This document shows positions 1 to 64,000 of a stretch of DNA of 64,000 nucleotides, in pieces. The notes beneath the pieces were generated by a model. The model saw only the letters and a list, made by a program, of their open reading frames with translations, did no database searches and was not told the DNA's origin. Every line of letters begins with the position of its first letter. Position 1 is the first letter of the stretch. Location of the stretch: the NCBI GenBank assembly GCA_949152475.1, contig OX424559.1:18011809-18075808 (forward strand). Direction: 5' to 3'. The position numbers were made by a program, and so were the translations under genes. Source of the stretch: Terebella lapidaria. Lineage: Eukaryota > Annelida > Polychaeta > Terebellida > Terebellidae.

Positions 1-1765
1 AAATGTATCAGAGCCATGAAATACCTTCATATCTATTCAATGGAGTCATTTGGATGGTCTACTGGTGTATATATTGAATTATATTTGGTATATTTTGAGT
101 TTACATAGTCAAATCTAGGAGATATCTGGCAACTTCAGTAATCGGTGATATAACCATCGTCAGTAAATGGGTAAACATTGTTGCAGGTAATATTATTAAC
201 CTGAGATAGCTGACCAAATCAACTGTCAGAGGCATATCGAAATCAAAGATACGATTTTCCAAAGAAAAACAAGAATTCTAAAAAAAAAATTTTGCTTGAG
301 AGCAGTTTGCTGACCCAGATAAAGTTTGCCAGAAATATCTCAATTTCGATATTAAACGGGAAAATTGTCAACTGTATCCAACTTAAACTACTCAAAATGT
401 TTCCATAGTCATAGAATGGCTATGAGGGTCCCCACGGCTCTGACACATTCATTGGCACATACACATTGAGTTTCATGAGATATTGTCCCAACACGAATAT
501 CCCGGGTTTTCAGGCCGTTCGGTGACCGTTTTGTTTGCATGGACTAGTTCCAAGCTGTAGGCGGAAACCAAGCAAGTATTGCCTTGATTTCCATTGGATA
601 GCTTATCAAAAACTACATCTCATACGACGACCAGATCCTCAGAATTTGACCTTGAAAAGTTTGCAAAAGTTCGAAGCTATCATCGAAAAGATGTTATTTT
701 ATCGGAACGAATGCACTGGATGCCCAGTGTCACGAGCAACATGATCGAAATTTTAATGTGGTTTGATCAGGCATTGTTATGCAAAAATTCGCCATCTGAA
801 AGGTAGCTCGTATACAGTGTGTAGACAGACCAAAATGCATGTATTTACTATTTAAATGTACAGTGGTCGAGTACAACCAAGCTAGAAGATACACAGCACT
901 GGTCAAGTGTATCGAACACATATCGTTCATGGAATGAAATCGCAACAGGCAGCCAACGAGCCGCCGAGCACACCAAAGGCACACAAAATACATTGAATAA
1001 AGTGAACGGTCTGTCTTCAGCACGTGTTCTGTGTAAGTTATGTGAATTAAGCAAGCCTCGTGTTTGGTTAGTTACGTATCAGATTCTCACTGAACAAAAG
1101 GCTCTTCGACGGTCTTTGTTCCCAAATAAATAAACGAACGCATCAATAGCAAAATTTTGTTTGACTTATTGTAAGTCTAATCACGATGACCATATGGTTC
1201 AAATCTGAATGCATCAAACTGTCTTGTTAGTTATCATAATGTCCTGTCATTTCCATGAAATTAGCTTGAAAATAGTAATCAAATTCCGCAATTATCCATT
1301 GTACAAGATTGTTTTGAATGCTCTTGGTACTGATACAAACATTTTTGTTGATTAATGCAAGAGTTAACAAGAAAATGTACTTGTATGATTCCAAAGGGTA
1401 TTATTGACGATAACTGTTTTTATATTTGTGCTTCTACTCAGATATTTATTAGCTTCCCCTAACATTACTCAAATAAGTTTGTCAGTTTCTGTGTATCTCT
1501 TATAGTATCTTGGCCTTTGTCTGTGGTGAAAGGAACAACTGCATGTGTCAATCTAACAAAAAGTCATGTCAAACACGTTACAATATTGAAATGATAAATA
1601 TTTGGGGCATTATGGGCATCACAGCCCAAACGCCCAGATCAAATATCAGTACTCCGATGTATTTGACATATCCGTTGTTAAAATCCATAAATACCTTGCG
1701 TTTAAAGGTTCATCGGTGGCACAGTATATTAGTGATAGCACTCAACATATTTGACTTCACTGGTA
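1..1765. other. Unassigned sequence downstream of the Schlafen-like gene
   Basis: I see no convincing coding region here. The open stretches are short, overlap on both strands and have no recognisable motifs. Because the Schlafen-like gene runs leftward into this stretch and its last visible codons read into a GTGAGT donor, a further 3' exon and the 3' UTR could lie here or beyond the window edge. A minus-strand AATAAA (plus-strand TTTATT at 1445-1450) is a possible polyadenylation signal for the unspliced, read-through form. Confidence 0.4.
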
Positions 1766-4700
1766 TTAACTTTTCATCGTATGAAATAGGACACTCACCA
1801 AGTTGAGTTCTCCAAAGTTCAAGGCTTCTGTCAAGGAGGTGGTGAGAGGTTCTTCCACTGCAAAGACCACCCTGGAGATTCCTCTGGAGGCAACAAATGC
1901 TCGATAACGAGGGTTGTTGATGCTGTGTCCTGAGGACGAATCTGACAGTAGGATTTCTTTACTGCTGACGAGAATGCACACTCTCCTGTCCATGCCAACA
2001 AAATTGTCGAGACTGTCAATGGTTAGGCCAGTCACTGGAAACGTTGCTGCATCGTGTACGTCAATGTTCTTCAGCTGCTTTCTTGCGATTGCTCTAAGGC
2101 GTTTGACATCATTATTTATGTCCTGAGTGTCTAACAAGATCACAACATCTCTGGCGACATAACTTCCTGGCTGATTATTCAGGACTCTCATAGGATCTAT
2201 CAGCTTTCGGAGAAAGTCAATGAAACTGTTGTCTTCGGTATCAGCCCACATGTGTAGAAACCTTCGAACTTCCACATCGTCTCCATTTTCCGTGTTTGAG
2301 CAGGAAATGTGTGAATGATCTGGAACATTTGCTGTTTTGGCGAAAGTTGATTTGATGAAAATTGTTACTTTACGGGTGTTTCTGTGAACCTCTGACAAAC
2401 TTTCAAAGTGATAGTGAAAGCCGTGCTCATGGCAGTATTTCCACATGTAATCAGAAAGCTGGTTTTTGCTGTGCTGGTAATTGTGGTACCTACTGTCACC
2501 AAACACCACTAAGCGCAAATGTTCTGTCAGTCGGATGTATTCGAAAAACATTTTCCATGTTGACTCTTGAAATTGTGTTTGTTGGATGTCATCAAATATC
2601 AGCTGCGTTATTGATGAAAAGCAGTTCTGGTTAACAAGTTCTGTCAGTTCTGCATCATCTTTTACGACGAATATACAGTTGGGCTGCAGGCCTTGGTGAA
2701 CGAGGAAGCTTTTGAAACTGTCTGTTGTACAGATGTATCCATAGTTACCGTATTGCTGGCACAAATATATTGCCATATATGTCTTTCCTGATCCAGGAGG
2801 TCCCTCAATATAGTTGAATCTTTCAAACCCCGATTTAATGATAGTTTCCATCTGCTGAGCGGTAAGGATAAAGCTGTTTTCATCACCAAAAATGCTTTTT
2901 ATTCTGGTATTTTTCTCAAGGACTGCTGTTGCGAGACACACTTTCATCTCTGTGACCTTATCTCGAGGCACCGGAAGTGGATCTGCCAGAAGTGTACACG
3001 TGGGTGGTGTAGCTTCTCCTCTGCCTAGTATGTACACTCGGGCTTCCACATGGATACTGTGGATACATCCTGTCTTGGAATGTTGGTTACACAACACCTT
3101 TCTCTTTGTGAGGCGCCCAGACAAATACAGATACTTCCAGACAGTGTTGATTCGGCATGTTTTATCGTCCACAATTGCCCAAAGCAGGATTTCTCCAGTT
3201 TCGTCAACAGCGAAGACGTCAAAGATGTGTCCCTGCGGTTTCTCTATGGTATGTTCTGACTTCAGAAGTAGTGGCCACGTGGATGTTGCCACACCAAATG
3301 CCTTACATCTTTCATGAGTCTCCACGTGTTTGATGGCATTCTTCATCTCTTCAGAATTGATTCCCGTGACATCTAACAATGTTTTGCTGCATGGTGTGAA
3401 GTTTATGGGAGATAACATTTCAAATATAGTGCTTTGGCTCGCTAATTTATAAGCATTCTTCATGAGTTCCAAACTTGCTTGCTCCATTGGTTCATTCCAG
3501 TTCGACCCATGTCGTGTCCACGACAGATATTCCCTGGATTTGATAGCTTCTTTGCTGTTGTGACCTTCAGACTGCTTTGGGTTTTCTCTGGGTGGTCCAG
3601 CTTTATACTTCTTTTTAGGGGGGTCATTCGACTCACTGCTGGATGGCCCCTGTTTGTTTGTAGTCGAGTCTTTGCTTTGAGTATGAAGTGGATCTGAAGC
3701 TGTCATTGTCGTGTGTGATGCCATGACCGCTTGACGCCAAGATCCGGGTGACAAACTGTGTATTGCTCCATTTTCTGCCACTGAGTATGTCTCTGGAAGC
3801 TGGTCAAACACCCCTCCTGGGAAGTGTTGGAACTCAATCAATATGACTCGTCGTCTCTCCTGAGAGGGTCCATTCTGCACCTCGATAAATTCTATAGCCC
3901 AATCCCTGCCACGCTCCGGTTTTCTGCTGCCGTCACCCCATAGCCTCGGTTGACCAGAGCTATCTTGCTGCAAGTGTGTTTCAAGGAATTTGTCCAACTC
4001 TTCCTCCTCTATTTCGCTTATGATTTGCCCTCTGACTTTATAGCTCCCTGACGGCTTGACTTCCTCCACACCAATAACAATGTATCCACCCTGGGGCATG
4101 TTCGGCAAAGCAAACAATGTTTTGGAAGTCCGCTCATCTCCAAGTCTTTCCTTGATGTCTTTAAGATCTTTGGCTGCTTTCCAGCATTTATACTCTACGT
4201 TTGGGCCTTCTGGCGTGCTCACTGTGTCACCGTAACTCACTCTCTGGTTCACACGCAGAGGAATGGGAATTGGTTGTTGTGATGTGCGAAATATTATATC
4301 CTGGATACTGTCAACATCATTGACTTGTTTGGTGCCTGCAAATCCACGGACAAATAGACCACTTCTCATTGTTATTAATTTGTCTGATTTTGCAACATGC
4401 AAAATGAGGGGATATGTTGCGGAGAAGTGCACACAACGTGTCATTATATGTTTTGGTATGAACGTTAACAAAACTTCTTCCAGATTGCACTTCCACTTGT
4501 CCAAGGTGTCTTCAGTTGGTTGTAAGCCATCTTTGTTTTGGACATCAATGATGCCACCTGATGTGTTCAGTAGCGCTGTGAGGATCTGTTTCAGGTGTGT
4601 TACTCCTTGATCGTCCTTCAATTTCTGGTTGAAGTTCACAGGTACTCTGTAGCAGTATTCAGCACAAGTCAAGTTGTCTGGTGAGACAACATATTGCACG

Positions 4701-4768
4701 AGATGATGCACCAGAGTAGAAGCTCCTGGTCCTGTCATCACATTAGCTGTTGCTGACGATGACGCCAT
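1766..4768 (-). CDS. Schlafen-family protein: Schlafen core plus SF1-like helicase domain
   Basis: The frame encodes about 1000 residues from the methionine at 4768, chosen because it sits in a good context (AAAATGGC) and the extra in-frame codons upstream lie beyond a likely splice acceptor at 4786-4788. Residues about 55-165 resemble the first lobe of the Schlafen core (ALLNTSGGIID). Residues about 180-350 form the second, AlbA_2-type lobe, with VEYK and GGYIVIGVEE. The two glutamates at about 187 and 192 have the five-residue spacing of the RNase glutamates in vertebrate Schlafens. A serine/lysine-rich stretch follows, with PPKKKYK near 383 as a possible nuclear signal. The segment LLWAIVDD near 530 sits where the SWADL linker is expected. 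The C-terminal third is an SF1-type helicase: GPPGSGKT (656-663), LIFDD (723-727), EVHRNTR (793-799), TIDSLDNFVGMDRRV (from 916) and RYRAFVASRG (from 954). Vertebrate relatives cleave tRNA or rRNA and restrict viruses; that role is inference here. The last ten codons follow a GTGAGT donor, so the true C-terminus may be in another exon. Confidence 0.88.
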   Translation of the reverse strand: MASSSATANVMTGPGASTLVHHLVQYVVSPDNLTCAEYCYRVPVNFNQKLKDDQGVTHLKQILTALLNTSGGIIDVQNKDGLQPTEDTLDKWKCNLEEVLLTFIPKHIMTRCVHFSATYPLILHVAKSDKLITMRSGLFVRGFAGTKQVNDVDSIQDIIFRTSQQPIPIPLRVNQRVSYGDTVSTPEGPNVEYKCWKAAKDLKDIKERLGDERTSKTLFALPNMPQGGYIVIGVEEVKPSGSYKVRGQIISEIEEEELDKFLETHLQQDSSGQPRLWGDGSRKPERGRDWAIEFIEVQNGPSQERRRVILIEFQHFPGGVFDQLPETYSVAENGAIHSLSPGSWRQAVMASHTTMTASDPLHTQSKDSTTNKQGPSSSESNDPPKKKYKAGPPRENPKQSEGHNSKEAIKSREYLSWTRHGSNWNEPMEQASLELMKNAYKLASQSTIFEMLSPINFTPCSKTLLDVTGINSEEMKNAIKHVETHERCKAFGVATSTWPLLLKSEHTIEKPQGHIFDVFAVDETGEILLWAIVDDKTCRINTVWKYLYLSGRLTKRKVLCNQHSKTGCIHSIHVEARVYILGRGEATPPTCTLLADPLPVPRDKVTEMKVCLATAVLEKNTRIKSIFGDENSFILTAQQMETIIKSGFERFNYIEGPPGSGKTYMAIYLCQQYGNYGYICTTDSFKSFLVHQGLQPNCIFVVKDDAELTELVNQNCFSSITQLIFDDIQQTQFQESTWKMFFEYIRLTEHLRLVVFGDSRYHNYQHSKNQLSDYMWKYCHEHGFHYHFESLSEVHRNTRKVTIFIKSTFAKTANVPDHSHISCSNTENGDDVEVRRFLHMWADTEDNSFIDFLRKLIDPMRVLNNQPGSYVARDVVILLDTQDINNDVKRLRAIARKQLKNIDVHDAATFPVTGLTIDSLDNFVGMDRRVCILVSSKEILLSDSSSGHSINNPRYRAFVASRGISRVVFAVEEPLTTSLTEALNFGELNLVSVLFHTMKS
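1793..1798 (-). other. Candidate 5' splice donor (GTGAGT) near the end of the Schlafen-like frame
   Basis: On the minus strand the codons for ELNL are followed immediately by GTGAGT, a textbook donor, at a codon boundary (phase 0). If it is used, the coding exon ends at 1799 and the ten residues after it, up to the stop at 1766, are intronic. The frame also remains open to that stop, so retention would give a complete protein. Confidence 0.5.
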
Positions 4769-4785
4769 TTTCCAAATGGTCTTCC

Positions 4786-4800
4786 CTGTAATTGATATAA
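4786..4800 (-). other. Candidate 3' splice acceptor upstream of the Schlafen-like start
   Basis: Reading the minus strand, an AT-rich tract ends in TATATCAATTACAG followed by GGAAGACC, and the ATG comes 18 bases into the exon. This suggests a non-coding first exon further right with the coding sequence beginning soon after the acceptor, a common arrangement in Schlafen genes. It also argues against the extra 25 N-terminal codons. Confidence 0.45.
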
Positions 4801-4843
4801 TATTGATATAATTAATGATCCAATAGAATGATACATATATCAC

Positions 4844-5834
4844 GTATAATATGAAAAGAAACTACAAGGTCACGAAAAGGTCAAAATAAATAAAGCACAA
4901 TAACTCTCTATAGTTATGATTTTGTTTTCTATTATTTTTTAGTATTTTACGTGGCGAATTCCCATCCTTTTTTGTATGACCGATAATCGTAAGACCAAAA
5001 TTCCCTATCATCAACAAGGTTGAAAATTTTAGGATCAGCTGAAACTATAGTGATCAACACAAAGGGGCATGAATTTGCAATCTTTGATTGTCCAGTAACA
5101 TACAAATCAGATATTAGTTTGTCATGGACTGATATATTTTGACACAGACCATACTACCTTGGAGATTTTTTTTTCGATCCCAAAAGACCATGAAATCTCA
5201 ATAACTCAACGGAAACCAAAATGGTTGTTTTAGATAATATGTCACTGGGCACGTAACACCCCATGAATACCCCCATTTCGGTGTGTGTAGATGTTTCTCA
5301 ATTTAAAAAAGGGCTGATGTATCAGAGGTTTAATTTTTGTTCTAATTTCAGTGAGGATACAAAATGTGTAAGACGGAAAGAATATGGCATTCATTCAGTT
5401 TATGAGTAGAATTGTTAGAGGAGAGTGCACCACATGGGCCACAAAATGTTGATACATCTAGTAATGTCCTATGTAGATACCAATGTGGACTAGTACATCA
5501 CCTGGCTATCCGCATGATACACGTGAGAGGGTTGTTTTGGAACATTTTCACTACACAACATCTTCTACTTTGTGAACTTGCCTGATCCCATGGAACAAAG
5601 CCTATGTCACAACTCACTAAAATCTTATAAATAACTAGACGTCACGGCCCGAAGATCCCTCGGGGCCACTCAACGGAGAAAGTGTAGGCTAATATAATAT
5701 ATATATAAAATAACCCAACATACCCCTAAGACATGTCTGGGTGACGATCGTAAAAATAATGTCTGTTTCACATGACGACTTAGCAGAAAGGTTTTACGCT
5801 AAGGTCAAAGATCACCCAGCATACCCCCTTAATA
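4844..5834. other. AT-rich flank between the Schlafen-like gene and the satellite
   Basis: No coding region is visible. This stretch should contain the promoter or first intron of the leftward gene, but I cannot pick a core promoter. Near the satellite boundary there is a GC-rich hairpin-like stretch at about 5647-5669 (GGCCCGAAG...CTCGGGGCC), a short TA run at about 5693-5707, and two similar CCCA(A/G)CATACCCC stretches near 5713 and 5816. Confidence 0.4.
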
Positions 5835-6990
5835 GTGTATAGATCGTGATTATATGTAGGTGTACGGATCGAGATTACATGTAGGTCTATAGATTGTAAT
5901 TATATGTAGGTGTATAGGCCGTGACTACATGTAGCTATATATATCGTGATTACATATAGGTGTATGGATCGTGATTACATGTTGGTGTATAGATCGTGAT
6001 TACATATAGGTGTATGGATCGTGATTACATGCACGTGTATAGACCATGATTACATGTAGGTGTATAGATCGTGATAACATGTAGGTTATAGACCGTGATT
6101 ACATGTAGGTGTATAGATCGTGATTACATGTAGATGTATAGATCGTGATTACATGTAGGTGTATAGACCGTGATTGCATGTAGATGTATAGATCGTGATT
6201 ACATGTAGCTTTATAGACCGTGATTACATGTAGCTATATAGACTGTGAGTACATGTAGATGTATAGACTGTGATTACATGTACGTGTATAGATCGTGATT
6301 ACATGTAGGTGTATAGACCGTGATTACATGTAGATGTATAGATCGTGATTACATGTAGCTTTATAGACCGTGATTACATGTAGCTATATAGACTGTGAGT
6401 ACATGTAGATGTATAGACCGTGATTACATGTACGTGTATAGATCGTGATTACATGTAGGTGTATATATCGTGATTACATGTAGGTGTATAGACCGTGATT
6501 ACATGTAGCTATATAAATCGTGATTACATGTAGATGTATAGACCGTGACTACATGTAGGTGTATAGATCGTGATTACATGTAGCTATATAGATCGTGATT
6601 ACATGTAGGTGTATAGGTCGTGATTACATGTAGGTGTATAGATTGTGATTACATGTAGGTGTATAAATCGTGATTACATGTAGCTATATAAATCATGATT
6701 ACATGCAGGTGTATAGATCGTGATTACATGTAGCTATATAGATCGTGATGACATGTAGGTGTATAGATTGTGATTACATGTAGGTGTATAGATCGTGATT
6801 ACATGTAGGTGTATAGATCGTGATTACATGTAGATGTATAGATCGTGATTACATGTAGGTGTATAGATCGTGATTACATGTAGCTATATAGATCATGATT
6901 ACATGTAGGTGTATAGATCGTGATTACATGTAGGTGTATAGATCGTGATAACATGTAGATGTATAGACCGTGATTACATGTAGGTGTATA
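5835..6990 (+). repeat. 25-bp satellite, block A (forward polarity, about 46 units)
   Basis: The unit is GATCGTGATTACATG followed by TAGGTGTATA, 25 bp in all, repeated head to tail. The first few units next to unique sequence are the most divergent, as expected at a satellite edge. This block is enriched in units carrying TAGCTATATA or TAGATGTATA in place of TAGGTGTATA. No coding potential is present: 25 is not a multiple of three, so every frame passes through all phases and meets stops. Confidence 0.97.
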
Positions 6991-9900
6991 CATCACGGTC
7001 TATACACCTACATGTAATCACGATCTATACAACTACAAGTAATCACGGTCTATATAGCTACATGTAATCACGGTCTATACACCTACATGTAATCATGATA
7101 TATACACCTACATGTAATCACGATTTATACACCTACATGTAATCACGATCTATACACCTACATGTAATCACGATCTATACACCTACATGTAATCATGGTC
7201 AATACACCTACATGTAATCACGGTCTATACACCTACATGTAATCACGATCTATACACCTACATGTAATCACGATCTATACAAATACATGTCATCACGGTC
7301 TATACATCTACATGTAATCACGATCTATATAGCTACATGTAATCAAGTTCTATACACCTACATGTAATCACGATCTATACACCTACATGTAATCACGATC
7401 TATACACCTACATGTCATCACGGTCTATACATCTACATGTAATCACGACCTATACACCTACATGTAATCACGATCTATACACCTACATGTAATCACGGTC
7501 TATACACCTACATGTAATCACAATCTATACACCTACATGTAATCAAGGTCTTTACACCTACATGTAATCACGGTCTATACACCTACATGTAATCACGATT
7601 TATATAGCTACATGTAATCACGGTCTATACACCTACATGTAATCACGATATATACACCTACATGTAATCACGATCTATACACGTACATGTAATCACGGTC
7701 TATACATCTACATGTACTCACAGTCTATATAGCTACATGTAATCACGGTCTATAAACCTACATGTAATCACGATCTATACATCTACATGTAATCGCGGTC
7801 TATACACCTACATGTAATCACGATCTATACATCTACATGTAATCACGATCTATACACGGGCTATACATCTACATGTAATCACGGTCTATACACCTACATG
7901 TATTCACAGTCTATACATCTACATGTAATCACGATATATACACCTTCATGTAATCACAATCTATATAGCTTCATGTAATCACGGTCTATATACCTACATG
8001 TAATCACGATATATACACCTACATGTAATCACGATCTATACACCTATATGTAATCACGATCTATACATCTACATGTAATCACGATCTATACACCTACATG
8101 TAATCACTATCTATACACCTACATGTAATCACGGTCTATACACCTACATGTAATCACGATCTATACACCTATATGTAATCACGACCTATACATCTACATG
8201 TAATCACGATCTATACATCTACATGTAATCACGATCTATACACCTACATGTAATCACGATCTATACACCTACATGTAATCACGATCTATACACCTACATG
8301 TAATCATGATCTATACACCGACATGTAATCACGATCTATACACCTACATGTAATCACGGTCTATACATCTACATGTAATCACGATCTATACACCTACATG
8401 TAATCACGGTCTATACACCTACATGTAATCATGGTCTATACACCTACATGTAATCACGATCTATACACCTACATGTAATCAAGGTCGATACACCTACATG
8501 TAATCATGGTCTATACACCTACATGTAATCACGATCTATACACCTACATGTAATCACAATCTATACACCTAAATGTAATCACGATATATACACCTACATG
8601 TAATCACCGTCTATACACCTACATGTAATCACGATCTATATAGCTACATGTAATCACGTTCTATACACCTACATGTAATCACGATCTATACACCTACATG
8701 TAATCATGATCCATACACCTACATGTAATCAGGGTCTATACACCTACATGTAGTCATGATCTATACACCTACATGTAATCACGATCTATACACCTACATG
8801 TCATCATGATCCATACACCTACATGTAATCACGGTCTATACACCTACATGTAATCACGGTCTATACACCTACATGTTGTCATGATCTATACACGTACATG
8901 TAATTACGATCTATACACCTACATGTAATCATGATCCATACACCTACATGTAATCACGGTCTATACACCTACATGTAATCATGATCTATACACCTACATG
9001 TAATCACGATCTATACACCTACATGTAATCACGATCTATACACCTACATGTAATCATGATCCATACACCTATATGTAATCACGGTCTATACACCTACATG
9101 TAATCATGATCCATACACCTACATGTAATCACGATCTATACACCTACATGTAATCATGATCTATACACCTACATGTAGTCATGATCTATACACGTACATG
9201 TAATTACGATCTATACACCTACATGTAATCATGATCCATACACCTACATGTAATCACGGTCTATACACCTACATGTAGTCATGATCTATACACCTACATG
9301 TAATCACGATCTATACACCTACATGTAATCACGATCTATACACCTACATGTAATCATGATCCATACACCTACATGTAATCACGGTCTATACACCTACATG
9401 TAGTCATGATCTATACACCTACATGTAATCACGATCTATATAGCTACATGTAATCATGATCTATACACCTACATGTAATCACGGTCTGTGCACCTACATG
9501 TAATCATGATCTATACACCTACATGTGATCACTATCTATACACCTACATGTAATCACGGTCTATACACCTATATGTAATCAAGATCTATACACCTATATG
9601 TAATCACGATCTATACATCTACATGTAATCACGATCTATACACCTACATGTAATCACGATCTATACACGTACATGTAATTACGATCTATACACCTACATG
9701 TAATCATGATCCATACACCAACATGTAATCACGGTCTATACACCTACATGTAATCACGGTCTATACACCTACATGTAATCACGATCTATACACCTACATG
9801 TAATCATGATCCATACACCTACATGTAATCACGGTCTATACACCTACATGTATTCACGATCTATACACCTACATGTAATCATGATCTATACACCTACATG

Positions 9901-12400
9901 TAATCACGGTCTATACACCTACAGGTAATCACGATCTATACACCTACATGTAATCACGATCTATACACCTACATGTAATCACGGTCTATACACCTACATG
10001 TAGTCATGATCTATACACCTACATGTAATCACGATCTATACACCTACATGTAATCACGATCTATACACCTACATGTAATCATGATCCATACACCTACATG
10101 TAATCACGGTCTATACACCTACATGTAATCACGATCTATACACCTACATGTAATCACGATCTATACACCTACATGTAATCACCGTCTATACACCTACATG
10201 TAATCACGATCTATATAGCTACATGTAATCACGTTCTATACACCTACATGTAATCACGATCTATACACCTACATGTAATCATGATCCATACACCTACATG
10301 TAATCACGGTCTATACACCTACATGTTGTCATGATCTATACACGTACATGTAATTACGATCTATACACCTACATGTAATCATTATCCATACACCTACATG
10401 TAATCACGGTCTATACACCTACATGTAATCATGATCTATACACCTACATGTAATCACGATCTATACACCTACATGTAATCACGATCTATACACCTACATG
10501 TAATCATGATCCATACACCTATATGTAATCACGGTCCATACACCTACATGTAATCATGATCCATACACCTACATGTAATCACGATCTATACACCTACATG
10601 TAATCACGATCTATACACCTACATGTAGTCATGATCTATACACGTACATGTAATTACGATCTATACACCTAAATCTAATCATGATCCATACACCTACATG
10701 TAATCACGGTCTATACACCTACATGTAGTCATGATCTATACACCTACATGTAATCACGATCTATACACCTACATGTAATCACGATCTATACACCTACATG
10801 TAATCATGATCCATACACCTACATGTAATCACGGTCTATACACCTACATGTAGTCATGATCTATACACCTACATGTAATCACGATCTATATAGCTACATG
10901 TAATCATGATCTATACACCTACATGTAATCATGGTATGTACACCTACATGTAATCATGATCTATACACCTACATGTGATCACTATCTATACACCTACATG
11001 TAATCACGGTCTATACACCTACATGTAATCATGATCTATACACCTACATGTAATCACTATCTATACACCTACATGTAATCACGGTCTATACACCTATATG
11101 TAATCAAGATCTATACACCTATATGTAATCACGATCTATACATCTACATGTAATCACGATCTATACACCTACATGTAATCACGATCTATACACGTACATG
11201 TAATTACGATCTATACACCTACATGTAATCATGATCCATACACCAACATGTAATCACGGTCTATACACCTACATGTAATCATGATCTATACACCTACATG
11301 TAATCACGATCTATACACCTACATGTAATCACGACCTATACACCTACATGTAATCATGATCTATACACCTACATGTAATCACGGTCTATACACCTACAGG
11401 TAATCCCAATCTATACACCTACATGTAATCACGATCTATACACCTACATGTAATCACGGTCTATACACCTACATGTAGTCATGATCTATACACCTACATG
11501 TAATCACGATCTATACACCTACATGTAATCATGATCCATACACCTACATGTAATCACGGTCTATACACCTACATTTAATCACGATCTATACACCTACATG
11601 TAATCACGATCTATACACCTACATGTAATCACGGTCTATACACCTACAGGTAATCACGATCTATACACCTACATGTAATCACAATCTATACACCTACATG
11701 TAATCACGATATATACACCTACATGTAATCACGGTCTATACACCTACATGTAATCACGATATATACACCTACATGTAATCACGGTCTATACACCTACATG
11801 TAATCACGATCTATATAGCTACATGTAATCACGTTCTATACACCTACATGTAATCACGATCCATACACCTACATGTAATCATGGTCTATACACCTACATG
11901 TAATCACGATCTATACACCGACATGTAATCACGATCTATAAACCTACATGTAATCACGGTCTATACACCTGCATGTAATCACGGTCTATATAGCTACATG
12001 TAATCACGATCTATACACCTACATGTAATCACGATCTATATAGCTACATATAATCACGATCTATACATCTACATATAATCACGATCTATATAGCTACATG
12101 TAATCATGGTCTATACACCTACATGTAATCATGATCTATAGAGCTACATGTAATCACGATCTATACATCTACATGCAATCACGATCTATACACCTACATG
12201 TAATCACGATCTATACATCTACATGTAATCACGATCTATACACTTACATGTCATCACGATCTATACATCTACATGTAATCACGATCTATACATCTACATG
12301 TAATCACGATCTATACACCTACATGTAATCACGATCTATACACCTACATGTAATCACGATCTATACATCTACATGTAATCACGGTCTATATAGCTACATG
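6991..12400 (-). repeat. 25-bp satellite, block B (reverse polarity, about 216 units)
   Basis: The same 25-bp unit is present in the opposite orientation (CACCTACATGTAATCACG then ATCTATA). It is head-to-head with block A at its left edge and joins block C at its right edge. A characteristic variant is CATGATCCATACACC. Rare variant units recur at regular distance, for example the block with ATGTTGTCATGATC at 8874 and 10324 (offset 1450 bp, 58 units), so this block has its own higher-order duplication. Confidence 0.97.
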
Positions 12401-14599
12401 TGATTACATGTAGGTGTATAGATCGTGATTACGTGTAGGTGTATAGATCGTGATTACATGTACGTGTATAGATCGTGATTACATGTAGGTGTATAGATCC
12501 TGATTACATGTAGGTGTATATTACGTGATTACATGTAGGTGTATAGACCGTGATTACATTTAGATGTATAGCACGTGATTACATGTAGCTATATAGATCG
12601 TGATTACATATAGGTGTATATATCGTAGGTGTATATTACGAGATTACATGTAGGTGTTTAGACCGTGATTACATGTAGGTGTATAGATCGTGATTACATG
12701 TAGGTGTATAAATCGTGATTACATGTAGGTACATAGACAGTGATTACATGTAGGTATATAGACCGTGATTACATGTAGGTATATAGATCGTGATTACATG
12801 TAGGTATATAGATCGTGATTACATGTAGGTATATAGACAGTGATTACATGTAGGTGTATAGACCGTGATTACATGTAGATGTATAGACTGTGATTACATG
12901 TAGGTGTATAGATCGTGATTACATGTAGATGTACAGACTGTGATTACATGTAGGTGTATAGATCGTGATTACATGTAGATGTATAGACTGTGATTACATG
13001 TAGGTGTATAGATTGTGATTACATGTAGGTGTATAGACCATGATTACATGTAGGTGTATAGATCGTGCTTACATATAGGTGTATAGATCATGATTACATG
13101 TAGGTGTATAGATCGTGATTACATGTAGGTGTATAGATGTTGATTACATGTAGGTGTATAGATCGTTACTACATGTTGGTGTATAGATGGTGATTACATG
13201 TAGGTGTATAGATCGTGATTACATGTAGGTGTATATATCGTGATTACATGTAGGTGTATATATCGTTACTACATGTACGTGTATAGATCGTGATTACATG
13301 TCGGTGTATAGATCGTTACTACATGTAGGTGTATAGATCGTTACTACATGTAGGTGTATACATCATGATTACATGTAGGTGTATAGATCATGATTACATG
13401 TAGGTGTATAGATCGTGATTACATGTAGGTGTATAGACCGTGATTACATGTAGGTGTATAGATCGTGATTACATGTAGGTGTATAGACCGTGATTACATG
13501 TAGGTGTATAGATCGTGATTACATGTAGGTGCATAGATCGTGATTACATGTAGGTGTATAGATCGTCATTACATGTAGGTGTATAGATCGTGATTACATG
13601 TAGGTGTATAGATCGTCATTACATGTAGGTGTATAGATCGGGATTACATGCAGGTGTATAGATCGCTACTACATGTTGGTGTATAGATCATGATTACATG
13701 TAGGTGTATAGATCGTGATTACATGTAGGTGTATAGATCGTGATTACATGTAGGTGTATAGACCGTGACTACATGTAGGTGTATAGATCGTTACTACATG
13801 TAGGTGTATGGATCGTGACTACATGTAGGTGTATAGATCGTGATTACATGTAGGTGTATAGATCATGATTACATGTAGGTGTATAGATGGTGATTACATG
13901 TAGGTGTATAGATGGTGATTACATGTAGGTGTATAGATCGTGATTACATGTAGATGTATAGATCGTCATTACATGTAGGTGTATAGATCGTGATTACATG
14001 TAGGTGTATAGATCGTGATTACATGTAGGTGTATAGATCGTGATTACATGTAGGTGTAAAGATCATGATTACATGTAGGTGTATAGACCGTGATTACATG
14101 TAGGTGTGTAGATCGTGATTACATGTAGGTGTATAGGTCGTTACTACATGTAGGTGGATAGACCGTGATTACATGTAGGTGCATAGATCGTGATTACATG
14201 TAGGTGCATAGATCGTGATTACATGTAGGTGTATAGACTGTGATTACATGTAGGTGTATAGACGGTGATTACATGTAGGTGCATAGATCGTGATTACATG
14301 TAGGTGTATAGACTGTGATTACATGTAGGTGTATAGACGGTGATTACATGTAGGTGTATAGGTCGTGATTACATGTAGGTGTATAGGTCGTGATTACATG
14401 TAGGTGTATAGACCGTGATTACATGTAGGTGTATAGGTCGTGATTACATGTAGGTGTATAGGTCGTGATTACATGTAGGTGTATAGACCGTGATTACATG
14501 TAGGTGTATAGATCGTGATTACATGTAGGTGTATAGGTCGTGATTACATGTAGGTGTATAGGTCGTGATTACATGTAGGTGTATAGACCGTGATTACAT

Positions 14600-16060
14600 G
14601 TAGGTGTATAGATCGTGATTACATGTAGGTGTATAGAAGGTGATTACATGTAGGTGTATGGATCGTGATTACATGTAGGTGTATAGACCGTGATTACATG
14701 TAGGTGTATAAATCGTGATTACACGTAGGTGTATAGATCGTGATTACATGTAGGTGTATTAATCGTGATTACATGTAGGTGTATAGATCGTGATTACATG
14801 TAGGTGTATAGATCGCGATTACATGTAGGTGTATAGATCGTGATTACATGTAGGTGTACAGATCGTGATTACATGTAGGGGTATAGATCGTGATTACATG
14901 TAGGTGTATTAATCGTGATTACATGTAGGTGTATAGATCGTGATTACATGTAGGTGTATTAATCGTGACTACATGTAGGTGTATAGATCGTGATTACATG
15001 TAGGTGTATAGATCGTGATGACATGTAGGTGTATATATCATGATTACATGTAGGTGTATAGATCGTGACTACATGTAGGTGTATAGATCGTGATGACATG
15101 TAGGTGTATATATCATGATTACATGTAGGTGTATAGATCGTGACTACATGTAGGTTTATAGATCGTGATTACATGTAGGTGTATAGATCATGATTACATG
15201 TAGGTGTATAGATGGTGATTACATGTAGGTGTATAGATGGTGATTACATGTAGGTGTATAGATGGTGATTACATGTAGGTGCATAGATCGTGATTACATG
15301 TAGATGTATAGATCGTGATTACATGTAGGTGGATAGATCGTGATTACATGTAGGTGTATAGAAGGTGATTACATGTAGGTGTATGGATCGTGATTACATG
15401 TAGGTGTATAGACCGTGATTACATGTAGGTGTATAAATCGTGATTACACGTACGTGTATAGATCGTGATTACATGTAGGTGTATTAATCGTGATTACATG
15501 TAGGTGTATAGATCGTGATTACATGTAGGTGTATAGATCGTGATTACATGTAGGTGTATAGATCGTGATTACATGTAGGTGTACAGATCGTGATTACATG
15601 TAGGGGTATAGATCGTGATTACATGTAGGTGTATTAATCGTGATTACATGTAGGTGTATAGATCGTGATTACATGTAGGTGTATTAATCGTGATTACATG
15701 TAGGTGTATAGATCGTGATTACATGTAGGGGTATAGATCGTGATGACATGTAGGTGTATATATCATGATTACATGTAGGTGTATAGATCGTGACTACATG
15801 TAGGTGTATAGATCGTGATGACATGTAGGTGTATATATCATGATTACATGTAGGTGTATAGATCGTGACTACATGTAGGTTTATAGATCGTGATTACATG
15901 TAGGTGTATAGATCATGATTACATGTAGGTGTATAGATGGTGATTACATGTAGGTGTATAGATGGTGATTACATGTAGGTGCATAGATCGTGATTACATG
16001 TAGATGTATAGATCGTGATTACATGTAGGTGGATAGATCGTGATTACATGTAGGTGTATA
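14600..16060 (+). repeat. Higher-order duplication inside block C, about 0.7 kb period
   Basis: A series of rare variants (TAGAAGG, then GTATGGATC, GTATAAATC with ACACGTA, several GTATTAATC, and GATGACATG with TATATCATG) occurs in the same order from about 14634 and again from about 15359, an offset of 725 bp (29 units). Near the end the offset becomes 700 bp, so one unit has been lost. Confidence 0.8.
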
Positions 16061-17759
16061 GATCGTGATTACATGTAGATGTATAGATCGTGATTACATG
16101 TAGGTGTATAGATCGTGATTACATGTAGGTGTAAAGATCATGATTACATGTAGGTGTATAGATCGTGATTACATGTAGGTGTATAGACCGTGATTACATG
16201 TAGGTGTATAGATCCTGATTACATGTAGGTGTATAGATCGTTACTACATGTAGGTGTATAGACCGTGATTATATGTAGGTGCATAGATCGTGATTACATG
16301 TAGGTGTATAGACTGTGATTACATGCAGGTGTATAGACGGTGATTACATGTAGGTGTATAGGTCGTGATTACATGTAGGTGTATAGGTCGTGATTACATG
16401 TAGGTGTATAGACCGTGATTACATGTAGGTGTATAGGTCGTGATTACATGTAGGTGTATAGGTCGTGATTACATGTAGGTGTATAGACCGTGATTACATG
16501 TAGGTGTATAGATCGTGATTACATGTAGGTGTATAGGTCGTGATTACATGTAGGTGTATAGGTCGTGATTACATGTAGGTGTATAGACCGTGATTACATG
16601 TAGGTGTATAGATCGTGATTACATGTAGGTGTATAGACGGTGATTACATGTAGGTGTATGGATCGTGATTACATGTAGGTGTACAGATCGTGATTACATG
16701 TAGGTGTATAGATCGTGATTACATGTAGGTGAAGAGATCGTGATTACATGTAGGTGTATATATCATGATTACATGTAGGTGTATAGACCGTGATTACATG
16801 TAGGTGTATAGATCGTGATTACATGTAGGTGTATAGATCGTGATTACACGTAGGTGTACAGATCGTGATTAGATGTAGGTGTACAGATCGTGATTACATG
16901 TAGGTGTATTAATCGTGATTACATGTAGGTGTATAGATCGTGATTACATGTAGGTGTATTAATCGTGATTACATGTAGGTGTATAGATCGTGATTACATG
17001 TAGGTGTATAGATCGTGATTACATGTAGGTGTATATATCATGATTACATGTAGGTGTATAGACCGTGATTACATGTAGGTGTATAGATCGTGATTACATG
17101 TAGGTGTATAGACCGTGATTACATGTAGGAGTATAGATCGTGATTACATGTAGGTGTATAGACTGTGATTACATGTAGGTGTATAGATCGTGATTACATG
17201 TTGGTGTATAGATCGTGATTACATGTAGGTGTATAGATCGTGATTACATGTAGGTGTATAGACTGTGATTACATGTAGGTGTATAGATCGTGATTACATG
17301 TAGGTGTATAGATCGTGATTACATGTAGGTGTATAGATCGTGATTACATGTAGGTGTACAGATCGTGATTACATGTAGGTGTATAGATCGTGATTACATG
17401 TAGGTGTATTAATCGTGATTACATGTAGGTGTATAGATCGTGATTACATGTAGGTGTATTAATCGTGATTACATGTAGGTGTATAGATCGTGATTACATG
17501 TAGGTGTATAGATCGTGATGACATGTAGGTGTATATATCATGATTACATGTAGGTGTATAGATCGTGACTACATGTAGGTGTATAGATCGTGACTACATG
17601 TAGGTGTATAGATCATGATTACATGTAGGTGTATAGATCCTGATTACATGTAGGTGTATAGATCGTTACTACATGTAGGTGTATAGACCGTGATTACATG
17701 TAGGTGCATAGATCGTGATTACATGTAGGTGTATAGACTGTGATTACATGTAGGTGTAT

Positions 17760-18560
17760 AGACGGTGATTACATGTAGGTGTATAGGTCGTGATGTCGTG
17801 ATTACATGTAGGTGTATAGGTCGTGATTACATGTAGGTGTATAGACCGTGATTACATGTAGGTGTATAGGTCGTGATTACATGTAGGTGTATAGGTCGTG
17901 ATTACATGTAGGTGTATAGACCGTGATTACATGTAGGTGTATAGGTCGTGATTACATGTAGGTGTATAGACCGTGATTACATGTAGGTGTATAGATCGTG
18001 ATTACATGTAGGTGTATAGATCGTGATTACATGTAGGTGTATAGATCGTGATTACATGTAGGTGTAAAGATCATGATTACATGTAGGTGTATAGATCGTG
18101 ATTACATGTAGGTGTATAGACCGTGATTAGATGTAGGTGTATAGATCCTGATTACATGTAGGTGTATAGATCGTTACTACATGTAGGTGTATAGACCGTG
18201 ATTACATGTAGGTGCATAGATCGTGATTACATGTAGGTGTATAGACTGTGATTACATGTAGGTGTATAGACGGTGATTACATGTAGGTGTATAGGTCGTG
18301 ATGTCGTGATTACATGTAGGTGTATAGGTCGTGATTACATGTAGGTGTATAGACCGTGATTACATGTAGGTGTATAGGTCGTGATTACATGTAGGTGTAT
18401 AGGTCGTGATTACATGTAGGTGTATAGACCGTGATTACATGTAGGTGTATAGGTCGTGATTACATGTAGGTGTATAGACCGTGATTACATGTAGGTGTAT
18501 AGATCGTGATTACATGTAGGTGTATAGGTCGTGATTACATGTAGATGTATAGACCGTGAT
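17760..18560 (+). repeat. Higher-order duplication inside block C, 508-bp period
   Basis: A unit carrying an extra GTCGTGAT (8 bp) occurs at 17786 and again at 18294. The flanking order of variants is the same, and the offset of 508 bp equals 20 units plus the 8 extra bases. This marks a duplication of about 0.5 kb. Confidence 0.75.
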
Positions 18561-21500
18561 TACATGTAGGTGTATAGATCGTGATTACATGTAGGTGTAT
18601 AGACGGTGATTACATGTAGGTGTATGGATCGTGATTACATGTAGGTGTACAGATCGTGATTACATGTAGGTGTATAGATCGTGATTACATGTAGGTGAAG
18701 AGATCGTGATTACATGTAGGTGTATATATCATGATTACATGTAGGTGTATAGACCGTGATTACATGTAGGTGTATAGATCGTGATTACATGTAGGTGTAT
18801 AGATCGTGATTACACGTAGGTGTACAGATCGTGATTACATGTAGGTGTACAGATCGTGATTACATGTAGGTGTATTAATCGTGATTACATGTAGGTGTAC
18901 AGATCGTGATTACATGTAGGTGTATTAATCGTGATTACATGTAGGTGTATAGATCGTGATTACATGTAGGTGTATAGATCGTGATTACATGTAGGTGTAT
19001 ATATCATGATTACATGTAGGTGTATAGACCGTGATTACATGTAGGTGTATAGATCGTGATTACATGTAGGTGTATAGATCGTGATTACATGTAGGTGTAT
19101 AGACCGTGATTACATGTAGGTGTATAGACCGTGATTACATGTAGGAGTATAGATCGTGATTACATGTAGGTGTATAGTCTGTGATTACATGTAGGTGTAT
19201 AGATCGTGATTACATGTTGGTGTATAGATCGTGATTACATGTAGGTGTATAGATCGTGATTACATGTAGGTGTATAGACCGTGATTACATGTAGGTGTAT
19301 AGATCGTGATTACATGTTGGTGTATAGATCGTGATTACATGTAGGTGTATAGACTGTGATTACATGTAGGTGTATTGATCGTGATTACATGTAGGTGCAT
19401 AGATCGTGATTACATGTAGGTGTATAGACGGTGATTACATGTAGGTGTATAGGTCGTGATTACATGTAGGTGTATATACCGTGATTACATGTAGGTGTAT
19501 AGGTCGTGATTACATGTAGGTGTATAGGTCGTGATTACATGTAGGTGTATAGACCATGATTACATGTAGGTGTATAGATCGTGATTACATGTAGGTGTAT
19601 AGATCGTGATTACATGTAGGTGTATAGACGGTGATTACATGTAGGTGTATGGATCGTGATTACATGTAGGTGTACAGATCGTGATTACTTGTAGGTGTAT
19701 AGATCGTGATTACATGTAGGTGAATAGATCGTGATTACATGTAGGTGTATAGATCGTTACTACATGTAGGTGTATAGACCGTGATTACATGTAGGTGTAT
19801 AAATCGTGATTACACGTAGGTGTATAGATCGTGATTACACGTAGGTGTATAGACTGTGATTACATGCAGCTGTATAGATCGTGATTACATGTAGGTGTAT
19901 AGACCGTGATTACATGTAGCTATATAGACCGTGATTACTTGTAGACGTATAGATCGTGATTACAAGTAGGTGTATAGACCGTGATTACATGTAGGTGTAT
20001 AGACCGTGATTACATGTAGGTGTATAGATCGTGATTACATGTGGGTGTATAGATCGTGATTACATGTAGGTGTACAGATTGTGATTACATGTAGGTGTAT
20101 AGATCGAGATTACATGTAGGTGTATTAATCGTGATTACATGTAGGTGTATAGATCGTGATTACATGTAGGTGTATAGATCGTGATTACATGTAGGTGTAT
20201 ATATCATGATTACATGTAGGTGTATAGACAGTGATAACATGTAGGTGTATAGATTGTGATTACATGTAGGTGTATAGATCGTGATTACATGTAGGTGTAC
20301 AGATCGTGATTGCATGTAGGTGTATAGATCGTGATTACATGTAGGTGTATTAATCGTGATTACATGTAGGTGTATAGATCGTGATTACATGTAGGTGTAT
20401 AGACCGTGATTACATGTAGGAGTATAGATCGTGATTACATGTAGGTGTATAGACTGTGATTACATGTAGGTGTATAGATCGTGATTACATGTTGGTGTAT
20501 AGATCGTGATTACATGTAGGTGTATAGATCGTGATTACATCTAGGTGTATAGACCGTGATTACATGTAGGTGTACAGATCGTGATTACATGTAGGTGTAT
20601 AGATCGTGATTACATGTAGGTGTACAGATTGTGATTACATGTAGGTGTACAGATCGTGATTACATGTTGGTGTATAGATCGTGATTACATGTAGGTGTAT
20701 ATATCGTGATTACATGTAGGTGTATGAATCATGATTACATGTAGGTGTATAGATCGTCATTACATGTAGGTGTGTAGATCGGGATTACATGTAGGTGTAT
20801 AGATCGTGATTACATCTAGGTGTATAGACCGTGATTACATGTAGGTGTATAGGTCGTGATTACATGTAGATGTATAGACCGTGATTACATGTAGGTGTAT
20901 AGATCGTGATTACATGTAGGTGTATAGACGGTGATTACATGTAGGTGTATGGATCGTGATTACATGTAGGTGTACAGATCGTGATTACATGTAGGTGTAT
21001 AGATCGTGATTACATGTAGGTGAAGAGATCGTGATTACATGTAGGTGTATATATCATGATTACATGTAGGTGTATAGACCGTGATTACATGTAGGTGTAT
21101 AGATCGTGATTACATGTAGGTGTATAGATCGTGATTACACGTAGGTGTACAGATCGTGATTACATGTAGGTGTACAGATCGTGATTACATGTAGGTGTAT
21201 TAATCGTGATTACATGTAGGTGTACAGATCGTGATTACATGTAGGTGTATTAATCGTGATTACATGTAGGTGTATAGATCGTGATTACATGTAGGTGTAT
21301 AGATCGTGATTACATGTAGGTGTATATATCATGATTACATGTAGGTGTATAGACCGTGATTACATGTAGGTGTATAGATCGTGATTACATGTAGGTGTAT
21401 AGATCGTGATTACATGTAGGTGTATAGACCGTGATTACATGTAGGTGTATAGACCGTGATTACATGTAGGAGTATAGATCGTGATTACATGTAGGTGTAT

Positions 21501-23125
21501 AGTCTGTGATTACATGTAGGTGTATAGATCGTGATTACATGTTGGTGTATAGATCGTGATTACATGTAGGTGTATAGATCGTGATTACATGTAGGTGTAT
21601 AGACCGTGATTACATGTAGGTGTATAGATCGTGATTACATGTTGGTGTATAGATCGTGATTACATGTAGGTGTATAGACTGTGATTACATGTAGGTGTAT
21701 TGATCGTGATTACATGTAGGTGCATAGATCGTGATTACATGTAGGTGTATAGACGGTGATTACATGTAGGTGTATAGGTCGTGATTACATGTAGGTGTAT
21801 ATACCGTGATTACATGTAGGTGTATAGGTCGTGATTACATGTAGGTGTATAGGTCGTGATTACATGTAGGTGTATAGACCATGATTACATGTAGGTGTAT
21901 AGATCGTGATTACATGTAGGTGTATAGATCGTGATTACATGTAGGTGTATAGACGGTGATTACATGTAGGTGTATGGATCGTGATTACATGTAGGTGTAC
22001 AGATCGTGATTACTTGTAGGTGTATAGATCGTGATTACATGTAGGTGAATAGATCGTGATTACATGTAGGTGTATAGATCGTTACTACATGTAGGTGTAT
22101 AGACCGTGATTACATGTAGGTGTATAAATCGTGATTACACGTAGGTGTATAGATCGTGATTACACGTAGGTGTATAGACTGTGATTACATGCAGCTGTAT
22201 AGATCGTGATTACATGTAGGTGTATAGACCGTGATTACATGTAGCTATATAGACCGTGATTACTTGTAGACGTATAGATCGTGATTACAAGTAGGTGTAT
22301 AGACCGTGATTACATGTAGGTGTATAGACCGTGATTACATGTAGGTGTATAGATCGTGATTACATGTGGGTGTATAGATCGTGATTACATGTAGGTGTAC
22401 AGATTGTGATTACATGTAGGTGTATAGATCGAGATTACATGTAGGTGTATTAATCGTGATTACATGTAGGTGTATAGATCGTGATTACATGTAGGTGTAT
22501 AGATCGTGATTACATGTAGGTGTATATATCATGATTACATGTAGGTGTATAGACAGTGATAACATGTAGGTGTATAGATTGTGATTACATGTAGGTGTAT
22601 AGATCGTGATTACATGTAGGTGTACAGATCGTGATTGCATGTAGGTGTATAGATCGTGATTACATGTAGGTGTATTAATCGTGATTACATGTAGGTGTAT
22701 AGATCGTGATTACATGTAGGTGTATAGACCGTGATTACATGTAGGAGTATAGATCGTGATTACATGTAGGTGTATAGACTGTGATTACATGTAGGTGTAT
22801 AGATCGTGATTACATGTTGGTGTATAGATCGTGATTACATGTAGGTGTATAGATCGTGATTACATCTAGGTGTATAGACCGTGATTACATGTAGGTGTAC
22901 AGATCGTGATTACATGTAGGTGTATAGATCGTGATTACATGTAGGTGTACAGATTGTGATTACATGTAGGTGTACAGATCGTGATTACATGTTGGTGTAT
23001 AGATCGTGATTACATGTAGGTGTATATATCGTGATTACATGTAGGTGTATGAATCATGATTACATGTAGGTGTATAGATCGTCATTACATGTAGGTGTGT
23101 AGATCGGGATTACATGTAGGTGTAT
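18516..23125 (+). repeat. Higher-order tandem duplication inside block C, 2325-bp period
   Basis: The segment 18516-20800 is repeated at 20841-23125 with a constant offset of 2325 bp (93 units). I checked landmarks at 18541/20866, 19441/21766, 19921/22246 and 20761/23086, including rare units with ACTTGTAGACGTATAG and ACAAGTAGG. Both edges diverge abruptly. A partial third copy begins near 27183. Confidence 0.9.
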
Positions 23126-26100
23126 AGATCATGATTACATGTAGGTGTATAGATCATGATTACATGTAGGTGTATAGACCGTGATTACATGTAGCTATAT
23201 AGACCGTGATTACTTGTAGACGTATAGATCGTGATTACATGTAGGTGTATAGACCGTGATTACATGTAGGTGTATAGATCGTGATTACATATAGGTGTAT
23301 AGATCGTTACTACATGTTGGTGTATAGATCGTTACTACATGTAGGTGTATAGATCGTTACTACATGTAGGTGTATAGATCGTGATAACATGTAGGTGTAT
23401 AGATCGTTACTACATGAAGGTGTATAGATCGCGATAACATGTAGGTGTATAGATCGTGATAACATGTAGGTGTTAGATCGTGATTACATGTAGGTGTATA
23501 GATCGTGATTACATGTAGGTGTATAGATCGTGATTACATGTAGGTGTATAGACCGTGATTACATGTAGGTGTATATATCGTGATTACATTTAGGTGTATT
23601 GATCGTGATTACATGTAGGTATATAGATCGTGATTACATGTAGGTGTACAGATCGTGATTTCATGTAGGTGTATAGATCGTGATTACATGTAGGTGTATA
23701 TATCGTGATTACATGTAGGTGTATAGACCGTGATTACATGTAGGTGTAGAGATCGTGATTACATGTAGGTGTATAGATCGTGATTACATGTAGGTGTATA
23801 GACTGTGATTACATGTAGGTGTATAGATCGTGATCACATGTTGGTGTATAGATCGTGATTACATGTAGGTGTATAGATCGTGATTACATGTAGGTGTATA
23901 GACCGTGATTACATGTAGGTGTATAGATCGTGATTACATGTTGGTGTATAGATCGTGATTACATGTAGGTGTATAGACTGTGATTACATGTAGGTGTATT
24001 GATCGTGATTACATGTAGGTGTATAGATCGTGATTACATGTAGATGTATAGACCGTGATTACATGTAGGTGTATGAATCATGATTACATGTAGGTGTATA
24101 GATCGTGATTACATGTAGGTGTATGAATCATGATTACATGTAGGTGTATAGATCGTCATTACATGTAGGTGTGTAGATCGGGATTACATGTAGGTGTATA
24201 GATCATGATTACATGTAGGTGTATAGATCATGGTTACATGTAGGTGTATAGATCATGATTACATGTAGGTGTATAGATCGTCATTACATGTAGGTGTATA
24301 GACCGTGATTACATGTAGGTGTATAGATCGTGATTACATATAGGTGTATAGATCGTTACTACATGTTGGTGTATAGATCGTTACTACATGTAGGTGTATA
24401 GATCGTTACTACATGTAGGTGTATAGATCGTGATAACATGTAGGTGTATAGATCGTTACTACATGAAGGTGTATAGATCGTGATAACATGTAGGTGTATA
24501 GATCGTGATAACATGTAGGTGTTAGATCGTGATTACATGTAGGTGTATAGATCGTGATTACATGTAGGTGTATAGATCGTGATTACATGTAGGTGTATAG
24601 ACCGTGATTACATGTAGGTGTATATATCGTGATTACATTTAGGTGTATACATCGTGATTACATGTAGGTATATAGATCGTGATTACATGTAGGTGTACAG
24701 ATCGTGATTTCATGTAGGTGTATAGATCGTGATTACATGTAGGTGTATATATCGTGATTACATGTAGGTGTATAGACCGTGATTACATGTAGGTGTAGAG
24801 ATCGTGATTACATGTAGGTGTATAGATCGTGATTACATGTAGGTGTATAGATCGTGATAACATGTAGGTGTTAGATCGTGATTACATGTAGGTGTATAGA
24901 CCGTGATTACATGTAGGTGTAGAGATCGTGATTACATGTAGGTGTAGAGATCGTGATTGCATGTAGGTGTACAGATCGTGATTACATGTAGGTGTAAAGA
25001 TCGTGATTACATGTAGGTGTATAGACCGTGATTACATGTAGGTGTAGAGATCGTGATTACATGTAGGTGTATAGATCGTGATTACATGTAGGTGTATAGA
25101 TCGTGATTACATGTAGGTGTATGGATCATGATTGCATGAAGGTGCATAGATCGTGATTACATGTAGGTGTATAGATCGTGATTACATGTAGGTGTATAGA
25201 TCGTGATTACATGTAGGTGTATGAATCATGATTACATGTAGGTGTATGAATCATGATTGCATGTAGGTGTACAGATCGTGATTACATGTAGGTGTAAAGA
25301 TCGTGATTACATGTAGGTGTATAGACCGTGATTGCATGTAGGTGTAGAGATCGTGATTATATGTAGGTGTATAGATCGTTTTTACGTGTAGGTGTATGAA
25401 TCATGATTACATGTAGGTGTATGAATCATGATTGCATGTAGGTGCATAGATCGTGATTACATGTGGGTGTATAGATCGTGATTACATGTAAGTGTATAGA
25501 TCGTGATTACATGTAGGTGTATGAATCATGATTACATGTAGGTGTATAGATCGTGATTACATGTAGGTGTATGAATCATGATTGCATGTAGGTGCATAGA
25601 TCGTGATTACATGTAGGTGTATAGATCGTGATTACATGTAGGTGTATAGATCGTGATTACATGTAGGTGTATAGATCGTGATCACATGTAGGTGTATGAA
25701 TCATGATTACATGTAGGTGTATAGATCGTGATTACATGTAGGTGTACAGATCGTGATTACATGTAGGTGTATAGATCGTGATTACATGTAGGTGTACAGA
25801 TCGTGATTACATGTAAGTGTATAGAACGTGTTTACATGTAAGTGTATAGATCGTGATTACATGTAGGTGTATAGATCGTGATTACATGGAAGTGTATAGA
25901 TCGTGATTACATGTAGGTGTACAGATCGTGATTACATGTAGGTGTATAGACCGTGATTACATGTAGGTGTATAGATCGTGATTACATGTAGTTGTATAGA
26001 TCGTGATTACATGTAGGTGTATAGATCGTGATTGCATGTAGGTGTATAGATCGTGATTACATGTAGGTGTATAGATCGTGATTACATGTAGCTATATAGA

Positions 26101-29100
26101 TCGTGATTACATGTAGGTGTATAGATCGTGATTACACGTAGGTGTATAGACCGTGATTACATGTAGGTGTATAGATCATGATTACATGTAGGTGTACGGA
26201 TTGTGATTACCTGTAGGTGTATAGATTGTGATTACATGTTGGTGTATAGATCGTGATTACATGTAGGTGTATGGATCGTGATTACATGTAGATGTATAGA
26301 TCGTGATTACATGTTGGTGTACAGATCGTGATTACATGTAGGTGTATAGATTGTGATTACATGTAGGTGTATAGATCGTCATTACATGTAGGTGTGTAGA
26401 TCGTGATTACATGTAGGTTAACAGATCGTGATTACATGTAGGTGTATAGATCGTGATTACATGTTGGTGTACAGATCGTGATTACATGTAGGTGTATAGA
26501 TTGTGATTACATGTTGGTGTATAGATCGTGATTACATGTACGTGTATGGATCGTGATTACCTGTAGGTGTATAGACCGTGATTACATGTAGGTGTATAGA
26601 CCGTTACTACATGTAAGTGTATAGATCGTGATTACATGTAGGTGTATAGATCGTGATTACATGTAGGTGTATAGATCGTTACTACATGTAGGTGTATAGA
26701 TCGTCATTACATGTAGGTGTATAGATCGTGATTACATGTAGGTGTATAGATCGTTACTACATGTAGGTGTATAGATCGTCATTATATGTCGGTGTATAGA
26801 TCGTGATTACATGTAGGTGTATAGATCGTGATTACATGTAGGTGTATAGATCGTCATTACATGTAGGTGTATAGATCGTCATTACATGTAGGTGTGTAGA
26901 TCGTGATTACATGTAGGTGTACAGATCGTGATTACATGTAGGTGTATAGATCGTGATTACATGTTGGTGTACAGATCGTGATTACATGTAGGTGTATAGA
27001 TTGTGATTACATGTTGGTGTATAGATCGTGATTACATGTACGTGTATGGATCGTGATTACCTGTAGGTGTATAGACCGTGATTACATGTAGGTGTATAGA
27101 CCGTTACTACATGTAGGTGTATAGATAGTGATTACATGTAGGTGTATAGATCGTGATTACATGTAGGTGTATAGACCGTGATTACATGTAGCTATATAGA
27201 CCGTGATTACTTGTAGACGTATAGATCGTGATTACAAGTAGGTGTATAGACCGTGATTACATGTAGGTGTATAGACCGTGATTACATGTAGGTGTATAGA
27301 TCGTGATTACATGTGGGTGTATAGATCGTGATTACATGTAGGTGTACAGATTGTGATTACATGTAGGTGTATAGATCGTGATTACATGTAGGTGTATTAA
27401 TCGTGATTACATGTAGGTGTATAGATCGTGATTACATGTAGGTGTATAGATCGTGATTACATGTAGGTGTATATATCATGATTACATGTAGGTGTATACA
27501 CAGTGATAACATGTAGGTGTATAGATTGTGATTACATGTAGGTGTATAGATCGTGATTACATGTAGGTGTACAGATCGTGATTGCATGTAGGTGTATAGA
27601 TCGTGATTACATGTAGGTGTATTAATCGTGATTACATGTAGGTGTATAGATCGTGATTACATGTAGGTGTATAGACCGTGATTACATGTAGGAGTATAGA
27701 TCGTGATTACATGTAGGTGTATAGACTGTGATTACATGTAGGTGTATAGATCGTGATTACATGTTGGTGTATAGATCGTGATTACATGTAGGTGTATAGA
27801 TCGTGATTACATCTAGGTGTATAGACCGTGATTACATGTAGGTGTACAGATCGTGATTACATGTAGGTGTATAGATCGTGATTACATGTAGGTGTACAGA
27901 TTGTGATTACATGTAGGTGTACAGATCGTGATTACATGTTGGTGTATAGATCGTGATTACATGTAGGTGTATATATCGTGATTACATGTAGGTGTATGAA
28001 TCATGATTACATGTAGGTGTATAGATCGTCATTACATGTAGGTGTGTAGATCGGGATTACATGTAGGTGTATAGATCATGATTACATGTAGGTGTATAGA
28101 TCATGATTACATGTAGGTGTATAGACCGTGATTACATGTAGCTATATAGACCGTGATTACTTGTAGACGTATAGATCGTGATTACATGTAGGTGTATAGA
28201 CCGTGATTACATGTAGGTGTATAGATCGTGATTACATATAGGTGTATAGATCGTTACTACATGTTGGTGTATAGATCGTTACTACATGTAGGTGTATAGA
28301 TCGTTACTACATGTAGGTGTATAGATCGTGATAACATGTAGGTGTATAGATCGTTACTACATGAAGGTGTATAGATCGCGATAACATGTAGGTGTATAGA
28401 TCGTGATAACATGTAGGTGTTAGATCGTGATTACATGTAGGTGTATAGATCGTGATTACATGTAGGTGTATAGATCGTGATTACATGTAGGTGTATAGAC
28501 CGTGATTACATGTAGGTGTATATATCGTGATTACATTTAGGTGTATTGATCGTGATTACATGTAGGTATATAGATCGTGATTACATGTAGGTGTACAGAT
28601 CGTGATTTCATGTAGGTGTATATATCGTGATTACATGTAGGTGTATATATCGTGATTACATGTAGGTGTATAGACCGTGATTACATGTAGGTGTAGAGAT
28701 CGTGATTACATGTAGGTGTATAGATCGTGATTACATGTAGGTGTATAGACTGTGATTACATGTAGGTGTATAGATCGTGATCACATGTTGGTGTATAGAT
28801 CGTGATTACATGTAGGTGTATAGATCGTGATTACATGTAGGTGTATAGACCGTGATTACATGTAGGTGTATAGATCGTGATTACATGTTGGTGTATAGAT
28901 CGTGATTACATGTAGGTGTATAGACTGTGATTACATGTAGGTGTATTGATCGTGATTACATGTAGGTGTATAGATCGTGATTACATGTAGATGTATAGAC
29001 CGTGATTACATGTAGGTGTATGAATCATGATTACATGTAGGTGTATAGATCGTGATTACATGTAGGTGTATGAATCATGATTACATGTAGGTGTATAGAT

Positions 29101-32100
29101 CGTCATTACATGTAGGTGTGTAGATCGGGATTACATGTAGGTGTATAGATCATGATTACATGTAGGTGTATAGATCATGGTTACATGTAGGTGTATAGAT
29201 CATGATTACATGTAGGTGTATAGATCGTCATTACATGTAGGTGTATAGACCGTGATTACATGTAGGTGTATAGATCGTGATTACATATAGGTGTATAGAT
29301 CGTTACTACATGTTGGTGTATAGATCGTTACTACATGTAGGTGTATAGATCGTTACTACATGTAGGTGTATAGATCGTGATAACATGTAGGTGTATAGAT
29401 CGTTACTACATGAAGGTGTATAGATCGTGATAACATGTAGGTGTATAGATCGTGATAACATGTAGGTGTTAGATCGTGATTACATGTAGGTGTATAGATC
29501 GTGATTACATGTAGGTGTATAGATCGTGATTACATGTAGGTGTATAGACCGTGATTACATGTAGGTGTATATATCGTGATTACATTTAGGTGTATACATC
29601 GTGATTACATGTAGGTATATAGATCGTGATTACATGTAGGTGTACAGATCGTGATTTCATGTAGGTGTATAGATCGTGATTACATGTAGGTGTATATATC
29701 GTGATTACATGTAGGTGTATAGACCGTGATTACATGTAGGTGTAGAGATCGTGATTACATGTAGGTGTATAGATCGTGATTACATGTAGGTGTATAGATC
29801 GTGATAACATGTAGGTGTTAGATCGTGATTACATGTAGGTGTATAGACCGTGATTACATGTAGGTGTAGAGATCGTGATTACATGTAGGTGTAGAGATCG
29901 TGATTACATGTAGGTGTATAGATCGTGATTACATGTAGGTGTATAGATCATGATTGCATGTAGGTGCATAGATCGTGATTACATGTAGGTGTATAGATCG
30001 TGATTACATGTAGGTGTATAGATCGTGATTACATGTAGGTGTATAGATCGTGATTACATGTAGGTGTATAGATCGTTTTTACGTGTAGGTGTATGAATCA
30101 TGATTACATGTAGGTGTATGAATCATGATTGCATGTAGGTGCATAGATCGTGATTACATGTGGGTGTATAGATCGTGATTACATGTAAGTGTATAGATCG
30201 TGATTACATGTAGGTGTATGAATCATGATTACACGTAGGCGTATGAATCATGATTGCATGTAGGTGTACAGATCGTGATTACATGTAGGTGTAAAGATCG
30301 TGATTACATGTAGGTGTATAGACCGTGATTACATGTAGGTGTAGAGATCGTGATTACATGTAGGTGTATAGATCGTGATTACATGTAGGTGTATAGATCG
30401 TGATTACATGTAGGTGTATGGATCATGATTGCATGAAGGTGCATAGATCGTGATTACATGTAGGTGTATAGATCGTGATTACATGTAGGTGTATAGATCG
30501 TGATTACATGTAGGTGTATGAATCATGATTACATGTAGGTGTATGAATCATGATTGCATGTAGGTGTACAGATCGTGATTACATGTAGGTGTAAAGATCG
30601 TGATTACATGTAGGTGTATAGACCGTGATTGCATGTAGGTGTAGAGATCGTGATTACATGTAGGTGTATAGATCGTGATTACATGTAGGTGTATAGATCG
30701 TGATTACATGTAGGTGTATAGATCATGATTGCATGTAGGTGCATAGATCGTGATTACATGTAGGTGTATAGATCGTGATTACATGTAGGTGTATAGATCG
30801 TGATTACATGTAGGTGTATAGATCGTGATTACATGTAGGTGTATAGATCGTGATTACATGTAGGTGTATGAATCATGATTGCATGTAGGTGCATAGATCG
30901 TGATTACATGTAGGTGTATAGATCGTGATTACATGTAGGTGTATAGATCGTGATTACATGTAGGTGTATAGATCGTGATTACATGTAGGTGTATGAATCA
31001 TGATTACATGTAGGTGTATAGATCGTGATTACATGTAGGTGTACAGATCGTGATTACATGTAGGTGTATAGATCGTGATTACATGTAGGTGTACAGATCG
31101 TGATTACATGTAAGTGTATAGAACGTGTTTACATGTAAGTGTATAGATCGTGATTACATGTAGGTGTATAGATCGTGATTACATGGAAGTGTATAGATCG
31201 TGATTACATGTAGGTGTACAGATCGTGATTACATGTAGGTGTATAGACCGTGATTACATGTAGGTGTATAGATCGTGATTACATGTAGTTGTATAGATCG
31301 TGATTACATGTAGGTGTATGGATCGTGATTGCATGTAGGTGTATAGATCGTGATTACATGTAGGTGTATAGATCGTGATTACATGTAGCTATATAGATCG
31401 TGATTACATGTAGGTGTATAGATCGTGATTACACGTAGGTGTATAGACCGTGATTACATGTAGGTGTATAGATCATGATTACATGTAGGTGTACGGATTG
31501 TGATTACCTGTAGGTGTATAGATTGTGATTACATGTTGGTGTATAGATCGTGATTACATGTAGGTGTATGGATCGTGATTACATGTAGATGTATAGATCG
31601 TGATTACATGTTGGTGTACAGATCGTGATTACATGTAGGTGTATAGATTGTGATTACATGTAGGTGTATAGATCGTCATTACATGTAGGTGTGTAGATCG
31701 TGATTACATGTAGGTGTACAGATCGTGATTACATGTAGGTGTATAGATCGTGATTACATGTTGGTGTACAGATCGTGATTACATGTAGGTGTATAGATTG
31801 TGATTACATGTTGGTGTATAGATCGTGATTACATGTACGTGTATGGATCTTGATTACCTGTAGGTGTATAGACCGTGATTACATGTAGGTGTATAGACCG
31901 TTACTACATGTAAGTGTATAGATCGTGATTACATGTAGGTGTATAGATCGTGATTACATGTAGGTGTATAGATCGTTACTACATGTAGGTGTATAGATCG
32001 TCATTACATGTAGGTGTATAGATCGTGATTACATGTAGGTGTATAGATCGTTACTACATGTAGGTGTATAGATCGTCATTATATGTAGGTGTATAGATCG

Positions 32101-32450
32101 TGATTACATGTAGGTGTATAGATCGTGATTACATGTAGGTGTATAGATCGTCATTACATGTAGGTGTATAGATCGTCATTACATGTAGGTGTGTAGATCG
32201 TGATTACATGTAGGTGTACAGATCGTGATTACATGTAGGTGTATAGATCGTGATTACATGTTGGTGTACAGATCGTGATTACATGTAGGTGTATAGATTG
32301 TGATTACATGTTGGTGTATAGATCGTGATTACATGTACGTGTATGGATCGTGATTACCTGTAGGTGTATAGACCGTGATTACATGTAGGTGTATAGACCG
32401 TTACTACATGTAGGTGTATAGATAGTGATTACATGTAGGTGTATAGATCG
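22236..32450 (+). repeat. Higher-order tandem duplication inside block C, about 5-kb period
   Basis: The segment from about 22236 to 27170 reappears from about 27183 to 32450. Landmark 24-bp units at 23472, 24521 and 24870 recur at 28419, 29468 and 29817, a constant offset of 4947 bp (198 units less three single-base deletions). Further right the offset rises to 5297 bp at the GAACGTGTTTACATG landmark (25821/31118), so about 14 units were gained in one copy. A smaller 1049-bp duplication (23472/24521) is nested inside each copy. Confidence 0.88.
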
Positions 32451-34856
32451 TGATTACATGTAGGTGTATAGATCGTTACTACATGTAAGTGTATAGATCG
32501 TTACTACATGTAGGTGTATAGATCGTTACTACATGTAAGTGTACAGATCGTTACTACATGTAGGTGTATAGAGCATTACTACATGTAGGTGTATAGATCG
32601 TGATTACATGTAGGTGTACAGATAGTGATTACATGTAGGTGTATAGATCGTGATTACATGTAGGTGTACGGATCGTGATTACATGTAAGTGTATAGATCA
32701 TGATTACATGTAGGTGCATAGATCGTGATTACATGTAGGTGTATAGATCGTGATTACATGTAGGTGTATAGATCGTGATTACATGTAGGTGTATAGATCG
32801 TGATTACATGTAGGTGTATAGATCGTTACTACATGTAGGTGTATAGATCGTGATTACATGTAGGTGTATAGATCGTTACTACATGTAGGTGTATAGATCG
32901 TTACTACATGTAGGTGTATAGATCGTGATTACATGTAGGTGTATAGATCGTGATTACATGTAGGTGTATAGATCGTGATTACATGTAGGTGTATAGATCG
33001 TGATTACATGTAGGTGTACAGATCGTGATTACATGTAGGTGTAAAGACCGTGATTACATGTAGTTGTATAGATCATGATTACATGTAGGAGTAAAGATGG
33101 TGATTACATGTAGGTGTATAGATCGTTACTACATGTAGGTGTATAGATCGTGATTACATGTTGGTGTATAGATCGTGATTATATGTAGGTGTATAGATCG
33201 TGATTACATGTAGGTGTATAGACCATGATTACATGTAGGTGTATAGATCATGATTGCATGTAGGTGTATAGATCGTGATTACATGTAGGTGTATAGACTG
33301 TGATTACATGTAGGTGTATAGACCGTGATTACATGTAGGTGTATAGATCGTTACTACATGTAGGTGTACAGATCGTGATTACATGTAGGTGTATAGACCG
33401 TGATTACATGTAGGTGTATAGACTGTGATTACATGTAGGTGTATAGACCGTGATTACATGTAGGTGTATAGACTGTGATTACATGTAGGTGTATAGACTG
33501 TGATTACATGTAGGTGTATAGACCGTGATTACATGTAGGTGTACAGATCGTGATTACATGTAGGTGTATAGACTGTGATTACATGTAGGTGTATAGACTG
33601 TGATTACATGTAGGTGTATAGATCGTGATTACATGTAGGTGTACAGAACGTGATTACATGTAGGTGTATAGATCGTGATTACATGTAGGTGTATAGATCG
33701 TGACTACATGTAGGTGTATAGACCGTGATTACATGTATGTGTATAGATTGTGATTACATGTAGGTGTATAGATCGTGCTTACATGTTGGTGTATAGATCG
33801 TGATTACATGTAGAGGTATAGATCGTTACTACATGTAGGTGTATAGACCGTGATTACATGTAGGTGTACAGAACGTGATTACATGTAGGTGTACAGATCG
33901 TGATTACATGTAGGTGTATAGATCATAATTACATGTAGGTGTATAGATCGTGATTACATGTAGGTGTGTAGATCGTGATTACATGTTGGTGTATAGATCG
34001 TGATTACATGTAGGTGTATAGATCGTGATTACATGTAGGTGTATAGATCGTGACTACATGTAGGTGTATAGACCGTGATTACATGTATGTGTATAGATTG
34101 TGATTACATGTAGGTGTATAGATCGTGCTTACATGTTGGTGTATAGATCGTGATTACATGTAGGTGTATAGATCGTGATTACGTGTAGGTGTATAGACCA
34201 TGATTACATGTAGGTGTATAGACCGTGACTACATGTAGGTGTATAGATCGTGATTACATGCAGGTGTATAGATTGTGATTACATGTAGGTGTATAGACTG
34301 TGACTACATGTAGGTGTATAGATCGTGATTACATGTAGGAGTATAAATCGAGATTACATGTAGGTGTATAGATCGTGACTGCATGTAGCTGTATAGACTG
34401 TGATTACATGTAGGTGTATGGACCGTGACTAGACCGTGATTACATGTAGGTGTATAGATCGTCATTACATGTAGGTGTATAGACCGTGATTACATGTAGG
34501 TGTATAGATCGTGATTACATGTAGGTGTATAGACCGTGATTACATGTAGGTGTATATACCTTGATTACAGGTAGGTGTATAGACCGTGATTACATGTAGG
34601 TGTATAGACCGTGATTACATGTAGGTGTATAGACCGTGATTACATGTAGGTGTATATACCTTGATTACAGGTAGGTGTATAGACCGTGATTACATGTAGG
34701 TGTATAGACCGTGATTACATGTAGGTGTATAGACCGTGATTACATGTAGGTGTATAGATCGTGATTACATGTAGGTGTATAGACCGTGATTACATGTAGG
34801 TGTATAGATCGTGATTACATGTAGGTGTATAGACCGTGATTACATGTAGGTGTATA

Positions 34857-35953
34857 CACGGGGGTCAAGAGTACCTGAATTATTCAGAGGAACAGTGGCG
34901 CCCCTGAATTATTGGGAGTGGGGGCGTGAGATCTTTGGAGGAAAACGTGATAGTAGGTTGCTAAAAAGCCTCAAATAACGCGCCTACGATGTGTGAACAA
35001 AGCAATGCCACCATAGAGCATGGGATATAGTTATGTATTTGTTGATACATATATTAGTTCATTAGCTTCCATAGTTTATTCACAATCATGTTCACCGATT
35101 CTGAACACCGATAGAAATGAACCCTAATAACACATGGAATTACTCTCAAACAAACAAACTCTAGTTATGCGTCAGTAAACACTCAAAGGTACCCTAACTC
35201 TGAAGTAAGATGATACTAGAACATCGGCTTGCAATTGTAGGGTGTTTTATTGTGTTTTTGTTTCATCCGAGTCATATCTATTTGTTTTTTGGCCGGGGTA
35301 TGATTTATAGAGAGGAGGTACATGAATCTTCCGGAGATTCATGAAAAATAAACCTACCTTCCTGAATACTCCGTCTTTCCCCGTCAGTGCTTGCCCTGAG
35401 GATTATGCATTTTTAAAGTGAGACACTGAATAGACTTTTAAACCACAATATGAGTACATTCGCAATGATTTATATATTTTTTAAATATCAATATTGCCCC
35501 CTCCCAATAAATCATACCCGGACCAAAATACACATAAGGTTAATCAGAAACATGATAAAACACCTTACAATCAAACGCCAATGTTCTAATACTACTTTAC
35601 TATTGACATCCTTTGAAGTTGGTGTACTTTTGAGTGTTTATATGTGCAAAACCAGAGTACTTCCACATATTATTGGTCTCGGTGGGTTCATTTTTATCGG
35701 TGTTCAAAATCGGTGAACATGATTGTGAATAAACTAGGAAAGCTAGGGAATCTGTTTATTGTCAATAAATACTGAACTATATCCCATACTCTATGGTGGC
35801 ATTGGTTTGTCTGTTCAAACATCATAGTCGAGTTATTTGCGGCATTTTAGCAGCCTACTGTCACGTTTCACTCCAAATATCTGACGCCGGCACTCCCAAT
35901 ACTTCAGGGGCGCCAATGTTCCTCCGAATATTTCGGTTCGCTTCACCCCCGTG
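34857..35953. mobile_element. Foldback element inserted in the satellite (about 460-bp inverted arms)
   Basis: Satellite units on both sides are interrupted by 1097 bp whose two halves are inverted copies of each other. The left arm (34857-35318) begins CACGGGGGT and the right arm (35497-35953) ends ACCCCCGTG. Matching segments include GGCGCCCCTGAA, ATGCCACCATAGAG and TTCACAATCATGTTCACCGA. The central 179 bp contains a short palindrome (35321-35343, CATGAATCT and AGATTCATG arms). The flanks read GTATA before and GTATG after, fitting a 5-bp target duplication with one later change. No transposase frame is present, so it is non-autonomous. A CAC terminus with a 5-bp duplication is reminiscent of Transib-like elements, but the match is too weak to assign a family. 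Arm divergence is clearly visible, so it is not recent. Confidence 0.88.
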
Positions 35954-36030
35954 GTATGGATTGTGACTGCATGCAGGTGTATAAATCATGAATACATGCA
36001 GGTGTATAGACCGTGATTACATGTTAGTGT
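35954..36030 (+). repeat. 25-bp satellite, terminal remnant (about 3 units)
   Basis: Three degenerate units of the same satellite and polarity as block C resume immediately after the foldback element and decay into unique sequence after TTAGTGTATAGATTA. They show that the foldback element inserted close to the edge of an existing array rather than marking its end. Confidence 0.9.
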
Positions 36031-38099
36031 ATAGATTAAAATAACAATAGGTTGTATAAAACCAGAGGGAGACAGTTTCATGGCTATTGGAAAACATATA
36101 ATTTGATGATTTAGGCACGTGAGCAATCACTTCGTTTGGAATTAACATAATACATTGAATTAACATAATACAACTTTGTATAAACATGGTACACGCATGT
36201 AGTTGGATCAAATAACTCTTACCCTTTTGCCCAGAAGCTATCCAAACCAGTTGTTTTCGTTGTTTGAGTTGTAGGAGAAATGTTTACTTTTTGCTTGTAT
36301 CGTAAAAGCATCCACAATTTTGGGTCAGGTGCAACATGAGGATTGTCCATCTGCAGCAACAGACTACCCGAGTCTGTCCTTAAGATTGTGATAAGTATAT
36401 TTCACATGTTAACATCAGGTACGAATCACCGTTATTTGGCTGAAGCAAGTCGGATATGTTTTGACTGTGAATCCTAGCTCACACAATGACATAAATGAAC
36501 ACAATTTGCCCAGGAACGGAATGCCAGAGACGTGCGCGTCACTCAGCCGTGATGCTCTGATCACGTGACCAACACGTCAGTGTCTTGGCTATGAGCATAC
36601 ACAGCGAGCGACCCGATGGGGGAACCCTTCCGACCGAACTGCGGTATGACGATATGTATATTCATAAGTAAGTTAATGTGTGATATGTTATCCTGTTCGA
36701 GAGTGCGTTATACCCACTACATGCATCATATATATAGGCATGACATGTCAGTTAAACCATGACTTTCTTTTGAATTATATCCAAACTATTCACAACATTT
36801 TCTCTAATTGCACATTTTATTGAGTGCACAAAAGGCATGAACCCCACCTCCATTTGCCACGCACGGATAACTAGGTCGTGGCAGAAACCCATACGAAAAG
36901 AAACATAAAACTTTTTTGTACTGAAAAGTGCTGGTTTCCAACAAAGCTAGCTTTGGATCAAAACATCACGTCAGAACAATTACGTGCTCGAGGCTAAAAG
37001 CTTCTTCTAGAAAGATAGCTATTTAAAATAGTTCAATATAATTTTTGTTTGTGTCAATATTGGCCTCTTATGAAGCAGACCTCAACACAATTTCAACTCT
37101 CTTTCCAGTTGTGTCAGGCATGTGCGTGTATGGGTGTAAAAATCTTTCACTCCTCCCCTTTCCGCTCGTAACCGTATGAATACAAAATATAATGCATTGA
37201 AGTCAACATTGAAAGATGCATTGAAGTCCATGTTGGTGGCCATGGTACACTTAGTCGTGCCACTGTAATGTACCATTCTTCAACTTAACATACCGTTTTT
37301 ACCCGTGCATGTACATATAACATTTGAGTAAAACTACACAAACCTGTTTCATTTTGGATGAGAATTTTTTGTGTAAGCAGTAAACTATGAGGAGCATTTT
37401 ATTTCACGCCACAGGAATCATGGGCAACTAGGCCGTTACACCCATTGTACCCTTATGATAGGCACTTACTGGATGTGAAATGTGCCCTCGGCAACTTGCT
37501 AGACAAGTACATGTAGAGTCTCACCAAAGGATCGCCAGAAAATGTAATAACACCGTAAGACCGAGATGTTTTTCTACAGGGGTGACGAAGAAACATTTAT
37601 TCAATTGATATCAATCTTCATTTCACTGCCCAACAATCTGTAGGTTTGTAACTCTGTATATGCATTACTTGGTTTCTTGTGATTACAAAATCTTGCAAGT
37701 TCGAAGGCCTCTTTATATGTTCACATATCTTTATAGTGGTATGATGTCCATAAAAAAATAATACTCAAATCAAAATTGTTTTGGTTTGAATCGTTTTCCT
37801 AGGCATTTTCAGTTCATTTCAACATAAAATTTATGATTAACTTTCGACTAAAAAAACATAATGAAAAACAAAGCTCGGACCCTTTGCGTGTTATCTGATG
37901 TAGGTAATGAGTAACAATTAGACATATTCATGCATAATAATGTTAGCACGTATTCTTACAACAACCACATTTCCAAGATATAAGAATCATCAGTATTATG
38001 AATGTGAATAGAGATGGAAAAGTTACGTGGTAATAAATTATTGATTAACATGATGCACAATCTGCGAAGAAAATGTAAAGAAAAAGTCTAAAACATCAA
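36031..38099. other. Unassigned sequence right of the satellite
   Basis: I find no coding region I can support. A less AT-rich stretch at about 36520-36660 contains TCACGTGACC (36561-36570), a palindromic E-box of the bHLH-zip type, together with several CpGs, and could be a promoter. No gene can be attached to it. The rest is AT-rich with short chance frames on both strands. Confidence 0.35.
36561..36570. promoter_or_regulatory. E-box TCACGTGACC in a CpG-containing patch
   Basis: The site is a CACGTG core with TC/AC flanks, the form bound by MiT/TFE and related bHLH-zip factors. It sits in a locally CpG-rich patch (ACGTGCGCGTCAC nearby at about 36531). The match is by motif only, and a single E-box has a high chance rate. 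Confidence 0.25.
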
Positions 38100-38163
38100 G
38101 CTGCCACACCCTGAGAGTGGGTGAGGCGCGTTACTAGACCGTTACACCACTACTACTTGTTTG
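38100..38163 (-). repeat. Possible tRNA-like (SINE head) fragment
   Basis: On the minus strand the stretch reads AGTAGTGGTGTAACGG, then TCTAGTAACGCGCC. TGGTGTAACGG fits a pol III A-box (TRGYNNARNGG), and a similar minus-strand GGGTGTAACGGCCTAG occurs near 37430. No clear B-box follows at the expected distance. It may be a decayed tRNA-derived SINE head. Confidence 0.25.
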
Positions 38164-39115
38164 GCTGGCACATATACTATACTTACCCAACTTCTAGTTT
38201 GTCTATATGAAAGAAATCCACTAAACTATGGCGACAAGAATGTAGATGGTCAAAAGCATTACACTTCTGCTCCCATAAGGAATCATTCCATGTGACCTGT
38301 AATGTCGGGGCGTTGATTTTAGTCTGGACGGTGTGTAAATTTGGTTCTATGCACAACGTACGTCCCATGTCCCAAAAGCTTTACAAGTGATTCAGCAAGT
38401 AACTAGCATGTGGCTGCATATGTCATCGTAATTATTCTTCTGAGAGGCTAAAATAACAAACCAAAAAAATAGTTCAATGAGCCAATCTTGTGGGACAAAA
38501 TAAACTATTTACTTTGAAAATAATGCTAAACGCTGGTGAAAAAATATATGTAGTATACAAACATGTATGCTCCATTTGAAGTGGTACAAAGTTGTTGTTT
38601 GGGGAGTTAAAAGGAACGATTCACACAAACCTAGAAGAGTATGGTGAAATATTTTCATATACATGTACATGTTTCTGGTGAATGAATTAGTGTGCCAGAA
38701 ACCGATTTCACCATTTTCAAACAATTTGGTAAGCTCTCATGCATAATGTGTTCATAATGAAGAACAAATATCCAAAATTTTTATGGACATTTCCCATCAT
38801 GAAAACTTATCACAATTGACATGTACACATTAAATACCCTTGTAGGCGATACATCGCTGAAAATGAGTGTGTTAGGGTACATGATAGACGTGTCGCTTAG
38901 TAAATCATACACCGTTGCCACTAGGCACGCCAACGATTATATACTAGAAATGTATCTCTGTCTCTCGTGTATGGCTGCTCTATCGATCGACGCAACCCGA
39001 TTGGAGGCCTCTTACGGGTGATGAATTTAAACGTTCAAGCCGCAAAAGTCGTTGGAATGTAGCTAGTATGAACCGATCACTAAAACATACTTTCAACTAA
39101 GTATGACAGAATATC
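38164..39115. other. Unassigned AT-rich sequence
   Basis: No gene, repeat or structured element is recognised here. Short open stretches on both strands lack codon structure or motifs. A direct repeat TTTAAAAGGCTTGTTTAAAAGG starts near 39119 at the boundary with the LINE fragment; it is short and probably chance or a tail duplication. Confidence 0.35.
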
Positions 39116-39119
39116 TTGT

Positions 39120-39300
39120 TTAAAAGGCTTGTTTAAAAGGGTAGATTTTAAGTGTGATTTAAAACAGTTAATGTTAATGCACTCTGTGATATTAATTGGT
39201 AGGCTGTACCATAGTGTGGGTCCAGAAACGGTAAATGGTCACTCCCTATAGAATTGTCTTCTGGTAGTCGGTACCACAAGTTTTACACCAGCACCTGCCC
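39120..39300 (-). pseudogene. LINE 3' fragment (reverse transcriptase C-terminus)
   Basis: Translated on the minus strand, this gives GVKLVVPTTRRQFYRE, a stop codon, then PFTVSGPTLWYSLPINITE and a few residues further FKSHLKSTLLNK. The pattern of VP-TxR, (F/S)V(S/A)GP-LWNSLP and FKSxLKxxLF is the conserved C-terminal tail of many non-LTR reverse transcriptases (CR1/Jockey-like groups). Only about 55 codons survive, with one in-frame TGA, so it is a dead 5'-truncated copy. The clade cannot be fixed from this piece. Confidence 0.75.
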
Positions 39301-39469
39301 GAAGGGACCGCGCTGTCACTTCGACCTGAAATAATGCGCATTGCAAACTAGCAACGTGCGTTGCAAACACACAAACAATTTGCGACGTGTGTTTGATAGG
39401 GACGTGCGTTGCAAAATGAAAATCAGTTTGTATGTAGTCGTGTAGTGTAGTCGATCGTAATGCAATACA
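39301..39469. repeat. Short degenerate GTGCGTTGCAAA repeats
   Basis: The motif (A/G)CGTGCGTTGCAAA recurs near 39352 and 39403, with related TGCGCATTGCAAA at about 39336 and TTTGCGACGTGTG at about 39378. It looks like a small decayed minisatellite between the LINE fragment and segmental copy A. Confidence 0.4.
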
Positions 39470-41765
39470 CTTTGATTACCAGAGCAAACATGACTCGTGT
39501 AAATTCCAAGGTTTCGTGATAAATGAATTCTGTATTGTAGATCAAGATCGATAAGAATGTTGACGAATACAAGTTGTAAAGTATGTCATATGATTCGCTA
39601 TTCGCTGCCTTGATGTATTTACCAGAAATTAATTTTAGTATATGCTGTAGAGTGTCCTATTCAGCCAGAGTTGCAATTATGATCGCTATGACAACATAGC
39701 AAATAAAATAAATGCTATTTGTCCACACAATCTTTATCTTTTGTCTCCATGCTTGATTCCACCTTTCATATCGCATGAAAATCTAACTTCAGCAAATATT
39801 ATTCTATGATGTTTGTTTGTCATGCCATGGTTCATGTTTGATAATCATGGATCGATTGTTCACTGTTTTACTTTGTATGCTCAGCTTGGATGACAAACCA
39901 TTCTCTTGAAAACTCAAAACTTTAATCCGCGTTTTAACATTAAATGACTTTATTTACAATAAGGAGCGGAATATCAGCTTTCATTATAGTGTGTTGTTTG
40001 CTAATCCATATCAGAATGCTGATTCGTGAAAAGACGCTTTTCAAAGCTCAAAAACAGCTGGTAAATATTAAAACAGAATATAATATAAATCATATTGTAC
40101 TGAGATATATGGTAATGTGAATCAACGATTATTTGGAGAAGTTATCGAATGAATGATATGTTCTGTCAGTCTAGCACGTGATGTTTATCAAGGATAAACA
40201 TCATTGTCCATAGACATACTTGTGGTCTATTTGTTTGAATATCACCATGACAGCAACTGAATACATACACTTTTTCATTTAAAGAATGAACATAAAAATT
40301 CCGAACCTTCCACATATAAGCAACAATACTGTAATACGAGCGTAATACTGTGATATGTTTTAACTGCAAATCTCCTCGCTCATGCACTTAGTAATGCCCT
40401 GTTTCCTTGTGTCAACAGAAGTCGCCTAGACAAGTAGGCGCGCAGACTACTACACCAGCTACGTGTCATCTCAGCTCAGCGGCATTATCGATCTACAGCC
40501 CAAGCTCGACGTATTGTACTGATTTCATGGCAAACCCAATTTTAGGCGAAATGGTATGTCTAATGGGAAAGTGGAAATATCAATATAAAAACTGACTTGA
40601 GTATTCTGTCAAAGATTGTGAAACAATAGCGGATAATCCCAAGTTCTTCACCAGTCTCAGTACTTTTTACACTGATTTTTCTCGTATCAATGAATCATTA
40701 CCCACCTGACAGAAACACTGCCGTTACCAGTGTCGGACTGTTTGGATGCACTAGTGCTGCCACCCGTTGGATATCTCAGGAGAATGACACAATGCCTCTT
40801 ATTATGTTAGTTTTATTTCAGGTCATCTATATCTATTTATGACATAATTATGAGCATGTGATTGTCCCGATGTTTTTACTTGAATGTCAAGCATTCATTG
40901 TCGTATAACTGACGTGTATTATGAAATTCATCATTTTATGATATATAAAAAATATCAATATTGTTAAATATGACACTTTATTTTGGTGTGAGTACAGTGT
41001 GTCCATATCTCTGTCAGGACTGAACTCAGTATTCACACTCACTTATTCGCATTCCATTATAACACCACAGCGCTACTAACTATGAGTGCATTTCCTGATG
41101 GATGTTATTTTGGATTGAACACAAAAATACGTTTTGATGAAGTAATGCCACCATTGTAGTTTCGTTGTTTTGCTTGACAAAATATACATGTGTGCATCAA
41201 GTTTATTCTACCAGAGCAATAGAGCGCCTCTCAACTTCTCGTGAGGGACAATTTGTTGGTTCGTGGTAATTTATAGCCTGCTGAATTTTAACATGAGTTC
41301 TTACCACACTACGTTTGAGGGTATTCTACAAATAAATTACTCATAAAAATTGGAGTATAAAACACGGATCTCCATTCACATGTATGTCATAGAAAAACAG
41401 TGGTGATACATGGCTGATAATGTATGTGTGTGGGTTTTGCGAGGAAGGGGGGGGGGGGATAGTAGACCTTATACAGTCTACAAGCCAACAACTTTTTACG
41501 GACACGTCTGTCCGCCTCCAGTGGTTGGCTGGCTCCTTATAGATCGTCGCACCCGGTGTGGGCACCTCTCACTTGGGTGATTTCAATGGTTCTAGTTTCA
41601 ATGGTTCTAGATGTAGACGCTCAACAATATCATTGTAACTACACACCAGTCAATCTTTTCCAAATTATAACTTTGTAATGGAGCAAATAAAACCTAACCA
41701 ATCAAGATTTGGACATTTCCCGGTTTCAACCACGAATCAATTTCCCAGGAACAACATGATAATCA
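39470..41765 (+). repeat. Segmental duplication, copy A
   Basis: Most of this stretch aligns by eye, in the same orientation, with 47765-52158. Shared landmarks include the stretch around GTATTGTAGATCA, GTTTGTTTG(T/G)CATGCCATGG, CAACGATTATTTGGAGAA, TGTGGTCTATTTGTTTGAAT, an exon with both splice sites, and GGTGATTTCAATGGTTCTA. Copy A has about 190 bp near 40690-40880 that copy B lacks, and copy B has about 2 kb that copy A lacks. A run of 13 Gs lies near 41447. Divergence is substantial, so the duplication is old. Confidence 0.88.
40419..40553 (+). CDS. Predicted internal exon, copy A (45 codons, unknown protein)
   Basis: A pyrimidine-rich stretch ending TTCCTTGTGTCAACAG is followed by 135 bp open in one frame only, starting KSPRQVGAQTT and ending NPILGEM, and then by the donor GTATGT. 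The exon is phase 0 at both ends. The paralogous stretch at 50885-51016 keeps the acceptor, the donor and the frame despite many substitutions and one three-base length difference, which is the signature of a real exon. The sequence is rich in Ser, Thr and Ala with few hydrophobics, suggesting a disordered segment. I do not recognise the family, and no flanking exons of the same gene were identified. Confidence 0.6.
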
Positions 41766-41844
41766 ACGAGACCAACATCATAAGAACATAGGCCCAAGGG
41801 ACCTGTAGTTTACCGGCTAGCCAATATGTGATCGGACCGATGGT

Positions 41845-42543
41845 CAAGTAACTTCAAGGTCACAAGAATATTCAGCATATATCATTTCCTATATGTCCAC
41901 AATTAATTTCTAAGCTGTAAAGTTGACAATAAGTGAGGTATGCGCCATTTTGTGCTTTGACCTTGAAAACGAGGTCAAGGTCATATTCAATATCATTTCT
42001 AAAATGTCCAGAATTGATTCCCAAGCTGTAAAGTAAACAATAAGTGAAATATTAGCCATTTTGTGCTCTGACCTTGAAAATGAGGTCAAAGGTCAAAATC
42101 AAGGTCATCAGAATATTCGGCATATAATATTTCATATATGTCCACAATTGATTCCTTTAGAAGCTGTTAAGTCGATAAGAAGCGAGATATTAGCCATATT
42201 GTGCTTTGACCTTGAAGATGAGGTCATCATTTCTCATATATCCACAATTAATTCCCAAATTGTAGAGTAAATAATAAATGAGATATTAGGCATTTTGTGC
42301 CCTGACCTTGGAAATGAGATCAAAGGCCAAATTCAAGGTCATAAGAACATTCATATTTTTTTTTTCCTATATGTCCACAATGATTCCTAAACTGTAAAAT
42401 CGATAATAAGCAAGATATTAGCCATTTTGTGCTCTGACCTTGAAAATGAGGTCAAAGGTCAAATTCAAGGTCACGAGAGTATTCAGCATATATCACTTCC
42501 CATATGTCCACAATTGATTCCTAAGCTGTAAAGTCGATATTAA
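41845..42543 (+). repeat. Tandem repeat rich in nuclear-receptor half-sites (5-6 degenerate units)
   Basis: Units of about 100-150 bp share GCCATTTTGTGCT, TGACCTTGAAAATGAGG, TCAAAGGTCA, TTCAAGGTCA, TATATGTCCACAATTGATTCC and AAGCTGTAAAGT. TGACCTTG occurs near 41957, 42070, 42206, 42303 and 42436. The arrangement AGGTCAAAGGTCA is a DR1 element, the site type used by RXR/HNF4-class receptors, and TCAAGGTCA is an extended monomer site. Similar repeats are, to my knowledge, common in mollusc genomes. Whether any unit binds a receptor is unknown. Confidence 0.85.
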
Positions 42544-42927
42544 AGGGGAGGCGTTCAGAAGTGAACTGCGTTCAGAAGTGCCCAGCTAGTCTCTAAACGA
42601 TATTTTATACCCAGACTTATAGCCGCGTTCTAAGAAATTCTATGGACGTCATCATGATCTGGTTAATAAACACACCAAATCCATGTCTGCCATGCAACTA
42701 GATCTATTTTCATGTTAATTTTGGGGAATTCATTACGGGTGCCTTTTTCCGGATCACCTGATTTCACCTCCTAATGGCCATTTTTGGGAGTTCATGAGTT
42801 TCCCTGTCATTTTTGTTTTCTCTCACTTCGTATGCCTGATATGACTTTCTGTCCCCGGACTATGGGATTGGATAACGGACCCTGCTTTGTTTGCTTGGAA
42901 TACTTAATACTGGGTATTTATTCCACG
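42544..42927. mobile_element. TTAA-flanked insertion splitting the tandem repeat
   Basis: The repeat unit is interrupted after GTCGATATTAA and resumes as TATTAAGTGAGATATTAGCC, so about 385 bp sit between two TATTAA/TTAA copies. An intact unit elsewhere reads AATATTAAGTGAGATAT with one copy. The insert starts AGGGGAGGCGTTCAGAAGTG, has a second GCGTTCAGAAGTG shortly after, and carries no frame. A TTAA duplication fits piggyBac- or Kolobok-type insertion, but I do not see matching terminal inverted repeats, so the class stays open. Confidence 0.6.
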
Positions 42928-43080
42928 TCTATTAAGTGAGATATTAGCCATTTCGTGCTTTGACATTGGAAATGAGGTCCGAGGTCAAATTCGAGGTCAC
43001 GAGAATAATCAGCATACATCATTCCCTATATGTCCACAATTGATTCCAAGTGTCTAATTTCAATATTAAGTGAGATATCA
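42928..43080 (+). repeat. Last unit of the nuclear-receptor-motif tandem repeat
   Basis: One further unit follows the insertion, with GCCATTTCGTGCTTTGACATTGG, GAGGTCCGAGGTCA, TATATGTCCACAATTGATTCC and a trailing AATATTAAGTGAGATATC. It shows that the interrupted array continued across the insertion site. Confidence 0.8.
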
Positions 43081-43560
43081 GGAACAATGTGACCCATTAT
43101 AAAGCATAGGAGACTTTAGCACGGGACAGTCCTATTTCGGTCCTGTAGAAAACATCAAAATGGCCACCACATGCGGACCGATGATTCAAGTCCATCGAAA
43201 CGTATACATATCATAATCATACACGAGGTGAACATTTTGAAATCCAAATCTCAAAACTGATGAGACAGTTTTTAAGAAAATAATTTTTAAAGTTGAAAAA
43301 CATGCAAAAACAGCCATTTTCGGCATAAAAATGACCGCCGAAACTGCATAAACGATTCAATAAAAAAAAAAAGAAGAAAAAAAAAACGTTTGGGGGTATT
43401 GACCCAACACATATTCTCACAAATCTATGGGCAAATTCATTGGCCCCCAAAAAAGACAAAAAATGTTAAATGACGATGCAAACGAAGACGATGAGGACAG
43501 ACGACGGACAAAAAACCACGACAATAGCTTATCGGCCCTTATGGACAAAGGGTGACGCTA
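43081..43560 (+). repeat. Probable dispersed repeat with a structured 3' end
   Basis: The segment passes through AAAATGGCCACC and an A-rich tract (about 43360-43386), then ends with GACGACGGAC, AAAAAACCACGACAATAGCTTATCGGCCC and the hairpin-like CCCTTATGGACAAAGGG. From general knowledge, mollusc genomes carry many copies of repeats ending in a GACGACGGACG...GACAATAGCTCA...GGCC pattern. Family identity cannot be verified without a repeat library. Confidence 0.5.
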
Positions 43561-44875
43561 TCAATGTTATAGGATTACAAATTATTCGGTCAGAGATGTC
43601 ATCCATCTCTTGTTGATAATGATGTGTAGTTTTCCTCCATATCAAATATTCTTTGACACAGCATGAACAGAGACAGCGTTTGGGTTATATGTTCAATAAA
43701 TATTTTTTGGAAGGTGATATGAATAAATATTTGGCTATGTAGAATTTTTTATAGAATCCTCTGCACCAGCAGATTAAAAACCCAATAAAACTTGACCACA
43801 GAAGCTATTCTATGTCATGTATTGTTTGATTGTAATTGTGAAAGCATGTCTACGAAAATCACATCAAGAACAATGAACCCATAGATGAAAAACAAATCTA
43901 TAAACCGATAATACTGCATTCGTTTAGTACGGCGGATGACTGGTACTCTTGCTTATCCTAAATACATATCTAGACATCCATGGTTGGGTTCCACTACAAA
44001 TAATATTTCTCGTTCATGATCATTTTTTTTTTCAGATCAACGGTATCGATCACGTATTTTTATAGTATGAGACACAGCGTTTCACCTGCGACAAATATGT
44101 GCAGAAAACAGTTTTCTCAAAATTATTGAGTTTGAGTTTGCTCAATAATCATGAATATAATTATTCTCAATGAAAACATGAGACTGTGGCCATAACAATT
44201 ATGACACTCACTATGTCTGTGATTGCCTATCAAGGTTTGGACTCTGGTGAGCATGCACCAATGATGCATACGTTTTGTTGTTGGTTCACTCCAGATGAAA
44301 TAAGTTATGGATTGTCGTTTTAAGAAGTTGAACTGTGAATTACAATGATTTTGTTAAAAAAGTAAATAATTTGTTTGGTGTTCCAAGAAGGCCATCTCTT
44401 TGTTCCTTTGGCAATTAATAGGTCGATAGGTCCACATGCTGACAAGTCGATACGATGACCAAACAAAAAAAACGATAAATCGACAAATCAATTATATCTC
44501 GATGCAAGCGTGAACCAACCCGATACGAAATGCCGAGGTTGTCTTCTATCGGGATATGGAGTGTTCACATCGGCCTTTCGACTTATCGCCTGACATACAA
44601 GATCTCGACCAGGTCCTTCTGATTCAATCTTGATGGAGAAACATATAAACCCAATTCATTACTGGTGTAAGACTAGAACTTTTGAAAGGAACTCAAAATA
44701 ATGGTATATGAAAACAAAAATGACCTGATCAGTGATAACAGTATGTTTCTCACCAAAAAGTTATCAATTTCCATTGAGAATGTGCCCTGAAGCTAATCAA
44801 TATTTCTCACGCGCTTGCCTTTGTTGTAGATTTAGTTTTAGCTCTATGGCTCAATGCTATCCTGTACGTCCTGAA
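43561..44875. other. Unassigned AT-rich sequence
   Basis: No coding region, tandem repeat or inverted repeat of note is visible. A block at about 44410-44600 is unusually rich in CGAT/TCGA tetranucleotides (GGTCGATAGG, AAGTCGATACGATG, AACGATAAATCGACAAATC) but has no regular period. Confidence 0.35.
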
Positions 44876-46180
44876 AAACAACGAAATAAATGAAAAAAAA
44901 ACACCTGGAGAATTATAAAGAACATTAACAACAACCTCCGAGCAAGGAGACGAACAACCCATGGGACGACCGGAAAAATACAGATCAGAGACAGCATCAG
45001 ACAGGGAAGGGTCCTGTCTGTGATGGAATGTGCAAATTTAATGGATGAAATCTCCAAATGAATCAAACAACAAAATGCTGGCATACAAAAAGTACAACAG
45101 GATTCCTACTATGGATGGACGATGTAGTATTAATCCACCACGACAAGAATGAAAATGCTGGACATAACAGAAGACATTGCCAGACGATATCACATTAAAA
45201 TCGACAAGAAGAAAGTCAGATACTAACCATTGGAAAACCATCTGAAAACCCCACATTCCAACTGGGAGACAGGGCCCTTGATAAAACCAACAGCTATAAG
45301 TACCTGAGATTGACCTTGAACAACTGCGGAACCATGGACGACCATATCAAAACGACCAAGGGGGAAAAAGCAGCACACTAAATGATAATGGTACTGGGAA
45401 TAATCCAAGAATTCTTGCAAATAGAAATGGAAACCATATGGAGACTAGTCGAATCATGCATAATGTCCATAAAACATACGGAGCTGAAACACGGATAACA
45501 ACAAAGCATGAGGACCATAGACTCCAAGCTCTACTAGACAACATAATCAGGAGATTCATCAAAGCCCCTGAGTCAACACCCACGGAGGCACTACTACTTG
45601 AATCAGACATTACAAGCATCAATACAGAAAGAACAGAAAGCAAATACTTTATTACCACAAACTAACACAAAACGACGAAACGTTCACACTACAAAACTTA
45701 ATGCTCCAAGCTAGACACCCATGGGTGAAAAATCCTGGAAAATATCTCCACAAGCTCAAGATAAGCAAAGAAGACCTGCTCTCCAGAAACAAGTACCAGG
45801 CCAAACAAAAACCACCAGGAAACAAAAACAACACTAAAACACCAAAAAGATGTCTTCTACCAAGCAGCGAGCACAAAATAAAAAAGGGACATCATAGAAA
45901 ACAAACCCAGAACAGGTATTGGAAAAAGGTCAACCGACATGACAAACTACGACAGAGCAACATGTTCAAATATATTCCACCTAAGAGCAAGGATGCTAAA
46001 GCTGAAGGCAAATTACAAGAGCATGTACCCCGACCCGAGGTGCAGACGGTGCAAGGAACAAGACGAAACTCAGCACAACGTTCTAGCCAACTGTCGAAAT
46101 CTCTAACACATCACACCTGGGTGAGAGTACCACGAATACTTCAACAACAGCAAAACAAGTATCGAAAAAACTAGCAAAAT
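44876..46180 (+). pseudogene. 5'-truncated LINE reverse transcriptase, decayed
   Basis: Pieces of a non-LTR reverse transcriptase lie in order on the plus strand. Around 44990 is IQIRDSIRQGRVLSV, with ANLMDEISK after it. At 45112-45135 is WMDDVVLI, the catalytic (F/Y)xDD box. Near 45270 are LGDRALDKTNSYKYL and NNCGTMDDHIKTTKG. From 45480 comes YGAETRITTKHEDHRLQAL, then NNIIRRFIKAPESTPTEALL in essence. At 46041-46094 is a C-x2-C...H-x4-C finger (CRRCKEQDETQHNVLANC). The pieces occupy different frames with several stop codons, so the copy is dead. It lacks the 5' part with any endonuclease. The clade is not determined. Confidence 0.85.
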
Positions 46181-46783
46181 ATTAAAACAAATTACCAAGG
46201 GAATTCAAGAACTGCAGCAAACCCACTAAAAAATAAAAGAACACATATATTAAAAAATTAGAAAAAAAAACGAACTCCCCTCCCCTCCCACCCCCCCCCC
46301 CCCCCTCCAAAAAATTAATAAAGAAGTAAAATGAAAAATTGAATGAAGAATAATCAAAAGCAAATAAAACAACAATAATAGTGCAGCTCCTGCTCACAGT
46401 GAGCCACCTGGCTAACCAGGCAAGCACCAAAAAAGCCATTTTGGATACGTAATCCTAATGTATCAGCATCACATGAAATAATCGAATTCAAAATCAGCTG
46501 ATTATATTATCTCTGACCCGGGGAATGGGCAAAAATTAAATGGTGACGGCCATCATCTATTTATGCAAATTAGTCACGTTGTATGTAATATGTGTTTATG
46601 TTTATATCACGGACCGATTGTACATGGAAATACATTCTTCACAAATAATTCCTAGAGGCACATCAGTTTGTTATGACTACAATATTGAGTAATGAATGCT
46701 AAAGTTGACAATTCTGTGTTTTAGTGTGTCATTTAGGAAATTGGCGCCTTGTAGCTCATTATATGTGGGATCTGACTGTCTGG
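46181..46783. other. A-rich LINE tail, C-tract and unassigned sequence
   Basis: The LINE remnant runs into A-rich sequence (46215-46275), a C-run broken by a few T and A residues (about 46275-46307), more A-rich sequence, then a hairpin-like GAGCCACCTGGCTAACCAGG at about 46400-46420. This could be the LINE 3' UTR and terminal stem. After about 46440 nothing is recognised. Confidence 0.45.
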
Positions 46784-47691
46784 TTAGCTGTAGAAACGTG
46801 GTGACCATTGTGACGGTTTGACATTGGGGATGGTGGCCGTTTTGAATTGTTCTTCATATTCCTGAAATTGGGTAAAATCGGAGTTGGTATTGAAGATTAA
46901 ATCAATATATATGTAGAAAGCCTCAATTGTACTAATTATGATGTCTTTACCACCGAACCCCCAATTATTCGGCACATCTGTCGTACTTTATGAGTTATTA
47001 CTCAGGTTATTCTTCTGGTCACTTCAAGGTGTCACTTGCTGAACTTCTTCGAATTTATCTATTTGTTTTAGAATGAAAACATGTAATTTACGAATGCACG
47101 GAGTATGATTTTCTAACTCGAATCTGAGCATATTCGGGGATTTAGTTGGGTTTATATCCATCCCGATATGAAGCATATTTGTAATTTTGGACTAGAAGAC
47201 ACAATGGAGTATATTCTACGTAAACATGTTGATTTTTGACGATTGTTTCACTACGATGTCTATAAGATGCACGAAATCAATGTTGGTTGAATTTAACATT
47301 GTGTCAGATTGGTAACATTTTCAATTTTCTTGATAGAAGTCTGAAATTCGGTAGGAAATCTCCATTTGAGTCCCTGATGAAGTATATCAAGTTACAATAC
47401 GATATCATCTAGCATAACGAAAATATCATATTCAACATATTTTGTGAACGGGTAAGAAAAAAATCAGAGTATAGTACATGTATGTTCAGAATTATGCATC
47501 AAAACCAAATAAAAATCCTCAGCAAAGTTGGCACCAAAGTTTTTCTCAAAGAGTAGGCTCTCCCAGTTTGAAAAAAACACCACGGCACAAGAATTAACAT
47601 GCATAGCCAACATAAGGCTAGAATGGACATATGTCCCTGTACTATTGTAGGCGAATACATGATCGTCATACTGAATATATTTGTGTGACAA
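46784..47691 (-). pseudogene. Decayed coding remnant, family not recognised
   Basis: Two minus-strand stretches read like real protein rather than noise. One, at 47464-47691, contains YDDHVFAYNSTGTYVHSSL. The other, at 46784-46975, contains FGGKDIIISTIEAFYIYIDL. Both have balanced composition and charged/aromatic patterning. The interval is interrupted in several places and has no start or end that I can define. It may be an old gene of a mobile or virus-like element, but I cannot name the family, and I treat it as a fossil. Confidence 0.3.
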
Positions 47692-48753
47692 ATATATTCA
47701 CTCTTGGAAATGATGTTTTCTAAATATTACATGAATATCCAGAATGTGATCCAATTAATCGTAGTTCAATATACCATAAAAGCGAGAGCAAGCATGACTC
47801 ATATTTCAAGTTTTGGAGATGAATGCATTTTGTATTGTAGATCATGAGAGTTACTCAATAAGAATGTTGGCATATACGACTTGTATTGCATGTGAGATGA
47901 AAGCGCTGCTTTATGCACGTATTTATCAGAGGCAAACTACATGTATTACGCTGTAGAGATTTCAATTCAGTCTGTATGTTTGCTGCGCCAAGACAGCAAA
48001 TAGAATATCTTATGCTATTCGTCGGCACAACCCTTATTCCCAGTCAATATGTTTGTTTTCAGTTTTTATATTGCATTCAATTCTAACTTCAGCAAACATT
48101 AATTTATGAAGTTTGTTTGGCATGCCATGGTAGCGAAATAATATTTGTGGGTGATAGTTGGCATCACACTCATGTATACCAATCGAAATATCATATAGTG
48201 GATATAGCTGTGTAAACTGATTGTCTAATTGTGGTTTCACGATGTTAGCACACCAAATGTGGTAACCTGCGAGTGTTATTTTCATGGTTCATTATGTGAT
48301 TATCACGGATTCCTCGCTATGGAAATGATGATATATGATATTTTCCATATAATTTTGTTGAATTATCCAAACGTGTGCAGAGGTCATAATAATGCCTTTT
48401 AGTGCGCTTCCTCTATTTACTTCATGAAACATCCGACGTCTATATCACATAAGAATGAACGCATGAGTGACAAACAAGTGACATGCAAACAGGAAGTTAG
48501 TCAACTGCAAAAAAATGTACCGAGATTAATGACTAATATATATATTTTTTTATAAGAATGAACACAAATTATTTGCGATCTAATGACTGGCAGTTATTAC
48601 GTTTTGGATTACGTAATATTTGGAATATTATTAAGTGATTTTTTAAATAATTAAATGTGGCGATTTTGCCCTAAGTTCACGGCAGGTGACATTGTAAACA
48701 CATAACTCATTTATACGTCCTTTTCCGTCTTGGCCTACTCGGTTCGAGTCTGT

Positions 48754-48767
48754 GTTGCCACGGCAAC
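48754..48767. promoter_or_regulatory. X-box (RFX site) GTTGCCACGGCAAC
   Basis: The 14-mer is a near-perfect inverted repeat GTTGCC-AC-GGCAAC, matching the RFX consensus GTNRCC N(0-3) RGYAAC. RFX factors use such sites in promoters of ciliary and other genes. It lies about 77 bp upstream of a TATA-like element at the start of a GC-rich island, which is the usual place for a functional X-box. Confidence 0.65.
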
Positions 48768-48843
48768 GCTCGTGATTGTGTACACTCCAGTAAACTATAA
48801 CAATGGTTGTATGAGCTGCGCGTGCAGGCTCGGCTTTCTGGTG

Positions 48844-48855
48844 TATTATATATAC
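48844..48855 (+). promoter_or_regulatory. TATA-box-like TATTATATATAC
   Basis: An AT-only core (TATATATA) stands alone in GC-rich surroundings, with an abrupt rise in GC from 48856 rightward. Transcription would be expected to start about 25-30 bp downstream, near 48880, within GAGAGAGCGGAGAGGCAGC. The strand is inferred from the position of the island and the X-box. Confidence 0.5.
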
Positions 48856-49230
48856 ACGGGGAAACGCTCGATCGAGGAGTCTGTCCGAGAGAGAGCGGAG
48901 AGGCAGCACGCAGAGCGCGCCATGTGCTTTGCGTCCCTGTCTTTCGAGTAGAGGCCCGTGGGGGCCCTTGGGACAGATTCCAATTGGGGGGCCCGGGCTG
49001 GGGGAGACGAGCTGCTGACTCGGGGGCGCAAGCTCTGTGGATCGCCAGTTCTCCCCCTCCCCGGGACGAGGTGACAGAGGCTCTGGCGGACTGTCGGGCT
49101 GATGCAGAGTTCTATCTCTGTGGCAGTGCCGTCGGCGAGACCGGAGAGCAATATGCCCACGTGTACGGGTTCCGTGAGGCCGCGCCCATGGCCTCTCGGG
49201 CTCTACACACGGCTACATTGCCATTATGAT
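48856..49230 (+). other. GC-rich island, candidate first exon
   Basis: This stretch is strikingly GC- and CpG-rich compared with its AT-rich surroundings. A plus-strand frame stays open from before the TATA box to 49229, and other frames are also open over parts, so GC bias alone could explain the openness. No domain is recognised. Together with the X-box and TATA element the island looks like a promoter plus first exon. The downstream exon at 50885-51016 lies on the same strand and could belong to the same transcript, but I could not choose a donor with confidence. Confidence 0.35.
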
Positions 49231-49241
49231 GTATAATGCAT

Positions 49242-49274
49242 GTGATGATGATGACGATGATGATGTTGATGATG
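49242..49274. repeat. (GAT)n microsatellite, imperfect
   Basis: A short TGATGA/GATGAT run with two interruptions (GAC and GTT) lies just right of the GC-rich island. Confidence 0.85.
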
Positions 49275-49530
49275 TGTTGTACTATGTGGTGATGTATGAG
49301 ATCCGGGCTCGTTCCGGACGGACTGGTACCTGGTTGTGATACCTGTAGGGTATCGCGCGGACGCCCCCGCTCGGGGGCGGACGAACGTTACATAAATCAA
49401 CCTTCATACGAGCCTGCAAGTCTATAAAATCAAAGACGCTCGAATATATGTCAGATTTATGGTACGATACACAACTACCTGTGCATGCTTCACTGAACGA
49501 CGCCATGTATTATTTAGTTTCTTTTGTATT

Positions 49531-49701
49531 AGGGAACACAATAAGATCGCAAGGAAACAAAATCTGGATTGCGAGGGAATGTGATTTGGATTGCGAGGGA
49601 ACACAATAAGATTGTGTGAGTACGTGATCTGTAATGTGAATGAAAGCAATAAGATCGCGAGGGAACTCAATAATATTCCGAGAGAGCGCAATAAGGATGT
49701 G
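49531..49701. repeat. 21-22-bp minisatellite, eight units
   Basis: Eight consecutive units of 21 or 22 bp follow the pattern AGGGAACACAATAAGATCGCG with up to about half the bases varied in the worst unit. The repeat begins at AGGGAACACAATAAG and ends at CAATAAGGATGTG. The minus strand reads TTCCCTCGCGATCTTATTG. It lies in the part of copy B absent from copy A. Confidence 0.85.
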
Positions 49702-49749
49702 CACAAATTAAATTTTCCATGTCTTCCATCGGCTTTGTAGTACGTGTAG

Positions 49750-50080
49750 TTTTCGTTGAATAGCGATTATTCTGTCTTGATCAGCACACTAGAATAAAAT
49801 GAACACACATGCGGCTATTGTTCATACAAGTATGACTCGTGTCGTCGTGATGGGGAGATATAATAAATATGTTGTTTTCCACATTCAATTTACACTGATA
49901 AATATATCAAAATAATAGTGTTCGTTGAATAGTGAATAATCTGTCCTGATCAGCATACTAGGTTAACATAAATGCAGTCATTATTGATACAAGTATGACA
50001 CATGGTATTGGGTGGGAAGATAATAAATATATTGTTTCTCACATTTAATTTACACTGATAAATTTATCAAAATCATGTTC
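49750..50080. repeat. Two-copy tandem duplication, about 170 bp
   Basis: The segment starting TTCGTTGAATAGCGA at about 49752 is repeated from about 49920 with moderate divergence. Shared landmarks are TCTGTC(T/C)TGATCAGCA, ACAAGTATGAC, ATAATAAATAT and TTTACACTGATAAAT. Confidence 0.85.
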
Positions 50081-50884
50081 CACAATAGTTTATGTGTACA
50101 TTTTGTTAATGACACTGTATAGTTTTCAGGCCGAATCAAGATTGCAACAGGAATCAAACAGTATTATGTTTCATGAACATTGTAATTTGATCGTTTGAAG
50201 AATTCAGTTTAGTAGTTGAGGCCATGTCGTGGATGATCATCAACTACGAGCTGAACTTACTACAATAAGACCAGATATAAATATACAATGCACAATAGTG
50301 GTCCCTGCAGCAACCTAAGGACCAAAAGATATCCATTTATGCCAAATATTACAGTATGTATTACGCTACGATTATTTGGATGAAAAACTCTATTCTGCGC
50401 TTTAGAATCTTTATGACAACAAGGAGGATAGTATCTGATTTCTGTATGGTAAGATGGTTGCTAATCCTGATATGAATGTTGATTCGTAGAAGACGCCTTT
50501 CAAAACTCTAACATACAGCTTGTGAATGGGATTTATATTGGAATAGAATATAACTCATATTTTATTGAGATATTTGGTAATATGAACCAACGATTATTTG
50601 GAGAATTTATCAAGTGAATGATGTTTCCGTCAGTCGATCACATGATGTTTAACCTGAATAAACATGCCATATTCAACATACATACTTGTGGTCTATTTGT
50701 TTGAATATCACCATGACAGCAACTGAATAGATATTCACACACATTTTCATTTAAAGAATGAACATAAAAAAATTCGCTCCTTCCACATATAAGCGACAAG
50801 ACACCAGCGTAACACTGTGATATGTTTTAACCGAAAATCTCCTCACCTTGCACTTAGTAATGCCCTGTTTCCTTGTGTCAACAG

Positions 50885-51016
50885 AAGTCGCCCAGACAAG
50901 TAGGCACGCAGACTACTATACCAGCTATGTGTCATCTCAGCTCGGCGGCATTATCGACCAGTCAAGGCTCGAAGTATTCTACTGAGTTCTTGGTGAACCC
51001 AATTTTAGGCGAAATG
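50885..51016 (+). CDS. Predicted internal exon, copy B (44 codons, unknown protein)
   Basis: This is the paralogue of the exon at 40419-40553. The acceptor TTCCTTGTGTCAACAG and the donor GTATGT are kept, and the 132-bp exon is open in the same single frame (KSPRQVGTQTTIPAMCHLSS at the start, NPILGEM at the end). It is one codon shorter than copy A. In copy A the two alternative frames hit stops early, so frame 1 is the only candidate. Many differences from A change the amino acid, especially in the middle, whereas the first seven and last seven residues are identical. The function is not recognised. Confidence 0.6.
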
Positions 51017-52195
51017 GTATGTCAAGTAGGAGAGTGGATATATCCATATAAATGCTGACTAGAAATTTCTGTTAAAGATATACAAACGATAGCGGATGAT
51101 CTCATATTTTTCACCAGTCTCACTACGTTTTATATTGATATAACTCACATCAATAAAGATGACACCAACTCATATCATTTATTGTTTATTCTATAACAAA
51201 TATTCTTGGTGATTTTGTTTGAATGTCAGGCATTCACTGTTGTCTAACTGATACAGTACCTGTATAAACATGCAATATGTTAATTTTTACACATTGCCAA
51301 ATAAAAGTTCGCGTTATTCATCATATTATGATATATCGTATATAAAAATAACAATGTTTTTAAATACTGAACTTTACTTTGGTGTAAGTACAGTGTGTCC
51401 TTATCTCTGCCATGGGACTTTACTCAGTATACACATTCACATATGCACATTCCATTATAACACCACAACACTACTTATGTAAGTGCATTTCCTGACGAAT
51501 TTTATTTTGGATTGAACACAAATATATACGTTTTAGTGAAGTGATTCCCCCATCGTAGTTTCGTTGTGATGCTTGACATAATATACAAGCGTGCATCAAG
51601 TTTATTGTACAAGAGCAATAGAGCGCCTATTAACTTCTCGCGGAGGACAATTTGTTGGTTCGTGTTGATTCATAACCTGCTAATCTTCAACATGAATTCT
51701 TACTAAACTACTGTTAAGGATATTCTAGTTCTACAAATAGAATACATCACAATTGAACTTTAACACACGGACCTCCATTCACATGTATGTCGTAATGTCA
51801 TTAGGGATACATGGTTGATAAAGTATGTGTGGGGGGTTTTGTGAGAGGGGGAGCGGTTGGACCCTATACAGTCTACAAGCCAACAACTTTGTACATACAC
51901 GTCTGTCCGCCTCGAGTGGCTGGCCGGCTACTCTATTGATCGTCGCACTCTGTCTGGGCACCTCTCACTGGAGGTGATTTCAATGGTTCTAATCTGGTGT
52001 AGACAGTCAACAAAATCATTTTAAATTCGCATTAGTCAATCTATTCCAAAAACTTACTTTTGTGATGGAGCCAATAGCAAAATTAACAAATAAAGATTCA
52101 GACGTTTCCTGGTTTCAAACACAAATCAAATTTTCAGGAACATCATAATCATAATGTTTTCACGAACATTTAAAAAAAACGTGATTTTGGTTGTT

Positions 52196-54374
52196 CACCA
52201 AGTGAAACCGACTAGCGGAACGCGCGTTCCCTCGATCAAAGATGGCGAGCAGTAGGTTTTGCTTCGATTTGTTTTGCCGAAGAACATGGAATAGTTCACG
52301 TTATTTGTATGGTTTGTGTTGTATGTAGAAGAAGCACACATTACTCCGGACAGCAGACATTATAAACAGGTTGTATGCCACTTAAAACGCATAAATAATG
52401 AATATTTCTTATCGCTGAAAACCCGCACTGATTAACGGAACGCAATACAATGATTTACGGAAAGCGCCAGACAATTTATGTCTCGATGAACGGAACGCGC
52501 AAAACCATGTTGCATGAAATAAATGAATAAACCAACATGTGACTCAACAAATAGGTGAAAATAACTGTCATACACACGTGTGTTTCTTTCATAACGAGGA
52601 AGAGGATTCCTCACTATAGAATTAGGAACATTATGATGTTTTACTATCATTTCTCAATTTAGGAAATGTATCGTGTTCGAAGAACATTTCAACGCGAACG
52701 CCAATTTTCTCCCTGAAATACAAATATTGTAGGCCTGAAATTCCCAATAAAATTTGCCAGATTATGTAATATACTAGTATCAATAGTACAATTAGGCCCT
52801 ACCAAAAATTTTGTAGGTATTATTTATTTTAATTTTTTTCTTGTTCGTTTTTGTTTATGACGTTTTGCTGATCATTTTTAAGCCGAAAATTTTCCACCCT
52901 TGGAATTTATTTTTTCGATCACTAGTATCCCTATATGCCATATGTTTCGAAATGGTATATGGTTTGTATCACCCTTTAAATATAGACCGGAAAAAGCATA
53001 AAATAACCAGAATGGTTTCCAGATCAGTACTGTAATGGTTGAAATTAGTATTATGAACATATGGACAGCCATTGTGTAATTTTTTATCGATGTATTCGTT
53101 TCATCTTTGAATTATAAGCTTTGACCTTGATTTATAAATAAAAAGAATGATATGTACTGGATATTGCCCCATGCACAAAAAGTTTTACCGATACAAAACG
53201 TTTTATGGTTATCTATGATCTAATTAACATTTCATGACATTGTAATAGTGATAATGTACGACGGCGTATTAGGGCCAGGTTGTATGTAAAAAAATATGGT
53301 GTCTGCAGAAAAACAGCATGAGATATTACTGTCCACCAAGTACCGATCGGTACGAATCAGTCAGCACCCTATTCCGCCACTATGTTGAAAAACATGAGAA
53401 CTGTACATTTTCCTTACGACGATACCATGGACACATGATGGAAAACTTATGTACGTTCATATAAAATGCCTTGTAATCAGTTATAATTGAAGGCCTAGGC
53501 TATGCCTACTTAACATACTACACTCATCACAAAATCTTACTGATATTAGAATATAAATAATATTCCGCGCGTGGTTTAAATCAAGCACTTCCATTTAATA
53601 GTAATTGTCTCATTCCATTCCTCAGTGTACACCAAAGCACACTCTGGACATAGTATTCTGAATGTACATATCTGTTTGTGAAGTCCAGTTAAGATATTGT
53701 GACGATGTGCGGTACGGTATCAACTGAACATATCTAACATAACATGATGTATATAGTATGATGAATTGCATACAATACGGCTCACCATCTGAATTCCCAA
53801 TTCCCAAGCTTTAAATGACACAAACTCATTCATGCTCATGTCAGTGATGTTTGCATAGAGGACTACATAGGCCTGCATTTCACGCACGGAACACCTCATT
53901 ATTATATTTTTTGTTAAATTTGACCTTCATGTAATATAGGCCTACCTGGTGCATAACAATGTCAACACTCAACAGCTGCAATGTCTGAAATATATGAATA
54001 TACCTTCAACACTACAGTGAACAAACATGGATACAGTTCGGAAAATAAATTCTTAGCTGGAAATTTCATGTTCATGACTTCGCGTTCCGTAGGTCAATTC
54101 CTTGCGTTCCGTTAATCGTTTGCAAAGTTGATCTTCGCGTTCCGCTGATCTTCGTGTTTTCTTATCAGCTCATTTTCGACGCGATACACCCATATTACTA
54201 TCTGAAGCAGGTGCTTTACCTGACTAACCAATCTATAATTTTGTTTTATGTATAGATCACATGCAAATATCGCCCTAATTCGCTGCATCGGCCGGAAAAT
54301 TACTCGAAGCAAAACCTACCGCTCGCCATCTTTGATCGAGGGAACGCGCGTTCCGTTAGTCGGTTTCGCTGGTG
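52196..54374. mobile_element. Non-autonomous DNA transposon with 75-bp TIRs and GGAACGC sites
   Basis: The left end (52196-52270) and right end (about 54303-54374) are inverted copies. Each has CACCA, then GAAACCGACTA(G/A)CGGAACGCG, the palindrome GGAACGCGCGTTCC, TCGATCAAAGATGGCGAGC and AGGTTTTGCTTCGA. Further copies of GAT-NNACGGAACGCG lie inside both ends: 52430, 52452 and 52485 on the left, and 54081, 54104 and 54136 inverted on the right. With the TIR copies (52210 and 54347) this makes four per end. Such subterminal arrays are typical transposase-binding regions. No transposase frame is present in the 2.2 kb. I see no clear target-site duplication, and the superfamily is not assigned. 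Confidence 0.8.
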
Positions 54375-54435
54375 TGCAAGTCCACCATCACACATTTGTA
54401 GTTACTATGTATGGCAACTGTGTGCAAGTGCGAAT

Positions 54436-54477
54436 TAGAGTGAGTGCTGCCACCTGGGGTATGCAGCACTCACTCTA
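54436..54477. repeat. Perfect 15-bp inverted repeat with a 12-base loop
   Basis: TAGAGTGAGTGCTGC and GCAGCACTCACTCTA flank CACCTGGGGTAT with no mismatch. It lies 62 bp beyond the end of the 52196-54374 element. It is too long for chance in a window this size and could be a hairpin in RNA or a tiny foldback remnant. Confidence 0.85.
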
Positions 54478-54605
54478 GTAAGCAGTATCCTCATTGCCGG
54501 TTAATTGGCCACCGCGTCGCGCTGGTCTTCTAAGTTTGGGTAAAAACAGACCCACGGAGGGTAGGCATGGGCGGCCTGGTCCTGCTATCATTCGTGTTAA
54601 ATATA

Positions 54606-54690
54606 GTTATCGAATTTAAAATGATTTTGTTGAGTGTCTACATCAGATTAGAACCATTGAAATCACCCCCAGCGAGAGGTTTTTTTACAC
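54606..54690 (-). repeat. Inverted fragment of copy B's right part
   Basis: The stretch reads GAATTTAAAATGATTTTGTTGA(G/C)TGTCTAC(A)..., matching the reverse complement of 51968-52030 (GGTGATTTCAATGGTTCTAATCTGGTGTAGACA, shown in two parts) with only a few differences. It is closer to copy B than to copy A. The two copies flank the 52196-54374 element, so the local arrangement is an inverted pair around it. Confidence 0.75.
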
Positions 54691-55554
54691 TAAAATAAAC
54701 GCATAAACAATCAATTCGATCCAAAACATTGGGCAACATTATAACCATTGAAGGTCTGAACTCGGATGTACTACTATGGATATGTTTTTCTTTGTTTATT
54801 ATGTGTAGATTAATGAGCAATTTTATCTATTAAATTATGGTTATTTATCACACAAACTGTCCCATCCCATCATATTTCCGCTGGCCACAAAAATAATTAT
54901 TTCCACTGAAGGTTACTTGTGTTGAATATCGTTGAATACCACGGTAGTATAGTCAGAGTTGATACACAAAGGCATGATGGTAATCTTTGTTTCACTTCTA
55001 AACCATCATTGGCATCTGGAAAGGTATTGGTGATTATAGTTGCTTCGCTATGTTACTAGTAATGTTCTTACTATTCGCGTCACTTATTTCCCTTCTTGAG
55101 CACGGACCAGATAGTACAGAATAGTATAAAAAAGCAACGTCGGAAAACACTTTGCCAGAATCGAATCTAGCCTTCCACTTTACCGTCAACACTACTGAAT
55201 CGTTATGATAGATATTGAAAATTCCATAAAGTAATTATATCAGTGTACGACTGTACGTGCCACGCCTAGTGGTCGTGGTTTGCGACTGACGACCACTTGC
55301 CAAGGATGAGTTGGCCATGGCCCGGGGGGGGGGGGGGGGACGGCGAGGCACACCAGTAGTGGTGGTTGCTGATGATGTGAAGCCAAGGCTGCAACACTTG
55401 GCACTGCTTCTCCTAGTCGACTAAGAGCAACTTTTTAAACATATTAAACCCCAAAATTGTATCAGGAGTCTTGTGTCGCATTGCGAAGCCTCAGACCACC
55501 ACGCTCGCGAGAGAAAATTAAAAGTACGGTATCCTAACTGCCCCCAAGCGAATT
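54691..55554. other. Unassigned sequence leading into a hAT-like end
   Basis: No coding region is visible. A GC-rich patch at about 55255-55345 contains inverted pieces (GCCACGCCTAGTGGTCGTGG and GACGACCACTTGCC) and a run of about 17 Gs near 55324-55341. The stretch 55440-55554 (TTAAACCCCAAAATTGTATC and CCACGCTCGCGAGAG) probably is the interior of the hAT-like element whose end is amplified next to it. Confidence 0.4.
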
Positions 55555-55981
55555 TCTGGAATGGCCGTCCCCCACTCTGAACCAATCCTAGATCCGCCCC
55601 TGTGGGCTGGCGAGTTCTGGAATGGCCGTCCCCCACTCTGAACCAATCCTAGATCCGCCCCTGTGGGCTGGCGAGTTCTGGAATGGCCGTCCCCCACTCT
55701 GAACCAATCCTAGATCCGCCCCTGTGGGCTGGCGAGTTCTGGAATGGCCGTCCCCCACTCTGAACCAATCCTAGATCCGCCCCTGTGGGCTGGCGAGTTC
55801 TGGAATGGCCGTCCCCCACTCTGAACCAATCCTAGATCCGCCCCTGTGGGCTGGCGAGTTCTGGAATGGCCGTCCCCCACTCTGAACCAATCCTAGATCC
55901 GCCCCTGTGGGCTGGCGAGTTCTGGAATGGCCGTCCCCCACTCTGAACCAATCCTAGATCCGCCCCTGTGGGCTGGCGAGT
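55555..55981. repeat. Seven identical 61-bp units containing a hAT-like terminus
   Basis: Starting at TCTGGAATGGCCGTCC, a 61-bp unit repeats seven times with no difference that I can find. Each unit holds GAACCAATCCTAGATCCG and CCCCTG; on the minus strand this is CAGGGGCGGATCTAGGATT, the kind of terminus seen in many hAT elements. The last 12 bases of the unit (GTGGGCTGGCGAGT region) are not part of that terminus. Identity among all copies means very recent amplification or strong homogenisation. Confidence 0.9.
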
Positions 55982-57525
55982 TGTTTTGGAGGAGAAAATC
56001 GAACGTCTTCTCTGGAAGGAACTCTATATGCCTCAAACTGCCTCCAACCACACAATAATGTATGTGTTGTATTAATTGTTTAGAATAGTCATTTTGTAGT
56101 TAATCATCAATTATTATTCCGCAGACATCCAATTTGGGGTTGTCGTTTCCTATATTCCCGTTTTATTTTTCTTTGGGGCTTTATTAATGTTTATATTTAG
56201 TGGCTTAGTCATCATTATATTCATTCCATTTGTTTGTAAGTTGTTGGGCCTTTCATACATTTCAAAACTGCAATGAGCCAAATGCGATTTTTGTATTTCG
56301 TGTGGAACAATACAGAGTCTCGTGATATTACTAATACGTTCATATCATGTCAACTATAGCCTACAGGGTCTCCCAAAAGAAATAGTGTAGTAAAAAATAT
56401 ACAGATTAAGCGAAGAAAAATCTCTCACATATCCATGTTATGCATAGCAGATCGTGAAAATCAATATAATATATGCTACAATAACTGCTGGACGTGTGTA
56501 TAATTAACATGCAGACATTACCTGGAGTATCATAATGCTTCAGATTTTGTATATGACCATAATGTCAGATTATCACTGTCATAATGCAGCAGATCTCAAC
56601 TTACATTCAATGTAGCCCACAGCTGAGAGTGGCGTCGCTCGTCAAATCGCTAAGATTGCGATCCCAGTCGCAGAAAAATGAATACTTTTGACATAGCGCT
56701 GAACACGAGACAGCCTCTAGAAACCAAAAATCGAGGAACATGCCTCTGTAAAGAGATTTATCGCCAATTTTTCAGAATGATAGGTGTGTTATTTCCAAGC
56801 AGTTGCTCGGCTTTATTCATTCACATGTGTGAATTACAGAGGAGAGGCCTGGGGCCTAGTGCACCAAACCTAAACCTAATCCTGAGCATTTTGAGCCTGG
56901 ACTTAACGCCTGACGATAAAGTAAACGTGCTTTATTTTTAAACACAATGTCAAGTATCCCAATTAGCATGTTTTGAGGTAAAAATCACACATTTTTCAAG
57001 AAAACAGCCAAAAACTTAATTTTGGTCCTTTGGGGGCGTTTTAAGCATGTTTTTGTCGGAAATATCCGCCATATTTATATAAAAAAACCTCGAAAATAAA
57101 AGCTAAAAATGCACTCTTTCACCAATGATTCTGAGTATATTTGTGCACATATTTGGGAATATATGACAATGAACTGTAAAGATAAAAATGTGACAGACGG
57201 CCAGACAACTCAATGGATATAATGTATTTTTGTGCTTAATTCAGGACCAACATAATTTCGTGGCAGGTCATATGTGGCATCAAAAGCACAGATTGGATGA
57301 TATGTGAAAATATTATGCAGATAGATATCAGTATAGTATTTTCTTACTAATAATAAAATGATATGTTACTGCAGTTGACGCTGCAGTTATCCCTGACACT
57401 AGTGCTACACCATAGCAGCATCAGAACTTTTCTCTAGAAATTTCTTACATATAGGGTGTCATACACAGTGCATATTTTTTCATAACATTCGCGGACATGG
57501 AACTGCATGGATTATACAGATGTAT
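55982..57525. other. Unassigned AT-rich sequence
   Basis: An 87-codon plus-strand frame at 56678-56941 has no recognisable motif and I do not call it a gene. At about 56620-56670 the text GTGGCGTCGCTCGTCAAATCG and GATTGCGATCCC is loosely tRNA-like, but the B-box has an extra base. Nothing else stands out. Confidence 0.35.
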
Positions 57526-58589
57526 CAGGGGCGTGTACAGGATTTCTGGAAAGAGGGGGCACAATTCGACGACAGGGGGTCTGAGGGCCGATGAAGGCCT
57601 TTCGCATGAAATGCGATGGACTTTCGCCTTATTTAGATAGATAACATTGGATAATATGACAGAGAATCCTAATTGGTGAAAGCCTTTTGCTCAATGCAGA
57701 GTGGGGTGAAAGAAATTATTATTATTTTATAATCACTTGTATTATGTAATACCAGATGCATAAACAATGCCACAATCCTGCAATCTGGATTTCAGTTTCC
57801 TCCGGTCCCATAGCCGAATACGCTGTATATAATACAATAATTCTAAATTCCAGTATATGCCTACATGCCCCTCTCGCAACTTAGCTGATGTCATGACTCT
57901 ATCGGACACCTTGAAGAGGGACGCAGCCTTCGTGGCAAAGAAATGTGACAGAAAGTTTTATATAATAGGCCTGGGGCTCTAGGCGGGCACCAGAAGCTGT
58001 AGGGGTCTAGATGTTCTTTGGTTGATTCTGAACGTTTTCAAGTGTAGATCATAATCTTCAGATCCAAGGATTTATTGGGATGAAAATGACAATTTTTAAT
58101 CTTTAACACATGATATTGACGATCGAACATTTCGATTGACAGACCTATCACATCCTAAACAACCCCAGATTACAACAAAATGTTGCACTGGGGGCAGCGT
58201 TTATCCCCCTCCCATCAAACAAAGGACGAAGGGGCTGGGTGGCGTGGAGGAAGTGGGATAGGGAGTTCCTGGCATTAGCCTGGCTTTAATTTCAAAGATA
58301 TAAATATATACATGATGTGACCGCTGATCATGCCTGTGTTAGCAAACAATATGGGAACATTATCATGCCGTACTAGCGATATCGTTCGCGCGCTGTACAC
58401 ACTTCGTACACACTAACTGGATGGATGACTATCATCAAAAATACAATAAAATGAAGAACATTATTTAATTTTATTTAATTCTCTAAGAAAGGAGTGAGGG
58501 CACGATTTTGTGAAAAAGGGAGCACAAAGGTACCTATTTCATGGAAAGAGGGGGCACGTGCCGGTTGTGCCCCCTCTGAACACCCCCAG
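57526..58589. mobile_element. Probable hAT-like non-autonomous element
   Basis: The left end reads CAGGGGCGTGTACAGG and the inverted right end reads CTGGGGGTGTTCAGAGG; both continue into GAGGGGGCACAA. The first bases fit hAT-type termini (CAGGG). GGAAAGAGGGGGCAC occurs near both ends (57548 and 58544). At the right end GAGGGGGCAC (58548-58557) and GTGCCCCCTC (58567-58576) form a perfect 10-bp hairpin. No transposase frame is present in the 1.06 kb. I could not find a clean 8-bp target duplication. Confidence 0.6.
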
Positions 58590-58826
58590 TGCATTTTACT
58601 TGCAAAGATCTTTTTTTTCACAAATTTACACCGTATGTTCTGATTTTGTCAGACTTTTCAGAACGTGAACATAAGCATGACCTGAGCCCAATAAATGGAA
58701 TCACAACATTCAATTTTCGGTGGCTAGCTGCAGGGCGTTCTGGGTTTTTCAAAAATACTACACGAGGTAGTTATACTAAGAATTTAGTACAAATAGGTAA
58801 TTAATTTTCATGCTTAGATATTACTA
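58590..58826. other. Unassigned spacer
   Basis: A short open stretch on the plus strand has no motif. Nothing can be assigned here. Confidence 0.3.
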
Positions 58827-58964
58827 GTTATCCCATGTTTGTTCACGGAATACGGAGTTATATCTACGTCTAGCTGTTCGTATCCCACGAGGTCGAAGGC
58901 CGAATGGGATACGGACAGCTAGACGTAGATATAATTCCGTATTCCGTGAACAGACATCGGGTAA
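58827..58964. repeat. Near-perfect palindrome, about 60-bp arms
   Basis: The left arm (58827-58885) and right arm (58905-58964) are inverted copies with only a few mismatches: TGTTCACGGAATACGG, TATATCTACGTCTAGCTGT and CGTATCCC, each mirrored. The 19-base loop is ACGAGGTCGAAGGCCGAAT-like, itself containing GGTCGAAGGCC. The whole would fold into one long hairpin. Confidence 0.9.
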
Positions 58965-58990
58965 CGAATTTATCAATGACTGAAAACGTA

Positions 58991-59714
58991 CGGAAGCAAA
59001 TTGCTATCAAGTGTGTAAAAATTTGTATCTCGTACGTACGACTTACTAACACGTGTGTACGAGTTAATAAGTCATACATACGACTTATTAACTCCTACAT
59101 ACGACTTATTAACTCATACATACGACTTATTAACTCGTACGTACGAGTTATTAACTCGTACGTACGAGTTAGTAAGTCGTACTTATGAGATACTAAGTCA
59201 TTTGTACGAGTTATTAAGTGGTACATGCGAGTTAATAAGTCGTACATACGACTTAGTAAGTCGTGTGTATGAGATATAACTCATATGTACGAGATAAGAA
59301 ATTTTACGCACTTGATAGCAATATGCTTTCGTAGTGAAACGTATTGTTATCAAGTGTGTAAAAAACGTATTCGTACGTATGACTTATATCTCGTATGTAC
59401 GACTTATTAACTCGTACATATGGCTTAGTATCTCATAAGTACGACTTACTAACTCGTATGTACGAGTTAATAAGTCATACGTACGGGTTAATAAGTCATA
59501 TGTACGAGTTAATAAGTCGTATGTACGAGTTAGTAAGTCATACGTACGGGTTAACAAGTCGTACATACGAGTCAACAAGTCATATGTATGAGTTAATAAG
59601 TCGTACATACGAGTTTTGAAGTCGTACATATGAGTTATTGAGTCGTACGTATGAGATATAAGTCGTACGTACGAGATAACATGTTTTACACCTTTGATAG
59701 CAATACGCTTCCGT
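58991..59714. repeat. Two modules of 21-bp repeats with shared inverted ends
   Basis: Each module begins GCTATCAAGTGTGTAAAA (58991 on; a GTTATCAAG form at 59336) and ends with the inverse TTTTAC(G/A)C...TTGATAGCAATA (59302-59332; 59684-59714). Between the ends lie 21-bp units such as ACTTATTAACTCGTACGTACG (59026-59297 and 59372-59680). The units are close to self-complementary, built on TCGTACGTACGA and TTAATAA. Because 21 is a multiple of three, long frames with a seven-residue TYDLLTR/TYELVSR repeat are open on both strands. That mirror symmetry argues for a DNA structure, not a protein. Confidence 0.88.
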
Positions 59715-62700
59715 AAAAACGAGACCCGTAAGGGATATGTTTATATCACCGCTGGTATTGGCCAATGACCGTCTCGGATTTGCCTTCATTATTATCCTGA
59801 TATGTACTGTTAGGAATGGTTCTGTTGGAAATATCCTGTTCAATACCGGTGAGTAGGCACTGAATATTACAGTATACATGTAGTTTCGCAAACTACACAT
59901 AGACATATTTTCCGATACTAGAAACAGGAACAATAACATTTTTTTCGGGATTGTCAATAAGCTATCAGCAACCACCAGATTATCCGAACGGAAGTGAAAG
60001 TGTATCATCATTAAAGTGTATTTAGTACTGACTGACTATGACAAAACATCGATGTGTTTACTTATCAATAACCCAAACTCGTTTACCCATTCTGTGTCTT
60101 TCTGACAGAAAATTAGTTTCTGCTCCCTATAGTTGGGACCTTCGAACATACATCTTTCAGTGATTCATTTGTCTACTATCTTAAGATCAACTGAAATGAC
60201 GTGCCAATCTGGTTTGTGTAGGAAAAGAGTATTTGTGCGAGTGCAGTGCATTTCTGCAAGTGCAAGTGGATTTCATAAGAAGTCATCAATTTGGAAGTGA
60301 TTAAAAGTTTAAATAGTTAAACGTTTTAACTCGTATTTGAATATTTTGAACGCAATAGGATTTGCATTTGAGTAGGAAACTGACGTGTATCAGAATTTGG
60401 CATGTATAATGGTAAATTTGACTGAGCAGATACTGTATATTTTGTAAAATATTGTTGAGCAATATTGCAAAACTATATCCATGATAATATAACACAGACA
60501 AAATTCATAGCTATTTGATATAGGAACACCAATATATACTACTATACTACACTAATATACTAGTGTATAATCCATATATAATAAGTATTTACAGAATAAA
60601 CAAAACCACTGTGATTCCAATTAATCGATGAAACGATCTGTTGTATTAGCACGTTACTCCAGGAACGAGGCATGTGCGTCATATATCTCAGCCCCAAAGC
60701 AATGGTAATTAAGGTTGATATAGAAATATGAATTGTATCACTCTTCATGAAACTTGATGGATATATGAGTTCGGCCATTGTGGATCCAAGCAAAACAAAA
60801 TACTGTGAAACAACCGCGCTCTGCCATTCTCCATAAATTACATGCACATATATTTTATTTAAATATACATCGCGTTCGACTCTCGCCGCCCGCCTTTAGC
60901 TTGGTCACTGCTGGCTAGAACGCGCATTGATTTTCTCGAATCTATCTCGATTCACTATGTACCACGTGGACTGACAAATCCACGCACACCACGGTATATC
61001 CCGAATTTTGTCTCATAACTACACTATATATGCAGATAAAAACTGGAAAATGTTTTGTTATCTTGTATCAGAGGTGTTGCACTTAAAAAATTAGTTTTGA
61101 AAAAAATAACATTGCATACATTCGAGGTCAGTTGCTTTAACAGACTGGCAATTTATCTTGATGATGTCAGTGATAATGTAAACAACTATATATCATCCAA
61201 ATGTCAACTAAATAATTACCATCGATTTAAATATCCAAAACCTTATTTAACACGCTGTAATTTTACAAAAATTTTCTACAAAATTTTACAGAATCTTATT
61301 CACTTAAATGTCAGATGCATGGGAAGTCAGGAATAATTTACTGATGAAGAGACATACTTAAATACTTGTATATTCATTCACACTAGCTAGTAAAATACAC
61401 TAATGAGCACACGAGAGTTGGTAATTATATACTTGTGATTGAAATAGAAACTTGTGTTCGTTCGTACCTTTCCCTTTGGATATTACTTGTAAAGTGCCCA
61501 CATTATTTTGACGATTTCATGCAGCAAACACAATATATTGTATTTCTTGTCTCCCCGCAGGGGAGACTTCTTAAACGCTCTCTGAGATTCCCATGGGGGA
61601 AATACTCTTCGACTGGGGGAAAACCCCGGTTTCGGAGGGAAAATACTTCGAACGTGTGTTCTACAGAGCTCGACGTAAATAATTCAGTTAATTAATATAA
61701 TCTGACGAGTATTTTCGTCGAAGGGTGCATTTTTTTCTTCACTATTGCTGGATTTGAGAATAAATACATAACTACGGTGTGCATTCAGTCAACCGTGTAT
61801 CACTTTTGTCCATACTGTCGAGTCATCGCTCACTTCTCACGCTTATTCTTCATGTCAGTGCCAAATTTTCCTTGTTTTGAAGCAGTAAAAATAGCACATT
61901 TGTTGCGTTCCATTTTCTGAATGCATCTTCACTTCTAACAATCAGACGCATTTATTTTTCGCTGTCCCGTAACGAGCTGATTTTTCGCTCGCAAAGTGCG
62001 GAAGGGCATAAGACACCATTTCGAGTTACATTCACTCCCCATGTTAAACCTACCTTACGATGAACAATGTACAGCATTCCCTGCGATACTTGGGGTTTAG
62101 CGATAAAATCCCACAAATGTCCCACCAATGTGCCTAACAAAAAATGTACATTTCATTATGGATCGACAGATTCAGTTTTTGGCTACAGTTTGTTGGAAAT
62201 TACCTAATATATTGGTCAACCACTACCTCGTGTGCCAGTTCTCACAGGACGTTTTTCCAAGTGCAGTACGAATATATCACTTAAATATCACTTTCACATC
62301 GTCCATTCACACATATACTATACATTACTCACTGATATTGGCGAAGCATATCCTCACCGTGATCATGCGGAAGCCACGTGTTTTTGTTTATTTACAAAAT
62401 CGTGTGTTACCGGATGTGGCCTATTTGCGCATGTGTGGTCGGAAGATTGATTACCGTAGTATTTATCGTTGACAATGTGTAAAAGTCGGAATGGGTTCCG
62501 AGTTCAACACCACCGCCTTCAACATTCATATTTCAGTGCTTATAAATATTCCGGCGACGGCACTCAAATTTATTGGACACTTCTCATATGGCATCTATAT
62601 TGTCGCATATTTGTACACTAGTGACCAAAAACAACCTTACGAATATATTGAATTTTGGGCCAAATAGAAAACGGTGCTGAACTTTATGAACACCTTGCTA

Positions 62701-62874
62701 TTTTTTATGTTCGTACTCGATCAGTGTTCATACGAACTATATGGTACCAATTGCTTCCACATCGGTATATTCGTCCGGCATGGACATCGTAGGCCTATAT
62801 GATATGCGCACGGAAATAAATTGAAAACAGTTCTAGAAATGATCGCGCTATTGACTTCTGTCATCCGGGGAGAT
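59715..62874. other. Unassigned AT-rich sequence
   Basis: No gene can be supported. Short frames (for example 61055-61336 plus and 62128-62472 plus) lack motifs and overlap alternatives. A short hairpin GTCTCCCC-GCA-GGGGAGAC sits at 61549-61567, followed by several TGGGGGAAA/GGGAAAATAC stretches up to about 61650 that form a loose repeat. Confidence 0.35.
61549..61567. repeat. Perfect 8-bp hairpin GTCTCCCC-GCA-GGGGAGAC
   Basis: An uninterrupted inverted repeat with a 3-base loop lies in AT-rich sequence and is followed by G-rich repeats (GGGGGAAATACT, GGGGGAAAACCCC, GAGGGAAAATACTTCG). It could be a small mobile-element remnant. No function is inferred. Confidence 0.6.
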
Positions 62875-62891
62875 CTGGTGCTTTGCACCAG
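62875..62891. repeat. Perfect 7-bp hairpin CTGGTGC-TTT-GCACCAG
   Basis: A small inverted repeat directly abuts the left arm of the large palindrome that follows. It may mark the insertion site or be an outer arm of the same structure. Confidence 0.6.
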
Positions 62892-62892
62892 G

Positions 62893-63079
62893 TATGATTA
62901 GGGGATTGATCCTGGTTGGGCGGGATTTGACGGCTCACATACGCATGGTCGAGAGAAAGGATGCAGACAATTCACGAGCGAGCGTAGCGAGCGAGGGAAT
63001 TGCCCTAGCATCCTTTCTCAAGACCGTGCGTATGGGAGCCGTCAAATCCCAACCAACCAGGATCAATCCCGATTATAAC
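62893..63079. repeat. Near-perfect palindrome, about 80-bp arms, GAGCG-rich loop
   Basis: The left arm (62893-62973) and right arm (62996-63079) are inverted copies with roughly ten differences. Shared stretches are GGGATTGATCCTGGTTGG, GGGATTTGACGGCTC, CATACGCA and GAGAAAGGATGC. The loop reads ACGAGCGAGCGTAGCGAGCG, which is itself made of CGAGCG/GCGAGCG repeats. No frame is present. The architecture matches the palindrome at 58827-58964. Confidence 0.9.
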
Positions 63080-63269
63080 ATACTGTAACGGGTTTGAACC
63101 CTTCTGTGACGTCTTGATGAACCGGTTTTCTAGGGAGGTGGGTGAGTTGTTGTTTAACCGGAGCTGAAACGGTAAAACTCCGGGAAACTGCTACTGTTGT
63201 ACGGTTGAACTCCGGCTAGAAGTCTCTAAGGTTGGTAGCGTGGTCTGGAATGGACCTCTTAACCGTTGC
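63080..63269. other. Unassigned sequence with repeated ACTCCGG motifs
   Basis: The stretch contains several AACCGG/ACTCCGG pieces (AACCGGAGCTGAAACGG, AACTCCGGGAAACTG, GAACTCCGGCTAG), a loose prelude to the repeat that follows. No gene is recognised. Confidence 0.35.
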
Positions 63270-63720
63270 CCGACTGCTAATCTGCAACTGCACCTGTAAA
63301 GTAAGGATCCGGAGGCGTTTCCGTCTCCGGGTACTGCAACTGCTCCGTCGGGAAACCGCTTTACTGCAACAGCTCCGTCGTTTTCCGTCTTACTGCAAAC
63401 TGCGACTGCGCCTGGAATAAAGAATCCGGGAACGTTGCCGTTTCCGAATACTGCAACCGCTCTGCCAGGTTCCGCCGCACTGCAATCTGCTCCGGTTGGC
63501 TCCGCCTCACCGCAACCTGCGACTGTACCTGAAATGGAGTATCTCGGAAGTGTTCCCACTTCCGGTTACCGCAACCGCTCCGTCAGGTACTGCCTCTGCA
63601 ACTCCGTCGTCCGGTACCGCCTCTGCAACTGCTTCGTCGTTCCCGTCTCTGCAACTGCTCCGTCCGATACCGCCTCCGTAGTTGCTCCGTTGATTTCCAC
63701 CTCCGTCTCCGTCTCCGACT
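63270..63720. repeat. Degenerate GCAACTGCTCCGTC repeat with open frames on both strands
   Basis: About a dozen imperfect copies of (A)CTGCAACTGCTCCGTC(C/G)G with spacers of roughly 15-30 bp run through this GC-rich stretch. One plus-strand frame gives a Thr/Ala/Pro/Ser-rich sequence (GTATAPSG, TATALPGSAAL) and another frame continues it further right (SGTASATPSSGTASATA). The minus strand is also open for about 120 codons (GAVAVFGNGNVPG). With both strands open and the pattern switching frame, I call it a repeat. A mucin-like or silk-like coding exon is the alternative. Confidence 0.55.
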
Positions 63721-64000
63721 CCTTCCTCGGTGATCTGGGTTCTTAGATCACCCTAAGACGTCGTTACAACTTGGTCTTAACCGACTGTAGTCTTATCTCC
63801 CTTTACTCCGTATAACTGTCTTTTCCGGGAAACTAACTTTATTATAACTTCCAGTTCCCTAACGAACACGGAAAAACAACTCGGTTGAAGTTTTCATGTT
63901 TATTTTCCAAGTGCACAGTCAGAAGACTTAACTGCTATCATCTGGATGACTCTATCCGGAACAAGGGAGTACTCTGCTATGGGAGAAGGGGTCTGCACAG
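63721..64000. other. Unassigned sequence at the window end
   Basis: No frame or repeat can be supported. The text TTTTCCGGGAAACTAAC near 63822 echoes CTCCGGGAAACTG near 63179, so the two may belong to one repeat that extends past the window. Confidence 0.3.

What the first reader, a model, noticed from the sequence alone, without database searches (positions are those of the whole stretch)
5835..36030. A 29-kb, 25-bp-unit satellite with two polarity reversals
Roughly 1,160 units fill 45% of the window. The array runs forward (about 46 units), flips (about 216 units) and flips back (about 898 units). Most satellite arrays keep one polarity over such distances, so two internal inversions make a very large imperfect inverted repeat able to form cruciforms or to be transcribed into long double-stranded RNA. 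Candidate roles are heterochromatin, a centromere-like or neocentromere-like array, or a fragile site; none is shown by sequence alone.
Basis: seen in the sequence. Interest (0 to 1): 0.75.

Follow-up and report, generated by a model that had tools for sequence, protein, structure and literature searches.

The report
Gene-cluster minisatellite with a shared inversion
A short repeat in front of a multiplying Schlafen-like gene has grown from about two units to over a thousand, has part of itself flipped, and appears with the same flips at a second place 12 million bases away, which points to repeat growth plus copying between gene duplicates rather than a centromere.

Summary
The interpretation changes. 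In this 761.6-Mb genome all 2,252 unit hits (<=2 mismatches) lie in 14 fetched places, 13 on chromosome C5 and one on an unplaced contig, so it is not a genome-wide or centromere-type satellite. Twelve of the 14 can be assigned to a Schlafen-like gene of at least 30 copies. Six gene copies carry only 1-2 units, the likely seed. A second locus, 11.9 Mb away and inverted, has the same architecture (39+/104-/612+/insertion/3+); each junction occurs exactly twice genome-wide. Outside the arrays, the two loci are 97-100% identical only from about 4.55 to 36.6 kb; beyond, the window resembles a third locus on both sides. Best reading: a promoter-side minisatellite expanded, was partly inverted once, and moved between inverted gene duplicates by non-allelic recombination. 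Centromeric or heterochromatic roles are unsupported. How the inversion arose remains open.

The parts
1766..4861 (-). Schlafen-like open reading frame (1,031 codons stop to stop; likely ATG at 4768, my reading), one of at least 30 copies; the array lies 1,067 bp upstream of the ATG
   Evidence: Pfam SLFN_AlbA_2 E 4.9e-06, 27.5 bits vs cut-off 25.3; 30 copies at >=70% aa identity; distance
4545..4570 (.). left edge of the tract shared with the second locus, inside the gene
   Evidence: 42 of 42 discriminating sites C273-like at 4214-4544; 67 of 71 copy-like at 4571-5479
5835..6990 (+). array block A, 46 units, + polarity
6991..6992 (.). junction J1, polarity switch + to -; its 39-bp core is present exactly twice in the genome at <=3 mismatches
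6992..12401 (-). array block B, 215 units, inverted
12394..12402 (.). junction J2, polarity switch - to +; its 39-bp core is present exactly twice in the genome at <=3 mismatches
12400..34856 (+). array block C, 896 units, with kb-size internal block duplications (spacings 2,325, 4,947 and 5,297 bp)
34857..35953 (.). 1,097-bp palindromic MITE-like insertion (CACGGGGG...CCCCCGTG ends, flanked by GTATA/GTATG) of a genome-wide family
   Evidence: inverted arms; near-full-length copies on other chromosomes; ends
35954..36037 (+). last degenerate units beyond the insertion
36038..37140 (.). conserved right flank used for the right-flank tree; right edge of the shared tract lies in 36614-37099

Best explanation
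This is a minisatellite of a duplicated gene cluster, not a centromere-type satellite. Shown: the unit occurs upstream of Schlafen-like gene copies, from 1-2 units in six copies up to 758 and 1,160 units in two. Shown: the two giant arrays share one inverted block, the same two junctions and one transposon-like insertion. Shown: they sit in a roughly 32-kb tract (window length) whose non-array parts are 97-100% identical between the loci and whose flanks have different relatives. Inferred: a two-unit seed grew by slippage and unequal exchange, with kb-size blocks duplicated; one stretch was inverted once in a common ancestor of the two arrays, by a repair event that was not a loss-free cut-and-flip; the tract was then copied from the 29.97-Mb locus into the 18.01-Mb locus by non-allelic recombination (conversion, break-induced replication or two crossovers); since then the arrays have changed length independently. 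No selected function is required.
For: All 2,252 genome-wide unit hits fall in 14 fetched places. Unit polarity relative to the gene is the same in all 10 other array or seed places that I could assign to a gene (L012 and L020 could not be) and in the 4 further seeds, so block B is the derived, inverted part. All six seeds follow a shared anchor sequence. The copy has the same architecture, the same junctions and an insertion with 3 differences in 1,097 bp. Discriminating sites switch from C273-like to copy-like between 4544 and 4571, and back across 36614-37099. Window flanks match C273_654 at 98-99% (3.9-4.5 kb) and 94-99% (36.9-38.4 kb). The copy's gene body matches 29.089 at 98-100% in 8 consecutive 300-bp tiles, which is why the copy looks like the donor. 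AU tests reject window+29.977 for the gene 5' segment (p 8e-42), and reject window+C273_654 (p 4e-9) and 29.977+29.089 (p 1e-86) for the right flank. Main block-duplication spacings differ between the two arrays.
Against: Donor and recipient roles rest on short flanks (about 0.6 kb left and 1.5 kb right) and on a third locus on an unplaced contig. Tracts of 32 kb are longer than ordinary meiotic conversion (recalled). Identity inside the arrays is hard to define because unit numbers differ: tiles of block A fall from 98-100% to 92-96% toward J1. The right flank of the copy outside the tract has no single clear backbone. The loci tested were picked after seeing similarity, and both tree segments straddle a tract edge, so the AU p-values overstate certainty. 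Only 11 of the 14 copies with units in fetched upstream DNA carry the anchor by my exact 10-base test, so one seed for all arrays is not shown. The seeds' right flank has no match beside the arrays, so how seeds and arrays connect on that side is unexplained. Growth by slippage or unequal exchange is inferred from patterns.
Confidence: 0.75

Rival explanations
1. The flips are assembly artefacts (fold-back chimeras or mis-joined repeat contigs).
For: No reads were available; arrays of 20-29 kb are hard to assemble (recalled); the junction phases do not fit a loss-free inversion (my reading of the sequences).
Against: Two loci 11.9 Mb apart with different flanks and different unit numbers carry the same junctions and order of blocks.
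Confidence: 0.06
2. The 29.97-Mb locus is a misplaced allele (haplotypic duplication) of the window, so there is one locus and no transfer.
For: 98-100% identity per 100 bp over the non-array parts of the tract; retained haplotypes are common in heterozygous genomes (recalled).
Against: Identity falls to 78-95% per 300-bp tile left of the tract, and homology with the copy's right side that I held (29,941,000 to about 29,955,800) ends near window 39.3 kb apart from one 97-bp match. Gene trees put the copy with 29.089 and C273_277, and the window with C273_654.
Confidence: 0.08
3. A centromere-like, neocentromere-like or heterochromatic satellite.
For: Long array; dyad symmetry is proposed to matter at beetle (peri)centromeres (PMC13081366, passages).
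Against: 2,252 near-units in 14 places of C5 and one unplaced contig only, mostly near apparently single-exon genes.
Confidence: 0.03
4. The array is the tandem-repeat core of a mobile element (Helentron/HINE type) that spreads it.
For: Such elements carry satellite-like arrays in an oyster (PMC7492417, abstract and one section); the right flank is conserved across several arrays.
Against: Copies are confined to C5 and one unplaced contig rather than dispersed, and the left flanks are gene upstream regions. HINE end structures were not searched for.
Confidence: 0.05
5. The array acts on its gene: repeat-length-dependent promoter control, or a long hairpin transcript feeding small RNAs.
For: It lies 1,067 bp upstream of the likely start codon, and the inverted arms are 90-91% complementary over 1.1 and 5.4 kb.
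Against: No expression or small-RNA data; unit number varies from 1 to 1,160 between copies, most of which keep open frames; 16 of 30 copies have no unit in the upstream stretch fetched, two of them with an array 7-15 kb away.
Confidence: 0.08

Closest known systems
Sp185/333 immune gene clusters of the purple sea urchin (PMC5103432; abstract and section 17 read)
   Same: Duplicating gene cluster on segmental duplications, with tandem repeats beside the genes and proposed conversion and rearrangement; repeats in both orientations there too.
   Different: There GA and GAT microsatellites surround genes and duplication edges; here one 25-bp minisatellite sits upstream of the gene, reaches 29 kb and has an inverted block inside a single array. 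Immune function of this gene is not shown.
Macro-dyad satellite arrays of Tribolium beetles (PMC13081366; search passages incl. abstract)
   Same: Arrays that switch polarity into inverted subarrays of several kb, with conserved inversion sites.
   Different: Those are major and minor satellites of multi-megabase putative (peri)centromeric regions; here 2 of 14 gene-cluster places. The authors state such symmetries were documented only in Tribolium.
Cg_HINE satellite-carrying Helentrons of Crassostrea gigas (PMC7492417; abstract and one section read)
   Same: Satellite-like arrays with recurrent flanks.
   Different: Dispersed by mobile elements; here confined to one chromosome and one unplaced contig.
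Ordinary hypervariable minisatellites (recalled)
   Same: Short strand-skewed unit, strong length variation, variant units in patches.
   Different: Unusually long, and part of the array is inverted.

Membership tests
Minisatellite / locally expanded tandem repeat | Head-to-tail array of a unit of about 10-100 bp at one or few loci | tested here: met
   25-bp unit, 14 places genome-wide at <=2 mismatches
Minisatellite / locally expanded tandem repeat | Length variation between copies | tested here: met
   1-2 to 1,160 units between paralogous places; between individuals not testable
Centromeric satellite | Abundant on most or all chromosomes, or a megabase array on one | tested here: not met
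   2,252 hits, all on C5 and C273, largest array 29 kb; collapsed arrays not excluded
Centromeric satellite | CENP-A occupancy | not testable with these tools
   no chromatin data
Tribolium-type macro-dyad satellite | Polarity switch inside arrays with conserved inversion sites | tested here: met
   two junctions, each found exactly twice, with 0-1 mismatch in 39 bp
Tribolium-type macro-dyad satellite | Symmetry is the predominant habit of the satellite across the genome | tested here: not met
   only 2 of 14 places have a switch
Helentron/HINE-carried repeat | Same element ends at dispersed insertion sites | tested here: not met
   all unit hits on C5 and C273; left flanks are gene upstream regions
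Helentron/HINE-carried repeat | subTIRs, microsatellite and 3' palindrome of HINE elements | not tested
   termini were not searched for
Schlafen gene family | Schlafen AlbA_2 domain | tested here: met
   E 4.9e-06, above the Pfam cut-off; no solved-structure match by sequence at E 0.001; NCBIfam has no match above cut-off

The most novel reading that the evidence does not exclude
The array is an exchange hinge: its repeats, and the inverted block in particular, promote recombination between inverted gene duplicates, so that promoters and 5' ends of Schlafen-like genes are shuffled across more than 10 Mb of one chromosome. The inverted array would then be an engine of diversification of a possible defence gene family, and a macro-dyad symmetry arising in a gene cluster rather than in centromeric satellite.
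Probability: 0.15. Interest if true: 0.72.

Novelty: new variant of a known kind. Interest (0 to 1): 0.5.

Why it matters
The origin of long satellite arrays is rarely visible because intermediates are lost. Here places with 1-2, 16, 45, 62, about 92, 113, 178, 219, 758 and 1,160 units coexist beside copies of one gene family, so growth, inversion and transfer can be ordered. It also gives a polarity-switching array in a gene cluster, which lets one ask whether such symmetry arises simply by rearrangement.

Tried and rejected
Loss-free inversion of one segment: from the junction sequences (phases read by hand), + units stop at unit position 7 and - units begin at 16 at J1 (one odd base between); - units stop at 18 and + units begin at 14 at J2 (two bases could belong to either). 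A cut-and-flip without loss needs 8 and 17 at J2, so it is rejected; small loss or gain at the breaks, or a fold-back copy, remains open. Fold-back at J1: one exact 174-bp inverted match (6360-6533 with 7583-7756) and a 300-bp tile at 97.3% hint at it, but whole arms (90.4%) are scarcely above offset controls (88.8-89.7%).

Array as recombination hotspot: not shown. The closest relative also changes within the gene, away from the array.

Right-flank homology of the two-unit seeds (three seeds tried): none next to the arrays; the matches found look like other repeats.

Coding content right of the array: five window ORFs gave no Pfam match above a cut-off (12 ORFs of >=120 aa listed).

Identity of the organism: not established. 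A mollusc hemocyanin family search was uninformative because no control genome matched either. The unit has no exact match in viral contigs. Rfam found nothing in the window at gathering threshold.

Literature: nine full-text searches. None of the listed titles and abstract starts described this repeat; with an unnamed organism this is weak evidence.
Full report
OBSERVATION. The window (G000:C5:18,011,809-18,075,808 of a 761.6-Mb, 438-contig genome) holds a 25-bp tandem array, consensus GTGTATAGATCGTGATTACATGTAG. Units run + (46; 5835-6990), - (215; 6992-12401), + (896; to 34856) and, after an insertion, + (3; 35952-36026). GC skew changes sign at both switches. Chance is excluded: of 20 shuffles 17 gave no unit at >=18/25 and 3 gave one; the rest of the window gave none.

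Positions 34857-35953 are a 1,097-bp palindrome of a family with at least 25 near-full-length copies at 81-88% identity elsewhere in the genome (40 of 314 candidates scored). Three other arrays (L015, L018, L019) keep the right end of the element at the same spot, and two (L009, L021) run into the right flank without it. The insertion thus marks a subset of the arrays as related.

DISTRIBUTION. The unit with <=2 mismatches occurs 1,132 times forward and 1,120 times reverse in the genome, against 0 for the reversed control. The same count on the 14 fetched places gives exactly 1,132 and 1,120: window 1,047, the 29.97-Mb copy 677, eleven other C5 places, and C273. At the looser >=18/25 threshold the twelve other places hold 219, 178, 113, 93, 92, 62, 45, 37, 16, 13, 2 and 2 units, each of one polarity. 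Only 2 of 14 places contain a polarity switch. More degenerate seeds, such as those, fall below the <=2-mismatch count, so others like them may exist elsewhere.

HOST GENE. The array starts 1,067 bp upstream of the likely start codon of an open 1,031-codon Schlafen-like frame (Pfam SLFN_AlbA_2, E 4.9e-06; a PhoH match stays below its cut-off). The genome has at least 30 copies at >=70% amino-acid identity: 25 on C5, 4 on C273, 1 on C197; 23 of 30 have no stop inside the match (45 of 258 candidates scored, so a lower bound). A fragment lies at C5:29.58 Mb, and more distant relatives (38-51% identity) lie at C5:0.6-3.7 Mb and on C6, C7, C14, C16 and C17. Of the 30 copies, 14 show units in the upstream stretch I fetched and 16 do not; two of the 16 have an array 7.5 and 15 kb away that I assign by position. 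Stretches were 0.8-9.4 kb long. Six copies have only 1-2 degenerate units after a shared anchor, the plausible seed state; the anchor was found by exact test in 11 of the 14 copies with units. On the gene tree, array, seed and no-unit copies are clustered but interleaved (8 changes for three states, shuffled mean 13.4), so there were several gains, losses or transfers. Two places, L012 (23.57 Mb) and L020 (35.41 Mb), I could not assign to a gene.

SECOND LOCUS. C5:29,955,719-29,975,845, in opposite orientation and 11.9 Mb away, has 39 +, 104 -, 612 +, the same insertion, then 3 +. The 39-bp core of J1 is identical there and that of J2 differs by one base; each core occurs exactly twice in the genome at <=3 mismatches, at these two loci.

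SHARED TRACT. Outside the arrays, identity between the loci is 98-100% per 100 bp from about 4,600 to the array and from the insertion to about 36,600, and falls beyond. Inside the array, unit numbers differ; tiles of block A are 98-100% identical at first and 92-96% toward J1. At sites where the second locus and C273_654 differ, the window agrees with C273 at 50 of 61 sites from 3704 to 4199 and 42 of 42 from 4214 to 4544, then with the copy at 67 of 71 from 4571 to 5479; on the right it agrees with the copy at 71 of 71 sites from 36074 to 36614, is mixed to about 37,055, and agrees with C273 at 68 of 73 from 37099 to 37950. In the copy, the gene body matches another locus (29.089) at 98-100% over 8 consecutive 300-bp tiles. 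The simplest reading is copying of about 32 kb (window length) from the 29.97-Mb locus into the window locus; the reverse is less likely but not excluded. AU tests reject one history for gene 5' end and right flank (L020 left out of the right-flank test). The tests used loci chosen after inspection and segments that straddle the tract edges, so their p-values overstate certainty.

TURNOVER WITHIN THE ARRAYS. Block C of the window has exact 200-300-mers repeated mainly at 2,325, 4,947 and 5,297 bp; the copy's main spacings are 3,224 and 2,599 (a 1,049-bp spacing is common in the copy and barely present in the window). This suggests kb-size duplications in each array after the two loci came to share the tract.

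INVERSION. Block B is the derived part, because units keep one polarity relative to the gene at the 10 other places that I could assign and at the 4 further seeds. Junction phases do not fit a loss-free inversion (my reading). A fold-back copy near J1 is hinted at but not established.

COMPARISON. Tribolium satellites form inverted subarrays with conserved inversion sites, stated by their authors to be documented only in that genus (PMC13081366, passages). Few inversions are reported within human alpha-satellite higher-order repeats (PMC9859433, one passage). The sea-urchin Sp185/333 family is the nearest gene-cluster analogue I found (PMC5103432, abstract and section 17). Schlafen genes are among those upregulated in mussel gills after a bacterial challenge (PMC7772429, passages), which makes an immune role possible here but does not show it.

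VERDICT. It is a gene-cluster minisatellite with a rare shared inversion and a readable history.

Noticed in passing
55554-55982: Seven copies of a 61-bp unit at 100% identity, so a very recent or homogenised expansion.
   Followed up: no
59029-59674: A 21-bp array with palindromic-looking units that also shows 42- and 63-bp periods; related stretches appear near the L013 seed.
   Followed up: no
41879-42544: Tandem repeats of 111-234 bp rich in TGACCTTGA/AAGGTCA half-sites; similar repeats lie near other copies, e.g. L033.
   Followed up: no
43000-52200: Stretches 97-99% identical to C5:30.801-30.822 Mb and to C5:18.718-18.725 Mb, so the segmental duplications extend beyond the array.
   Followed up: partly
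52195-54000: A dispersed repeat family with matches on many chromosomes.
   Followed up: no
G000:C5, C273 and C197: At least 30 copies of an apparently single-exon Schlafen-like gene; the window copy is mosaic in its relationships along the gene.
   Followed up: partly
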